From positions 1 through 43,896 of the forward strand of contig JAEPQF010000011.1 of assembly GCA_017640685.1 (NCBI GenBank): a stretch of 43,896 nt of DNA. The letters are read 5' to 3'. The DNA comes from Hyphomicrobiales bacterium (GTDB lineage Bacteria > Pseudomonadota > Alphaproteobacteria > Rhizobiales > HXMU1428-3). Both the position numbers and the translations under genes were made by a program. The notes beneath the pieces were generated by a model. That model saw nothing but the letters and a program-made list of their open reading frames with translations. It ran no database searches and was not told the DNA's origin. This document shows, piece by piece, positions 1-43,896 of the stretch. Each line of letters opens with the position of its first letter. Position 1 is the stretch's first letter.

Positions 1-1
1 T

Positions 2-391
2 GAAGCTCTTGAAACGTTAAAAAATGAAGGGCATACACTTGCCGTCTGCACAAACAAAACAATCGAGCTCACCCTTCCCTTACTGGAAAGACTTGATTTA
101 ACAAAACACTTCAAAGCCATCACAGGGGCTAATAGTTTTCCCTTTAAAAAACCAGATGCCCGCCATCTTTTTGAGACAATCAAAAAGGCTGGCGGCAATG
201 AGAGAAAAGCCGTGATGATTGGAGATAGCAAAACAGATATCCTCACAGCTAAAAACGCAAACATACCATCTATCGGCGTGACCTGGGGCTACACAGAAAT
301 CTCGATGCCGGAATTAAATCCAGACTATCTCATTAATCATTTTGATGAATTGACAAATGTCATTAACACCCTCTCAGGAGAATTGGTTTAA
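2..391 (+). CDS. gph: Phosphoglycolate phosphatase (HAD family), C-terminal part
   Basis: The reading frame is open from the window edge to TAA at 389-391 and gives 129 residues, so the N-terminus with the nucleophile DxD motif lies outside the window. HAD motif II is visible as VCTNK, followed by a lysine in FPFKKPDA and motif III as MIGDSKTDILTAKNA, where the acidic residues hold magnesium. The tail is the usual Gph ending (IGVTWGY, then an acidic helix). The family hydrolyses 2-phosphoglycolate, a by-product of DNA repair and of RubisCO oxygenation, in the cytoplasm. Other HAD phosphatases share these motifs, so the exact substrate is inferred from overall similarity. The gene is followed directly by a cluster of hairpin repeats. 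Confidence 0.85.
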   Translation, partial: EALETLKNEGHTLAVCTNKTIELTLPLLERLDLTKHFKAITGANSFPFKKPDARHLFETIKKAGGNERKAVMIGDSKTDILTAKNANIPSIGVTWGYTEISMPELNPDYLINHFDELTNVINTLSGELV

Positions 392-394
392 CCT

Positions 395-642
395 GCGGAT
401 GTTTAATCGGCATCTGAAGCGCTACTAAAATATGCGGATGCCTAGTGGGCATCTGAAGCACCACTAAAATGTGCGGTTGTTTTTGGGCAAGCTGAAGCAT
501 AATAAACAAATTTATACGAAGAAGGAGTGACGCCGACACGGTTGCATAGTGGGCAACTGAAGTGCAAAAAAGGCGGCAGGACATGGCGAAGCACCAGCAA
601 AGTCCGGCGCAGCGCGGTTGTAGGTGGGCAACCTAAAGCGCT
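395..642 (+). repeat. Hairpin-repeat locus A, five copies
   Basis: This fills the 321-base gap between gph and the convergent agmatinase gene. Five copies of the hairpin family are seen at about 395-422, 433-461, 471-500, 537-564 and 611-642. Each has the order outer stem, inner stem, loop, inner stem, TGAA or TAAA, outer stem, and most are followed by ACTAAAA. The inner arm is GGATG or GGTTG and is answered by CATC or CAAC; outer arms include CAC/GTG at 537-564 and AGCGC/GCGCT at 611-642. A short G-rich stretch at about 517-531 (acgaagaaggagtg) recurs near 16650. A separate CTGCTG/CAGCAG hairpin lies at 669-683. No protein-coding gene is credible here. Confidence 0.85.
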
Positions 643-712
643 ACTAAAAAGAGCCGCACCTCGTAGGCCTGCTGCCTCAGCAGCAGAATAGCGGTGAGAG
701 AAAATAGAGCAT

Positions 713-1621
713 CTACCCCAATCGAGACGGATCAACCAAAGCATAACTCAAAAGTTTATAAGCTAATTTTGCAGCAAGAAAATCACACGCATGCAGTCCA
801 GGGCGCGGTGCGAGTTCAACAATATCTCCGCCAACAATCGTTCCAACATCAGCAGCAGCTCTTAAAACATCCAAAGCCTGATACCAATCCAAGCCACCAG
901 GTTCCGGCGTGCCTGTAGCTGGCATTAAGCTGCTATCAAAACAATCAAGATCAAAAGTCACATAAATTGGTTTGTCTTTTAAGGGAGCAACAATCTCTTC
1001 AATGCGCCAGTTCTTGGCATCGCTCGCCCAATGCAAAGTGATACGATCTCTGTTCGCTTCTAAAAATGGGATTTCTTCTTTCGATATATTTCGCAAACCA
1101 ACACCAACAAGAGAAAGAGATTTATAATCCAAAACCCGGCGCATAGCAGCCGCGTGAGAAAAATGCTCTCCCTCATAACCATCTCGCAGATCAGCATGAG
1201 CATCAAATTGAAGAACAACCAAATCATCATATAAATCAACAAAGGGCCGAATGGCACCAGCGGTCAAACTATGTTCACCACCAAAAACAAGAGGAAATTT
1301 TCTCTCATTCAACACATCACGCACCATCAAAGCAACTTGCTTTAAAGCCGATTCAATTGTACCTGCAATTGGTTGAGGTTGTAATGTCGCAACTTCATAA
1401 TCTGAGATAATCTCATCCCAAAATTCTTCATCAAAAAGCTCAACTTCTTTGCTTGCTTCTAAAATGGCTTTCGGCCCAAGAGCAGTACCCCCTTGAAATG
1501 AAACTGATTGCTCAAGGCCAAAAGGAATGACAACGGCTTTCGCTAAATGAGGCTGAGCAGATCCAGGACGAACCGGATCAAGAAATGCCAAATCAGCTGG
1601 CAAGTAATTTAAACGCCGCAT
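713..1621 (-). CDS. speB: Agmatinase / ureohydrolase family protein
   Basis: A 302-residue protein of normal length for the arginase/agmatinase family. The binuclear manganese site is complete: GGEHS (His117), DAHADLRD (Asp140, His142, Asp144) and FDLDCFDSS (Asp224, Asp226). The substrate-loop signature ATGTPEPGG is also present. The family hydrolyses guanidino compounds to urea; agmatine to putrescine is the commonest reaction, but the sequence alone does not exclude guanidinobutyrate or similar substrates. The start lies 14 bases after the stop of the decarboxylase gene upstream, so the two are almost certainly co-transcribed, which supports a polyamine role. The gene ends toward the hairpin-repeat locus. 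Confidence 0.88.
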   Translation of the reverse strand: MRRLNYLPADLAFLDPVRPGSAQPHLAKAVVIPFGLEQSVSFQGGTALGPKAILEASKEVELFDEEFWDEIISDYEVATLQPQPIAGTIESALKQVALMVRDVLNERKFPLVFGGEHSLTAGAIRPFVDLYDDLVVLQFDAHADLRDGYEGEHFSHAAAMRRVLDYKSLSLVGVGLRNISKEEIPFLEANRDRITLHWASDAKNWRIEEIVAPLKDKPIYVTFDLDCFDSSLMPATGTPEPGGLDWYQALDVLRAAADVGTIVGGDIVELAPRPGLHACDFLAAKLAYKLLSYALVDPSRLG

Positions 1622-1635
1622 ATAATTTGCCCCCT

Positions 1636-2862
1636 TTAAGAAATAAGCTTAATGACCTCAGCAGATTGAATCTCTGCAGATGAAGACAAAGGCACAAAAT
1701 TAGAAGCCATCACATCATCCTGCAGATCAATCTCTTCATAACAGCCAAACCCATTAAACCCTGAAGCCATCACACCGCCATAAGCCCCGGTTTTATAAAT
1801 CTCAAGATAATCTCCCTCTTGAACCGAGGTCGGCAAATAAAACGGTCCCTTCATATGGTCAGCCGCATCACATGTCGGGCCCCATAATTCAAATCCAACT
1901 AATTCAGCAGGATCACTTGCCTGAATATTTGTTTTGGTGTCTTCATGACCAACCAATCGCACTGGAAAAACCCAATCACAATTCGCCGCATCATATAAAA
2001 CACCATAGCCACCATCATTGATGAAAAGCTCATTACCCCGCCTCGCATCAACCCGAACAATCAAACTCTCAGCTTCAGCCACTAATGCCCGACCAGGTTC
2101 AGCAAAAATCTCCCCTCCTTGCACCATCGGCAAAGCATCAAGAGAATTTTCAATATTGGAGACAAAGGGGTGTAAATCTAAAGGGTCGCCATCTTTGTAA
2201 AAAATCGGAAACCCTCCACCAACATTAAGAAGCTCAGCCAGCACCCCAGCGCGGCGCACCAAATCTCCCGCATAACGAATAGCCTCACCATAGCGCTCAG
2301 GGTGCAATGCTTGGCTACCCACATGAAAAGTCACCCCAAGACGCTCAGCTTTTTGGCGAACAAGTTGTAAAAGCCGAACAGCCTCCTCACCAGCAGCACC
2401 ATATTTGCGCCCCAAGGGCAAAACCGAGCCACTATCATCACAATGAAGCCGAACAAAAATAGTTAAGTCCTTCGCTTGCTCAATCACTGTAAGAATTTTC
2501 TCTAGCTCATCTTCATGATCAATCGAAAAACATCGTACCCCATAATCATAATAAGCTGAGCGAATATGCGCGCGAGACTTCACAGGGTTCATATAAAAAA
2601 GATTGGCGTTTGGAACCCCATGATAAATAAGATCCACTTCAGTCAGGCTAGCCACATCAAAATTTTTAACACCATGTTGCGCAACCTGATGAACAACACC
2701 AGGAGCCATATTCGCTTTAACGGCATAAATAAGCTGGCCGGAAAAATTCGTTTGAAACCATGACACCGCGCGCTCAATAGCACCTTGACGAAAACAACGA
2801 ACCGGATCAATCGGTCGGCGCTGTGCTAAAAATTCTTCAGCTGAAAAATAAGTTGAACGCAT
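1636..2862 (-). CDS. Ornithine/lysine decarboxylase, fold III PLP enzyme
   Basis: A 408-residue alanine-racemase-fold decarboxylase. The pyridoxal-phosphate lysine is Lys49 in YAVKAN, with HVGSQ near 180, the phosphate-binding GGGFP at 215-219, EPGR at 255-258 and the dimer-contributed catalytic cysteine (Cys331) in WGPTCDAAD. These are hallmarks of eukaryotic-type ornithine decarboxylase and bacterial L/ODC enzymes, which make putrescine or cadaverine in the cytoplasm. Substrate preference cannot be read from the sequence. It is about 30 residues longer than many alphaproteobacterial ODCs, mostly in an acidic C-terminal extension after SGFNGFGCYEE. It sits in a tight operon, 6 bases after tusA and 14 bases before the agmatinase gene. 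Confidence 0.88.
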   Translation of the reverse strand: MRSTYFSAEEFLAQRRPIDPVRCFRQGAIERAVSWFQTNFSGQLIYAVKANMAPGVVHQVAQHGVKNFDVASLTEVDLIYHGVPNANLFYMNPVKSRAHIRSAYYDYGVRCFSIDHEDELEKILTVIEQAKDLTIFVRLHCDDSGSVLPLGRKYGAAGEEAVRLLQLVRQKAERLGVTFHVGSQALHPERYGEAIRYAGDLVRRAGVLAELLNVGGGFPIFYKDGDPLDLHPFVSNIENSLDALPMVQGGEIFAEPGRALVAEAESLIVRVDARRGNELFINDGGYGVLYDAANCDWVFPVRLVGHEDTKTNIQASDPAELVGFELWGPTCDAADHMKGPFYLPTSVQEGDYLEIYKTGAYGGVMASGFNGFGCYEEIDLQDDVMASNFVPLSSSAEIQSAEVIKLIS

Positions 2863-2868
2863 CTAAGC

Positions 2869-3093
2869 TTAAGCCTTCTTCAAAATATGAACACATACAT
2901 CATCATTTTGGATTTGATCAAGCAATTCTAAGCCATCCTGCTCAGCCAAACATTGAAAATCAGCCACAGCACCAGGGTCAGTCGTTGTCACCTCAAGAAC
3001 CATCCCTGGCTCTAAGCCCCGTAAAGCTTTTTTAGTTTTCAAAACAGGCAATGGGCATAACAACCCACTCATATCCAACTTTGTCGTATCCAT
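2869..3093 (-). CDS. tusA: TusA-family sulfurtransferase
   Basis: A 74-residue protein with the TusA signature LLCPLPVLK; Cys13 is the persulfide-carrying residue. The family relays sulfur for tRNA thiolation, molybdenum cofactor or other sulfur pathways. I chose the ATG at 3093 because GAGAT sits about nine bases upstream; the alternative ATG at 3123 directly abuts its only G-rich stretch and would add ten residues that are not part of the family. It is the first gene of the tusA-decarboxylase-agmatinase operon, an association whose logic is not obvious. Confidence 0.85.
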   Translation of the reverse strand: MDTTKLDMSGLLCPLPVLKTKKALRGLEPGMVLEVTTTDPGAVADFQCLAEQDGLELLDQIQNDDVCVHILKKA

Positions 3094-3145
3094 ATAATTT
3101 ATCTCAAAACAATAAATGCCCATCCCCTAATGCAATCCATATTAC

Positions 3146-3169
3146 GAATGCATCGTGAGCATCTGAGGC
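3146..3169 (+). repeat. Hairpin repeat B, single degenerate copy
   Basis: A decayed member of the hairpin family between tusA and the secreted-protein gene. The inner stem (ATGC/GCAT) and the following TGAGGC are recognisable, but the outer stem and the standard loop are not. It reads on the plus strand although both flanking genes are on the minus strand. Confidence 0.5.
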
Positions 3170-3294
3170 AAAGAAACCCCAACCTGAAAGCACACTAAAA
3201 AACAAATAGTGCTCTTAAAGTTCAAAAAAAATCAATATTTATCTGTTTTTCCAGAAAGACAATCTAAAATTAAAAACAGGGCACAAAATAAAGA

Positions 3295-3331
3295 AAACCC
3301 TTCGCCAAGATTGACACTTAGCAAAGGGTTT
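3295..3331 (-). terminator. Terminator after the cytochrome c'-like gene
   Basis: An inverted repeat, AAACCCTT at 3295-3302 with AAGGGTTT at 3324-3331, extended by a GC pair inside. On the minus strand it is followed by a T-rich stretch. It starts 27 bases beyond the stop codon of the minus-strand gene ending at 3359. Confidence 0.6.
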
Positions 3332-3358
3332 AAAATCAATATCTTTAAAGAAAATAGC

Positions 3359-3730
3359 TTATTTAGTATTACAAGCCTTATGACCGTTTACAAGATCACC
3401 ATAAGCCGCTTTAAAAGCACCTTGGCCAGCTTTCGCAGCCGCAGCACCTTTGGTGCTTGCTTTTTGCAACAATGCCGCACAATCAACTAAATTCTTGGAA
3501 GCCTTTGCAGCTTCATTCGTTTGAAAAGCAACCACAGCCTTTTGAATATTTTTCATCTCTTTAAGAGCTTTTGCAGGATTAAAAGGTACTTTCCCACTCG
3601 CCATCTGGCCAGAAATCTTCATAGACTTGTTTATCGCTTCTAGAAAAGCACTTTGCCCACCAGCAGCATGCGCTGTTGTCAGTCCTCCCAATAGTGCCAT
3701 AACAGCAAAAATTACGGTTAGCTTCTTCAT
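3359..3730 (-). CDS. Secreted cytochrome c'-like protein lacking the heme motif
   Basis: A 123-residue protein starting at the ATG at 3730, which has GGAG seven bases upstream; the longer frame to 3778 lacks an RBS. Residues 1-23 form a signal peptide (MKKLTVIFAVMALLGGL, then AHA), so the product is periplasmic. The mature part looks like a four-helix bundle and follows the cytochrome c'/c556 pattern: a first helix with MKISGQMASGKVPFN, and a C-terminal AFKAAYGDLVNGHKACNTK where the family normally ends in a CxxCH heme site. Here only Cys120 remains; the first cysteine is His117 and the heme-ligand histidine is Asn121. The relationship is inferred by eye. If correct, it is a family member that cannot bind heme c covalently. 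Confidence 0.55.
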   Translation of the reverse strand: MKKLTVIFAVMALLGGLTTAHAAGGQSAFLEAINKSMKISGQMASGKVPFNPAKALKEMKNIQKAVVAFQTNEAAKASKNLVDCAALLQKASTKGAAAAKAGQGAFKAAYGDLVNGHKACNTK

Positions 3731-4320
3731 CACGCTCTCCTTTATGCACTTCGCACCATTATAAAAAATAATCATCAATTACTCTTCCAACCTTCAATTC
3801 TTAAAAATGCTTATAACATCTTTTAAAACCAACAACATCAAAGACTTTAAGTTCAAACGCTAAAATAATCTAAATTTTGCTCAAACAGAAAAACTAAACA
3901 TTAGAGCCAAAATCGTTCCTCATTATCATACGTCTAAATACGCTATTTTTCATCTATTTATTCAATATAAGCATCAAATAAAATCTCGCAACGTTGGTAT
4001 CATAATGAACAATCTCAGCTGAATGAAAGCTGAACAACACATTCAGCTAACGCACAAAAAGAAAAAAATAAAAATTAACAAAAAATACAACCATTACGTG
4101 CAATAAACAGTTGATTGCTCCCTTTTCATTAGTGACCCAAAAAAGGGACCTCAATCAAATTATGCATACGCATAAAACCTAAAGACGACAAGTGCTCCAC
4201 ACACTTGTCGTCTTATTTGAAAATTTCATAAAATTACTTTTGCTCCTATCATTAACTGAATTGAAACCCTCCCAATATACACTACCTAAAGTAGCAAAGC
4301 AGAAAAGAGCAACCCAAGAG
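3731..4320. other. 590-base intergenic region with two inverted repeats
   Basis: No convincing gene is seen in this AT-rich stretch. It holds AGCTGAATG (4017-4025) with CATTCAGCT (4040-4048), a 9-bp stem with a 14-base loop. It also holds a 13-bp perfect hairpin, AAGACGACAAGTG at 4182-4194 with CACTTGTCGTCTT at 4202-4214 and a seven-base loop. The second hairpin lies 106 bases before the chosen start of the DUF1045 gene. It may be a leader structure or the terminator of an unrecognised small RNA to its left, where CCCTTTT/AAAAGGG near 4120-4150 gives another possible stem. Confidence 0.5.
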
Positions 4321-5061
4321 ATGTCAAAAACAAGAGAAAGATATTTCATTGCCTACGCCCCCTCCCCCAGATCTGAAATTTGGGCGCTAGGATCTGCTTG
4401 GTTAGCCTTTAATGCTGCAACAAACGAGATACCAGAAAAAGCCTTCACTTTAGGTCTTCCCCCTGAAATTCATCTAAAAACCGTTCTACCAGCACGAAAA
4501 ACCGGGTTTAACGCCATTTTAGTCGCTCCATTTAACCTAAGAGTAGGCGTATCAGAGGAAAATCTTTGCGAAAAACTCACAACATTTAGTGAGTCACTCG
4601 CCCCCTTTCGAACCTGTTTGATGAAAGTGAAAGCAACAGGAAATAAAATCGGCATTGAGCCTTTAAGTATAGACAACAACATCCAAGATTTAGCGAATAT
4701 TACCGTGAGACATTTTAATCATTTTAGAGATATTCCCCCTGAAAAACCAATCAATCCAAAACTAAAAGAAGTTCTTACCGAACGGCAAATTGATAATTTA
4801 GTAAAATGGGGATACCCCTATTACTTCGAAGATTTCAAATTCATCATGCCATTAACGGGGGCAGTTCCCCTGCCAATGATTGAACTATTAACGAAAAACC
4901 TGCAAAACATTTTCTCCAAGCAACTTAGCCAAGGTCTAAATGTTGATAGCTTAACGCTCTTCAAACAGGAAAATAACAACAAACCAGCTCGAATGATCAA
5001 ACGTTTCCCGCTTTTGAAAAATGAATTAGAAAAAAACGTTCAAAAAATAGTATCAATCTAA
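4321..5061 (+). CDS. DUF1045-family (2H phosphoesterase-like) protein with lost catalytic motifs
   Basis: A 246-residue protein when started at the ATG at 4321. An in-frame GTG at 4192 would add 43 residues, but they fall inside a perfect hairpin, so the longer form is unlikely. The pattern RYFIAYAPSPRSEIWALGSAWL, WGYPYYFEDFKFIMPLTG and LTERQIDNL matches the DUF1045 proteins often found with phosphonate-use genes. That family carries two H-x-T/S motifs (typically GFHATL...PF and FHMTLTG). Here they read GFNAILVAPF (Asn64, Ile66) and FIMPLTG (Ile175, Pro177), so all four catalytic positions are changed. No phosphonate gene is nearby. Family membership is fairly secure; function is unknown. Confidence 0.7.
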   Translation: MSKTRERYFIAYAPSPRSEIWALGSAWLAFNAATNEIPEKAFTLGLPPEIHLKTVLPARKTGFNAILVAPFNLRVGVSEENLCEKLTTFSESLAPFRTCLMKVKATGNKIGIEPLSIDNNIQDLANITVRHFNHFRDIPPEKPINPKLKEVLTERQIDNLVKWGYPYYFEDFKFIMPLTGAVPLPMIELLTKNLQNIFSKQLSQGLNVDSLTLFKQENNNKPARMIKRFPLLKNELEKNVQKIVSI

Positions 5062-5072
5062 CTCCCTGAACT

Positions 5073-5109
5073 ATTGCCCCCTAAATGATAAAACATGATT
5101 GGGGGCAAT
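5073..5109 (+). terminator. Inverted repeat after the DUF1045 gene, probable terminator
   Basis: ATTGCCCCC at 5073-5081 pairs with GGGGGCAAT at 5101-5109 around a 19-base loop, 12 bases after the stop codon. The stem is G+C rich, but the downstream sequence has only scattered T residues, so intrinsic termination is plausible rather than certain. Confidence 0.5.
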
Positions 5110-5285
5110 TCATCATTGCCTTAAACAACCTCCCCAAAGCATGATACATAAAGCCATGCTTCAAAACTCCCCAATTACCGCCATTGATTTTGTTCCCCTT
5201 TCATCATAGATGTACCCTTAAGAATTAAGAAAACCATTTCCTTTCGAAGCCACAAACTTCGATCAAAATAGAAAACGCGTTAATC

Positions 5286-5690
5286 ATGACAGCGAAAACA
5301 AATTTCAAAGCAGATGCTCATAGAAACATCCAACATATCTTCATCAAAGATTTAGAACTGATGGCAGTCATCGGTGTCTATGATCATGAAAAAAACAACC
5401 GCCAACGTGTCGTTGCAAATATTGATATTACAGTTCAGGAAAACCCTGATGCAGCAGATGAAATTGACGAAGTTGTTTGCTATCATAAGGTGGTGAAAAA
5501 AATTCAATCCATTTGTGAAAATGGACATGTCCATTTACTAGAAACCCTGGCAGAAACCATCGCAGAAAGTTGTCTTGAGGATAAAAGAATTTTAGCAATC
5601 CGCGTGAAGTTAGAAAAACCAGAAGCTTTAAGAGAAGCAGCCAGTGTTGGGGTGGAAATTGAGCGCCTACAAAAAGGCACGAAAGACTAA
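5286..5690 (+). CDS. folB: Dihydroneopterin aldolase
   Basis: A 134-residue protein of usual FolB length. It shows the family pattern IFIKDLELMAVIGVYDHEKNNRQRV at the start, where the Glu/Tyr region contacts the pterin, then CYHKVVKKI in the middle and the helical LLETLAETIAESCL containing a conserved glutamate. The C-terminal strand (IRVKLEKPEAL) includes the catalytic lysine region. It cleaves dihydroneopterin to hydroxymethyl-dihydropterin in folate synthesis. Other folate genes are not present in the window. The gene precedes uvrC by 67 bases and may share its transcript. Confidence 0.88.
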   Translation: MTAKTNFKADAHRNIQHIFIKDLELMAVIGVYDHEKNNRQRVVANIDITVQENPDAADEIDEVVCYHKVVKKIQSICENGHVHLLETLAETIAESCLEDKRILAIRVKLEKPEALREAASVGVEIERLQKGTKD

Positions 5691-5757
5691 TCACCATTCA
5701 ACCAGATAAAACACAAGGAAACTTTTCATCCATCTGAATAAATAGAGAACCCTTAAA

Positions 5758-7686
5758 TTGGCGGAACAGAATAAAACTAAAAGCAATGATAACGACGAGC
5801 CAGAAAGTGGCACAGAAGTTATCAAAGCATACTTAAAAAATCTAACCACATCCTCAGGTGTCTATCGCATGTTAGATAAAAACGGCACCGTTCTTTATGT
5901 GGGCAAAGCTAACAATTTAAAAAACCGTGTCACAAGTTACACAAGATTAAAAGGGCAATCAAACCGCATTGCGCGCATGATCCGCGCCACAACAGAAATG
6001 GAATTCATCCTCACAAACACTGAGTCTGAAGCTCTTCTTTTAGAAGCCACACTCATCAAGAAGATGAAACCAAGATATAACGTTCTTCTAAGAGATGACA
6101 AATCCTTCCCCTCCATTCTCATACGAACAGAACATGAAGCCCCGCAATTGGTCAAACACCGAGGAGCAAGAAAACAAAAGGGAGACTATTTCGGGCCCTT
6201 CGCGTCAGCCGGTGCCGTTAACCGCACACTCAACACACTACAACAACTCTTTTTGTTAAGAGATTGCACCGACAGCCAATATGAAAGCCGCACACGCCCT
6301 TGCCTTCAATATCAAATCAAGCGCTGTTCAGCCCCTTGCACCGGCAAAATAGCCATTGAGGATTATAAGGCGCTTGTTAAAGACGCCAAAGATTTCTTAC
6401 GCGGTAAAAGCAGCCACATTCAAAAAAACTTGCAAGAAAAAATGCAAGAAGCAAGTAAAGAGCTAAAATTCGAGGAAGCCGCTTTTTACAGAGATCGCAT
6501 CTCTGCCCTCACTCAAGTACAAAGTCACCAATCCATTCTGCCGACAGGGTTTGAAGACGGAGACGTCTTTGCCATCCACACAGAAGCTGGCAGTGCCTGT
6601 ATTCAAGTCTTTTTTATCAGGACAGGACAAAACTGGGGCAATCATGCCTATTATCCAAGAATAGACAAAAGCCATACGGCCTCAGAAATTTTAGAAAGCT
6701 TCATTGCCCAATTTTATGATAACAAGCCTGTACCAAAATTGATTTTGACCTCGTTGAAAATCGAAAATGAAACATTACTGGAAGACGCGCTCTCAACAAA
6801 GGCAGAGCGAACCATTAAAGTAATGTTTCCCCAAAGAGGCTCTAAAGCAGAATTAATGGCGCACGCCCATATCAATGCAAAAGAAGCCTTAGCCAGAAAA
6901 CTGGCAGAAAGTTCAGCTCAAAGCCGGCACCTTGAAGCTTTAAAAAATCTCTTCAATCTGGAAGAACGCCCCAACAGAATTGAAGTTTATGATAACAGCC
7001 ACATTCAAGGCTCTAGCCCCATTGGCGCTATGATCGTTTCTGGCAAAGATGGTTTGATGAAAAATCAATACCGCAAATTCAATTTCAAACAAGAAGAGAT
7101 CGCCGGCGGTGATGATTTTGAAATGATGCGCATCATGTTACGCCGCCGCCTCAAAGCTTTGGCAAAAGACCACGGCACTCAAAAATATAAAGAAGCAGAA
7201 AAATCTACTGAGCAAGAGATAAACCAAGATGAAACACCCCACTGGCCTGACATTCTGCTGATAGATGGTGGTAAAGGACAACTCTCCGCCGTCATGAAAA
7301 TAATACGCGAACTAAAATTAAAAGACATCAAAGTCGTAGCCATCTCAAAAGGGCCAGATCGTAACGCAGGGCGCGAGCAATTTCACATTGAAAATCAACC
7401 GTCATTCATGATGGAATTAAAAGATCCAACCCTCTATTACCTCCAAAGATTACGCGATGAAGCCCACCGTTTTGCCATTGGCACCCATAGAACAAGACGA
7501 AAAAAACAAATGGGCGCTAATCCGTTGGATGAAATCCAAGGCATTGGTCCAAGCCGCAAAAAAGCACTTTTATCTCATTTTGGCTCTGCCAAAGCAGTAA
7601 GCCGTGCCGGGCTAAAGGATTTAAAAGCTGTTGATGGCATCAGTGAACAAATCGCTGAAACAATTTATGATCATTTTCACGATTAA
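5758..7686 (+). CDS. uvrC: Excinuclease ABC subunit C
   Basis: A 642-residue nucleotide excision repair endonuclease. The N-terminal GIY-YIG domain (about residues 30-110) starts with GVYRMLDKNGTVLYVGKA; a cysteine-containing segment (CLQYQIKRCSAPCTG) follows; a UVR helical-hairpin motif lies near 220-255 (KELKFEEAAFYRDRI). The RNase H-like nuclease domain carries EVYDNSHIQG, LLIDGGKGQL and DEAHRFAIGTHR, which supply the catalytic Asp/Asp/His. The C-terminus is a helix-hairpin-helix pair (IQGIGPSRKKALLSHFG). The start is a TTG at 5758: an in-frame stop lies at 5743-5745 and no ATG occurs before residue 38, inside the nuclease domain. The RBS is weak. The order uvrC-pgsA-moaD-moaE is common in this class. 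Confidence 0.95.
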   Translation: MAEQNKTKSNDNDEPESGTEVIKAYLKNLTTSSGVYRMLDKNGTVLYVGKANNLKNRVTSYTRLKGQSNRIARMIRATTEMEFILTNTESEALLLEATLIKKMKPRYNVLLRDDKSFPSILIRTEHEAPQLVKHRGARKQKGDYFGPFASAGAVNRTLNTLQQLFLLRDCTDSQYESRTRPCLQYQIKRCSAPCTGKIAIEDYKALVKDAKDFLRGKSSHIQKNLQEKMQEASKELKFEEAAFYRDRISALTQVQSHQSILPTGFEDGDVFAIHTEAGSACIQVFFIRTGQNWGNHAYYPRIDKSHTASEILESFIAQFYDNKPVPKLILTSLKIENETLLEDALSTKAERTIKVMFPQRGSKAELMAHAHINAKEALARKLAESSAQSRHLEALKNLFNLEERPNRIEVYDNSHIQGSSPIGAMIVSGKDGLMKNQYRKFNFKQEEIAGGDDFEMMRIMLRRRLKALAKDHGTQKYKEAEKSTEQEINQDETPHWPDILLIDGGKGQLSAVMKIIRELKLKDIKVVAISKGPDRNAGREQFHIENQPSFMMELKDPTLYYLQRLRDEAHRFAIGTHRTRRKKQMGANPLDEIQGIGPSRKKALLSHFGSAKAVSRAGLKDLKAVDGISEQIAETIYDHFHD

Positions 7687-7696
7687 TTTTCGATAA

Positions 7697-7730
7697 AATT
7701 TTCTTGAAAATCATATAATCCAAGAAAATT
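7697..7730 (+). terminator. AT-rich inverted repeat after uvrC
   Basis: AATTTTCTTG at 7697-7706 is answered by CAAGAAAATT at 7721-7730. The stem is weak and no T-run follows, so this may only slow transcription or mark an mRNA end. Confidence 0.3.
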
Positions 7731-7814
7731 AACCCTGAACCAAAGCGACGCACCATCAAACCATTGACTGATCGGGGCTCACATGGTTCTTAAGGGTTAG
7801 AGGTTTAAGAGATA

Positions 7815-8441
7815 ATGGAACAATCAGTGCAACACAAAAATGCCAAAAGAAACAAAATGGTTTGGAATTTACCAAATATCCTAACCTATGGCCGCATTGT
7901 AGCTGTCCCAGCCTTTGTTGCTTGTTTTTACTTTTCTGGTGATTTACCACGCGCTATAGCCCTTGGCCTTTTTATCGCAGCCAGTGTTACTGATTTTTTA
8001 GATGGCTATTTAGCCAGAGCCTGGTCTCAACAATCAAAACTTGGCCAAATGCTAGACCCTATCGCAGATAAACTCTTAGTTGGTGCAGCTTTAATCATGC
8101 TGGTTTATGACAAAACAATTTATGATCTTTCCGTCATCGCGGCGGTGATCATTTTAAGCAGAGAAATCTTGGTCTCAGGTCTGAGAGAATTCCTCGGTCA
8201 GCTCTCTGTGAGTGTGCCCGTCACTCAAATTGCCAAATTCAAAACAGCTGCTCAACTCGGCGCTCTTGGGTTTTTAATTATGGCCCCTCTTGTTGATCCA
8301 TTCCTCGGCGGCAAAAGCAATCTCACTTTAGTGATTGGAGATAGCTTATTATGGTGCGCGGCTATTTTAACCATCTATACTGGTTTTGATTATCTAAGAG
8401 TTGGTATAAAATACCTCATAGAAGAAGATATGAAAGACTAA
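7815..8441 (+). CDS. pgsA: CDP-diacylglycerol-glycerol-3-phosphate 3-phosphatidyltransferase
   Basis: A 208-residue inner-membrane enzyme that makes phosphatidylglycerol phosphate from CDP-diacylglycerol. The CDP-alcohol phosphotransferase signature is exact: Asp63-Gly64, Ala67-Arg68, Gly77, Asp81 and Asp85, with the D-G-x2-A-R-x8-G-x3-D-x3-D spacing. The N-terminus has the WNLPNILTYGRI start seen in PgsA. Hydrophobic segments occur near residues 28-42, 47-60, 88-115, 150-165 and 175-195. The ATG at 7815 has AGAG a few bases upstream. Downstream comes a string of hairpin repeats before moaD. Confidence 0.93.
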   Translation: MEQSVQHKNAKRNKMVWNLPNILTYGRIVAVPAFVACFYFSGDLPRAIALGLFIAASVTDFLDGYLARAWSQQSKLGQMLDPIADKLLVGAALIMLVYDKTIYDLSVIAAVIILSREILVSGLREFLGQLSVSVPVTQIAKFKTAAQLGALGFLIMAPLVDPFLGGKSNLTLVIGDSLLWCAAILTIYTGFDYLRVGIKYLIEEDMKD

Positions 8442-8455
8442 GCGACGGCTGCTTT

Positions 8456-8577
8456 GCGCCAGTTGCAAGTGGGCAACCTAAAGGCGCATTAAAAAAGGCA
8501 ACCTAAAGGCGCACTAAAAGAGGCAAGCTGAAGGCGCACTAAAAAGACGGTTGCTTGTGGGCAATCTGAAGGAAGCA
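8456..8577 (+). repeat. Hairpin-repeat locus C between pgsA and moaD
   Basis: Two full and two half copies fill the pgsA-moaD gap. The first (8456-8487) pairs GCGCC with GGCGC and GTTGC with GCAAC. Two 3'-half copies (about 8497-8513 and 8522-8538) hold the right inner arm, TAAA or TGAA, then GGCGC and ACTAAAA, as if made by slippage. The last (about 8546-8577) pairs GGTTGC with GCAATC and departs from the standard tail: instead of TGAAGC it reads TGAAGGAAGC, which creates the moaD ribosome-binding site. Confidence 0.85.
8568..8575 (+). promoter_or_regulatory. moaD ribosome-binding site inside a hairpin repeat
   Basis: GAAGGAAG lies 9 bases before the moaD ATG and forms the tail of the last hairpin copy of locus C. 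Because it sits immediately after the inner stem, folding of the hairpin could control access to it. That regulatory role is inference. Confidence 0.6.
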
Positions 8578-8584
8578 CTAAAAA

Positions 8585-8836
8585 ATGAAGATTTTATATT
8601 TCGCGTGGGTACGTGAAAAAATTGGCAAATCACAAGAAGAACTTGAAATTCCAGATGCAGTAAAAACAGTTGCAGATCTTATTTTGTGGCTAGAAACCAA
8701 AGGCCCTGAATACGAGGCCGCCTTTGCAAACAAAGAGACCATCAACTCAGCCATTAATCAATCTCATGTCGACCACAGCACACAATTGAACAATGCAAAC
8801 GAAATCGCCTTTTTCCCACCCGTCACTGGCGGTTAA
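8585..8836 (+). CDS. moaD: Molybdopterin synthase sulfur-carrier subunit
   Basis: An 83-residue ubiquitin-like protein that begins MKILYFAWVREKIGK and ends in the obligatory Gly-Gly (FFPPVTGG), the site of adenylation and thiocarboxylation. With MoaE it turns cyclic pyranopterin monophosphate into molybdopterin. Its length and ends are normal, and the loop around EIAFFPPV matches the family. The gene is flanked on both sides by hairpin repeats, and its RBS comes from one of them. Confidence 0.93.
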   Translation: MKILYFAWVREKIGKSQEELEIPDAVKTVADLILWLETKGPEYEAAFANKETINSAINQSHVDHSTQLNNANEIAFFPPVTGG

Positions 8837-8840
8837 TAAC

Positions 8841-9061
8841 GCGGTTGTTAGTGGGCAATCTAAAGCGCAATAAAAAAGCGCGGTTGTTTCGTGGCGGTTT
8901 CTAGTGGGGAACTGAAGCCACGTCAAAAGAGTGGTAGCTTTCGGACCGGTTTCTGGTGAGAAACCTGAAGGCTCATCATAAAAAAAAGAGCACTAACGCG
9001 ACGGTTGCTTGTGCGGATGCTTTGTGGGCATCTGAAGCACAGAAAAAAGCAACCGAAGGAG
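8841..9061 (+). repeat. Hairpin-repeat locus D between moaD and moaE, with a nested copy
   Basis: Five copies separate moaD from moaE. They are at 8841-8868, at 8890-8922 (outer CGTGGC/GCCACG, inner GGTTTC/GGAACT), and at about 8945-8972 (inner GGTTTC/GAAACC). The last two are nested: an outer copy at 9003-9061 (GGTTGCTT at 9003-9010 with AAGCAACC at 9047-9054) has in its loop a complete inner copy at 9011-9040 (GTGC/GCAC and GGATGC/GCATCT). The compensatory stem changes among these neighbours are the clearest evidence that structure is conserved. Confidence 0.88.
9055..9061 (+). promoter_or_regulatory. moaE ribosome-binding site inside a hairpin repeat
   Basis: GAAGGAG sits eight bases before the moaE ATG and directly follows the outer stem of the nested repeat. 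It fixes the moaE start at 9070 and replaces the TGAAGC seen in ordinary copies. Confidence 0.75.
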
Positions 9062-9069
9062 CAAAAAAA

Positions 9070-9540
9070 ATGACAATTCGCATCCAGACGGAAGATTTCG
9101 ATATAACTAAAGAAATCAATCTTCTTAAAGAAGAGCGTAAAAAAAGCGGACAACAAGATGTTGGGGCGATTGTCACTTTCACAGGCACTGTAAGAGATAT
9201 GGCCGGCAAAACGCCAATTAACTCGATGAGCCTCGAACACTACCCTGGCATGACAGAAAAAGAGCTCACTGATATTGCTGAAGAGGCAAACAAGAGATGG
9301 CCGCTCTTAGGCACAACCATCATCCATCGTATTGGCGATCTAGAACCAGGCGACAATATCGTTCTAGTTGTCACACTCTCCTCTCACAGACACGCAGCCT
9401 TTGAAGCAGCTGACTTTTTGATGGATTTTCTCAAAAGCAAAGCCCCTTTCTGGAAAAAAGAGCAACCACTTGAGGGAGAAGCTAACTGGGTTGACGCCAG
9501 AGATAGCGACAAACAAGCACTCTCTCGCTGGGAGAAATAA
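9070..9540 (+). CDS. moaE: Molybdopterin synthase catalytic subunit
   Basis: A 156-residue protein, the normal MoaE length. The frame is open back to 8956, but that extension is repeat DNA and the ATG at 9070 has an excellent RBS. Family landmarks are GAIVTFTGTVRD, MSLEHYPGM, IIHRIGDLEPGDNIV, SSHRHAAFEAADFLMDFLK and the C-terminal KSKAPFWKKE. These include the conserved Arg/Lys residues that bind the precursor and accept MoaD-carried sulfur. MoaE acts as a heterotetramer with MoaD in the cytoplasm. A molybdenum cofactor pathway implies molybdoenzymes elsewhere in the genome. Confidence 0.93.
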   Translation: MTIRIQTEDFDITKEINLLKEERKKSGQQDVGAIVTFTGTVRDMAGKTPINSMSLEHYPGMTEKELTDIAEEANKRWPLLGTTIIHRIGDLEPGDNIVLVVTLSSHRHAAFEAADFLMDFLKSKAPFWKKEQPLEGEANWVDARDSDKQALSRWEK

Positions 9541-9666
9541 AGTTAAATTTGCAACATTAGAATTTACATTCTTGCAAAGTTTGCAGTTCAACAAATAGCC
9601 ATTCGGTCCTAAACTCATTTGAGTAGAAGTTAAAAAACCACGCATCTCTTCAATGAGGAAAGATAA

Positions 9667-11070
9667 ATGAAACGGCGCGATTTTCTCATCACCACAAGTG
9701 CTTCAATTGGTGCAACACTCTTTGCAGGTGGTGCTACAAACCTGGCGTTAGGAGCACTCAGCTCTAAAGCCCCTATCATCACAGATTTAAAACTTCAAAA
9801 GACCAGCTTTTTATTGCGTGACCAACCAACGAAGAACATGGTCAGCCTTTCTAAAAACGCACCGCCTCCGGTGATTTATGGCATTCAAGACCAACAAATG
9901 CAGTTAAATGTCATCAATGGGTTGGATGAATATACAGCGATGCATTGGCATGGCCTACGTATCCCGAATAAAATGGACGGTGTACCCTATCTCACGCAGC
10001 TTCCCATCGGCGGCGGTGAAACCTTTAGGTATGAATTCACACCGCCCGACGCTGGCACATATTGGTATCACCCTCATTGTATGACTATGACCCAAATGGC
10101 AAGTGGCCTCACCGGCGTTATGGTGATTAAAGAAAAAACAGACATTGGCTTTAATAGTGAGCAAGTCATCAATCTAAAAGATTTCAGATTAGACAAATCA
10201 GACCAATTAAAACAGCCCTATACTTTAAGAGGCGCCGCACGAGCTGGCACATTCGGCAATGTTCAAACTGCTAATTGGCTACAATCACCTATTTATAATC
10301 ATCAAGCAGGTAGTCTGGTTCGTTTGCGTATTGCTAATACGGACACCACACGCATTTACTCACTGTACTTAACAGGAGCTGACGGAGAAATCATAGCCTG
10401 GGATGGTCACCCAACAGATGAGCAGATTTCCATGCCAACTGAACAAAGCCCTCTATTCTTAGGCCCAGGTCAAAGAGTGGACATCGCCTGCAAAATGCCG
10501 GCAATTGAAGGAAAGAGCATCAACCTCATTGCAAAGGTAAGAGCAAACAAAAAAATTATGGCAACGCTGCAATCGGTTGGCGAAGACCAAAAACGCAATA
10601 TAAAAGAACTTAAACCACTTCCTAAAAATCCATTATTAAAACCAGATTTAAAATCTGCCCAAACTCACAAACTCATTTTCGGCTGGTCGCCAGAAGGCAC
10701 AGTTCCTAACAATGGATTTTGCGGATCTTTAGGCAGTAATTTCTGGTCAATCAATCGCAAAGCTTGGCCTGGTGATGATGCAGGAAACGTTCAACCACTA
10801 GTCACCATGAAACAAGGCCAAACACATATTCTAAGATTGCAAAATGAATCACCCAATCTACATCCAATCCACATTCACGGCCTGGTTTTCAAACCCATCA
10901 GGTCGAACAAAAGAAAACTCCCCTCCAATTGGACAGATACTTTATTGCTTTTAAAAAATGAAATCGTAGATGTCGTCCTCGTAGCAGACAACCCTGGCGA
11001 TTGGGCCTTTCACTGCCATGTCATCGAACATCAAAAAACCGGACTAACCGGTTACATTAGGGTGGTATAA
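9667..11070 (+). CDS. Tat-exported multicopper oxidase, laccase-like
   Basis: A 467-residue periplasmic protein with a twin-arginine signal (MKRRDFLITTSASIGATL) and three cupredoxin domains. Copper ligands are complete: HWHG (His93, His95), WYHPH (His135, His137), HPIHIHG (His399, His402, His404) and the type 1 site HCHVIEH (His449, Cys450, His451, His455). The axial position ten residues after the cysteine is Leu460, where CueO-type enzymes have Met; leucine there usually goes with a higher-potential type 1 copper. No methionine-rich copper-sensing loop is seen. It could act on phenols, metals or Cu(I). The ATG is preceded by GAGGAAAG. The gene stands alone, with a strong terminator downstream. 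Confidence 0.88.
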   Translation: MKRRDFLITTSASIGATLFAGGATNLALGALSSKAPIITDLKLQKTSFLLRDQPTKNMVSLSKNAPPPVIYGIQDQQMQLNVINGLDEYTAMHWHGLRIPNKMDGVPYLTQLPIGGGETFRYEFTPPDAGTYWYHPHCMTMTQMASGLTGVMVIKEKTDIGFNSEQVINLKDFRLDKSDQLKQPYTLRGAARAGTFGNVQTANWLQSPIYNHQAGSLVRLRIANTDTTRIYSLYLTGADGEIIAWDGHPTDEQISMPTEQSPLFLGPGQRVDIACKMPAIEGKSINLIAKVRANKKIMATLQSVGEDQKRNIKELKPLPKNPLLKPDLKSAQTHKLIFGWSPEGTVPNNGFCGSLGSNFWSINRKAWPGDDAGNVQPLVTMKQGQTHILRLQNESPNLHPIHIHGLVFKPIRSNKRKLPSNWTDTLLLLKNEIVDVVLVADNPGDWAFHCHVIEHQKTGLTGYIRVV

Positions 11071-11179
11071 AAAACTAAATAGTCTGTTTCTAATCTCTTT
11101 TTCGCGATCAAACATCACACTCTCGTGAGGACCAATCACGAAAACAGAGCTTTTCAACAAGCGCGATCAAACAACTTCA

Positions 11180-11202
11180 CCTGCCCGTGAGCAGGCCTTT
11201 TT
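11180..11202 (+). terminator. Rho-independent terminator of the multicopper oxidase gene
   Basis: CCTGC at 11180-11184 pairs with GCAGG at 11191-11195 around a six-base loop and is followed by CC and seven T residues. It lies about 110 bases after the stop codon. Confidence 0.8.
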
Positions 11203-11271
11203 TTCTCATCAAAGCCCCTATAATAGTCTCAACAAACACGATGAACCACACATTGGATATGGAGATTATTG

Positions 11272-11415
11272 ATGAAAAATTTTTATCCCTTAACAGTTGT
11301 TTTTTTATTGGCGGCCACTTTAATCACAAGTGCACTTGCAGCTACATCTCAAGAAAGAGTAAGCGATGACTTATCGCACTATTATAGCACTGCTCAACAA
11401 TCTTTCTTATTGTAA
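11272..11415 (+). CDS. Small secreted peptide, 47 residues
   Basis: A short open frame with ATG at 11272, GGAG a few bases upstream and TAA at 11413-11415. The first 23 residues form a clear signal peptide: a positive start (MKNFYPL), a hydrophobic core (TVVFLLAATLIT) and the cleavage site SALA. The mature part is only about 24 residues, polar, with two tyrosines and no cysteine (starting ATSQERVSDDL). No family is recognised. It follows the terminator of the oxidase gene, so it is probably its own unit, and it is convergent with the broken membrane gene. The signal peptide and RBS argue that it is real, but expression is unproven. Confidence 0.55.
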   Translation: MKNFYPLTVVFLLAATLITSALAATSQERVSDDLSHYYSTAQQSFLL

Positions 11416-11425
11416 GAAAATTAAA

Positions 11426-11649
11426 CTATTTATTTTCAATAAATCTCAAAAATAGAACAAGTGCTATAGAAAATACGAAAGCGAAAGTTCCTCCATAAAA
11501 AACAGTCATATCATCAAACTTATTCGTCTCAAGATACCAAATAACTCCCAAACTAATACCAGCTAAGATATAAATATCTGTTCTCAAGCGATTAGGCGAA
11601 AAAAAATAAATTCTTCGCTTTCGCTTTTCTTTCCATCATAGGATGACAT
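11426..11649 (-). pseudogene. Small two-helix membrane protein split by a homopolymer frameshift
   Basis: From an ATG at 11649, preceded by GGAAA, the frame reads MSSYDGKKSESEEFIFF and then hits a run of eight A's at 11599-11606 (T's on the coding strand), after which it soon stops. One extra T restores a frame that continues SPNRLRTDIYILAGISLG and ends FLRFIENK at the stop at 11426-11428. The joined product of about 74 residues has two membrane segments (IYILAGISLGVIWYL and TFAFVFSIALVLFL). Both halves look like genuine coding sequence. The break could be a real mutation, phase variation or a sequencing error. No family is recognised. Confidence 0.6.
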
Positions 11650-11709
11650 ATAATTTCCACGAAAACACAATCAAGATACGAATAGAATTTTAAATCTTGA
11701 CTAGCTTTT

Positions 11710-11747
11710 AAAATCCATTTAGTTATCATGATAACCAAATGGATTTT
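11710..11747. promoter_or_regulatory. 38-bp palindromic operator, probable MarR site
   Basis: AAAATCCATTT at 11710-11720 is the reverse complement of AAATGGATTTT at 11737-11747. The centre, GTTATCATGATAAC at 11722-11735, is itself a perfect palindrome, and only 11721 and 11736 fail to pair. It lies 13 bases before the ABM-domain gene and two genes before a marR gene, where a dimeric MarR repressor would bind for autoregulation. MarR sites are typically palindromes of this AT-rich kind; the match to this protein is inferred. Confidence 0.7.
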
Positions 11748-11760
11748 AAGGATTACGAGT

Positions 11761-12054
11761 ATGAAAAAATCACTATTCATCTTTGCTGAAATAAAACCAA
11801 AAACAGAACATTTTGAAGAGGCAAAAGCAGCCATCAAAGACATTCTTAGTCAAACACGAAGCGAGCAAGGTTGTCGTTCATTTAATTTATTCAATTCACC
11901 AGATCAAAGTACATTATATCTTTTTGAAGAATGGGATGATCAAAATTCGCTTGATGAACATTATGCACAACCATACACAATGGCTGTTTTCAAAGCTTAC
12001 GAAAATTGGTTAGCTGAACCACCTCGCATAATTCCCTTAGAAAGCGCTGAATAA
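11761..12054 (+). CDS. ABM-domain (antibiotic biosynthesis monooxygenase-like) protein
   Basis: A 97-residue dimeric ferredoxin-like-fold protein. The pattern LFIFAEIKPKTEHFEEAKAA, SEQGCRSFNLFNSPDQS, YLFEEWDDQNSLDEHYAQPY is typical of the ABM/YgiN group, which includes quinol monooxygenases and small stress proteins. I chose the ATG at 11761 with AAGGA upstream; an in-frame ATG at 11728 falls in the middle of the operator. It is the first gene of a tight operon with marR (one base apart) and a small membrane protein. A likely role is detoxification of a quinone-like or aromatic compound sensed by the MarR protein; the substrate cannot be read from the sequence. Confidence 0.8.
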   Translation: MKKSLFIFAEIKPKTEHFEEAKAAIKDILSQTRSEQGCRSFNLFNSPDQSTLYLFEEWDDQNSLDEHYAQPYTMAVFKAYENWLAEPPRIIPLESAE

Positions 12055-12055
12055 T

Positions 12056-12496
12056 ATGTTTTTTCTAAAAGAATTACCAACAGAGCAAATGGTCAAAGAC
12101 TACGTTGCTAAAACAGGTGTAGGCTCAACTGACACCATCTCAAAAGCGCTCCTGATGCTCCGCGAAGCCAGTCACTTAATTCGCTTACTTGATGCTTATT
12201 TTAGCTCACACGATCTTTCACAACTAAAATTCCTAATTCTAGTCGTGATAGACCGCGAACCAGAAATTGACAGCCTACGCCAAAGCGAAATTAATCAACG
12301 GCTAGACGTTTCAAAGCCTGTGTTAAACCGCACGATAAATTCTTTACTAGAAACAAAATTGTTAAAAAGGTTAGACGATGAAGAAGATGCAAGGGCTCAT
12401 AGACTAGCCCTTACAAAGAAAGGAAAAAACACCCTGAAGCAAATTATGCCTGGTTATTTTGAGCTCATATCAAACTTCATGGAACAACAATCATGA
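12056..12496 (+). CDS. MarR-family transcriptional regulator
   Basis: A 146-residue winged-helix regulator. The recognition region SEINQRLDVSKPVLNRTINSLLETKLLKR is followed by the wing DDEEDARAHRLALTKKGK, a standard MarR arrangement, with helical dimerisation segments on each side. An N-terminal extension of about 25 residues precedes the usual start of the fold. It begins one base after the stop of the ABM gene and overlaps the next gene by four bases (ATGA), so translation is probably coupled. The 38-bp palindrome upstream of the operon is its likely operator. The ligand is unknown. Confidence 0.85.
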   Translation: MFFLKELPTEQMVKDYVAKTGVGSTDTISKALLMLREASHLIRLLDAYFSSHDLSQLKFLILVVIDREPEIDSLRQSEINQRLDVSKPVLNRTINSLLETKLLKRLDDEEDARAHRLALTKKGKNTLKQIMPGYFELISNFMEQQS

Positions 12497-12708
12497 AAAC
12501 ATGCCTAAGAGTAATCTTCACATGGCTGTTTGTTTACATCGTCGTAACAGGAGCACTACTCAGCTTTGAATGGCTGGAAATCGAAATAAGTCTGCCATTA
12601 AAAACATTTATCCTAACAGCTTTTTTAGTTCCACTGATGCTGTTCATCCTTGGCCCAATGGCTACTAATTTAGCTCACCGAATAATCAAATCCAAAGATG
12701 GATGCTAA
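12493..12708 (+). CDS. Small two-helix membrane protein, DUF2798-like
   Basis: A 71-residue protein with two hydrophobic segments, VIFTWLFVYIVVTGALL and FILTAFLVPLMLFIL, followed by GPMATNLAHRIIK. The second helix with its proline and the following basic tail resembles DUF2798 proteins. It overlaps the marR stop by four bases and closes the operon, so it likely serves the same response, perhaps in transport or membrane protection. The family call is tentative. Confidence 0.6.
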   Translation: MKTCLRVIFTWLFVYIVVTGALLSFEWLEIEISLPLKTFILTAFLVPLMLFILGPMATNLAHRIIKSKDGC

Positions 12709-12720
12709 TTTAATGAATAA

Positions 12721-13593
12721 CTAAGCCCGCACCAAAGTCATGTAATCATCAAGCAAAGTTTCACTGATTTCACCTGGTGTAAATCGATAATCACCAATTT
12801 CAGAAACCGGTGTGACTTCAGCTGCAGAACCAGTAATAAAGCACTCAGAAAAATCAGCCATTTCTTCTGGCTTAATTGTCCGCTCTATCACTTCCATACC
12901 GCGCTTTTTGGCTAAATCCATAACGGTGCGGCGCGTAATACCATCAAGGAAAACATCTGCGGTTGGTGTATGAAGCACTCCATCTTTAATAAAGAAAATG
13001 TTCGCACCAGTTGCCTCTGCAACTAGACCTCGCCAATCAAGCATTAAGGCATCGGCATACCCAAGCTTTTCAGCGCGGTGTTTCTCGATGGTACAAATCA
13101 TATAAAGACCAGCAGCTTTCGCCCGAGATGGCGCTGTGCGCGGGTCTGGCCTGCAATATTCAGCCATGCACAAACGAATACCTTTCATCCGTTCAGCCGG
13201 ATCAAAATATGACCCCCACTCCCATGCAGCAATCGCTAAATTAATTTTATTTTTCTGCGCAGCAACACCCATTTGCTCAGAGCCCCGCCAAGCAATTGGC
13301 CGCATATAGCCCTCAGTTAAATTTTGAATTTTCATAACCTTCTCACAAGCTGCGTCAATTTCAGCAACAGAATAAGGAATTTCAAAATCCAAAATTTCAG
13401 CTGATGCACGCAACCGCTCACTATGTTCAGTGAGCTTAAAAATTTTGCCATTATAAATACGCTGTCCTTCAAAAACAGAGCTTCCATAATGCAGGCCATG
13501 ACTCAGCACATGAATTTTAGCGTCAGCCCAAGGGACCATTTCCCCATTAAACCAAATGTAACCTTCCAATTGATCAAACGCTAAATCCGCCAT
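12721..13593 (-). CDS. ilvE: Branched-chain amino acid aminotransferase
   Basis: A 290-residue fold-type IV PLP enzyme that interconverts leucine, isoleucine and valine with their keto acids. The PLP lysine is Lys159 in RAKAAGLY. Other landmarks are HGLHYGSSVFEGQRIY near the N-terminus, YMRPIAWRG, EATGANIFFI and the phosphate-binding ITRRTVMDLA and TGSAAEVTPV segments. D-amino acid aminotransferase and ADC lyase share the fold, but the N-terminal FEGQR pattern is that of IlvE. It converges on the marR operon, leaving 12 bases between the stops. Confidence 0.92.
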   Translation of the reverse strand: MADLAFDQLEGYIWFNGEMVPWADAKIHVLSHGLHYGSSVFEGQRIYNGKIFKLTEHSERLRASAEILDFEIPYSVAEIDAACEKVMKIQNLTEGYMRPIAWRGSEQMGVAAQKNKINLAIAAWEWGSYFDPAERMKGIRLCMAEYCRPDPRTAPSRAKAAGLYMICTIEKHRAEKLGYADALMLDWRGLVAEATGANIFFIKDGVLHTPTADVFLDGITRRTVMDLAKKRGMEVIERTIKPEEMADFSECFITGSAAEVTPVSEIGDYRFTPGEISETLLDDYMTLVRA

Positions 13594-13722
13594 TTCTCAG
13601 ATCCTTAAATTAATAAAAACACTCAAATATTCAAAATTTGAGAGCTAATTTGAAATAAAATATCAATGAAAACCAAAACTATTACATGAAACACTTGCAA
13701 GATTTATCAATATGAGCAAAAT

Positions 13723-13741
13723 ATGTCAACATCACTGACAT
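13723..13741. promoter_or_regulatory. Short inverted repeat upstream of the PetP-like gene
   Basis: ATGTCA at 13723-13728 and TGACAT at 13736-13741 flank seven bases, 37 bases before the chosen start of the marR-type gene and on the promoter side of ilvE. It is a plausible operator for the MarR protein, with no independent support. Confidence 0.35.
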
Positions 13742-13777
13742 AAATTCAAATTGATTAAAAAGAAACTCAAAGCAAAG

Positions 13778-14344
13778 ATGCCATCTAAAAACACAACACT
13801 GATTGATCAATCCACAAACAGCTGTCATCAAGACAATAAAGAGGCAGACCACACAATCAGCGTGCGTGAAGAAAACATGCTCACTTTAATCGAGCTTTTC
13901 TTCTTTGCCTACCGTGATTTCACCGAAGAAGGAGATGAAATCCTAGATACATTTGGCTTTGGTCGTGCCCACCACAGGGTTATTCATTTTGTTCACCATT
14001 ATCCAGGCCTTCGCGTCGCGGATCTTTTAGGAATTTTAAAAATCACCAAACAAAGCCTTGCCCGTGTGTTAAAGCAACTCATAGAGCAAGATTTCATTTG
14101 CCAAAAAGAAGGCAGCAAAGACCGAAGAGAAAGATTGCTTTATACCACACAAAAAGGCAATGAGCTTGCAGAGCAATTAGCAAATCCACAAATTGAGCGC
14201 TTTGAAAAAACAATGAGCACCTTTTCAAAAGAAGAGCAACAAACGATTGAAAAGTTTCTCTTCACCCTCATTCGCAAAAACAATCGCCAAGATGTAATTT
14301 CGCTCATGGCACAAAATGGCCATTTTCCAAGCGGAAAACCTTAA
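13778..14344 (+). CDS. petP: MarR-family regulator, PetP-like
   Basis: A 188-residue winged-helix protein. After a polar N-terminus, ELFFFAYRDFTEEGDEIL leads into GRAHHRVIHFVHHYPGLRV, then the recognition region LLGILKITKQSLARVLKQLIE and the wing EGSKDRRERLLYTTQKG. Together with the OmpR-type regulator 80 bases downstream it reproduces the petP-petR order known from Rhodobacter capsulatus, where PetR is needed for cytochrome bc1 expression. I start at the ATG at 13778; an in-frame TTG at 13751 would add nine residues. The name rests on order and similarity. Confidence 0.75.
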   Translation: MPSKNTTLIDQSTNSCHQDNKEADHTISVREENMLTLIELFFFAYRDFTEEGDEILDTFGFGRAHHRVIHFVHHYPGLRVADLLGILKITKQSLARVLKQLIEQDFICQKEGSKDRRERLLYTTQKGNELAEQLANPQIERFEKTMSTFSKEEQQTIEKFLFTLIRKNNRQDVISLMAQNGHFPSGKP

Positions 14345-14424
14345 AAAAGCTGACAACGGACGGTTTTTTGTCCAATATCAAACCATGAAAGCCAAAAGAA
14401 AAGAAAGAGAGTGAGCTAGCCCAA

Positions 14425-15111
14425 ATGCAAAGCTTAACAGAAGACACACCTCACATTCTCCTTGTTGATGATGATGAACGCATCAGAGAGCTTTTATGCC
14501 GCTATTTACGAAAAGAAAATATGAGGGTTACCACAGCCCAAGACGCAGCCGCCGCAAGACACAATCTTGAAGGACTCCATTTTGACCTTCTCATCCTTGA
14601 TGTCATGATGCCAGGGGAATCTGGTCTCGACTTAGCAAGAGACTTAAAAACAAAAATGGAAGTGCCAATTATTATGCTAACCGCCAAAGCTGAGGCAGAA
14701 AACCGCATTGAAGGTTTGGAAATTGGCGTTGATGATTATGTACCAAAACCGTTTGAACCAAGAGAGCTGATGTTGCGCATTCAAAATATTTTGAAACGCC
14801 GCGCTCAGAAAGTGACGCAAAAAGAAATCCATATGGGGCAATATACCTTCCATATAGAAAGAGGTGAGTTACAAAAAGACAACGCTTCCATTAAACTCAC
14901 CGAGCGAGAAAGAGATTTAATGCGCCTTTTTGCCAATAGAGCGGGAACCCCAATCCCTCGCCATGAACTGGCTAGTGAAGAAGCTGGTGGTAACGAACGC
15001 GCAGTCGACGTACAAATTAACCGCCTGAGACGAAAAATAGAGACAGACCCAGCAAATCCAGTTTATTTACAAACCGTTCGCGGTAAAGGCTATATACTTC
15101 ATACAGATTAA
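14425..15111 (+). CDS. petR: OmpR-family response regulator, PetR-like
   Basis: A 228-residue two-component regulator. The receiver domain (about 1-125) has the acidic pocket VDDDE, phosphoacceptor Asp59 in LLILDVMMPG, the threonine in MLTAKAE and Lys108 in DDYVPKPF. The C-terminal winged-helix domain (about 135-228) has ERDLMRLFANRAGTPIPR, RAVDVQINRLRRKIE and VRGKGY. It acts in the cytoplasm on promoters not identifiable here. A marR-type gene precedes it and a histidine kinase follows 26 bases later, which suggests one signalling operon. Confidence 0.88.
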   Translation: MQSLTEDTPHILLVDDDERIRELLCRYLRKENMRVTTAQDAAAARHNLEGLHFDLLILDVMMPGESGLDLARDLKTKMEVPIIMLTAKAEAENRIEGLEIGVDDYVPKPFEPRELMLRIQNILKRRAQKVTQKEIHMGQYTFHIERGELQKDNASIKLTERERDLMRLFANRAGTPIPRHELASEEAGGNERAVDVQINRLRRKIETDPANPVYLQTVRGKGYILHTD

Positions 15112-15137
15112 AAAAGCCCGATAGAAAGGTTTAATGC

Positions 15138-16598
15138 GTGGCAATCAAAGATGAGCATGATCTTGAGTTAAAACAAGAGACAAAAGAAACAACCAATTTA
15201 AGCTCATTTTTAGAGAAAAACTGGCTCGTGAAAACTATAAAAACTCTCAATACCAAACTAAAATCGAGCAAGTTAAACAAATGGAGCCTCTCTCCCTGGC
15301 TCCCAAAAGGCTTGTATGCCCGCACCATCCTCATCATCGCAATGCCGCTCATCCTATTGCAAACCATTCTTTTGTTTGTCTTTATGGAGCGCCACTGGAA
15401 CAACATCACTAGAAGATTATCCGCGGCAACCGCAAGAGACGTCGCAGCCATTATTGAAATTTACAATCGATATCCGCAAGATAAAGACCACCAAAAGCTC
15501 ATCGACATCGCACGCAATCAAATGAGCATTTCGTTTCAGGTGCTCCCCAAAAGCAAACTTCCTAAAAAAACGGCACGCCCCTTTTATTCAATTCTAGATA
15601 GACGCCTCACTAAGGAACTAAGACGTCGCATTGATCGCCCAATTTGGGTGGACACTGTTGGTCAATCAAAATTTGTAGAAATTCGTGTAGCCCTAGAAAA
15701 ATCCACTCTTAAATTCCTGGCACACAGAAACCATACATACGCCTCAAACTCTCATATCTTTGTGCTCTGGATGATCGGTTCATCAACAGTGCTAATGGGT
15801 ATTGCGCTCTTATTCTTGCGCAATCAAATCAGACCAATTTTAAAACTCTCAGAAGCAGCTGAAAGTTTTGGTAAAGGCAGACCATTGCCAGAGAACTTCA
15901 GTCCAAGAGGGGCTAAAGAAGTGCGCCAAGCCTCATTAGCATTCATTGAAATGCGAGATCGTATCAACCGGCATGTTGAACAACGAACAACGATCCTCGC
16001 GGGCGTTAGTCATGACCTTCGCACCATCCTAACAAGAATGAAATTACAACTCGCATTTCTTGATGATGAAGACGAAATCAAAGCGTTGCAAAAAGATGTC
16101 GATGAAATGCAATCCATGCTTGAAGATTACATGGCCTTCGCAAAAGGTGATAATTCAGAAGAAACCAAATTCACTGATGTCGGTGAAATTTTAAATGAAA
16201 TTCACACACACGCAAAATTATCAAAAGATGATATTAACCTGCGCGTATTACCAAAATCAATTATGCTCCCACTGCGTCGCAATAGTTTCAAAAGGGCAAT
16301 TAATAACCTCGTCACTAACGCAATGCGTTATGCTGATACGATAAATATAAACGCCTCAAAGGGGCGCAAATGGTTGATCATCACAATTGATGATAACGGC
16401 CCAGGCATCCCAAAAGAAAAGCGCGAAGAGGTTTTTAATGCGTTTTTACGCTTAGATGATTCAAGAAATCAAAATGAAGGCAACACAGGCCTCGGCCTCT
16501 CAATCGCAAGAGACATAATCCGCAGTCATGGCGGTGATATCAGGTTAGAAGAAAGCACCCTTGGCGGTCTTCGAGCAAAAGTGCGCGTGCCTATCTAG
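15138..16598 (+). CDS. Sensor histidine kinase, EnvZ-like
   Basis: A 486-residue inner-membrane kinase. Two transmembrane segments (about 60-83 and 206-228) enclose a periplasmic sensor region of about 120 residues, followed by a HAMP linker and the H-box AGVSHDLRTILTRMK with phospho-acceptor His292. The ATPase domain shows the N-box NLVTNAMRYAD, the G1 box DDNGPGIP and the G2 box NTGLGLSIARDIIRSHGG. It presumably phosphorylates the PetR-like regulator upstream. The GTG start at 15138 has AAAGG about ten bases before it. The first 50 residues are charged and precede the first membrane helix, longer than usual for this group. Confidence 0.88.
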   Translation: MAIKDEHDLELKQETKETTNLSSFLEKNWLVKTIKTLNTKLKSSKLNKWSLSPWLPKGLYARTILIIAMPLILLQTILLFVFMERHWNNITRRLSAATARDVAAIIEIYNRYPQDKDHQKLIDIARNQMSISFQVLPKSKLPKKTARPFYSILDRRLTKELRRRIDRPIWVDTVGQSKFVEIRVALEKSTLKFLAHRNHTYASNSHIFVLWMIGSSTVLMGIALLFLRNQIRPILKLSEAAESFGKGRPLPENFSPRGAKEVRQASLAFIEMRDRINRHVEQRTTILAGVSHDLRTILTRMKLQLAFLDDEDEIKALQKDVDEMQSMLEDYMAFAKGDNSEETKFTDVGEILNEIHTHAKLSKDDINLRVLPKSIMLPLRRNSFKRAINNLVTNAMRYADTININASKGRKWLIITIDDNGPGIPKEKREEVFNAFLRLDDSRNQNEGNTGLGLSIARDIIRSHGGDIRLEESTLGGLRAKVRVPI

Positions 16599-16737
16599 AG
16601 CACCTTATATTTTTATAAATTCTTAAAACACACATTTTCAATTAGCATTACGAAGAAGGGAGTGCTCTTCTTCAGAGCATGGAGATGACGCTGCTTAGCA
16701 CCCAGCAGCGCTTAGCGCCACACTTCGGAAGGCAACA

Positions 16738-16845
16738 GTGCGGATGTTGATGGGCATCTGAAGCACAACAAAAACAGTGCGGATGCTAGTGGGCATCTGA
16801 AGCACAACAAAAACAGCGCGGTTGCTAGTGGGCAACCTGAAGCGC
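16738..16845 (+). repeat. Hairpin-repeat locus E, three tandem copies of 39-bp period
   Basis: Three nearly perfect copies at 16738-16766, 16777-16805 and 16816-16845 start exactly 39 bases apart and are separated by the same ten-base spacer AACAAAAACA. The first two have outer stem GTGC/GCAC and inner stem GGATGC/GCATCT; the third has GCGC/GCGC and GGTTGC/GCAACC. Both stems therefore change together within one array while the TAGTGG loop and the TGAA bulge stay. The array sits between convergent genes. A separate hairpin (about 16690-16710, GCTGCT/AGCAGC) lies just before it. Confidence 0.9.
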
Positions 16846-16872
16846 AGTAAATAACACGTGAGACAAAAAAGA

Positions 16873-17736
16873 TTAACCGCTCAATTCTTTCGAGCGCTTA
16901 GCCGCCGCTTCAATCGCAGCTTCTATAAGTGGAGCCAAGCCTTCATCACTCATTAAAACTTCAAGCGCAGCTGCCGTGGTACCTCCCTTAGAGGTCACAT
17001 TCTCTCGAAGTTCAGAAGGCGGTGTCTCAAACAAACCCATCATAGACCCTGCGCCATCAATGGTAGCTTTTGCCAATGTCATCGCTAGTTCTGGCGAAAG
17101 CCCTTGGCCTTCACCCGCTTTTGCCAAACATTCCGCCAACCAAAAAATATAAGCCGGCCCAGAGCCAGAAACAGCGGTCACAGCATCCATTTGACTTTCG
17201 TCATCAAGCCACGCAACGGTACCCGTGCCAGCAACTAAACTATCAATCAAAGCACGTTGGCTTTCAGTAACAAATTCATTGGCGATCAACGCTGTCATGC
17301 CGCTTTGCACCATAACAGGGGTATTCGGCATCGCACGCACAATAGCTGTCCTATCAGGGAGATGCTTTGCTAAATCAGCTAAGGTTTTTCCAGCTGCAAT
17401 CGAATAAACCAACGTCTCAGATGAAATGCGAGTGGATAAGTCTTGTAAAACGCCATCAATAACTTGCGGCTTCACTCCAACTATCACAAGTTGAGGTGGT
17501 TCAGGCAAATCTTGGCGCGCTTTAGGCACGACATCATATTTAGCTAGAAGGTCCAAAACATCTTCAGGAGAACCAGGGTCTTCAACATAAAGCGTCTCAG
17601 GATCAATTCCCTCACTGCCATCCTTCGGTTCTAACCAGGCACTTAAAATTGCCCCGGCCATCTTCCCAGCGCCCACCACAAGAATAGGCGAAAAGCTAGA
17701 AGTTCCTGTCAAATCTTCATCTAAAATCGACATCAT
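16873..17736 (-). CDS. proC: Pyrroline-5-carboxylate reductase
   Basis: A 287-residue enzyme for the last step of proline synthesis. The Rossmann start ILVVGAGKMAGAIL binds NAD(P)H, LVIVGVKPQ and RAMPNTPVMVQSGMT follow in the middle, and the C-terminal helical domain has the substrate motif AVSGSGPAYIFWLAE and NVTSKGGTTAAALEVL. Two adjacent ATGs (17736, 17733) are possible starts and neither has a strong RBS. It begins three bases after the ybjN stop, so it is probably translated from the same message. Confidence 0.93.
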   Translation of the reverse strand: MMSILDEDLTGTSSFSPILVVGAGKMAGAILSAWLEPKDGSEGIDPETLYVEDPGSPEDVLDLLAKYDVVPKARQDLPEPPQLVIVGVKPQVIDGVLQDLSTRISSETLVYSIAAGKTLADLAKHLPDRTAIVRAMPNTPVMVQSGMTALIANEFVTESQRALIDSLVAGTGTVAWLDDESQMDAVTAVSGSGPAYIFWLAECLAKAGEGQGLSPELAMTLAKATIDGAGSMMGLFETPPSELRENVTSKGGTTAAALEVLMSDEGLAPLIEAAIEAAAKRSKELSG

Positions 17737-17739
17737 GAA

Positions 17740-18237
17740 TTAAGCATGACCTTTGGTGGCAAACATAGTCGAAGCCAATGCTTCTGGCGCTGATTTCCCA
17801 GCCCAAACCACATATTGAAACGCTTGATAATAGCTCTCGCTTGCTTCCAAACCAGAAGCGATCAACGCTTCACATTGCTCAACAGTAAGCTCAGCTTTAT
17901 TCAACATTAAACCATGACGGAAAAGAAGAAGTCCATCTTGCGGCCAAATATCAAAATGGCCAAGCCATAGCTGCTCATTAACAAGCGCGATTAAGCGATA
18001 CACTTCAGCAATACGTGCTTCAGGCACACGCATTTCAAAAGCGCAGGCTAAATGCAAAGCCTCTAGGTCATCTCTCCAGTTCAACGAAACATGATAATCA
18101 ACCCATGACCCTTCAACATTAAGGGTCAGTTCATCATCAGTTGTGCGCTCAAACGGCCAATCATGAATTGCTGCTAACTTCTCAACCATATCTACAGGAT
18201 TGGTGGTGCGATCAAAACTTGGTTCAATTGAAGCCAT
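17740..18237 (-). CDS. YbjN-domain protein
   Basis: A 165-residue cytoplasmic protein of the YbjN family. The pattern FERTTDDELTLNVEGSWVDYHVSLNWRDDLEALHLACAFEMRVPE, LVNEQLWLGHFDIWP and GLLLFRHGLML is characteristic. The fold resembles type III secretion chaperones and the biochemical role is not established. The ybjN-proC pair is a recurrent alphaproteobacterial arrangement. The stop lies three bases before proC. Confidence 0.85.
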   Translation of the reverse strand: MASIEPSFDRTTNPVDMVEKLAAIHDWPFERTTDDELTLNVEGSWVDYHVSLNWRDDLEALHLACAFEMRVPEARIAEVYRLIALVNEQLWLGHFDIWPQDGLLLFRHGLMLNKAELTVEQCEALIASGLEASESYYQAFQYVVWAGKSAPEALASTMFATKGHA

Positions 18238-18631
18238 AAAATTTCCTTTAAATGCTGGTATGAGAAAGCCTCAAAATAAAGACCACATTGTCCGATACCG
18301 CTTACCTGAGAAAACTTTTTTCAAAAACATCCCAGTTAAACGATGCAAACTTAACCAGCGGTTCTGAGTGCTTAACTCGCTATCTGGGATTTAGCTAATC
18401 AATCCTTCCCCTGAGTCGCAAGGGCGAGAGTACTCTGTCCACGTTAAATATACTAAAATTACACAGAGAGAATGCGGCATGACCATGTCACTGATTTTCT
18501 TACTGTTAATAAGCTTGTCTTTCCACAAGTTGTGCTGTTGACAATAGAAGCAAATCACCGTTTTGAAACGAGATGAATCAAATACGGTAAAATATTACAA
18601 ATCAAAGGAAAAACGAAACAGCGCTCAAAAC
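18238..18631. other. 394-base intergenic region with a strong hairpin
   Basis: No credible coding frame is seen. ATCCCAG at 18329-18335 pairs with CTGGGAT at 18384-18390, and GTTAA/TTAAC continues the stem inside after an internal loop. Next to it are short stems such as CCCCTGAGTCGCAAGGG near 18408-18424 and the palindrome AGAGTACTCT at 18427-18436. The layout could be a structured RNA on either strand or the leader of the ybjN-proC message. I compared it loosely with 6S RNA but could not establish a match. Confidence 0.4.
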
Positions 18632-18877
18632 TCACATGATCAAAGAGCGTAAATCTGCAGCGAAATACATAATAAGCATACCAGCAATGAAATAAATAAC
18701 ATCACCCAGCAGACCATACTTAAATCGGTAAGATAATGGCGGATAAAAGGCATGTTCTAAGCTTTTATGAATGCGAATGGACTTATACGTCGTATAGGAA
18801 AAACTGCAAATCATTTGAATGGCCTTCAAAACCAAAAACAACGCAGCAAACATCAAAATATTCGTTACCAAATCCAT
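18632..18877 (-). CDS. Small membrane protein, unknown
   Basis: An 81-residue protein started at the ATG at 18877, which has GAGGG five bases upstream; the ATG at 18889 has no RBS. It has two hydrophobic segments, LVTNILMFAALFLVLKAIQMI near the N-terminus and GDVIYFIAGMLIMYFAADL near the C-terminus, joined by a basic loop with several tyrosines (SYTTYKSIRIHKSLEHAFY). No family is recognised. It stands alone, divergent from trmFO. Confidence 0.55.
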   Translation of the reverse strand: MDLVTNILMFAALFLVLKAIQMICSFSYTTYKSIRIHKSLEHAFYPPLSYRFKYGLLGDVIYFIAGMLIMYFAADLRSLIM

Positions 18878-19038
18878 TTTAACCCTCATAAAAACGCATT
18901 AACTAATTAAAACCTTAACCTCTTTTTTAAAAGAGGCATGTCTCCCAAATAAGGCCATAGCCAAAAAAGACCAATTTTGCAGCTTTGCAAAGCAATTTCT
19001 CACTTGTATATTAACGCCCTAACTGCTACCCCGCTCAA

Positions 19039-20454
19039 ATGACTAAAATAGACCCAATACATATCATAGGTGGTGGCCTAGCAGGCTCAGAAGCCGCTTG
19101 GCAAGCCGCTAACGCAGGTGTTCCAGTAATCTTGCATGAAATGCGCCCAACAGTGAAAACAGACGCTCACCAAACAGAAGGCTTGGCTGAGCTGGTTTGC
19201 TCTAACTCTTTTCGCTCAGATGATCATGAAAATAACGCCGTTGGCCTTCTTCATGAAGAAATGCGCCAGCTAAACTCCATCATCATGGCCAGCGGAGACA
19301 AACATAAACTCCCAGCCGGCGGCGCCTTAGCGGTTGATAGAGATCATTTTTCAGATGAAGTAACAAACGCTCTTGAAGCCCATGACCTCATCACTATTGA
19401 GCGCGGTGAGGTCGATACCATTCCTCCAGCGGAATGGGATAATGTCATCATCGCAACCGGGCCTTTAACCTCAGAGAATTTAAGCAAAGCCATAATGGAT
19501 CTAAGCGGTGCCGATAGCCTTGCTTTCTTTGATGCCATCGCCCCGATCATCCATAAAGACAGCATCGACTTTGACAAAGTCTGGATGCAATCTCGCTATG
19601 ACAAAGTCGGCCCTGGCGGCACAGGAGCTGATTACATCAATTGCGCTATGGATGAGCAAGAATATAACGCATTTATTGACGCACTGTTAGAGGGTGAAAA
19701 AACAGACTTCAAAGAGTGGGAAACCAACACCCCCTATTTTGATGGCTGCTTACCAATTGAAGTGATGGCCGAACGGGGCAGAGAAACATTACGCCACGGC
19801 CCAATGAAGCCCGTTGGCCTCACCAACCCTCACAAAGAAGAAAAGTCCCACGCCATTGTTCAACTTCGCCAGGATAATGCCCTCGGCACTTTGTGGAACA
19901 TGGTTGGATTTCAAACAAAATTGAAATATGGTGAGCAAACCAAAATTTTCCAAATGATACCTGGGCTGGAAAATGCCGTCTTTGCCCGCCTTGGTGGCTT
20001 ACATCGAAACACATTTCTAAACAGCCCCGAAGTACTCGACAATCAACTCCGCTTGAAAACAGACAAACGCCTGCGCTTTGCGGGCCAAATCACTGGCGTT
20101 GAAGGCTATGTTGAAAGCGCCGCCACAGGCCTTATTGCTGGCAGATTAGCCGCTGCTGAAAGATTAGGAATTGAACTTAGCTCCCCGTCAATAGAAACAG
20201 CTCATGGCGCGCTGATTAATCACATAACAGGCGGCCATCTCAGCTCACATTTCTCAGGTGGTTTAAAAAGCTTTCAGCCAATGAACATCAATTTCGGTCT
20301 GATCCCACCAGTAACAGACATCCCGAAAAAAGATGAAGAAGGAAGGCGCCTACGCGGCAAAGAAAAGTCCCGCCTTAAAAAACAACTCATGGCAAAACGC
20401 GCGCTCTCAACGCTTATTGAATGGAGCGAGAAAAACCCAGTTAAAACAGAATAG
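19039..20454 (+). CDS. trmFO: Methylenetetrahydrofolate-tRNA (uracil-5-)-methyltransferase
   Basis: A 471-residue FAD- and folate-dependent enzyme that makes 5-methyluridine at position 54 of tRNA. The N-terminal dinucleotide-binding motif is [16 protein letters not shown], followed by HEMRP and [12 protein letters not shown], which includes a conserved cysteine. [22 protein letters not shown] near the C-terminus is the second FAD signature. This family is typical of Gram-positives and alphaproteobacteria that lack the SAM-dependent TrmA. A bidirectional terminator follows. Confidence 0.93.
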
Positions 20455-20470
20455 CTTACCCAAATAAAAA

Positions 20471-20496
20471 GACCTCTTAAAAGAGAGGTCTTTTTT
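20471..20496. terminator. Bidirectional terminator between trmFO and the DUF4153 gene
   Basis: GACCTCT at 20471-20477 pairs with AGAGGTC at 20484-20490. Six T's follow on the plus strand and five A's precede, giving a T-run on the minus strand too. It lies between two convergent stop codons at 20454 and 20514. Confidence 0.85.
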
Positions 20497-20513
20497 AGCA
20501 CTACTTACAGTCC

Positions 20514-22406
20514 TCATTCAAAAACTGTCTCTGCATCAGCCACAAACAGTGAGAATTTAATATATGTCGTAAACTCAAAATCAGATGTTTCTTTATCTTC
20601 AAAACAATTAAAATTCGATACGTAAAGCCTAAGCTTTTGAGCACTCCCCTCTAAACTATCAATAGGAAAAGCTTTCCAAATTTTACGCTTAGCTTTACCC
20701 TTATTTTCATTCATTTGGGCAGATGCAGCCCTATAAACATCATTGAGTGAAAATTGTCCCAAACTTTCAGCCTCTTGGCCGTGCCCTTTTAAAACAATGA
20801 GTTTTTGATCTTTAATTTGAAATGAAAGTTTAAGATCTGTCCCATTAAATGGAACAGTTAAAGCTCTTTTATAACTTATATCAGAGCGAGATTTCGACAA
20901 ACTAAATGGACCAAACACACTGCCCTTAAAAGGAACCTGGAAAGAATAAGGACCAGAAGCATAAAACGTACGTTTAACAAACCCGCTTCCTTTTGCCACA
21001 TTTTTCCTAAACCCAAGCTTTTCATCAATCTTCGCAATAATAGGGTTATTCCAAGATGGTTTACGTCGCTCTAAATAATTGAAATGAGCCCCTTGAGCAG
21101 GCCTGTCTTCCTCAACCAAAAGCACACGTAGATAGTCGGCCCGTTGTTCTTTTCTAAAAAAACGAAGCGCATTTCTTATTTTTCTTTTTGTTTTCCGCTC
21201 AGAAGCTGTCGTTGCTTGAAACGGCTTTTTAATCACCCCATTCTCTATGGACCCAACCTCTGTGAGCAAAGAAACAAGTTTGTGCTTTTGTGAATAAACG
21301 GAAACCGTCTCGGCCCCCCAAGGCCCAAAACTTGAAACCCCTAAAATGACTGTTGCTAAAAAGAGAATAACTCTCAAATCAAAGTCGCGGTTTTTATATT
21401 CCAGATATAAACCATAAAGAATGAGAGCAAGAGACCAGAAGAAAAAGGCAAATAGAAAATAGCGCTTCGGTGTCATCCCATATTCAGTCACGCGAATGGA
21501 ATGAGCGGCAAACAACAATCCCATCGGGATGATTAAAAACAAAAACCAATATTTATGAAAAAACCGAACCAGCGCACCACCAACATTACGCGTTGGAAAC
21601 GCCATCAAATAAGTCCCGATCCCTAAAATGATAACCGCCAAGCCATACCAACCAATTTGGCCACTTGGAAAAACACCTGACAAACCAACCTTTACAGCCA
21701 ATCCATGAAAGAGCAAAACAAACATAAAGAAAAACGGCACAAACACATATTTTACAAAAAGTCCTGTAACCTTAGACATCAATTCAGTGGGAACAGTTTC
21801 TTCAACCTCAACGTCATACTCCTGTGGCAGCATTGAGAGCCAAAACACCGGCGTTATAAAAAACGTACAAATCTGAAAAATATATTTGTATAAATCGCCC
21901 GAAACCCGCGTGTTAAACAAGGCCCCATAAACTGCGAACAATAAAGAAAACAACCCCGCAATAATCATCCCGCCGATAATGGCTATAACCAGTGTAAACC
22001 AAAATTCATGATTAAAAAGCCAATAGGCCCGGTTGTTTTTAGGAGCAAAAAAGTAGGCAACTGAACTGGCACCAAGTAATGTCGCAACAGCCAACATCAT
22101 GTGATGCAAACCAACAAAGTCCGCAAAATAAAAAAGCCCAACAACGACGGCACCAATCACAAGGGAAACAAAATAAACATACCAAGCAGCTTCTTTGCGG
22201 TGCTCAGCAACAAAAACAGATCCAACAAAAACAAAGAAAAGACTTATAAGCCCAAAATAAATTTCCTCAGTTAAATTTAAGGATTTATGGAAGAAGACCA
22301 TAAGCACAGTAATGAGAGCAGCTGTAATAACAGCGAGAGGAAAGCGCCTAAACACCAAAAACACATTGGGTAAAATCGAGCCTGCAACTGAAGCTACACC
22401 AGACAT
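20514..22406 (-). CDS. DUF4153-like polytopic membrane protein
   Basis: A 630-residue protein from the ATG at 22406, with GGGAG upstream (the frame opens at a TTG at 22421). Residues 1-370 hold about ten or more hydrophobic segments, many of them Phe/Val/Ile rich. Then comes SFGPWGAETVSVYSQKHKL, a pattern seen in DUF4153 proteins, and a soluble basic C-terminal domain of about 230 residues. The function of DUF4153 is not established. It lies 90 bases downstream of the SGNH hydrolase gene on the same strand, so the two may work together at the cell surface. The family call is by pattern. Confidence 0.7.
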   Translation of the reverse strand: MSGVASVAGSILPNVFLVFRRFPLAVITAALITVLMVFFHKSLNLTEEIYFGLISLFFVFVGSVFVAEHRKEAAWYVYFVSLVIGAVVVGLFYFADFVGLHHMMLAVATLLGASSVAYFFAPKNNRAYWLFNHEFWFTLVIAIIGGMIIAGLFSLLFAVYGALFNTRVSGDLYKYIFQICTFFITPVFWLSMLPQEYDVEVEETVPTELMSKVTGLFVKYVFVPFFFMFVLLFHGLAVKVGLSGVFPSGQIGWYGLAVIILGIGTYLMAFPTRNVGGALVRFFHKYWFLFLIIPMGLLFAAHSIRVTEYGMTPKRYFLFAFFFWSLALILYGLYLEYKNRDFDLRVILFLATVILGVSSFGPWGAETVSVYSQKHKLVSLLTEVGSIENGVIKKPFQATTASERKTKRKIRNALRFFRKEQRADYLRVLLVEEDRPAQGAHFNYLERRKPSWNNPIIAKIDEKLGFRKNVAKGSGFVKRTFYASGPYSFQVPFKGSVFGPFSLSKSRSDISYKRALTVPFNGTDLKLSFQIKDQKLIVLKGHGQEAESLGQFSLNDVYRAASAQMNENKGKAKRKIWKAFPIDSLEGSAQKLRLYVSNFNCFEDKETSDFEFTTYIKFSLFVADAETVFE

Positions 22407-22495
22407 AAAACACTCCCTCAAGCTTGAAACAAAGACACACCATGCGATTAAGTGGCCTCATTACTATCTTCTCACATCACATCAACCCAATAAAA

Positions 22496-24424
22496 TCACT
22501 GACCATATTTCTTCAAAACAGAAGATGCAGCTTTCGTCAAAGCGTCAGCAATGCGCGCTTGCCCTTCTGCAGTTGGATGAAACGCTCCCGAATAGGTCCC
22601 AGCAACCAACACTTGCAGTGGTCGTAACTTCTTGAATTTCCTCATAATAGCCCCAGATAAATGCAGATGGCCAGTTAAATATGCATCATTTGGTGTACGA
22701 AACCACCGCTCACGTGTTGCATAAGGCACATAATCAGCCGGGTTATAATGGGTCCATTCTCCATTTTCCCAAAAAGGCAGCGCTAGCTTTTCTGCCACTT
22801 CTTCCTTGCGATCCTCATTTTGAGCGCATATTCCATGGCTGGTAAATGCATCACGGTGCTCTTCAACATAGGTCCATTTAAACCGCTTGGCTTCCCGCCT
22901 CATAGCCTTATTGAGACTTTCCGCAAACCCTTCGGCCTCACTAGCTTTTTTGCTCGAAAGAGAAAACAGCGGCGAAACATCCATGCCCAAAGCCCCATCA
23001 TCACAAACCCGCTTGCCCTTGTCTCTAAAAGTCATATTCGGATAAGCAGTGAGAAGCACCCTATCTGGCTGCCCCCAGGAAATAAGAAGCACATTATGGA
23101 TCGCCCGGCGTAACGCTTTATAACGAAGCTTCAATTCTTTAATGCGTTCTTGCGCTTGGTTATGATTAAGTATAGCCCCCATCCAGCCACCAACTGTTTT
23201 GAGTTGGATAGTATCATTCACAACAACATTCGCCACAAGGCTGGAAAAATTCACATCATTGCCACCAATAGAGACCATCAACAAATCAATCCGGCGTGCA
23301 TTTTTTCGCGCACAGCGCTTAACAGGTAAATCATGTAAAACTTCTAATTTCCCATCAACCCCAAAAGCGCGGGCATATTGCTTGTTCTCAGCCCGCCTAG
23401 AGCCACATTGCGCTTCTGCAACCGCACTAATTTGAGAAAGTTTCGGTGGTGTTTCAGACCATTCATTTCCTTTAAATCTTAAAAACAACCCATGTGTAAT
23501 CTGCGCTCCAGCACAAGCAAAGCCAGCAAAAGTCACTGCCCGTTTTGGATTTTCTAAAGCAAGCTGCAAACTTGCTCGCATCTGATGTGAGTATAAAGAA
23601 CGATGACAAGACTGCCCCTGCCAGCGCGCTTTATATTTCATGAAATTACGATCAGCGAGTTCCCGCCATTTCCCAACCCGCGTAGGATAATTCTTTTTTG
23701 GAAAATGTTTTTTTGATTTTTCTTGATAAACAACAGATCTGGTTCGAGAAAAACGAACAGGCACATCTGGGTTTCCCTCACCAGAGGCAAAACTATCCCC
23801 AATCCCAACAACGAAAATATCTTTTACTTTTATTTTTTCTTTTAAAAACGTGCCATCAGACACTTTTACATCAACCGTCGCCCCCAATGGATAAGGAATA
23901 TCAAACTCAACTTTTTGATCACAAAGCGCTTTAACCGTTTTGATGCTTTTTCTTTTGCGTTGAAAATAAGTCATCGACCAACGGCAATAAGGAAGAACAC
24001 GCGCTTCACTCGTTTTGTCAGCTGACATTTTATATTTAAGCCAAATCCGATGGGATTTCGGGTGTAGATAATGTTTCGTTTTCCCTGCACATTTTTGATA
24101 ACTCGCCTTTTTGCGAGACCAACACGTTTTATCATAAACGGTTCTCGCCCACCCCATCGGGTTTTCAGCTGCCAAGCGACGCTCAATACTTAAAATAGGT
24201 GTCTCACGTTCTTCATCGCTCAGTTGATCAAATTGAGTTCGATGAAGATTTGTGTGTTCAGGGCGGTGAAACAAACGAAATGGGTTTACAAGTTCCCACT
24301 CAATATACTGTTGATTGGGGGTATTCTTTGTCTCAGCCATCGCAAGAGAGCCAAAACACAAAAGCCCCAAAATAAAAGATGATACAGCAAACAAGCGAGT
24401 AAAAATTCGAGCAAAAACAAACAT
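22496..24424 (-). CDS. Secreted SGNH/GDSL hydrolase with a large N-terminal region
   Basis: A 642-residue protein with a signal peptide (about 1-30, ending SLAMA). Block I is VGIGDSFASGEG with nucleophile Ser211, block II contains Gly301 in FAGFACAGAQ, block III is SIGGND with Asn389, and block V is HPTAEG with His616. The usual aspartate three residues before the histidine is missing (the position is glycine), so a Ser-His dyad is possible, as known for some actinobacterial SGNH esterases. Residues 31-200 form a cysteine-containing domain I cannot assign. The substrate is unknown; cell-envelope lipids or acylated glycans are candidates. The ATG is preceded by GAGGG. Confidence 0.8.
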   Translation of the reverse strand: MFVFARIFTRLFAVSSFILGLLCFGSLAMAETKNTPNQQYIEWELVNPFRLFHRPEHTNLHRTQFDQLSDEERETPILSIERRLAAENPMGWARTVYDKTCWSRKKASYQKCAGKTKHYLHPKSHRIWLKYKMSADKTSEARVLPYCRWSMTYFQRKRKSIKTVKALCDQKVEFDIPYPLGATVDVKVSDGTFLKEKIKVKDIFVVGIGDSFASGEGNPDVPVRFSRTRSVVYQEKSKKHFPKKNYPTRVGKWRELADRNFMKYKARWQGQSCHRSLYSHQMRASLQLALENPKRAVTFAGFACAGAQITHGLFLRFKGNEWSETPPKLSQISAVAEAQCGSRRAENKQYARAFGVDGKLEVLHDLPVKRCARKNARRIDLLMVSIGGNDVNFSSLVANVVVNDTIQLKTVGGWMGAILNHNQAQERIKELKLRYKALRRAIHNVLLISWGQPDRVLLTAYPNMTFRDKGKRVCDDGALGMDVSPLFSLSSKKASEAEGFAESLNKAMRREAKRFKWTYVEEHRDAFTSHGICAQNEDRKEEVAEKLALPFWENGEWTHYNPADYVPYATRERWFRTPNDAYLTGHLHLSGAIMRKFKKLRPLQVLVAGTYSGAFHPTAEGQARIADALTKAASSVLKKYGQ

Positions 24425-24546
24425 TCCGCATCCCTCAAATGATGGTTTTTAAGTTTTATGAAATTTTTAATCTGAAATTATGACAAGTAAAAGGAGAGGC
24501 ATATTTTAAGATAATATTTTTCAAGAAAAACATAGCCCTTAACGCC

Positions 24547-25485
24547 TTACTTAAAGTAGAGCGTAAAAAAGGTCCTTAATGGATTAAGCTGAGTAAGTCC
24601 TACAAGACCTTTTTGGCGTTCTCGTTTCGAAGCAGTTAGTAGTGGCGGCACCAATAACCAACGACTTAAAAATGCTTTGTGTTTTGATGGCACAAGCTTC
24701 ATCTGTGCCTTAATATCCCAACTAACAACCATCAAACCATCAGTCAAACCATCTAAAACTTTTTCTTTAGCTTTGGTCTTAAATTCATTATTTTCGGGCA
24801 GAAAATCTTCGTGAAACAAATTATGCTTGCTCATAATGTCCTGGGGCAAAATCATCAAATCACGATGCAAATATCCATCAAGCTCAGAAAGAACATTCGC
24901 AATCCCAATCGCCTTTCCAGCTTCAAAACAAATCAAATCTTGTGAAGTAAATTGAGCTTCTGTTAAAATCAAACCCGCTCTTAAAAAGCTGCCAAAACGT
25001 TTTTCTAAAAATTCATGAAACTCATCAATCGTTTTTATCGGCTCTTTTTGAATTTCAAATCGAAAACTATCAACAATGGCAATCAACTCTTTAAAGAGAG
25101 GATCACCAAATTTTTCAAAATATGGCGCTAAACCATCTGCAACCGGATGGCCAACAGCTTCCCCGCGAAGTAACTTTAACAACTGGTCACGCCACCACTG
25201 CAGGCGAATTTCACCAAGCAACGGTTCATTCACTTTAAGAGAAATTTGCTGAACATCCATCAAAAACCCAAAGAGCCAAATAAGCGGAGCTCTCTGTTCT
25301 ATAGGAGCAAAACGAACACTTAAATAACCAGCATAGTCACGGCGCTTCAAACGCAGAGATATAGTCTCTAACTCTTCTAAAAAAGGTTCTTCTGTAGAAA
25401 ACACGTTATCAAACGATCCTTTATTTTTGCGCTTTGTGTAGCCACTTGCGGATGCAACACAAAAAGCGGGCATCTGAAGCAACAA
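24547..25485 (-). CDS. Phytoene/squalene synthase-like protein, NDUFAF6 type
   Basis: A protein of up to 312 residues with the all-helical prenyl synthase fold: LRLKRRDYAGYLSVRFAP, LLGEIRLQWWRDQL and AIGIANVLSELDGYLHRDLMILPQD. The first Asp-rich motif of true head-to-head synthases is absent (FLMDVQQIS), which fits the alphaproteobacterial relatives of the complex I assembly factor NDUFAF6. The next gene upstream is a homologue of NDUFAF3, supporting that role. The first 15 residues from 25485 are encoded by a hairpin repeat, so the true start may be the GTG at 25404, which has AAAGGA upstream. Catalytic activity is doubtful. Confidence 0.78.
   Translation of the reverse strand: MLLQMPAFCVASASGYTKRKNKGSFDNVFSTEEPFLEELETISLRLKRRDYAGYLSVRFAPIEQRAPLIWLFGFLMDVQQISLKVNEPLLGEIRLQWWRDQLLKLLRGEAVGHPVADGLAPYFEKFGDPLFKELIAIVDSFRFEIQKEPIKTIDEFHEFLEKRFGSFLRAGLILTEAQFTSQDLICFEAGKAIGIANVLSELDGYLHRDLMILPQDIMSKHNLFHEDFLPENNEFKTKAKEKVLDGLTDGLMVVSWDIKAQMKLVPSKHKAFLSRWLLVPPLLTASKRERQKGLVGLTQLNPLRTFFTLYFK
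25446..25482 (+). repeat. Hairpin repeat F at the start of the synthase-like gene
   Basis: A single copy with outer stem TTGC/GCAA (25446-25449, 25479-25482) and inner stem GGATGC/GCATCT. The loop is enlarged to about 14 bases. The outer stem is another compensated variant. It runs antisense to the genes around it, keeping the plus-strand orientation of the other copies. Confidence 0.8.
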
Positions 25486-25497
25486 AAGAAATCCCGC

Positions 25498-25872
25498 TTA
25501 GTCAACTGCAATAAGCGCAGCCGCCACCTTACGCCCTTCAGAGATTAAAACATTATAAGTGCGAGCAGCAGCCCCTGTGTCCATCACTTCAAGACCAAGC
25601 CCAGCTTCAATAAAAGCTTCTTTTAAGTCCCTAGATGGAAAACGTTGCGTCTCACCCGTGCCAAAAATTAAAAATTCATGCGAAGAAGCATCATCAAAAA
25701 GCGCTTGAAAATTAATCGGGCGCACTTCTTCAAAATCAGAAACATCCCAACCATGAATACCACTTTGCAAAATCAACAAAGACCCTTTATGGCTCATTTC
25801 TCCAAAGCGAAAACCACCATTTCCATAAGCCTCTAGCTCAAGAGGTTCCGGATAATAAGCATCATGTGTCAT
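25498..25872 (-). CDS. Mth938-like domain protein, NDUFAF3 homologue
   Basis: A 124-residue protein of the Mth938/DUF498 fold. Landmarks are YGNGGFRFGEMSHKGSLLIL, an IHGWDV segment, FLIFGTGE and the C-terminal GLGLEVMDTGAAARTYNVLISEGRKVAAALI. The eukaryotic relative NDUFAF3 assists assembly of respiratory complex I. In alphaproteobacteria the gene usually follows secF and precedes the phytoene-synthase-like gene, which is the order here except for an intervening beta-lactamase gene. The bacterial function is unproven. Confidence 0.85.
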   Translation of the reverse strand: MTHDAYYPEPLELEAYGNGGFRFGEMSHKGSLLILQSGIHGWDVSDFEEVRPINFQALFDDASSHEFLIFGTGETQRFPSRDLKEAFIEAGLGLEVMDTGAAARTYNVLISEGRKVAAALIAVD

Positions 25873-25897
25873 TAGTCATTCCCAAAACTTTAATCCA

Positions 25898-26722
25898 CTA
25901 ACTTTTGCAAGAAATACCTTTAAAAAGGCGAGCCTGCTCTAATAACGAAATAACAATTGATTGACGTAAGCCATATTGTTTTTTGTCTGTTATATCAATA
26001 TTTAAAGCAAAAAAGATAATCTTTTGAGAAGCTTTCGCCCAGCCAATCCACCAACCAATATGAGGAGAACCTTTTCGAAACGCCAACCCCGTTTTATCTC
26101 GAGTTTCAAAACATTTGTGCTTTGAAAGAGGCATTAGATCACGAACAAAAGCTTGCCCCTCTTGAGATGCATCTAACTCTCCCTTATATAGTTTTTCTAA
26201 AAAACGAACCTGCTCAATAGCTGAAATACGCAAGCCACCAGACAGCCAAAACTGATCAATGCCGCCTTCAATGCTTTTATTGCCATAATTCAAACGCTTC
26301 AGCCAATTGCCCATCTGCTTAGATCCAATAGATCTCGCCACTCTTTTATAAACAGGAACGGCAGAAACTTTGATCGCCTCTTTAAATGTCAAATCTTTCT
26401 CCCAAGCCTTCAACCATTGCGGCTTGCCATCCCATTTAAATAAATGATTTGCCCTCGTCACTACACCGGTCTCATAAGCAATCAAACTATGTATCACTTT
26501 AAATGTTGAGGCCGGAAGTTTACGATCTTGTGCCCTCGTTTCATTGAAAACATGAAGCTGGTCCTCATCCATAAATTTAAAAACAATAGTCCCTTTAACA
26601 CTGGCTTTCTCAAAAATTTCACCCCAATCAGAGTGCGAAACGATCTTAGAAGTTTGAGAAAAAACAGGAGAGCTTACAAGTAAAAGAAAAATAGAAACGG
26701 ATAGTCTTATGGCAATCTTCAT
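25898..26722 (-). CDS. Class D (OXA-type) beta-lactamase
   Basis: A 274-residue periplasmic protein from the ATG at 26722, with AAAGG about ten bases upstream, and a signal peptide ending SSPVFSQ. Every class D landmark is present: S-T-F-K with Ser72 and Lys75 (PASTFKV), S-A-V at 120-122, Y-G-N at 146-148, W-L-S-G at 159-162, and K-T-G at 211-213 followed by GWWIGW. KTGLA replaces the common KTGTG. The enzyme opens beta-lactams through a serine acyl-enzyme with a carboxylated lysine. A BlaR-type sensor domain is excluded because no membrane receptor is attached. It lies between secF and the Mth938 gene, 25 bases before the latter. Confidence 0.9.
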   Translation of the reverse strand: MKIAIRLSVSIFLLLVSSPVFSQTSKIVSHSDWGEIFEKASVKGTIVFKFMDEDQLHVFNETRAQDRKLPASTFKVIHSLIAYETGVVTRANHLFKWDGKPQWLKAWEKDLTFKEAIKVSAVPVYKRVARSIGSKQMGNWLKRLNYGNKSIEGGIDQFWLSGGLRISAIEQVRFLEKLYKGELDASQEGQAFVRDLMPLSKHKCFETRDKTGLAFRKGSPHIGWWIGWAKASQKIIFFALNIDITDKKQYGLRQSIVISLLEQARLFKGISCKS

Positions 26723-26819
26723 TGAAAAGAACCTTTGAAATGAAACAACATGTAAAGACATATTACAAAACAAAGAGACAAATAAATGGCTCCTTGCCTT
26801 GTTAAAAACAAATAAAAAA

Positions 26820-26841
26820 GGCGCTGAAAACAGCGCCTTTT
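26820..26841 (-). terminator. Terminator of the yajC-secD-secF operon
   Basis: GGCGCTG at 26820-26826 pairs with CAGCGCC at 26831-26837 around AAAA. On the minus strand it is followed by a run of T's. It starts 19 bases after the secF stop, so the beta-lactamase gene beyond it needs its own promoter. Confidence 0.85.
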
Positions 26842-26859
26842 CATTAAATTATTTAAAAC

Positions 26860-27813
26860 TTATTTAGCAGTGCCTGGCTCTTTATATTTTGCACCACCAA
26901 GACCACTCCAGTCTCGTTTCACACCAACAAGCAACAGAACAGGCGACGCAATGAAAATAGAAGAGTAAGTACCAACCAAAACACCCCAAATCATTGCAAA
27001 AACAAATCCACGGATCACTTCACCACCAAATACAAACAATGAAACCAATGCAATCAAAGTTGTAACAGAAGTTAGGATTGTCCGAGACAATGTTTCATTA
27101 ATCGAAACATCGAGCAAATCAGCCAATGGCATTTTCTTGTATTTACGCAAATTCTCACGAACACGGTCATAAACAACCACAGTATCGTTGAGAGAATAAC
27201 CAACAATCGTTAGCAACGCCGCGATGATAGAAAGTGTAAATTCAAGCTGTAGTAGCGAGAAGATACCAATAGTAAGCACAATATCATGCACCAACGCCAC
27301 AACAGCACCCAAAGAGAATTGCCACTCAAACCGCAACCAAATATATATGAGCACAACAATAATCGCCGTGATCACAGCAATGATACCAGCTTGCGTTAAT
27401 TCACCAGAAACCGTCGGCCCAATCACCTCAGTATTTCTAAACTCATAGGCATCACCCAAAACACCTTTAATTTTATCAAGGGCTTTTTGGTTCGCTTCTT
27501 CCCCCCCAGATTGCAGCTCAATCCGCACCAGAACATCACGCGGATCATTAAATTGCTGAATTTGTACATCACCAAAATTAAGTGCACTTACCTTTGAACG
27601 TACATCAGCAATATTGGCTGGCCCCGCTTTATGGCGAACTTCAATAGAAGTACCACCAATAAAGTCGATGCCATAGTTCAACCCCTTGGTTGAAAACAAA
27701 GCAATCGAGGCAATCATCGCAATCCCAGAAAGGATAAACGCAATATTGCGCATTGAAATAAACGGAATTTTTGTACCATGAGGGACAAAATCAACACCTT
27801 TAAACATTTTCAA
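26860..27813 (-). CDS. secF: Protein translocase subunit SecF
   Basis: A 317-residue inner-membrane protein with six membrane helices. The N-terminal RNIAFILSGIAMIASIAL and GLNYGIDFIGGTSIEV are typical, as are VGYSLNDTVVVYDRVRENLR and LSRTILTSVTTLIALV in the membrane core. With SecD it uses the proton-motive force to finish protein export through SecYEG. It begins nine bases after secD and is the last gene before a strong terminator. Confidence 0.96.
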   Translation of the reverse strand: MKMFKGVDFVPHGTKIPFISMRNIAFILSGIAMIASIALFSTKGLNYGIDFIGGTSIEVRHKAGPANIADVRSKVSALNFGDVQIQQFNDPRDVLVRIELQSGGEEANQKALDKIKGVLGDAYEFRNTEVIGPTVSGELTQAGIIAVITAIIVVLIYIWLRFEWQFSLGAVVALVHDIVLTIGIFSLLQLEFTLSIIAALLTIVGYSLNDTVVVYDRVRENLRKYKKMPLADLLDVSINETLSRTILTSVTTLIALVSLFVFGGEVIRGFVFAMIWGVLVGTYSSIFIASPVLLLVGVKRDWSGLGGAKYKEPGTAK

Positions 27814-27822
27814 TCACTCCCT

Positions 27823-29460
27823 CTATATCGGCATTTCAACAGATTTCGAACTCTTCGAGCGCAACCACCAAGACACTAACCAACGGGTTAATACAAATGC
27901 TGTAAACACAGATGTAAAGATACCAATCGACAAGGTCACAGCAAAACCACTCACCGGCCCAGAACCAAGCCAGAAGAGAATGATCGCAGCTAAGAAGGTT
28001 GTGATATTCGCATCCAAAATGGTTGAAAGCGCACGAGAATACCCAGATTCAATCGCACTAATCGCCGTTTTTCCAGCACGCAATTCTTCACGTATCCGCT
28101 CGAAAATAAGCACGTTCGCATCAACCGCCATACCCATGGTCAGCACAATTCCCGCAATACCTGGCAGAGTTAACGTCGCTTGTAGCAAAGAAAGTGCACC
28201 AATAATCATGGCGATATTAATAAGAAGCGCGATATTCGCATAAATACCAAATGTGCCATAAGCCAAGAGGATAAATGCAACAACACCAACAAGACCAATA
28301 ATGGCAGCAAGCTTGCCGGCAGCAATAGAGTCTGCTCCAAGGCTCGCATCAACTGTGCGTTCTTCTAAAATAGTAAGCGGGGCTTCCAATGAACCAGAGC
28401 GCAATAAAATCGCTAAATCATCAGCAGTAGAAACCGTAAAGTTTCCTGAAATCTGCCCTGAACCACCGGTTATCGCTTCTTGAATGGTCGGTGCTGAAAT
28501 CACTTCACCATCAAGAACAATCGCAAATGGACGCCCAACATTCGCCGCTGTCACATCACCAAAGCGCACAGCACCGCGTGAGTTCAAACGAAACGACACA
28601 ACCGGACGGCTTGTTTGCGGGCTAATTTCTTGCCGCGCATTAGCTAAGTCTGCCCCCGTGATAAGAGGCTCATCTTCCAAAATATAATGTGTAGAATACT
28701 GATCCTTTGAAGGGAAAATTGTTGTCCCAGGTTCAGTCAACCCGTCAGCAGCTTCTTCAGCCGTTGCAGGGCGAACAACCAAATGAAATGAAAGAACCGC
28801 CGCTTGTTTCACAACGGCTTTCAATTTTTCTGGGTCATCAAACCCAGGAACCTGGAGCAAAATTCTCGCTTCACCCTGGCGTTGAATAGAAGGCTCTGTA
28901 GTACCAAGCGCGTCAACCCGGCGACGAACAACTTCAATAGCAGAATCAACTGAGGTCGAAATCTTAGAAGTAATAGCTGGCTCAGTTGGTCTCACGACAA
29001 TCCGGCCATCGGCCGTTTTCTCAACATCAATATTATTACCTGGCGTCGTTCCGAAAGAGGTGGACGGCAAAGGTTGAATAAGTGTGCGAACAGCTTGATA
29101 AGCTTTTTCCAAATCAGCCGGGTCAGAAGGTTTAAATTCAACCCGATCTTTCTTCGCGCTCAAATCACGATAGCGAATAGCCCCCGAACGCGTTGCTCCA
29201 TCACGTTTACCACGTAATACAGTCCGCACATTACCGCGCAATACTTTAATTTGCTTTTCAATAAGAAGATCTTTGTCCATCTTAAGAAGCAAGTGAGAAC
29301 CACCGCGCAAATCAAGTCCAAGATTCAATCTTAAATTCTGAACAAATTGCGGATAACTTGCCAAATCTTTTTCAGGGATTAGATTGGGAGCCGCACAAAG
29401 CACACCCAATAGAGCAAAGCCCCAAATAAAAAATGTTTTCCATCTAGAAAAATGCAGCAT
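27823..29460 (-). CDS. secD: Protein translocase subunit SecD
   Basis: A 545-residue partner of SecF. It shows LGLDLRGGSHLLLKMD near the N-terminus, the periplasmic P1 domain ending in FAIVLDGEVISAPTIQEAI, and the membrane motifs GIVLTMGMAVDANVLIFERIREEL and LDANITTFLAAIILFWLG. Length and order (yajC-secD-secF) are standard for the class. The ATG has AAAGG upstream. Confidence 0.96.
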   Translation of the reverse strand: MLHFSRWKTFFIWGFALLGVLCAAPNLIPEKDLASYPQFVQNLRLNLGLDLRGGSHLLLKMDKDLLIEKQIKVLRGNVRTVLRGKRDGATRSGAIRYRDLSAKKDRVEFKPSDPADLEKAYQAVRTLIQPLPSTSFGTTPGNNIDVEKTADGRIVVRPTEPAITSKISTSVDSAIEVVRRRVDALGTTEPSIQRQGEARILLQVPGFDDPEKLKAVVKQAAVLSFHLVVRPATAEEAADGLTEPGTTIFPSKDQYSTHYILEDEPLITGADLANARQEISPQTSRPVVSFRLNSRGAVRFGDVTAANVGRPFAIVLDGEVISAPTIQEAITGGSGQISGNFTVSTADDLAILLRSGSLEAPLTILEERTVDASLGADSIAAGKLAAIIGLVGVVAFILLAYGTFGIYANIALLINIAMIIGALSLLQATLTLPGIAGIVLTMGMAVDANVLIFERIREELRAGKTAISAIESGYSRALSTILDANITTFLAAIILFWLGSGPVSGFAVTLSIGIFTSVFTAFVLTRWLVSWWLRSKSSKSVEMPI

Positions 29461-29524
29461 GGAAAATGCCTTTCACACCAAAAGCGCAAAGAGACACTGA
29501 AAATCCCCTGCGCAAAATCTATAA

Positions 29525-29860
29525 TTACTTATCTTTTACAGGCTCAGTTTTCTCGCGAAGTTTTGCAACTGACCCGCGCGCAACTCTGACCTTAACACCT
29601 TCAGCAATCTCAACTTGCAATTCATCATCACCAACAACCTTGGTAATTTTGCCAATCAAGCCACCATTAGTCACAATATTGTCGCCGCGACGCAAATTAT
29701 CAATCATCTCGCGGTGCTTTTTCATCTGAGTTTGCTGCGGTCTGATAATAAGGAAATACCAAATGGCGATGAGCGGCAAAAACAACATTACCGTCCCTAA
29801 AATATCGCCGGCACCACCACCACCCGTGGTTGACTGTGCGAATGCAGGAGTTATCAGCAT
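29525..29860 (-). CDS. yajC: Preprotein translocase subunit YajC
   Basis: A 111-residue single-span inner-membrane protein. After an Ala/Gly-rich start comes the membrane helix VMLFLPLIAIWYFLIIRPQQ and the family signature KKHREMIDNLRRGDNIVTNGGLIGKI. It associates with SecDF. Its promoter should lie in 29861-29982, next to the MITE-like element. Confidence 0.95.
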   Translation of the reverse strand: MLITPAFAQSTTGGGGAGDILGTVMLFLPLIAIWYFLIIRPQQTQMKKHREMIDNLRRGDNIVTNGGLIGKITKVVGDDELQVEIAEGVKVRVARGSVAKLREKTEPVKDK

Positions 29861-29982
29861 AAAATTCTATTCCCTTTATTAATTCTTCGATGAACTCTAA
29901 ACCAACCAAACCCCCATAATAAGAGGGGCTCTGGTCAGCAAAAACTGAATATAACCTCTTGAGCTTCCATTGCAAGGGAAGC

Positions 29983-30259
29983 CTAGGCTCAGGACCTATT
30001 AATTTCATATAATTCTGTTAGTTGGAGTGCAAAAAGAACTAGAAAAACAAGCGCAGCGAAGTGTTTATCCACTTTCAAGCTTGTTTGACGCAGTTATTTT
30101 TGCACTCCAACTAACCTTTTCAAGGCGCTGCAAATTTTGTTGTCTATTTGCAAAAGTCCCTTAAATCTAGCTCAAGCTATGCTTTACGGGCTTTTTACAA
30201 AAATCCACCTAAAATTTGACAAGCGCAGAATAGATGAAATTAATAGGTCCTGAGCCTAG
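29983..30259. mobile_element. MITE-like element with perfect 26-bp terminal inverted repeats
   Basis: The ends at 29983-30008 and 30234-30259 are exact reverse complements, each with CTAG outermost and GGACC inside. The 277-bp interior encodes nothing convincing. It holds two stem-loops: a 19-bp perfect inverted repeat (30017-30035 with 30097-30115, core GTTGGAGTGCAAAAA) and a longer imperfect one (about 30124-30225) centred on AGCTCAAGCT. CTAG at both tips may be a target duplication, as in some IS5-family insertions. It occupies the yajC-DUF815 intergenic region (29861-30372), which otherwise shows nothing recognisable. A non-autonomous transposon is the best reading; no parent transposase is in the window. 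Confidence 0.8.
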
Positions 30260-30372
30260 AGTTCTATACTGCGAAATTAATGAAAAATCTCAAAAAAAAT
30301 CTCCATATGATGAATACGGAACCAATTAATTAAGTAAATTGAGTAAATAGTCCATAAGATGAGCAAAACGGA

Positions 30373-31254
30373 ATGACAAAACCTGAAAATATCTCCCCAA
30401 ATATCGCAAAAGATCTCGCCAGAATTGCCGATGCGCTTGAACGTTTGAGCCCAAAACCAGCCCAAATTCCTGACTTTTCATATAAAAACAACAAAGCAAA
30501 GGGATATTTATGGGAAGGAGACACAAAGTCTTTCACCCCGGTTAAAGAAATTAACTATACGGAGTTAAATTTGCTCATTGGCATAGATGATCAAAAACAA
30601 AAACTTTTAAATAACACAAAAAGCTTTGCCAATGGGCTGCCTGCCAACAATGCTCTTCTTTGGGGTGCAAGAGGCATGGGTAAAAGCTCACTCATAAAAT
30701 CAGTTCATGATGAACTCAGCAAAGAAGAAAATGACACTCCCCTAATCCTCATCGAAATCTTAAGGGAAGACATCAGCACTCTAAATGAATGTCTAAGAAT
30801 TTTAAAAAAACAAGACGCCCAATTTATTCTTTTTTGCGATGACCTCTCTTTTGAGCCAAATGACGCGTCATACAAATCTTTAAAAGCCATGCTTGAAGGT
30901 GGAATATCCGGGCGCCCCTCTAACGTCATCTTTTATGCAACCTCAAATCAGCGCCATCTTTTGGCGCGCGATCAAAGCGAATATAATCAAAAAGATTACA
31001 TTCATAATAACGACCTCTCAAATGAGAAAATCTCTCTCTCAGATCGCTTTGGCTTATGGCTAGGCTTTTATAATTGCGATAAAATCCACTATGACGAAAT
31101 CGTCAAAACCTACGCCAAAAATCTAGATATAAAATTGGATACAGACGAACTTATAAAAAGAGCTCACCTCTGGACAATCGAACGCGGCAACCGCTCCGGC
31201 CGCGTCGCACGGCAATTCATTGAGCATCTATTGGGAGAGCTAGGGGCAAAATAA
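30373..31254 (+). CDS. DUF815-family AAA-type ATPase
   Basis: A 293-residue ATPase. The Walker A motif is GARGMGKSS (98-106) and Walker B is FILFCDDLSFE (151-161), followed by the sensor-like VIFYATSNQRHL and the late SDRFGLWLGFYNC segment that marks DUF815. The C-terminus has ERGNRSGRVARQFIEHL. The family commonly sits between an M23/LytM gene and yajC in alphaproteobacteria, as here, but its function is not established. The first 60 residues are helical and may mediate partner binding. Confidence 0.85.
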   Translation: MTKPENISPNIAKDLARIADALERLSPKPAQIPDFSYKNNKAKGYLWEGDTKSFTPVKEINYTELNLLIGIDDQKQKLLNNTKSFANGLPANNALLWGARGMGKSSLIKSVHDELSKEENDTPLILIEILREDISTLNECLRILKKQDAQFILFCDDLSFEPNDASYKSLKAMLEGGISGRPSNVIFYATSNQRHLLARDQSEYNQKDYIHNNDLSNEKISLSDRFGLWLGFYNCDKIHYDEIVKTYAKNLDIKLDTDELIKRAHLWTIERGNRSGRVARQFIEHLLGELGAK

Positions 31255-31417
31255 ACATCACACTTTAAAACGTTAAGAAACTTACACAGCATTTATAAAT
31301 CCAAGTCAAATAACCAACCTCACGACTTTTCACGACGAAGTGAAAAAATGTAAATCCGGAAACAGCAATATCTCATATATATTTATTTCCAAGAATTAAA
31401 TGTTAGGGAACAATATT

Positions 31418-32041
31418 ATGGAACGCAAAGCAGTTGATCTTATTCTTTATCGTTGGGCCGGATCATGGGGACCTTTTAAAGTTAAAATTCCTTGTGGCGA
31501 ATGCGCTTTAACCGTCGATGTCATAAAAGACACCTTGGAAACAGAACTAGAAGGAATACCTGTCAATTTTATTATTCGCGAATGGTTGTCTGAATGGTGG
31601 AGACCATTAATGAAAGGTGGTTGGCACGCCCCAATTGTCATCGTTGGTGATAAGATTGTGAGCCAAGGGCATGCCCTTAATCGCGGTGTATTGACTGAAG
31701 CGATTATTGAAGAACACGTAAAATTAACCGCAATCAGCGGCAACCATATTTTCGGTAAAGAAACATGCCCCCATTGCGTAAGAGCAAAGGGATATCTAAA
31801 AGATGCGAACATTGATTTCAATTATCATGATGTCGTAAAAAATCCACGTGCACTATATGAAATGATCAGCAGAGTGAAACCAATCGTCGGCCCCAAAACT
31901 CCAATCACAGTGCCACAAATCTGGCTAAACGGTTCCTATGTGGGAGGTGCCGATCAACTTGGTGAACTCTTAAACCGCGAAGTTGAAGTAAACCCAGAAC
32001 GCGGGCAAAATTCTCTAACAGCAGAACCCGCAATAGCTTAA
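31418..32041 (+). CDS. Tandem thioredoxin-fold protein with C-terminal glutaredoxin domain
   Basis: A 207-residue protein from the ATG at 31418, with AGGGAA eight bases upstream. Residues 105-195 form a glutaredoxin: FGKETCPHC (Cys117, Cys120), TVPQIWLNG with the cis-proline, and YVGGADQL for glutathione binding. Residues 7-100 look like a second thioredoxin fold with its own redox pair, PCGEC (Cys26, Cys29), and a cis-proline candidate in HAPIVIVG. No signal peptide is seen, so it is cytoplasmic. The fusion of two redox modules suggests intramolecular electron relay, which is inference. It is followed by a strong hairpin terminator. Confidence 0.8.
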   Translation: MERKAVDLILYRWAGSWGPFKVKIPCGECALTVDVIKDTLETELEGIPVNFIIREWLSEWWRPLMKGGWHAPIVIVGDKIVSQGHALNRGVLTEAIIEEHVKLTAISGNHIFGKETCPHCVRAKGYLKDANIDFNYHDVVKNPRALYEMISRVKPIVGPKTPITVPQIWLNGSYVGGADQLGELLNREVEVNPERGQNSLTAEPAIA

Positions 32042-32058
32042 GCGTAATAATATATACT

Positions 32059-32135
32059 GATCAGATTTATATCTGGGCGCAGCAATTGAATTATGCTAGT
32101 TACATAAACATGCTGCGCTCAGCTGATCTTTATTT
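32059..32135 (+). terminator. Two-part hairpin terminator after the glutaredoxin gene
   Basis: GATCAG at 32059-32064 pairs with CTGATC at 32123-32128, and inside them GCGCAGCA at 32077-32084 pairs with TGCTGCGC at 32111-32118. TTTATTT follows. It lies 17 bases after the stop codon and before a convergent gene. Confidence 0.65.
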
Positions 32136-32189
32136 AACCTTCGTTAAGTCGTCAAACAAAACAAATTGAAAATTATTAGGCGAAAACAC

Positions 32190-32417
32190 CTACTTCTTCT
32201 TTTTCAATTTCTTCAAACAATCAGCCCCATCTTGCGGCAACATCATATCAAGGCATTTTTGGCGTTTGCTTTTCCGCGCACTATTAGCACGAGAAGCAGT
32301 TTCAAATTTTTCAATGGAGTGAAGGCCACTTGAATGTTTATTGATTTTAGACCCTGCCAGCGCAGACGCAGGAAGAGCTAAACCCAAAACCAATAGAGCA
32401 AATAATTTCTTATACAT
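32190..32417 (-). CDS. Small basic secreted protein, unknown
   Basis: A 75-residue protein with a signal peptide (MYKKLFALLVLGLALPASALA) and AAAGGA before its ATG. The mature 54 residues are strongly basic and end in KKLKKKK. Two cysteines (in RQKCLDMM and GADCLKK) could form one disulfide. No family is recognised. It is convergent with the glutaredoxin gene and stands alone. Confidence 0.65.
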   Translation of the reverse strand: MYKKLFALLVLGLALPASALAGSKINKHSSGLHSIEKFETASRANSARKSKRQKCLDMMLPQDGADCLKKLKKKK

Positions 32418-32535
32418 CGTGTATTCCTTTGAATTAAGTTACTCCCATTGGTCGCAACAGAACGATGCTTGGTTCATCTTAGAAATTATGGATGATTTTA
32501 AATTTTGAATTTAAATTTGAGAGGACGCATAAAAA

Positions 32536-33360
32536 CTAAAGCGAGGGCGCTTCTTCTTGAGACGCGCTAACAACAACCTTTCGGTACATATGCCAGCTTG
32601 CATGACCAATAACAGGCAAAATCACCGGAAGAGTGATGAAAACACTGATAATGGAAACCAACATAAAGAGAGCGATAATAACAGCCCACATAAACATTGA
32701 AATCGGGTTCATCGCAACCGCTTTCACACTTGTTGTCATGGCAGTAACGAAATCAATTTCGCGGTCGAGCAACAAAGGAAATGAAATAACACCAACAGAA
32801 AAGACGATCGCGGCAAGAACAGCGCCAACAAAGTTACCGAGCAATAAGAAATATAGCCCCTTCGTTGTTGTCAGTGAGCTTATAAAATTCTCAAGCTGTA
32901 ACTCTCTTAAGCCAAAGAAAAGTAAATAGACAATAGCCGCATAATTGACCCAAATGAAAAATGCAAAACCGGTTACCAGAGCCATCCAGCCCATATCACG
33001 ATCTTGCTGCCGCCAAACGGTGCCAAGAATAGCCCCCCAAGAAAGCGGCTGGTCTTTCTCAAGCCGGCGACTGACCTCATAAATTCCAGTGGCGACAAAG
33101 GGAGCAACAAAAGCAAACCCAAGCGCAGCCGGATAAGCAAAGTAAGGCATGGAAACAACAAAGAGCAGCCAAACTAACAGCCAACCACTCAGGGCATAAA
33201 CCCCACCAAAGAAAAGACCATATTTAGGAGCTTCTCTAAAGTCACGCAAACCAAGCATCAGGCATTCAAAACCAGTGTTAACATCAACGCTCCTAAGCTC
33301 AGGGATATCCATCACGCGCCGTTTAATGCCTTTTTGATCTGTCGTGTTGTTTTCTATCAT
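32536..33360 (-). CDS. DUF2189 family integral membrane protein
   Basis: A 274-residue protein with about six hydrophobic segments. The DUF2189 pattern is visible: GLRDFREAPKYGLFFGGVYALSG, FVAPFVATGIYEVSRRLEKDQP, SFPLLLDREIDFVTAMTTSVKAV and LPVILPVIGHASWHMYRKVV. A short soluble N-terminus precedes the first helix; Met17 is an alternative start. The function of the family is not established. It is not part of the usual neighbourhood of this cluster, so it is an insertion between the LytM and ATPase genes. Confidence 0.85.
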   Translation of the reverse strand: MIENNTTDQKGIKRRVMDIPELRSVDVNTGFECLMLGLRDFREAPKYGLFFGGVYALSGWLLVWLLFVVSMPYFAYPAALGFAFVAPFVATGIYEVSRRLEKDQPLSWGAILGTVWRQQDRDMGWMALVTGFAFFIWVNYAAIVYLLFFGLRELQLENFISSLTTTKGLYFLLLGNFVGAVLAAIVFSVGVISFPLLLDREIDFVTAMTTSVKAVAMNPISMFMWAVIIALFMLVSIISVFITLPVILPVIGHASWHMYRKVVVSASQEEAPSL

Positions 33361-33592
33361 TTTAGAATTATTACTTAGCTACCACACCGAGGCAAGTAAA
33401 AAGTGCCGCTCGCTAAAATAAAAAACTCCAAAACAACAAAACACCTCCCCATAAGTCAAGATATGGAGAAGCTATAAATTGGTAAGATGGAGTTAACTTA
33501 AGTTTTACAAGTTTTAGCTCTGATAAAAAAGTTCGCTCAAACAAATTAGCTTAACTAACAAAAGCAATCAAAAACATCCCTAAAGCAAGACC

Positions 33593-35206
33593 TTATCTAA
33601 GCGCCAAATATTTCATTGGGTTCACAGGCTTCGAGCCCTTGCGAAGTTCAAAGTGCAATTGCGGTTGAGTAACAGTGCCTGACTTGCCTGACTTTGCAAT
33701 CACTTGACCACGTGAGACTTTGTCACCGCGTTTAACAAGCAATTTACTATTATGAGCATAAGCGCTCACCCAGTTGTTCTTGTGCCGCACCAAAATTAAA
33801 TTGCCATAGCCTTTAAGTTCACTCCCCGCATAAGCAACAGTACCGCCCTCGGCGGCCTTCACTTTCGTTCCAACTGGCACAGAAAGGTTCACACCATCAT
33901 TAATCGTCCCACTTTTTTGGCGGCCAAATTTCGATACAATGCGCCCACCAACCGGCCACATAAACCTATGCGATCCTGCAAGCGGTTTCGCTACACCAGT
34001 ATCAACGGATTTAATCTTATTTTGAGAAACAACTTTCTTACGAACAGGAACTGGCGCTTTAGCTGATTTCTTATCCAAGTTGCTTAGCCCAGCTTTCCGG
34101 TCAATAGAAGCCACCCGAACAGGTCTTTTCTTCGCTTGTTTACCAGGAATAACCAACTCTTGACCAAGTTTCACTTGGCCAACATTGTCAAGTCCATTGG
34201 CGTCAGCAAGCTCTTGTGGTGAAACACCCGCACGGCGCGCAATATTATAAACCGTGTCACCACTTTTCACCCGGTAACTATCACCAGGTTTAAGCGAGGC
34301 AATCGCAGTCCTCTTTTCTACTGTTTTTTGAGAATATTGATCAACATTCTGCTGACTAGCTCCAGGAATACGCAACCGCTGGCCAAGCTTAATACCAGAA
34401 CCATCAATGTTATTCTCGCGGCGAATGTCTTCCTGGTTCACGTTATAACGCTTTGAAATATTATATAGCGTGTCGCCTTTCACCACTCGGTGTTCAACAA
34501 ACTTCTTAGAAGCCTGCTGCTGGCGGCGCGGCTGTTGATAATCACTTTCCTTGCGCGCATTTTGCGGCACATAACGATAAGTGGTTACCTTGCGAGTTGG
34601 CTGATCACGCCCCTCTTCACGGCGCTGAGATTGCTGAAGTTCAGGCAATTGCTCACGTTGGTAAGAGTTTTGCCCATAACCATCTCTATTTTGGAAACGA
34701 TTATCATAAGCTCTGCGGTTATCAGGCGTGCTTTTCGTATCGTAAACATCCCGGTCAGAATATTCTTTATAAATCTTCTTAGGCTGATAGCCATCACGAT
34801 TATTGTTAAATCTGTTCTGGCTATATTGATTTTCAGCATACTGCTTTTGAGTATATTGCTTACGATAATCCTCATAATTATTGCGTCCAGAATTATTGTA
34901 CTGACCACGGTTAGAATTATAACGATTAGCTGAATTTTGATAATCAGATTGCTTGAAATCTCTGTTATATTGAGACTGGCGATAATCAGGCTTAGCGTAA
35001 GATCGATCAGAATATTGATCTTGCTGAGCATAATTACGCCCAGCATTTTCACGCTGCGCTCGGTTACCATTTATAGGGGTATCTTCAGAAATCCCGCTTT
35101 GCTTCATGCCCAAACTAGGCGGATCAAACCGGGTCATATTTGAACTACATGCAGGTAACACCACACACATAGCCACAATCATTGTTAAACGCGTTACTAT
35201 ACTCAC
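33593..35206 (-). CDS. NlpD/DipM-like LytM lipoprotein with two LysM domains and a disordered segment
   Basis: A 537-residue lipoprotein with a GTG start at 35206, preceded by GAGG. The lipobox LPAC places the lipidated cysteine at residue 20. Residues about 40-210 are low complexity, rich in Gln, Asn, Tyr, Arg, Ser and Asp. Two LysM domains follow (HRVVKGDTLYNISKRYNV and YRVKSGDTVYNIARRAGV), then a C-terminal M23/LytM domain from HRFMWPVGG. Its zinc ligands are degenerate: the usual H-x-G-x-D reads NDGVN and the usual HLHFE reads QLHFE. Like NlpD, EnvC and DipM it is therefore probably an activator of septal amidases rather than a peptidase. Position after surE is the usual nlpD place. Confidence 0.85.
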   Translation of the reverse strand: MSIVTRLTMIVAMCVVLPACSSNMTRFDPPSLGMKQSGISEDTPINGNRAQRENAGRNYAQQDQYSDRSYAKPDYRQSQYNRDFKQSDYQNSANRYNSNRGQYNNSGRNNYEDYRKQYTQKQYAENQYSQNRFNNNRDGYQPKKIYKEYSDRDVYDTKSTPDNRRAYDNRFQNRDGYGQNSYQREQLPELQQSQRREEGRDQPTRKVTTYRYVPQNARKESDYQQPRRQQQASKKFVEHRVVKGDTLYNISKRYNVNQEDIRRENNIDGSGIKLGQRLRIPGASQQNVDQYSQKTVEKRTAIASLKPGDSYRVKSGDTVYNIARRAGVSPQELADANGLDNVGQVKLGQELVIPGKQAKKRPVRVASIDRKAGLSNLDKKSAKAPVPVRKKVVSQNKIKSVDTGVAKPLAGSHRFMWPVGGRIVSKFGRQKSGTINDGVNLSVPVGTKVKAAEGGTVAYAGSELKGYGNLILVRHKNNWVSAYAHNSKLLVKRGDKVSRGQVIAKSGKSGTVTQPQLHFELRKGSKPVNPMKYLALR

Positions 35207-35283
35207 AACAGGCCTCTATCACGCATACTAAATAAAAGTGGAACTGCCCACTTTAACATAGTTAAATTTAAGCCCGCGAAAGA

Positions 35284-35298
35284 TTAACAAAACCTTAA
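35284..35298 (-). promoter_or_regulatory. CtrA-type site 1 upstream of the LytM lipoprotein gene
   Basis: TTAA at 35284-35287 and TTAA at 35295-35298 are separated by exactly seven bases, the CtrA full-site consensus (TTAA-N7-TTAA). It lies 77 bases before the start of the gene. TTAA is common in AT-rich DNA, but the paired spacing repeated twice is notable. Confidence 0.5.
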
Positions 35299-35335
35299 TA
35301 GTTACAATTTGAGCTATTAACCTCAATTGTTATAG

Positions 35336-35350
35336 TTAACATTTCCTTAA
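35336..35350 (-). promoter_or_regulatory. CtrA-type site 2 upstream of the LytM lipoprotein gene
   Basis: TTAAC at 35336-35340 and TTAAC at 35347-35351 give a second exact TTAA-N7-TTAA match, 37 bases beyond site 1. Each half carries the C that often follows TTAA in CtrA sites. Confidence 0.5.
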
Positions 35351-35594
35351 CATCACGGCCTCAAAAACCTAGAAAAGATGCATAATTCAGCAATTGAAAC
35401 CAATTGAACAACAATCAGCCTGCCCACCAACAAACTCCAAAGATGAAAAGAAATGTCTTGAAATTTGCACAATCACCCCATTTTATCCGTCCATCCCAAA
35501 GACCCTGATACAACAGCATCAAATCACGAGTTTAACCATGAATGTGATATAAAAGCGGCAGCAGAAGAACAAAAACAACAGTTCAGTTTAACTA

Positions 35595-36362
35595 TCAGAT
35601 ATCATTGAACTTTTGCTCAAGCTCATGACAAGTCTCATGATGAGTTAAATTCAGATGCAACGGCGTAATTGAAATATAATCGTGATAAACCGCCCAAAGG
35701 TCAGTGCCTTTAGCCGGTGTTGAGAGCTTTCTTTCAAAGTCAAACCAGAAATAATCTCGTCCACGTGGGTCTTGCCGACTATCAATTTTGAGCAACCCCT
35801 GGTCCCTCTTTCCTTGCACAGTGATAAGCCTGCCCTTCACTTCGTCAGGGGCACAATCAGGAAAGTTAATATTCAATGGAATATCCGCATTAATCCCCCC
35901 CTCAAGTAAAGTAGAGATTAACGAAACCGCATGAGTTTGCGGCGTTTCCCATTGAACTGATTGAGGAGATTTAATACCTGTTGTTAAACTAAGAGCAATT
36001 GATGGAATGCCAAGGAGTGCTCCCTCAAAAGCCCCTGCAATCGTCCCTGAATAAGTCACATCATCAGCAATATTTTGCCCATGATTGATGCCAGATAAAA
36101 CAAGATCAGGTGGCGTATCTCCTAAAAATTTACGCACCCCCATGATAACACAATCGGTCGGTGTTCCTTGAATGGAAAACACCTTTTCATCACGTTGCAC
36201 ATGGCGCAAAGGCTCATGCAAAGTCAATGAATGAGAAACACCGCTATTGTCGAGCGCTGGTGCAACAACCCACACATCATCAGAAAGTTCCCGTGCAATG
36301 TCTTCTAAAACTTTAATTCCTGTAGCATCAATACCATCATCATTCGTTACAAGAATTCTCAT
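35595..36362 (-). CDS. surE: 5'/3'-nucleotidase SurE
   Basis: A 255-residue metal-dependent phosphatase. MRILVTNDDGIDATGI at the start holds the catalytic Asp pair, with DNSGVSHSLTL, GTPTDCVIMGV and LSGINHGQNIADDVTYSGTIAGAFEG completing the active site. It dephosphorylates nucleoside monophosphates and possibly other phosphates in stationary-phase cells. I start at the ATG at 36362, with GGAG eight bases upstream, rather than a GTG at 36374. It lies 66 bases after serS. Confidence 0.93.
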   Translation of the reverse strand: MRILVTNDDGIDATGIKVLEDIARELSDDVWVVAPALDNSGVSHSLTLHEPLRHVQRDEKVFSIQGTPTDCVIMGVRKFLGDTPPDLVLSGINHGQNIADDVTYSGTIAGAFEGALLGIPSIALSLTTGIKSPQSVQWETPQTHAVSLISTLLEGGINADIPLNINFPDCAPDEVKGRLITVQGKRDQGLLKIDSRQDPRGRDYFWFDFERKLSTPAKGTDLWAVYHDYISITPLHLNLTHHETCHELEQKFNDI

Positions 36363-36414
36363 GAAAGAAAGCACTCCATTTAGTACAATTAAAATCGCTC
36401 AAAAAAATTAACAA

Positions 36415-36430
36415 AACTTGCTAGCAAGTT
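36415..36430. repeat. 16-bp perfect palindrome between serS and surE
   Basis: AACTTGCTAGCAAGTT is fully self-complementary and overlaps the serS stop codon by two bases. With no loop it would fold with a strained tip; it may be a protein-binding site or a weak mRNA-processing structure. Confidence 0.4.
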
Positions 36431-37709
36431 AATTCGCCTTAATCACGTCAATACCACCCATATAAGGTTTCAAAGCCTCCGGCACAACCACGCTGCCATC
36501 CGCTTGTTGATAATTCTCCAAAACAGCAACCATTGTGCGACCAATCGCTAGGCCAGAGCCATTTAGCGTATGCACAAAACGGCCGCCTTTTTCACCTTCA
36601 ACTCGGTAGCGTGCATTCATCCGGCGTGCTTGAAAATCACCACAAACAGAACAACTTGAAATCTCACGGTACATATCCTGCCCCGGCAACCAAACTTCCA
36701 AATCATAAGTCCGGCGCGCTCCAAAGCCCATATCACCGGTGCAAAGCTTCATGACACGGTAAGAAAGCCCAAGCCGTTTCAACACTTCTTCAGCACACCC
36801 AGTCATGCGCTCTAGTTCAGCGTCAGAGTCTTCCGGCTTCGTAATCGAGACCATCTCAACTTTCATGAATTGATGTTGGCGGATCATCCCCCGCGTATCA
36901 CGCCCAGCAGAGCCCGCCTCAGAGCGATAACATGGCGTGAAGGCAGTAAAACGGCGCGGTAAATAATCTTCATCAATAATGCTGTCGGCCACTATGTTCG
37001 TTAATGGTACTTCAGAAGTTGGAATAAGATAATGATCACCAGTTGTTTTAAAAAGGTCTTCTTCAAACTTTGGCAACTGTCCTGTTCCATATAGCGCATT
37101 ATCTTTCACCAAAGTCGGTGGTGAAACTTCCGTATAACCATGTTCGCCCGTTTGCAAATCAAGCATAAATTGAGCAAGCGCCCGCTCTAAGCGAGCAAGA
37201 GCACCAGAGAGCAAAACAAACCGGCTACCAGACATTTTCGCTGCCGTTTCAAAGTCCATCAAGCCAAGCCCTTCGCCAATATCAAAATGCTCTTTCGGCT
37301 CAAAATCAAATGATGGCTTATCACCCACAGTCCGAACAAGCTCATTATCCTCTTCATCTGCACCTTCAGGCACATCATCATGTGGCAAATTCGGAATTGA
37401 AGATAAAAGTGCATTTAAGCGCTCATTAATCTCACGCTCAGTCTCTTCACCATTTTGAATAAAGTCTTTTATTTTAGCCACTTCATTAATGGCCGCCGCC
37501 GCTGCTGTTTCATCACCAGAAGCTTTCGCCTTACCGATTTCTTTAGATGCTGCATTTCTCTTTGCTTGCGCATCTTGCAAAGCTTTCAAATGATCCCGGC
37601 GCTCTTCATCAATCTTCAATATATCAGCAGAAAGAGGCGCAGCACCACGCTTAGCTAGCCCTGCATCAAAAGCTTCACTATTCTCACGGATCCATTTTAG
37701 ATCAAACAT
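36429..37709 (-). CDS. serS: Seryl-tRNA synthetase
   Basis: A 426-residue class II synthetase. The N-terminal coiled coil that clamps tRNA (about 30-100, Ala/Lys/Glu rich) follows [14 protein letters not shown]. Motif 2 is visible in [25 protein letters not shown] and motif 3 in [19 protein letters not shown], with [17 protein letters not shown] between them. It charges tRNA-Ser (and tRNA-Sec if present). It lies between tatC and surE in the standard order. Confidence 0.96.
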
Positions 37710-37910
37710 AAATCACCCCTATAAATTGACGAAAGACGCCTTCAAACTTCATTGAAAAGAACAAAGAAAAATAACAAGAATGTTGATTTTGCGAATGCAC
37801 AAATCAAACAATCCACTATCTATCACAAGGAAAACAAATAGAAAAGTTGAGAAAAACACCAACAGATGAGCAATGCACAAAACCAATCAGAAAAACTTTA
37901 GTTAATCAGC

Positions 37911-38690
37911 CTAACCAAGCTCTTCTTCTTTTTCTTCACGCTTCTTCTCAACAAACATCACCATCCATATAGAAAATTCATAAAGAAGGTATGTCGGAAG
38001 CGCCAACCCAAGCTGGCTCATCGGGTCTGGTGGGGTAAGTAAAGCGGCAGCTGCAAACACAGCCACGACAGCATAGCGCCGTTTTGACTTTAACCAATCA
38101 GAAGAAACAATCCCCGCCTTGCCAAGCAAAGTTAAAACCACAGGCAATTGGAAACAAAGACCAAAAGCCATAATCAACGCCATGATAAAGGAGAAATACT
38201 CACTCACCCGCGCCACAAGCTTAATCTGCACGCCTGTATCACCAGCCTGCTGGGTTGAGAGGAAAAAACCTAAAGCCAATGGCATCACGATGTAATAAAC
38301 AATCGCCGCCCCGATTAAAAACAAAACGGGCGTTGCAATCAGATAAGGCAAAAACGCATTACGTTCATTTGCATATAATCCCGGTGCTATAAATCTATAA
38401 ATCTGCATCGCGATAAGAGGAAAGGAGATCACAAAAGCGCCAAACAATGACATCTTCAACTGAGTGAAGAAAAATTCATGCGGTGCTGTAAATTGCATAT
38501 CAATAATTTGATCTGGCCCCACAGCTCTTTCATAAGGGCCAAGCAAAAAATTATAAATGTTCGAAGCAAAATAAAAACAGAAAACAAAGGCAACCGCCAT
38601 TGCGACAAGAGACCATAAAAGCCGCGTTCTCAACTCAATCAAATGAGCAATCAGAGGAGCCTTACTTTCCTCAACACTATCAATACTCAT
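37911..38690 (-). CDS. tatC: Sec-independent protein translocase subunit TatC
   Basis: A 259-residue protein with six membrane helices. It starts with the conserved PLIAHLIELRTRLLWSL and includes FTAPHEFFFTQLKMSLFGAFVISFPL and RRYAVVAVFAAAALLTPPDP. TatC recognises twin-arginine signals such as that of the multicopper oxidase in this window. It overlaps tatB by four bases, so the two are translationally coupled. The C-terminus is acidic and lysine rich (KKREEKEEELG). Confidence 0.96.
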   Translation of the reverse strand: MSIDSVEESKAPLIAHLIELRTRLLWSLVAMAVAFVFCFYFASNIYNFLLGPYERAVGPDQIIDMQFTAPHEFFFTQLKMSLFGAFVISFPLIAMQIYRFIAPGLYANERNAFLPYLIATPVLFLIGAAIVYYIVMPLALGFFLSTQQAGDTGVQIKLVARVSEYFSFIMALIMAFGLCFQLPVVLTLLGKAGIVSSDWLKSKRRYAVVAVFAAAALLTPPDPMSQLGLALPTYLLYEFSIWMVMFVEKKREEKEEELG

Positions 38691-39193
38691 GAAACTTGTT
38701 TCTCCTGAGCTATGTCTTTAGCTTCATGAATGTCTTTGGTTTCATGAACATCTTGAGTTTCATAGATAGGGTCAGCCTCAACACTTAACTCTGCATCTGT
38801 AGAAGCACCAATAGCATCCGCCTCACCTATGGTAGCTTCCATCTCTTCTTTGGTGCGAATAGGGTTGTCTTTGCGTTTTTTCTCGTCTTCAAGAATTTGC
38901 TCGTTCCACTTGTCGATGTCAAAATCATCCATAGGCTCATCACCAACCATGTCCCCCATAATTTTATTAGGATCCAGGTCATCACGAATGCCTTTAACAC
39001 TTGATTTTAACTCACCAAGCTCGCCTTCATCCATCGCATCTTCAAATTGGCGTTGAAAATTACTCGCAGTATGTTTGGCTTTGCGGATCATTTGCCCAAT
39101 ACGCTTCATCATGCCAGGCAGCTCTTTTGGCCCAACAACAATCAGCGCCACAAGCCCAACGACAAGTAATTCACTCCAGCCAATATCAAACAT
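38687..39193 (-). CDS. tatB: Sec-independent protein translocase subunit TatB
   Basis: A 168-residue protein from the ATG at 39193, with GGAG upstream; an ATG at 39208 would add five residues. MFDIGWSELLVVGLVALIVVGPKELP is the classic TatB start (membrane helix, Glu8, hinge GPKELP), followed by an amphipathic helix. The long acidic tail contains near-repeats (TQDVHE, TKDIHE, AKDIAQ). It works with TatC in signal-peptide binding. Confidence 0.94.
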   Translation of the reverse strand: MFDIGWSELLVVGLVALIVVGPKELPGMMKRIGQMIRKAKHTASNFQRQFEDAMDEGELGELKSSVKGIRDDLDPNKIMGDMVGDEPMDDFDIDKWNEQILEDEKKRKDNPIRTKEEMEATIGEADAIGASTDAELSVEADPIYETQDVHETKDIHEAKDIAQEKQVS

Positions 39194-39513
39194 GGAAACA
39201 TACTCCATCTACGATCAGGTAAACTGAACGGTTTTTCTGACATATCATTAGCGAGAAAGACGGATCAAACAATGAATAAATTCAAACCTTAAAAAATTCA
39301 ATTTAAGGCGCATCAACCGCAAAACACAACTAATCTCATAACCATTGCAACAATCAAACTGAAAATTATTCAAGTTTTTCTGCAAAAGCTAAAACAGGTT
39401 AATCTAAAAACCATGGCCCACTCCCCAAATCCGCAAAACCACAACTTTTATAAATTTAACCATTAACTCCGCTTGAATAAAACAGCCCAATTACAATTAA
39501 TGAAATGAGAAAT
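39194..39513. other. 320-base gap between tatA and tatB
   Basis: An AT-rich stretch with no credible reading frame and no strong hairpin. TatA and TatB genes usually lie much closer. It contains a TTTAACCATTAAC block near 39455. A separate promoter for tatBC is possible. Confidence 0.5.
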
Positions 39514-39747
39514 TTAAGATAAATCAGCTTTTTCTTTATTTAATGAGCCAGACTTGTCTGCATCACCACCTTGTTCAATTGAATGAACATTAGAGGCAGT
39601 GTCTTCATTCTCGTCTTTCAGACCTTTTTTAAAGCTTGTGATGCCTTTAGCAACATCGCCCATCAAATCTGAAATTTTACCACGGCCGAACAAAAGCACG
39701 ACAAGAAGCAAAACAATTAAAATCTGCCAAATACCTGGGTAACCCAT
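39514..39747 (-). CDS. tatA: Sec-independent protein translocase subunit TatA
   Basis: A 77-residue pore-forming subunit. [43 protein letters not shown] shows the short membrane helix, the FGRGKI hinge and the amphipathic helix of TatA. The tail is acidic and disordered. It is preceded by the orphan ABC ATPase gene rather than directly by scpB. Confidence 0.95.
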
Positions 39748-39882
39748 ACTTATTTTCTCCTAACGCTTTAGCGTATCACGCAACATGCGCATTTATTGTT
39801 CTTTATTCCAATATTGCAAAAACAAATGATTAGCGCAACCACTGCACCCTATATAAGGTTAAACTTAGCAAAGAAAAAGGTC

Positions 39883-41058
39883 TTAATCGTCTTTTGCCAA
39901 CACCAACGGTCTATCAGTATCAACAAAAACGTAAGCTTCATCACCAACATTTGGCGCTGAATTCTCCTTCAAACGTATTTTTAAAGGTAAATCAAGCTGT
40001 TCAACCGCCATTTCAAGCAGTGCAGACCCACCTAAGAACTTTCGATCAATAACACGCCCAAGCACCTGCCCTGCCCTGCCTGTGCCCTCTTTAGAAACAG
40101 CTAAACCAAGAAAACGGGCGCCAAAAACAGCCTCTTGCCCCTCTTTCAAATCATTTGCAGGAAAACGCCCAAAAACCGTATCAACTTCGTTATTTTTAAC
40201 CACACAAGGAATTTCATTCATTTCATCAAAAATTCGCGCCACAAAAAGAGAGCTTGGATTATTATATATCTCTTCGCTGGTATCAATCTGCACAATTTTC
40301 CCATCACGCATCACAGCAATCCGGTCCCCCATCCGCATTGCTTCTTCCGCTTGATGCGTAACAATAACTGAAGTCGCCCGCATTTCACGTAAAATAGCAA
40401 GCGTTTCCTCTCTAATTCGATCTCGCAAACGAGGGTCTAACCCAGAAAATGGCTCATCCATCAAAATAATGCTGGGTCTTGGGGCAATAGCACGAGCCAA
40501 CGCAACCCGTTGTTGCTGACCACCAGAAAGAATATGCGGATAATCTTCAGCATAACGGGCAAGACCAACCCGCTCAAGCGTCGCTAAAGCCACACGTTCA
40601 GCATCCTTACTGTCTAAATTTTTAAGACCAAACATCACATTTTTAATGATTGTTAAGTGCGGAAAAAGAGCGAAATCTTGAAACATCAAACCAACACCAC
40701 GTTTTTCAGGTGGTGTGAAGGTTTTAGGTCCAACGACCTCTTGATGGTTGAACAAAACACGTCCTGTATCAGGTCGTTCAATGCCAGCTGCTATTCGTAA
40801 AAGGGTTGTCTTTCCGCATCCAGAAGGCCCGAGCAAACAAACTGTTTCAGCTGGTTCAATATCAAGGCTAACACCCCGAAGCGCTTCATTACCATCAAAA
40901 GATCGCGCTAAATTTTCAAAAGTTAACCGAGCTGCAATGGTCGCAGCTGCCGACCCACGCCGTCCCCAACCTGGTGATGCTAAACTCAAAAATAAATCTT
41001 CCCTTAAATCACGAGGCAAAGAAGCTAATTCAAAGCCAAAAATTCCGTAACCAATCAC
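39883..41058 (-). CDS. ABC transporter ATP-binding protein, FbpC/PotA-like, no permease nearby
   Basis: A 391-residue ATPase. Walker A is LLGPSGCGKTTLL, the signature is LSGGQQQRVALARA, Walker B is IILMDEPFSGLD and the H-loop is VIVTHQAEEAM. A C-terminal TOBE-like domain (about 290-391) places it with importers of iron, spermidine/putrescine, molybdate or sulfate. The typical ABC start (ARLTFENLARSF) begins only at residue 43; the preceding 42 residues are unusual and include GWGRRGSAAAT. The GTG at 41058 has no good RBS, whereas an in-frame TTG at 40989 has AGGGAA upstream. No permease or binding-protein gene is adjacent. Confidence 0.82.
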   Translation of the reverse strand: MIGYGIFGFELASLPRDLREDLFLSLASPGWGRRGSAAATIAARLTFENLARSFDGNEALRGVSLDIEPAETVCLLGPSGCGKTTLLRIAAGIERPDTGRVLFNHQEVVGPKTFTPPEKRGVGLMFQDFALFPHLTIIKNVMFGLKNLDSKDAERVALATLERVGLARYAEDYPHILSGGQQQRVALARAIAPRPSIILMDEPFSGLDPRLRDRIREETLAILREMRATSVIVTHQAEEAMRMGDRIAVMRDGKIVQIDTSEEIYNNPSSLFVARIFDEMNEIPCVVKNNEVDTVFGRFPANDLKEGQEAVFGARFLGLAVSKEGTGRAGQVLGRVIDRKFLGGSALLEMAVEQLDLPLKIRLKENSAPNVGDEAYVFVDTDRPLVLAKDD

Positions 41059-41173
41059 TTATGACAAAAGAAACACCATCTGTATAGATGCAACTCAAGA
41101 AACTGGTTACTAGCAAAATTATAAAATTTGACCAAATCTAACTTTGCCTAGTGTCTTTTTATAGATAAAAAGC

Positions 41174-41839
41174 CTACTCTTCACCCTCATCTTCATCCTC
41201 TAATGACACTTCATCATCCATCAAAGTTTCAAGCTTTTGCGAAGAAGGCACTTCAAAAGAAGCTGGCACAGTCCCATCAAGCAGCCCAGCCCCTTTTAAC
41301 TCATTTAATCCAGGCAAATCATCAATTTTGCTTAATCCAAACTGATCAAGAAATAAATCTGTCGTGCCATAAGTGATAGGCCGCCCCGGCGCCCGCCGGC
41401 GCCCCCGCATCTTAATCCAGCCGGTTTCCAGTAAAACATCCAGCGTCCCACTAGATGTTTGCACACCGCGCACATCCTCAATCTCAGCCCTCGTGACTGG
41501 TTGATGGTAGGCAATTATCGCCAATGTTTCCTGAGCCACCCTTGAAAGTTTCTTTTTTACGATTTTATATTTGGTCAAAAATGGTGCTAAATCAGCAGCT
41601 GTTCGAAACGCCCATTTGCCATCAATTGAAACGAGATGGATCCCTCGATTAGAATACTGTGTCGCTAATTCCTCTAGCAATGCTAAAACTTCAACACCTT
41701 CATCCAGCTCTTCTCTTAAAGCTTGCTCACTCAACGGCTCTGGAGAGGCAAAAATCAATGCTTCTATAATACGCAAATCATCAAGCCGCTCTAGGTCTAA
41801 AGGCATCTCCAAAGCGGACTCTAGTCGCTCCTCACTCAT
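41174..41839 (-). CDS. scpB: Segregation and condensation protein B
   Basis: A 221-residue protein with two winged-helix domains. LRIIEALIFASPEPLSEQAL opens the first, and LSRVAQETLAIIAYHQPVTRAEIEDVRGV with GRRRAPGRPITYGTTDLFLDQFGL the second. ScpB dimers bind ScpA within the SMC complex to compact and segregate the chromosome. The start overlaps scpA by eight bases. The acidic tail (DDEVSLEDEDEGEE) is common. Confidence 0.94.
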   Translation of the reverse strand: MSEERLESALEMPLDLERLDDLRIIEALIFASPEPLSEQALREELDEGVEVLALLEELATQYSNRGIHLVSIDGKWAFRTAADLAPFLTKYKIVKKKLSRVAQETLAIIAYHQPVTRAEIEDVRGVQTSSGTLDVLLETGWIKMRGRRRAPGRPITYGTTDLFLDQFGLSKIDDLPGLNELKGAGLLDGTVPASFEVPSSQKLETLMDDEVSLEDEDEGEE

Positions 41840-42692
41840 CGGCTGTCTCCTTAGAACCAGTCACAGAATTCACATCGGAAGACTTCATATTGGAAGATTT
41901 CACATATAAAGGTTGAAACGGCCCAGATTGTTTAATCTCAATCACACCATCTCGCGCCATTTCCAATGTCGCCCCAAAGGTGCTGGCAACAGTTGTTTTT
42001 TGCGCGGTCTCAGCTCCCATAAAAGACGCAATCAATTCATTTATAGGTGCCCATTCAATTGACATACCAAGCAATGAGCTTAAACGGTCTCTCGCCTTTT
42101 TAATGGACCAAACCTGCCGTTTTTTCACTTTATATCCTTGAGCAGATTGTCGTTGCTGTAGCAAAGAGTAAGCCTTTAACAAATCAAACAACTCAGCTTT
42201 ATATTCAATCTTGGCAACCGTCTGCCGCCCCAAAGGAGAGCCTGCTGCAAAAAAATCTTCCCCTAATTGCGGTCGTGCCATCAATTCAGTGCCTTTAGCG
42301 CGCATAGCTTCCAAACGCTTCAAGCGAAAAGCAAGTTGCGCCGCTAATTGATCACCGCTTGGGCTTTCCGCCTCTTCATCTTCACTTGGTAAAATCAACT
42401 TAGATTTTAAAAACACCAACCAAGCCGCCATCACCAAATAATCAGCAGCAATTTCCAAACGATGTTTTTTCAAATCATTAATATAGTCAATATATTGTGT
42501 TGCCAAATCAGCAATAGAAATCTGAGAAATATCAAGTTTCTTCTCGCGCGCAAGGCCAAGCAACAAATCAAGCGGCCCTTCAAACCCATCCAGCTCCACA
42601 AGCAAGCGATCATCCTCAGTCATACCATCATTTTCAGATGATACCTCTTGGGTCCATTGATCATCAAACTGAGTTGGCAACTGGTTCGTCAA
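41832..42692 (-). CDS. scpA: Segregation and condensation protein A
   Basis: A 286-residue kleisin. The N-terminal domain LVELDGFEGPLDLLLGLAREKKLDISQISI contacts the SMC neck, and IAADYLVMAAWLVFLKSKLILP follows. The C-terminal winged helix ends with ATLEMARDGVIEIKQSGPFQPLYV. It bridges the two SMC heads with ScpB. It lies 55 bases after nagZ. Confidence 0.94.
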   Translation of the reverse strand: MTNQLPTQFDDQWTQEVSSENDGMTEDDRLLVELDGFEGPLDLLLGLAREKKLDISQISIADLATQYIDYINDLKKHRLEIAADYLVMAAWLVFLKSKLILPSEDEEAESPSGDQLAAQLAFRLKRLEAMRAKGTELMARPQLGEDFFAAGSPLGRQTVAKIEYKAELFDLLKAYSLLQQRQSAQGYKVKKRQVWSIKKARDRLSSLLGMSIEWAPINELIASFMGAETAQKTTVASTFGATLEMARDGVIEIKQSGPFQPLYVKSSNMKSSDVNSVTGSKETADE

Positions 42693-42747
42693 AGAAAAAT
42701 CCTTTTAATATTTTAATGTATAGAGCCCTCAAACTTACCTTAGGCAC

Positions 42748-43764
42748 TTAGGCACAAGCACACCAATCTTCAGCTAAAAATTCAAGCGCCATAGCTTCAT
42801 CAATCTGTTCTGGCTGCGCAACAAACTCAAATGAGGCCTTAAAACGCTCCAAACTCCGCCCTTCTAAATAAGGACTATTCGCTGCAACCTGTTCCATTTC
42901 AGCAAATTTGCCATTGCAATGCAAAGCGCCATCACAACCAGCAGCTAAAACCGCTTCAGTTCTCTCCCCGATGGTACCATCAAGCGCCTCCATAGAAACA
43001 TCATCACACATCAAAAATCCATCAAAGCCAATTTCATTGCGAATAATCTCTTCAATTGAGCGCTCTGAGGTACTTACAGGGCTTTTATCATCAATCGCTG
43101 AGTAAACAACATGTGCCGTCATAGCGACAGGCAGGCTATTTAATTGTTTAAATGGTTCAAAATCAATAGCACTTAATTCTTCATGAGACGCATCAATAAG
43201 TGGCAGGGCCAAATGACTATCCGCATTCGCCCGCCCATGCCCTGGAATGTGTTTTATCACCGGAAGCGAGCCCGCTGCAATATGCCCTTCCGCCTGAAAA
43301 CGCCCTAATTTTACAATGGTCTCAACATCAAGACCAAAACTACGATCTCCAATAATGTCATGAGCATCTAGTTGCGCTGCATCCAGACAAGGCGCGCAAT
43401 TCATGTTAATTCCAAGATCCAATAACCGTTTACCCATAAATTTACCAATTTGAAACGCGGCCAACTCTGCCTTTGTAGGATCTTTCTCAAAAAGCTCTGT
43501 ATAGCGCCGTGCAGCTGGAAGTTCAGGAAATAACGGCGGACGTAATCTTTGAACACGTCCCCCCTCTTGGTCTATCAAAACCCAAAAGTCATCAGCGCCA
43601 ACGGCCTCTCTTACATCACCTATAAGACGTTTAACTTGCGCCTCATTTTCAATATTGCGCGCAAATAAAATAAACCCAAGCGGACAAGTTGACGCAAAAA
43701 AATCTCTTTCATGCACTAGCAATGAAGGCCCTTCAACTCCTGTAATAAACGCAGCTCTCTTCAT
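42748..43764 (-). CDS. nagZ: Beta-N-acetylhexosaminidase, glycoside hydrolase family 3
   Basis: A 338-residue cytoplasmic enzyme that removes GlcNAc from recycled muropeptides. IDQEGGRVQRLRPP, VIKHIPGHGRANADSH (the His/Asp general acid loop) and MCDDVSMEAL (catalytic Asp nucleophile) are all present. The ATG at 43764 has GAGGG nine bases upstream; the ATG at 43773 abuts that RBS and is unlikely. By making anhydromuropeptide signals NagZ can influence beta-lactamase induction in some bacteria, which is of interest given the OXA gene here, though no AmpR-type regulator is seen. The remaining 130 bases to the window end hold no recognisable gene. Confidence 0.93.
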   Translation of the reverse strand: MKRAAFITGVEGPSLLVHERDFFASTCPLGFILFARNIENEAQVKRLIGDVREAVGADDFWVLIDQEGGRVQRLRPPLFPELPAARRYTELFEKDPTKAELAAFQIGKFMGKRLLDLGINMNCAPCLDAAQLDAHDIIGDRSFGLDVETIVKLGRFQAEGHIAAGSLPVIKHIPGHGRANADSHLALPLIDASHEELSAIDFEPFKQLNSLPVAMTAHVVYSAIDDKSPVSTSERSIEEIIRNEIGFDGFLMCDDVSMEALDGTIGERTEAVLAAGCDGALHCNGKFAEMEQVAANSPYLEGRSLERFKASFEFVAQPEQIDEAMALEFLAEDWCACA

Positions 43765-43896
43765 AAAACACATCCCTCAAAACTTAAGCAGTAAACTCAG
43801 CAACAACCATGTTCTTTAATCATGTCCCGATTGTTGAAGCTAACTTTAAAAACTCTATTCTCAATTACAAATCGTAAAAAAAGCCCCTTCATATAT

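Follow-up and report, generated by a model that had tools for sequence, protein, structure and literature searches.

Introduction

Repeats made of short palindromes are widespread. Mosaics of intergenic palindromes (i.e. RIME/BIME-type elements) occur in rhizobia, which are related to the bacterium studied here, and integron attC sites are imperfect palindromes with extrahelical bases that are used as folded single strands. REP/BIME/REPIN elements with a RAYT (i.e. TnpA_REP) are described, in the portions of the sources drawn on here, as short, high-copy intergenic palindromes with a stem, bulge, loop and one-sided unpaired tail, which favour convergent spacers, form clusters and have CT at one boundary (PMC2817692, PMC3116915, PMC6006769, PMC8266576); the E. 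coli TnpA_REP cleaves single-stranded DNA at CT (PMC8266576). CGTC-tagged REPs are mostly alphaproteobacterial and include the Rickettsia RPE; the relevant part of the source gives them 8–9-bp stems, CCA tails and mostly head-head dimers with negligible head-tail arrangements, places some families within larger palindromes, names no dedicated transposase and treats their spread without a resident transposase as an open point (PMC3733652). In IS200/IS605 elements orientation tracks replication (PMC5371812), and IS608 combines folded hairpins with the lagging-strand template as both substrate and target (PMC5371812, PMC6006769, as excerpted). Hairpin repeats with features of several of these systems were analysed in a window (i.e. 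the whole stretch of 43,896 nucleotides of contig JAEPQF010000011.1 from a Hyphomicrobiales bacterium) and in related genomes.

Hairpin repeats in the window

The hairpin repeats observed in the window are a real family, confirming the preliminary description. The repeat was named h and has a unit of 39 nt. A profile (R1) built from three window copies matched 14 h copies at E ≤ 0.015, every one on the + strand, and the figure of about 19 copies at six loci given previously is fair once halves and remnants are counted. In that E range R1 also gave a 21-nt row on the minus strand (16432-16452, E 0.0025); it does not resemble an h copy and was left out. A second family, M, for which profile R3 was used, comprises four hairpins with a bare length of about 115 nt, and some h copies sit inside it. 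The features are as follows.

390-508, + strand: three tandem h copies (390-430, 431-469 and 470-508; R1, 39-nt period from the repeat search)
515-699, + strand: M copy with two h copies in its hairpins (R3, 49.9 bits, E 1.1e-8)
535-573, + strand: h copy within M, first hairpin (R1; place in M by eye)
611-649, + strand: h copy within M, third hairpin (R1, 59.0 bits; place in M by eye)
3139-3176, + strand: degenerate h copy, outer stem lost (by eye; unreported by R1 up to E 10)
8455-8495, + strand: h copy between pgsA and moaD (R1)
8472-8546, + strand: three tandem right-half units of h with a 25-nt period (repeat search; by eye)
8547-8583, + strand: h copy with its tail reaching into the moaD start codon (R1)
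8838-8876, + strand: h copy directly past the moaD stop (R1, 58.6 bits)
8891-8928, + strand: h copy of GGTTTC type, apparently within a broken outer copy (R1; nesting by eye)
8945-8981, + strand: h copy of GGTTTC type (R1)
8998-9062, + strand: nested composite, outer GCGACGGTTGC...GCAACCGAAGGAGC with h copy 9010-9048 in the loop (R1; flank pairing)
16649-16863, + strand: degenerate M copy with three tandem h copies (by eye; unreported by R3 at E ≤ 0.001)
16737-16853, + strand: three tandem h copies (16737-16774, 16776-16813 and 16815-16853) between convergent genes (R1; ORFs)
25445-25490, + strand: degenerate h copy with an enlarged loop (R1, 9.2 bits, E 1.5)

The names pgsA, moaD and moaE are those that we take to apply to these genes, pgsA having been assigned via Pfam CDP-OH_P_transf. 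The right-half units gave an R1 match at 8508-8545 (E 0.47), and the outer parts of the nested copies around 8880-8945 and 8998-9062 were read by eye; the outer 3' arm of the composite stops 7 nt ahead of the moaE start codon at 9070. The copy at 25445-25490 is antisense to a minus-strand ORF (SQS_PSY, Pfam) and overlaps its start.

Copy number and distribution

Within the genome that holds the window (G000), R1 gave 175 matches at E ≤ 10, of which 150 were listed, the last at E 8.4e-6, and stricter filters left 154 copies at E ≤ 1e-4; both totals are lower bounds because scoring covered only some of the first-look candidates. The claim of a real repeat family is thus borne out by a copy number beyond chance. 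Copy-rich species (G000, G002, G003, G004 and G007) hold >100 h copies per genome, G001 and G005 are copy-poor, and congeners range from 4 to 158. In the wider order, R1 matched one of 33 other genomes, with a single copy. A further profile (R2) applied to 385 genomes of the class (own included) matched the own genome only, with 17 candidates scored per genome, a depth at which weak or rare copies could escape.

Detailed counts refer to an alignment of 290 copies, from which the 22 lowest of 172 matches from one search are absent; these 22 are also outside the strand, spacer, stem-parser, whole-alignment G·U, tag/array and flank-pairing counts, and the stem-parser and flank-pairing counts additionally exclude copies of >46 nt. 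The family is mainly intergenic, with 29 of the 290 copies within called ORFs.

Stem architecture and compensatory change

A stem parser split 202 of the 290 copies into an outer stem, inner stem, loop and 3'-side bulge, so the two-stem architecture first described stands. With the inner stem taken to 7 bp, the commonest loops were AGTG and GGTG and the commonest bulges GAA, TGAA and TAAA; the proposed TGAA bulge is read after ...CC, and after ...C either GAA or TGAA applies owing to an ambiguity of register. The tail is A-rich, and the exact ACTAAAA tail after one A or C, put forward as a frequent feature, belongs to a minority (33/201 tails start CACTAAAA or AACTAAAA, 20 of them with CACTAAAA). 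The stretch at 3139-3176, previously counted among the copies with this architecture, has not kept its outer stem.

Pairing was assessed in two sets. In a 140-copy alignment, which was fitted to the model, 96.3% of cells were paired and 104 cells carried double changes as compared to 18.8 after shuffling, with double change in 8 of 10 pairs. The less biased test used 266 distinct copies picked by inner core only, leaving the tested outer stem unused. Of the 798 cells of outer pairs 1–3, 656 were Watson-Crick, as compared to a mean of 359.7 and a maximum of 396 after shuffling. In addition, 171 outer stems were fully paired and 19 distinct paired triplets were present; covariation of the stems, as claimed, is true. 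These paired arms need not reflect selection on a folded molecule, as mobile palindromes and template-switch repair also preserve pairing.

A rival reading is a folded RNA element acting in processing, stability or translation control and co-transcribed with neighbouring genes. Convergent spacers are enriched for h (76 of 240 placed copies vs 110 of 653 spacers), as for hairpins at mRNA 3' ends, and a start codon follows GGAG right halves in 6 of 33 cases vs 22 of 416 others, although two of these six cases represent the same orthologous site. G·U also exceeds A·C in the whole alignment (159 vs 54), although 77 of the 159 come from a single column pair whose register is doubtful and another 26 from the pair that closes the loop; M gave 226 vs 113, 86 of the 226 being one fixed G·T column. 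Because the model favours G·U and two column pairs dominate the h count, the strand test rests on single outer-stem faults in the 266-copy set, which were A·C in 20 cases and G·T in 14. In an RNA stem under selection, G·U faults would be expected to be better tolerated, and this lack of a G·U excess disfavours the RNA reading. Moreover, 52 of the 240 placed copies run antisense to the genes on both sides and 29 are divergent, yet their strand is still set by replication (see below). Nor does the repeat belong to an Rfam family: the search proposed in the preliminary description gave a sole window match (STnc40, 26814-26880, away from the repeats), and for a bare M copy and for positions 380-720, which hold the h/M block, the best matches were far under the gathering score. 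An RNA element is consequently improbable, and of the two substrates of selection originally envisaged, folded RNA is disfavoured by the orientation and by the fault counts while single-stranded DNA is the remaining option.

Three other structural ideas were tried and rejected. Pairing of loop AGTG(G) with tail (C)CACTA into a pseudoknot is feasible in 431-469 and a minority of tails and is not family-wide. A guide-target role, in which tail TAGTG would pair with loop CACTA, was dropped because precisely nested copies differ in that part of the tail. Intrinsic terminators were dismissed, no T-run being seen by eye 3' of the hairpin on the written strand.

Orientation of h follows replication

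Orientation was compared among three genomes using in each case the 150 listed copies, out of 175 (G000), 163 (G002) and 154 (G004). At least 95% of places were in the majority orientation in each; minority-strand places numbered 1/76, 4/97 and 5/118, respectively, against 19.8, 35.9 and 31.9 expected from 10,000 shuffles, none of which was as low as observed. Third-position GC skew could be measured for both plus and minus genes in 56 stretches; its sign agreed between the two in all of these except L037, L038, L183 and L205, and the skew therefore tracks replication. The stretches from the own genome (20) and roughly half of those from G004 were chosen for holding copies, and those of G002 were spaced. 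Relative to the skew, h lay on the C3-rich strand in 268 of 290 cases, and in 89/95 of those with |skew| ≥ 0.2; in 276 of 290 cases it lay on the A3-rich strand. Both rpoB (G002 C1, G004 C3) and 16S (G002 C1, G004 C18) are on the strand opposite to the h majority, which makes the strand complementary to h the lagging-strand template. The orientation of h is thus set by replication and is independent of gene direction and transcription. Fifteen off-strand copies were reduced to 14 by dropping one (L040 12804) that is on the expected strand by skew; eight of the 14 are within M copies (by eye; seven also by search) and six are outside. M itself has the same polarity as h (97 to 5).

Polarity of this strength, independent of gene direction, would also be expected of a chromosome signal whose orientation is kept for a translocase, segregation or recombination factor reading the replichore (i.e. 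of KOPS/AIMS/Chi type). The signals known from such systems are short, unstructured words, and the turnover of h, from 4 to 158 copies among congeners and with sites differing at about 91% identity, is fast for a core signal. We regard such a function for h, and likewise for M, as unlikely.

Arrays, nesting and filled sites

Neighbouring h copies were arranged head-to-tail in 115 cases vs 2 in opposite orientation, and the commonest tandem spacings were 39 and 40 nt. Copies also occur within the loops of other copies. Flank pairing of ≥7 bp across an h copy was observed in 20 of 279 cases (shuffled mean 2.7, maximum 9), and a hand count gave 42 nested places, some mutually orthologous, from 71 rows in which most pairs are one place read twice; false places at L131 6430, L172 14626 and L189 14936 were removed. 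Precise insertions at T^AGTGG were identified at L050:1659, L179:17249, L116:152 and L038:12041, many nested copies are without a full AGTG remnant, and compound hairpins reach up to three levels of nesting. The A-run of the tail is followed by G in 123 of 179 copies vs a background of 31%, which places CT at the boundary on the template strand.

Orthologous sites were compared between genomes about 91% identical. Of the 31 indel rows, many reflected ordinary sequence or misalignment; five filled/empty pairs were used, each of which may be either a gain or a loss. At one orthologous h copy the loop is filled in G002 and empty in G004; elsewhere a 40-nt unit in G002 is absent from G004 with 24/24 flanking bases identical. 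Two of the five pairs are one tandem 39–40-nt unit, which slippage also fits, and others are ragged. Among the relatives' orthologous sites compared, no clean empty site was found for a single h outside existing repeats, and for this reason we only infer dispersal by true insertion.

These data bear on a process without a transposase, in which h and M would spread and stay perfect by replication slippage or template switching at lagging-strand hairpins. A single misfolding event would set both arms (giving 'compensatory' pairs), add tandem units and build loop-in-loop hairpins, with polarity arising from the asymmetric fork. The predominant 39- and 40-nt periods, the two single-unit differences and the 25-nt half-unit repeats in the window are all in keeping with this, as are the similar G·T and A·C fault counts, expected if folding is selected on neither strand, and the failure of searches with PF01797 and PF00078 to find an enzyme. 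Slippage alone does not carry a copy to a distant site, yet >150 dispersed copies exist; the pgsA–moaD spacer has no repeats in G001, G003 and G005 and is filled in three genomes; and stretches resembling the 8998-9070 composite occur at many unlinked places across the genus. Slippage as the whole explanation therefore appears rather unlikely, though less so than a chromosome signal.

Candidate mechanism and enzyme

The replication-bound orientation and the loop-in-loop copies suggest that h spreads via single-stranded DNA exposed at the replication fork. The best reading, to which we give a probability of roughly 0.55, is that h copies are non-autonomous mobile palindromes which behave like REPs and which, at the fork, copy and insert in the form of folded single-stranded DNA. 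To the observed copy numbers, covariation, polarity, arrays, nesting and presence/absence, this reading adds steps that we infer. The single-stranded lagging-strand template, 5'-CTTTTAGT-[outer]-TTCA-[inner]-CCACTA-[inner]-[outer], would fold; an HUH-type or similar strand-transferase would read the stem, TTCA bulge, loop and 5' T-rich tail and cut next to CT; and the cut strand would be pasted into other exposed single strands, with hairpin loops as preferred targets (T^AGTGG in the written orientation, CCACT^A for the template strand). Within this proposal, favoured loop targets on the exposed template would produce both the nesting and the replichore polarity.

Y1_Tnp (PF01797) was not found in seven of eight genus genomes, the own genome included (G003 being just 78% complete), and the two PF01797 genes of G004 had no h match within their 3.3-kb loci. 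The candidate enzyme may be lost, divergent or externally supplied. Some retroelements insert in a fork-dependent manner and the own genome has one RVT_1 gene, which might point to RNA-templated, fork-primed copying by a reverse transcriptase (i.e. retron or group II intron-like). RVT_1 was found in only two of the eight genus genomes and not in the copy-rich G002, G003, G004 and G007, and the single faults show no G·U excess; this is the least probable of the explanations, and we give it very little weight.

A bolder form of the mobile-palindrome reading treats h and M as self-nesting, strictly replichore-oriented parasites, i.e. single-stranded DNA hairpins that target hairpin loops, moved by a putative non-Y1 enzyme or by the fork itself, with compound hairpins lengthening on the lagging-strand template. 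We offer this form tentatively.

Comparison with known systems

The h family carries its own record, in the form of replication orientation, readable loop-in-loop junctions and filled/empty sites in close relatives, and a fork-coupled single-strand mechanism is therefore directly testable. Its strand bias is also a practical marker, as replichore direction can be read from one contig.

The high-copy, mainly intergenic palindromes of h, with their bulge, one-sided tail, convergent-spacer preference, clusters and boundary CT, resemble REP elements. The family differs from GTAG REPs in its head-to-tail arrangement instead of inverted pairs, its near-complete replichore polarity, its nesting in loops and the absence of a tag: GTAG/GTGG was found 0–2 nt 5' of the hairpin foot, on either strand, in none of the 172 copies whose outer stem has ≥3 Watson-Crick pairs. 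No cognate RAYT/Y1 transposase flanked by the repeat was found in the genus genomes searched, and a RAYT-driven REP was rejected on these grounds (no Y1_Tnp in seven of eight genomes, no h near the G004 genes, no tag). CGTC REPs share with h the lack of a known dedicated transposase and, in some families, a place within larger palindromes; h differs in its two stems around a one-sided bulge, its T-rich template-strand tail and a CGTC tag at one end in just 1 of the 172 copies, TGTC and CCTC variants being left out of this count. The preliminary description recognised no named family, and the tag tests, for these two REP super-families, and Rfam support it. Rhizobial RIME/BIME-type mosaics are likewise intergenic and palindromic; of the searches made, they come under that of Rfam, which gave no family for h. 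As compared to attC sites, h forms 39–40-nt arrays without cassettes between units in the stretches read. With IS200/IS605 elements h shares orientation that tracks replication, folded hairpins and the lagging-strand template; unlike them it is non-coding, has a single hairpin instead of two ends and has no located transposase.

Architecture and covariation of the hairpin repeat

The 39-nt hairpin repeat (i.e. h) reads on the plus strand as outer stem, inner stem, loop, inner stem, bulge, outer stem and A-rich tail. The inner stem is of three types (GGTTGC, GGATGC and GGTTTC), the loop is [A/G]GTG(G) or similar, the bulge, (T)GAA or (T)AAA, lies on the 3' side only, and the fullest form of the tail is [A/C]ACTAAAA(G). 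A model of h built from three window copies detected 14 copies in the window (contig C22, 43,896 bases, 41.8% GC), all 14 on the plus strand. In the whole genome (3.5 Mb, 230 contigs), the same model gave at least 175 matches at E ≤ 10 and 154 at E ≤ 1e-4, in line with the many genomic copies named in the preliminary description as support for a new family. Among the matches listed, the pattern of h occurred in metagenome-assembled Hyphomicrobiales, including Methyloligella sp. DHS20C07, OFTM213 and OFTM288. Outside the genus, only one of the 33 genomes of the order searched (G008) contained a match, which was single (E 9.5e-6).

Stem pairing was examined in 140 copies from the window and 20 stretches of its own genome, aligned by fitting to the model. 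Paired cells amounted to 96.3%, falling to 22–39% when the partner column was slid by one to three positions, and changes on both sides were observed in 104 cells as compared to 18.8 after shuffling. As this alignment was model-fitted, covariation was retested on 266 distinct copies picked out solely by their inner core, a set of non-independent paralogues drawn from several related genomes. Across their three outer pairs, 656 of 798 cells were Watson-Crick, as compared to 359.7 ± 12.0 (maximum 396) in 1000 shuffles; the compensatory stem change described from the window was thereby borne out. The outer stem was fully paired in 171 of the 266 copies by 19 different triplets, which argue against one inherited pattern.

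A selected RNA stem is expected to have G·U in excess of A·C. Among copies in which a single outer pair was faulty, the fault was G·T or T·G in 14 and A·C or C·A in 20, so that the folded RNA proposed as one target of selection gained no support from a G·U excess. Faults across the whole alignment had the opposite trend (159 G·U versus 54 A·C), dominated by two column pairs. These counts are read as no sign of RNA-strand selection on h, which is not proof of its absence.

Arrays, nesting and a second repeat family

Neighbouring copies of h within 100 nt were head-to-tail in 115 of 117 pairs, most commonly with periods of 39 and 40 nt. Copies inside other copies were counted by hand at 42 places, some mutually orthologous. 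Pairing between the two flanks of h reached 7 bp or more in 20 of 279 copies (2.7 shuffled, maximum 9) and 6 bp or more in 38 (11.3 shuffled, maximum 22), counts that include h within hairpins of a second repeat, M, and some chance pairs. The pgsA-moaD spacer of the related genome G004 held a three-level nest by eye, and stretches similar to the composite at window 8998-9070 were present at many places in several genomes. In the best-kept nests the inner copy split the outer loop precisely at T^AGTGG, its end being AAAAG in three of four:

L050:1659, T^AGTGG nest, inner copy ending in AAAAA
L179:17249, T^AGTGG nest
L116:152, T^AGTGG nest
L038:12041, T^AGTGG nest

Many copies of h, including window 535-573 and 611-649, sit in hairpins of M, a longer four-hairpin repeat (112–119 nt when bare) with the order TACGAAGAAGGAG - H1 - GGACATG - H2 - H3 - CCTCGGAGG.. 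- H4 - AATAGCCGTGAGA. Window copies are:

515-699, M copy
about 16649-16863, degenerate M copy, by eye

A model of M detected 105 copies at E ≤ 0.001 in 61 stretches. Double changes were observed at all 36 pairs (653 cells versus 206 shuffled) in an alignment fitted to the model. In a search that scored no more than 61 candidates in each genome, M was found in all eight genomes of the genus and in two of 53 others of the order (G032, 12 matches; G033, 3), which represent two other families. Rfam gave no near-threshold match for a bare M copy or for the h/M block at window 380-720, and the suggestion of repeats outside any Rfam family stood.

Elsewhere in the window, Rfam family STnc40 (a Salmonella sRNA) matched 26814-26880 on the minus strand (45.7 bits, threshold 45), a site between two ORFs of that strand, one of which it overlaps at the end; this match may be chance or terminator-like. 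A MITE-like element of ~280 nt at about 29980-30262 has, by eye, ends CTAGGCTCAGGACCTATTAATTTCAT and its complement and, further in, an inverted repeat around GTTAGTTGGAGTGCAAAAA.

Turnover between relatives

The pgsA-moaD spacer contained h in G000 (the own genome), G002 and G004, and that of G001, G003 and G005 was bare. Between moaD and moaE there was h in G000, G002 and G003, only a short end of h in G004 and none in G001 and G005. Across this region G002 and G004 are about 87–92% identical. Three differences between them were observed, each a gain or a loss: the loop of one outer copy is occupied in G002 but empty in G004; G002 carries a 40-nt tandem unit that G004 lacks (flanks 24/24 identical); and a 132-nt block with a copy of h occurs in G004 only (flanks 23/24 identical).

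Orientation with respect to replication

Nearly all copies of h sharing a contig had the same direction. Copies less than 1 kb apart were counted as one place, on contigs with at least two places, using the best 150 of 175 (G000), 163 (G002) and 154 (G004) copies. Among these matches, minority orientations numbered 1/76, 4/97 and 5/118 places, respectively, and 10,000 shuffles never fell below 10, 25 and 22. The 1.16-Mb contig C1 of G002 had 30 plus and 4 minus copies among the matches listed. M followed the direction prevailing among the h copies of the same stretch in 97 of 102 copies, three further copies lying in h-free stretches.

Third-position GC skew was calculated separately for plus- and minus-strand genes. 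Its sign agreed in 52 of the 56 stretches measurable for both (exceptions L037, L038, L183 and L205), with values of -0.37 and -0.38 in the window, indicating that the skew is mainly replication-driven. Of the 290 copies of h, 268 lay on the C3-rich strand, including 89 of the 95 at an absolute skew of ≥0.2, and 276 lay on the A3-rich strand. Among the matches listed, rpoB was opposite to the h-majority strand on G002 C1 and G004 C3, as was 16S rRNA on G002 C1 and on G004 C18, where the majority is one listed copy. In G000, 16S was not found and the rpoB contig was without h among the matches listed. The leading strand is usually G-rich and carries rpoB and rrn. Location on the C3-rich strand, opposite to rpoB and 16S, therefore gives h as written the lagging-strand sense and makes its complement the lagging-strand template, under this usual rule and with replication direction taken from skew, rpoB and rrn rather than a mapped origin.

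Eight of 14 off-strand copies lay inside M (L176, L188, L191, L208, L034, L036, L040 and one in L180), as placed by eye and, for all except L176, also by M searches. An off-strand h-like hairpin within a called ORF (L031:10069-10106 and L180:11974-12011) has near-identical sequence context in G000 and G002, and is either a copy fixed within the gene or a coincidence of the coding sequence.

Placement relative to genes

Of 290 copies, 240 lay between two called genes, 29 within called ORFs and the other 21 at the ends of stretches. Of the 240, 83 shared the sense of both neighbours, 52 ran antisense to both, 76 lay in convergent spacers and 29 in divergent ones, as compared to 192, 209, 110 and 142 spacers of at least 60 nt. 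Thus h favours convergent spacers and avoids divergent ones, as do REPs, and its strand is not gene-determined.

A GGAG subtype with an AAGGAGC end was observed 7 nt upstream of start codons:

window 9049-9070, GGAG-type h before a start codon
L031:16277, GGAG-type h before a start codon
L035:14276, GGAG-type h before a start codon
L037:14044, GGAG-type h before a start codon

A start codon followed the right half in 6 of 33 GGAG-type copies, of which two represent a single orthologous site, versus 22 of 416 others. Judged by sequence, this subtype may serve as a ribosome-binding site.

Possible mechanism and comparison with known repeats

The polarity, loop targets, one-sided bulge with tail and CT boundary of h are all consistent with a mechanism that transfers h as a folded single strand of DNA and would act at the lagging-strand template with hairpin loops as targets. 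A G came directly after the tail A-run in 123 of 179 copies (background 31%), equivalent to CT at the template-strand boundary. In passages of PMC8266576, E. coli TnpA_REP cleaves single-stranded DNA at CT adjoining the REP and requires the REP bulge; in parts of PMC5371812 and PMC6006769, the lagging-strand template is the substrate of IS608 and ISDra2, and family orientation tracks replication.

A search for PF01797 (Y1_Tnp), for which 14 known genomes served as controls and 5 or 6 of these scored positive, found none in seven of the eight genomes of the genus, of which G003 is only 78% complete; reverse transcriptase was not found in six of the eight. G004, the only relative within the genus with Y1_Tnp genes, has two (RAYT-like) 3.5 kb apart on contig C1 (L077, ~15.0 kb; L079, ~11.5 kb), neither locus having an h match. 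In G008, the h match and one Y1_Tnp gene sit on different contigs (L058, C13; L078, C1).

In literature mostly outside subscription journals, no account of h was found, nor of REP-like repeats with replichore polarity this strong, nor of loop-in-loop nesting. Sections of PMC3733652 describe some REP dimers within larger palindromes and mostly alphaproteobacterial CGTC REPs without known transposase; h resembles the latter in that no transposase was found in seven of the eight genomes of its genus, and is set apart by its tag. Tandem REP arrays oppositely oriented on two chromosome sides in P. fluorescens SBW25, as given in part of PMC3116915, are a partial precedent for the polarity of h. Although it fails their defining tags and enzyme, h may be filed beside REPs and single-strand elements, which it appears to resemble in working.
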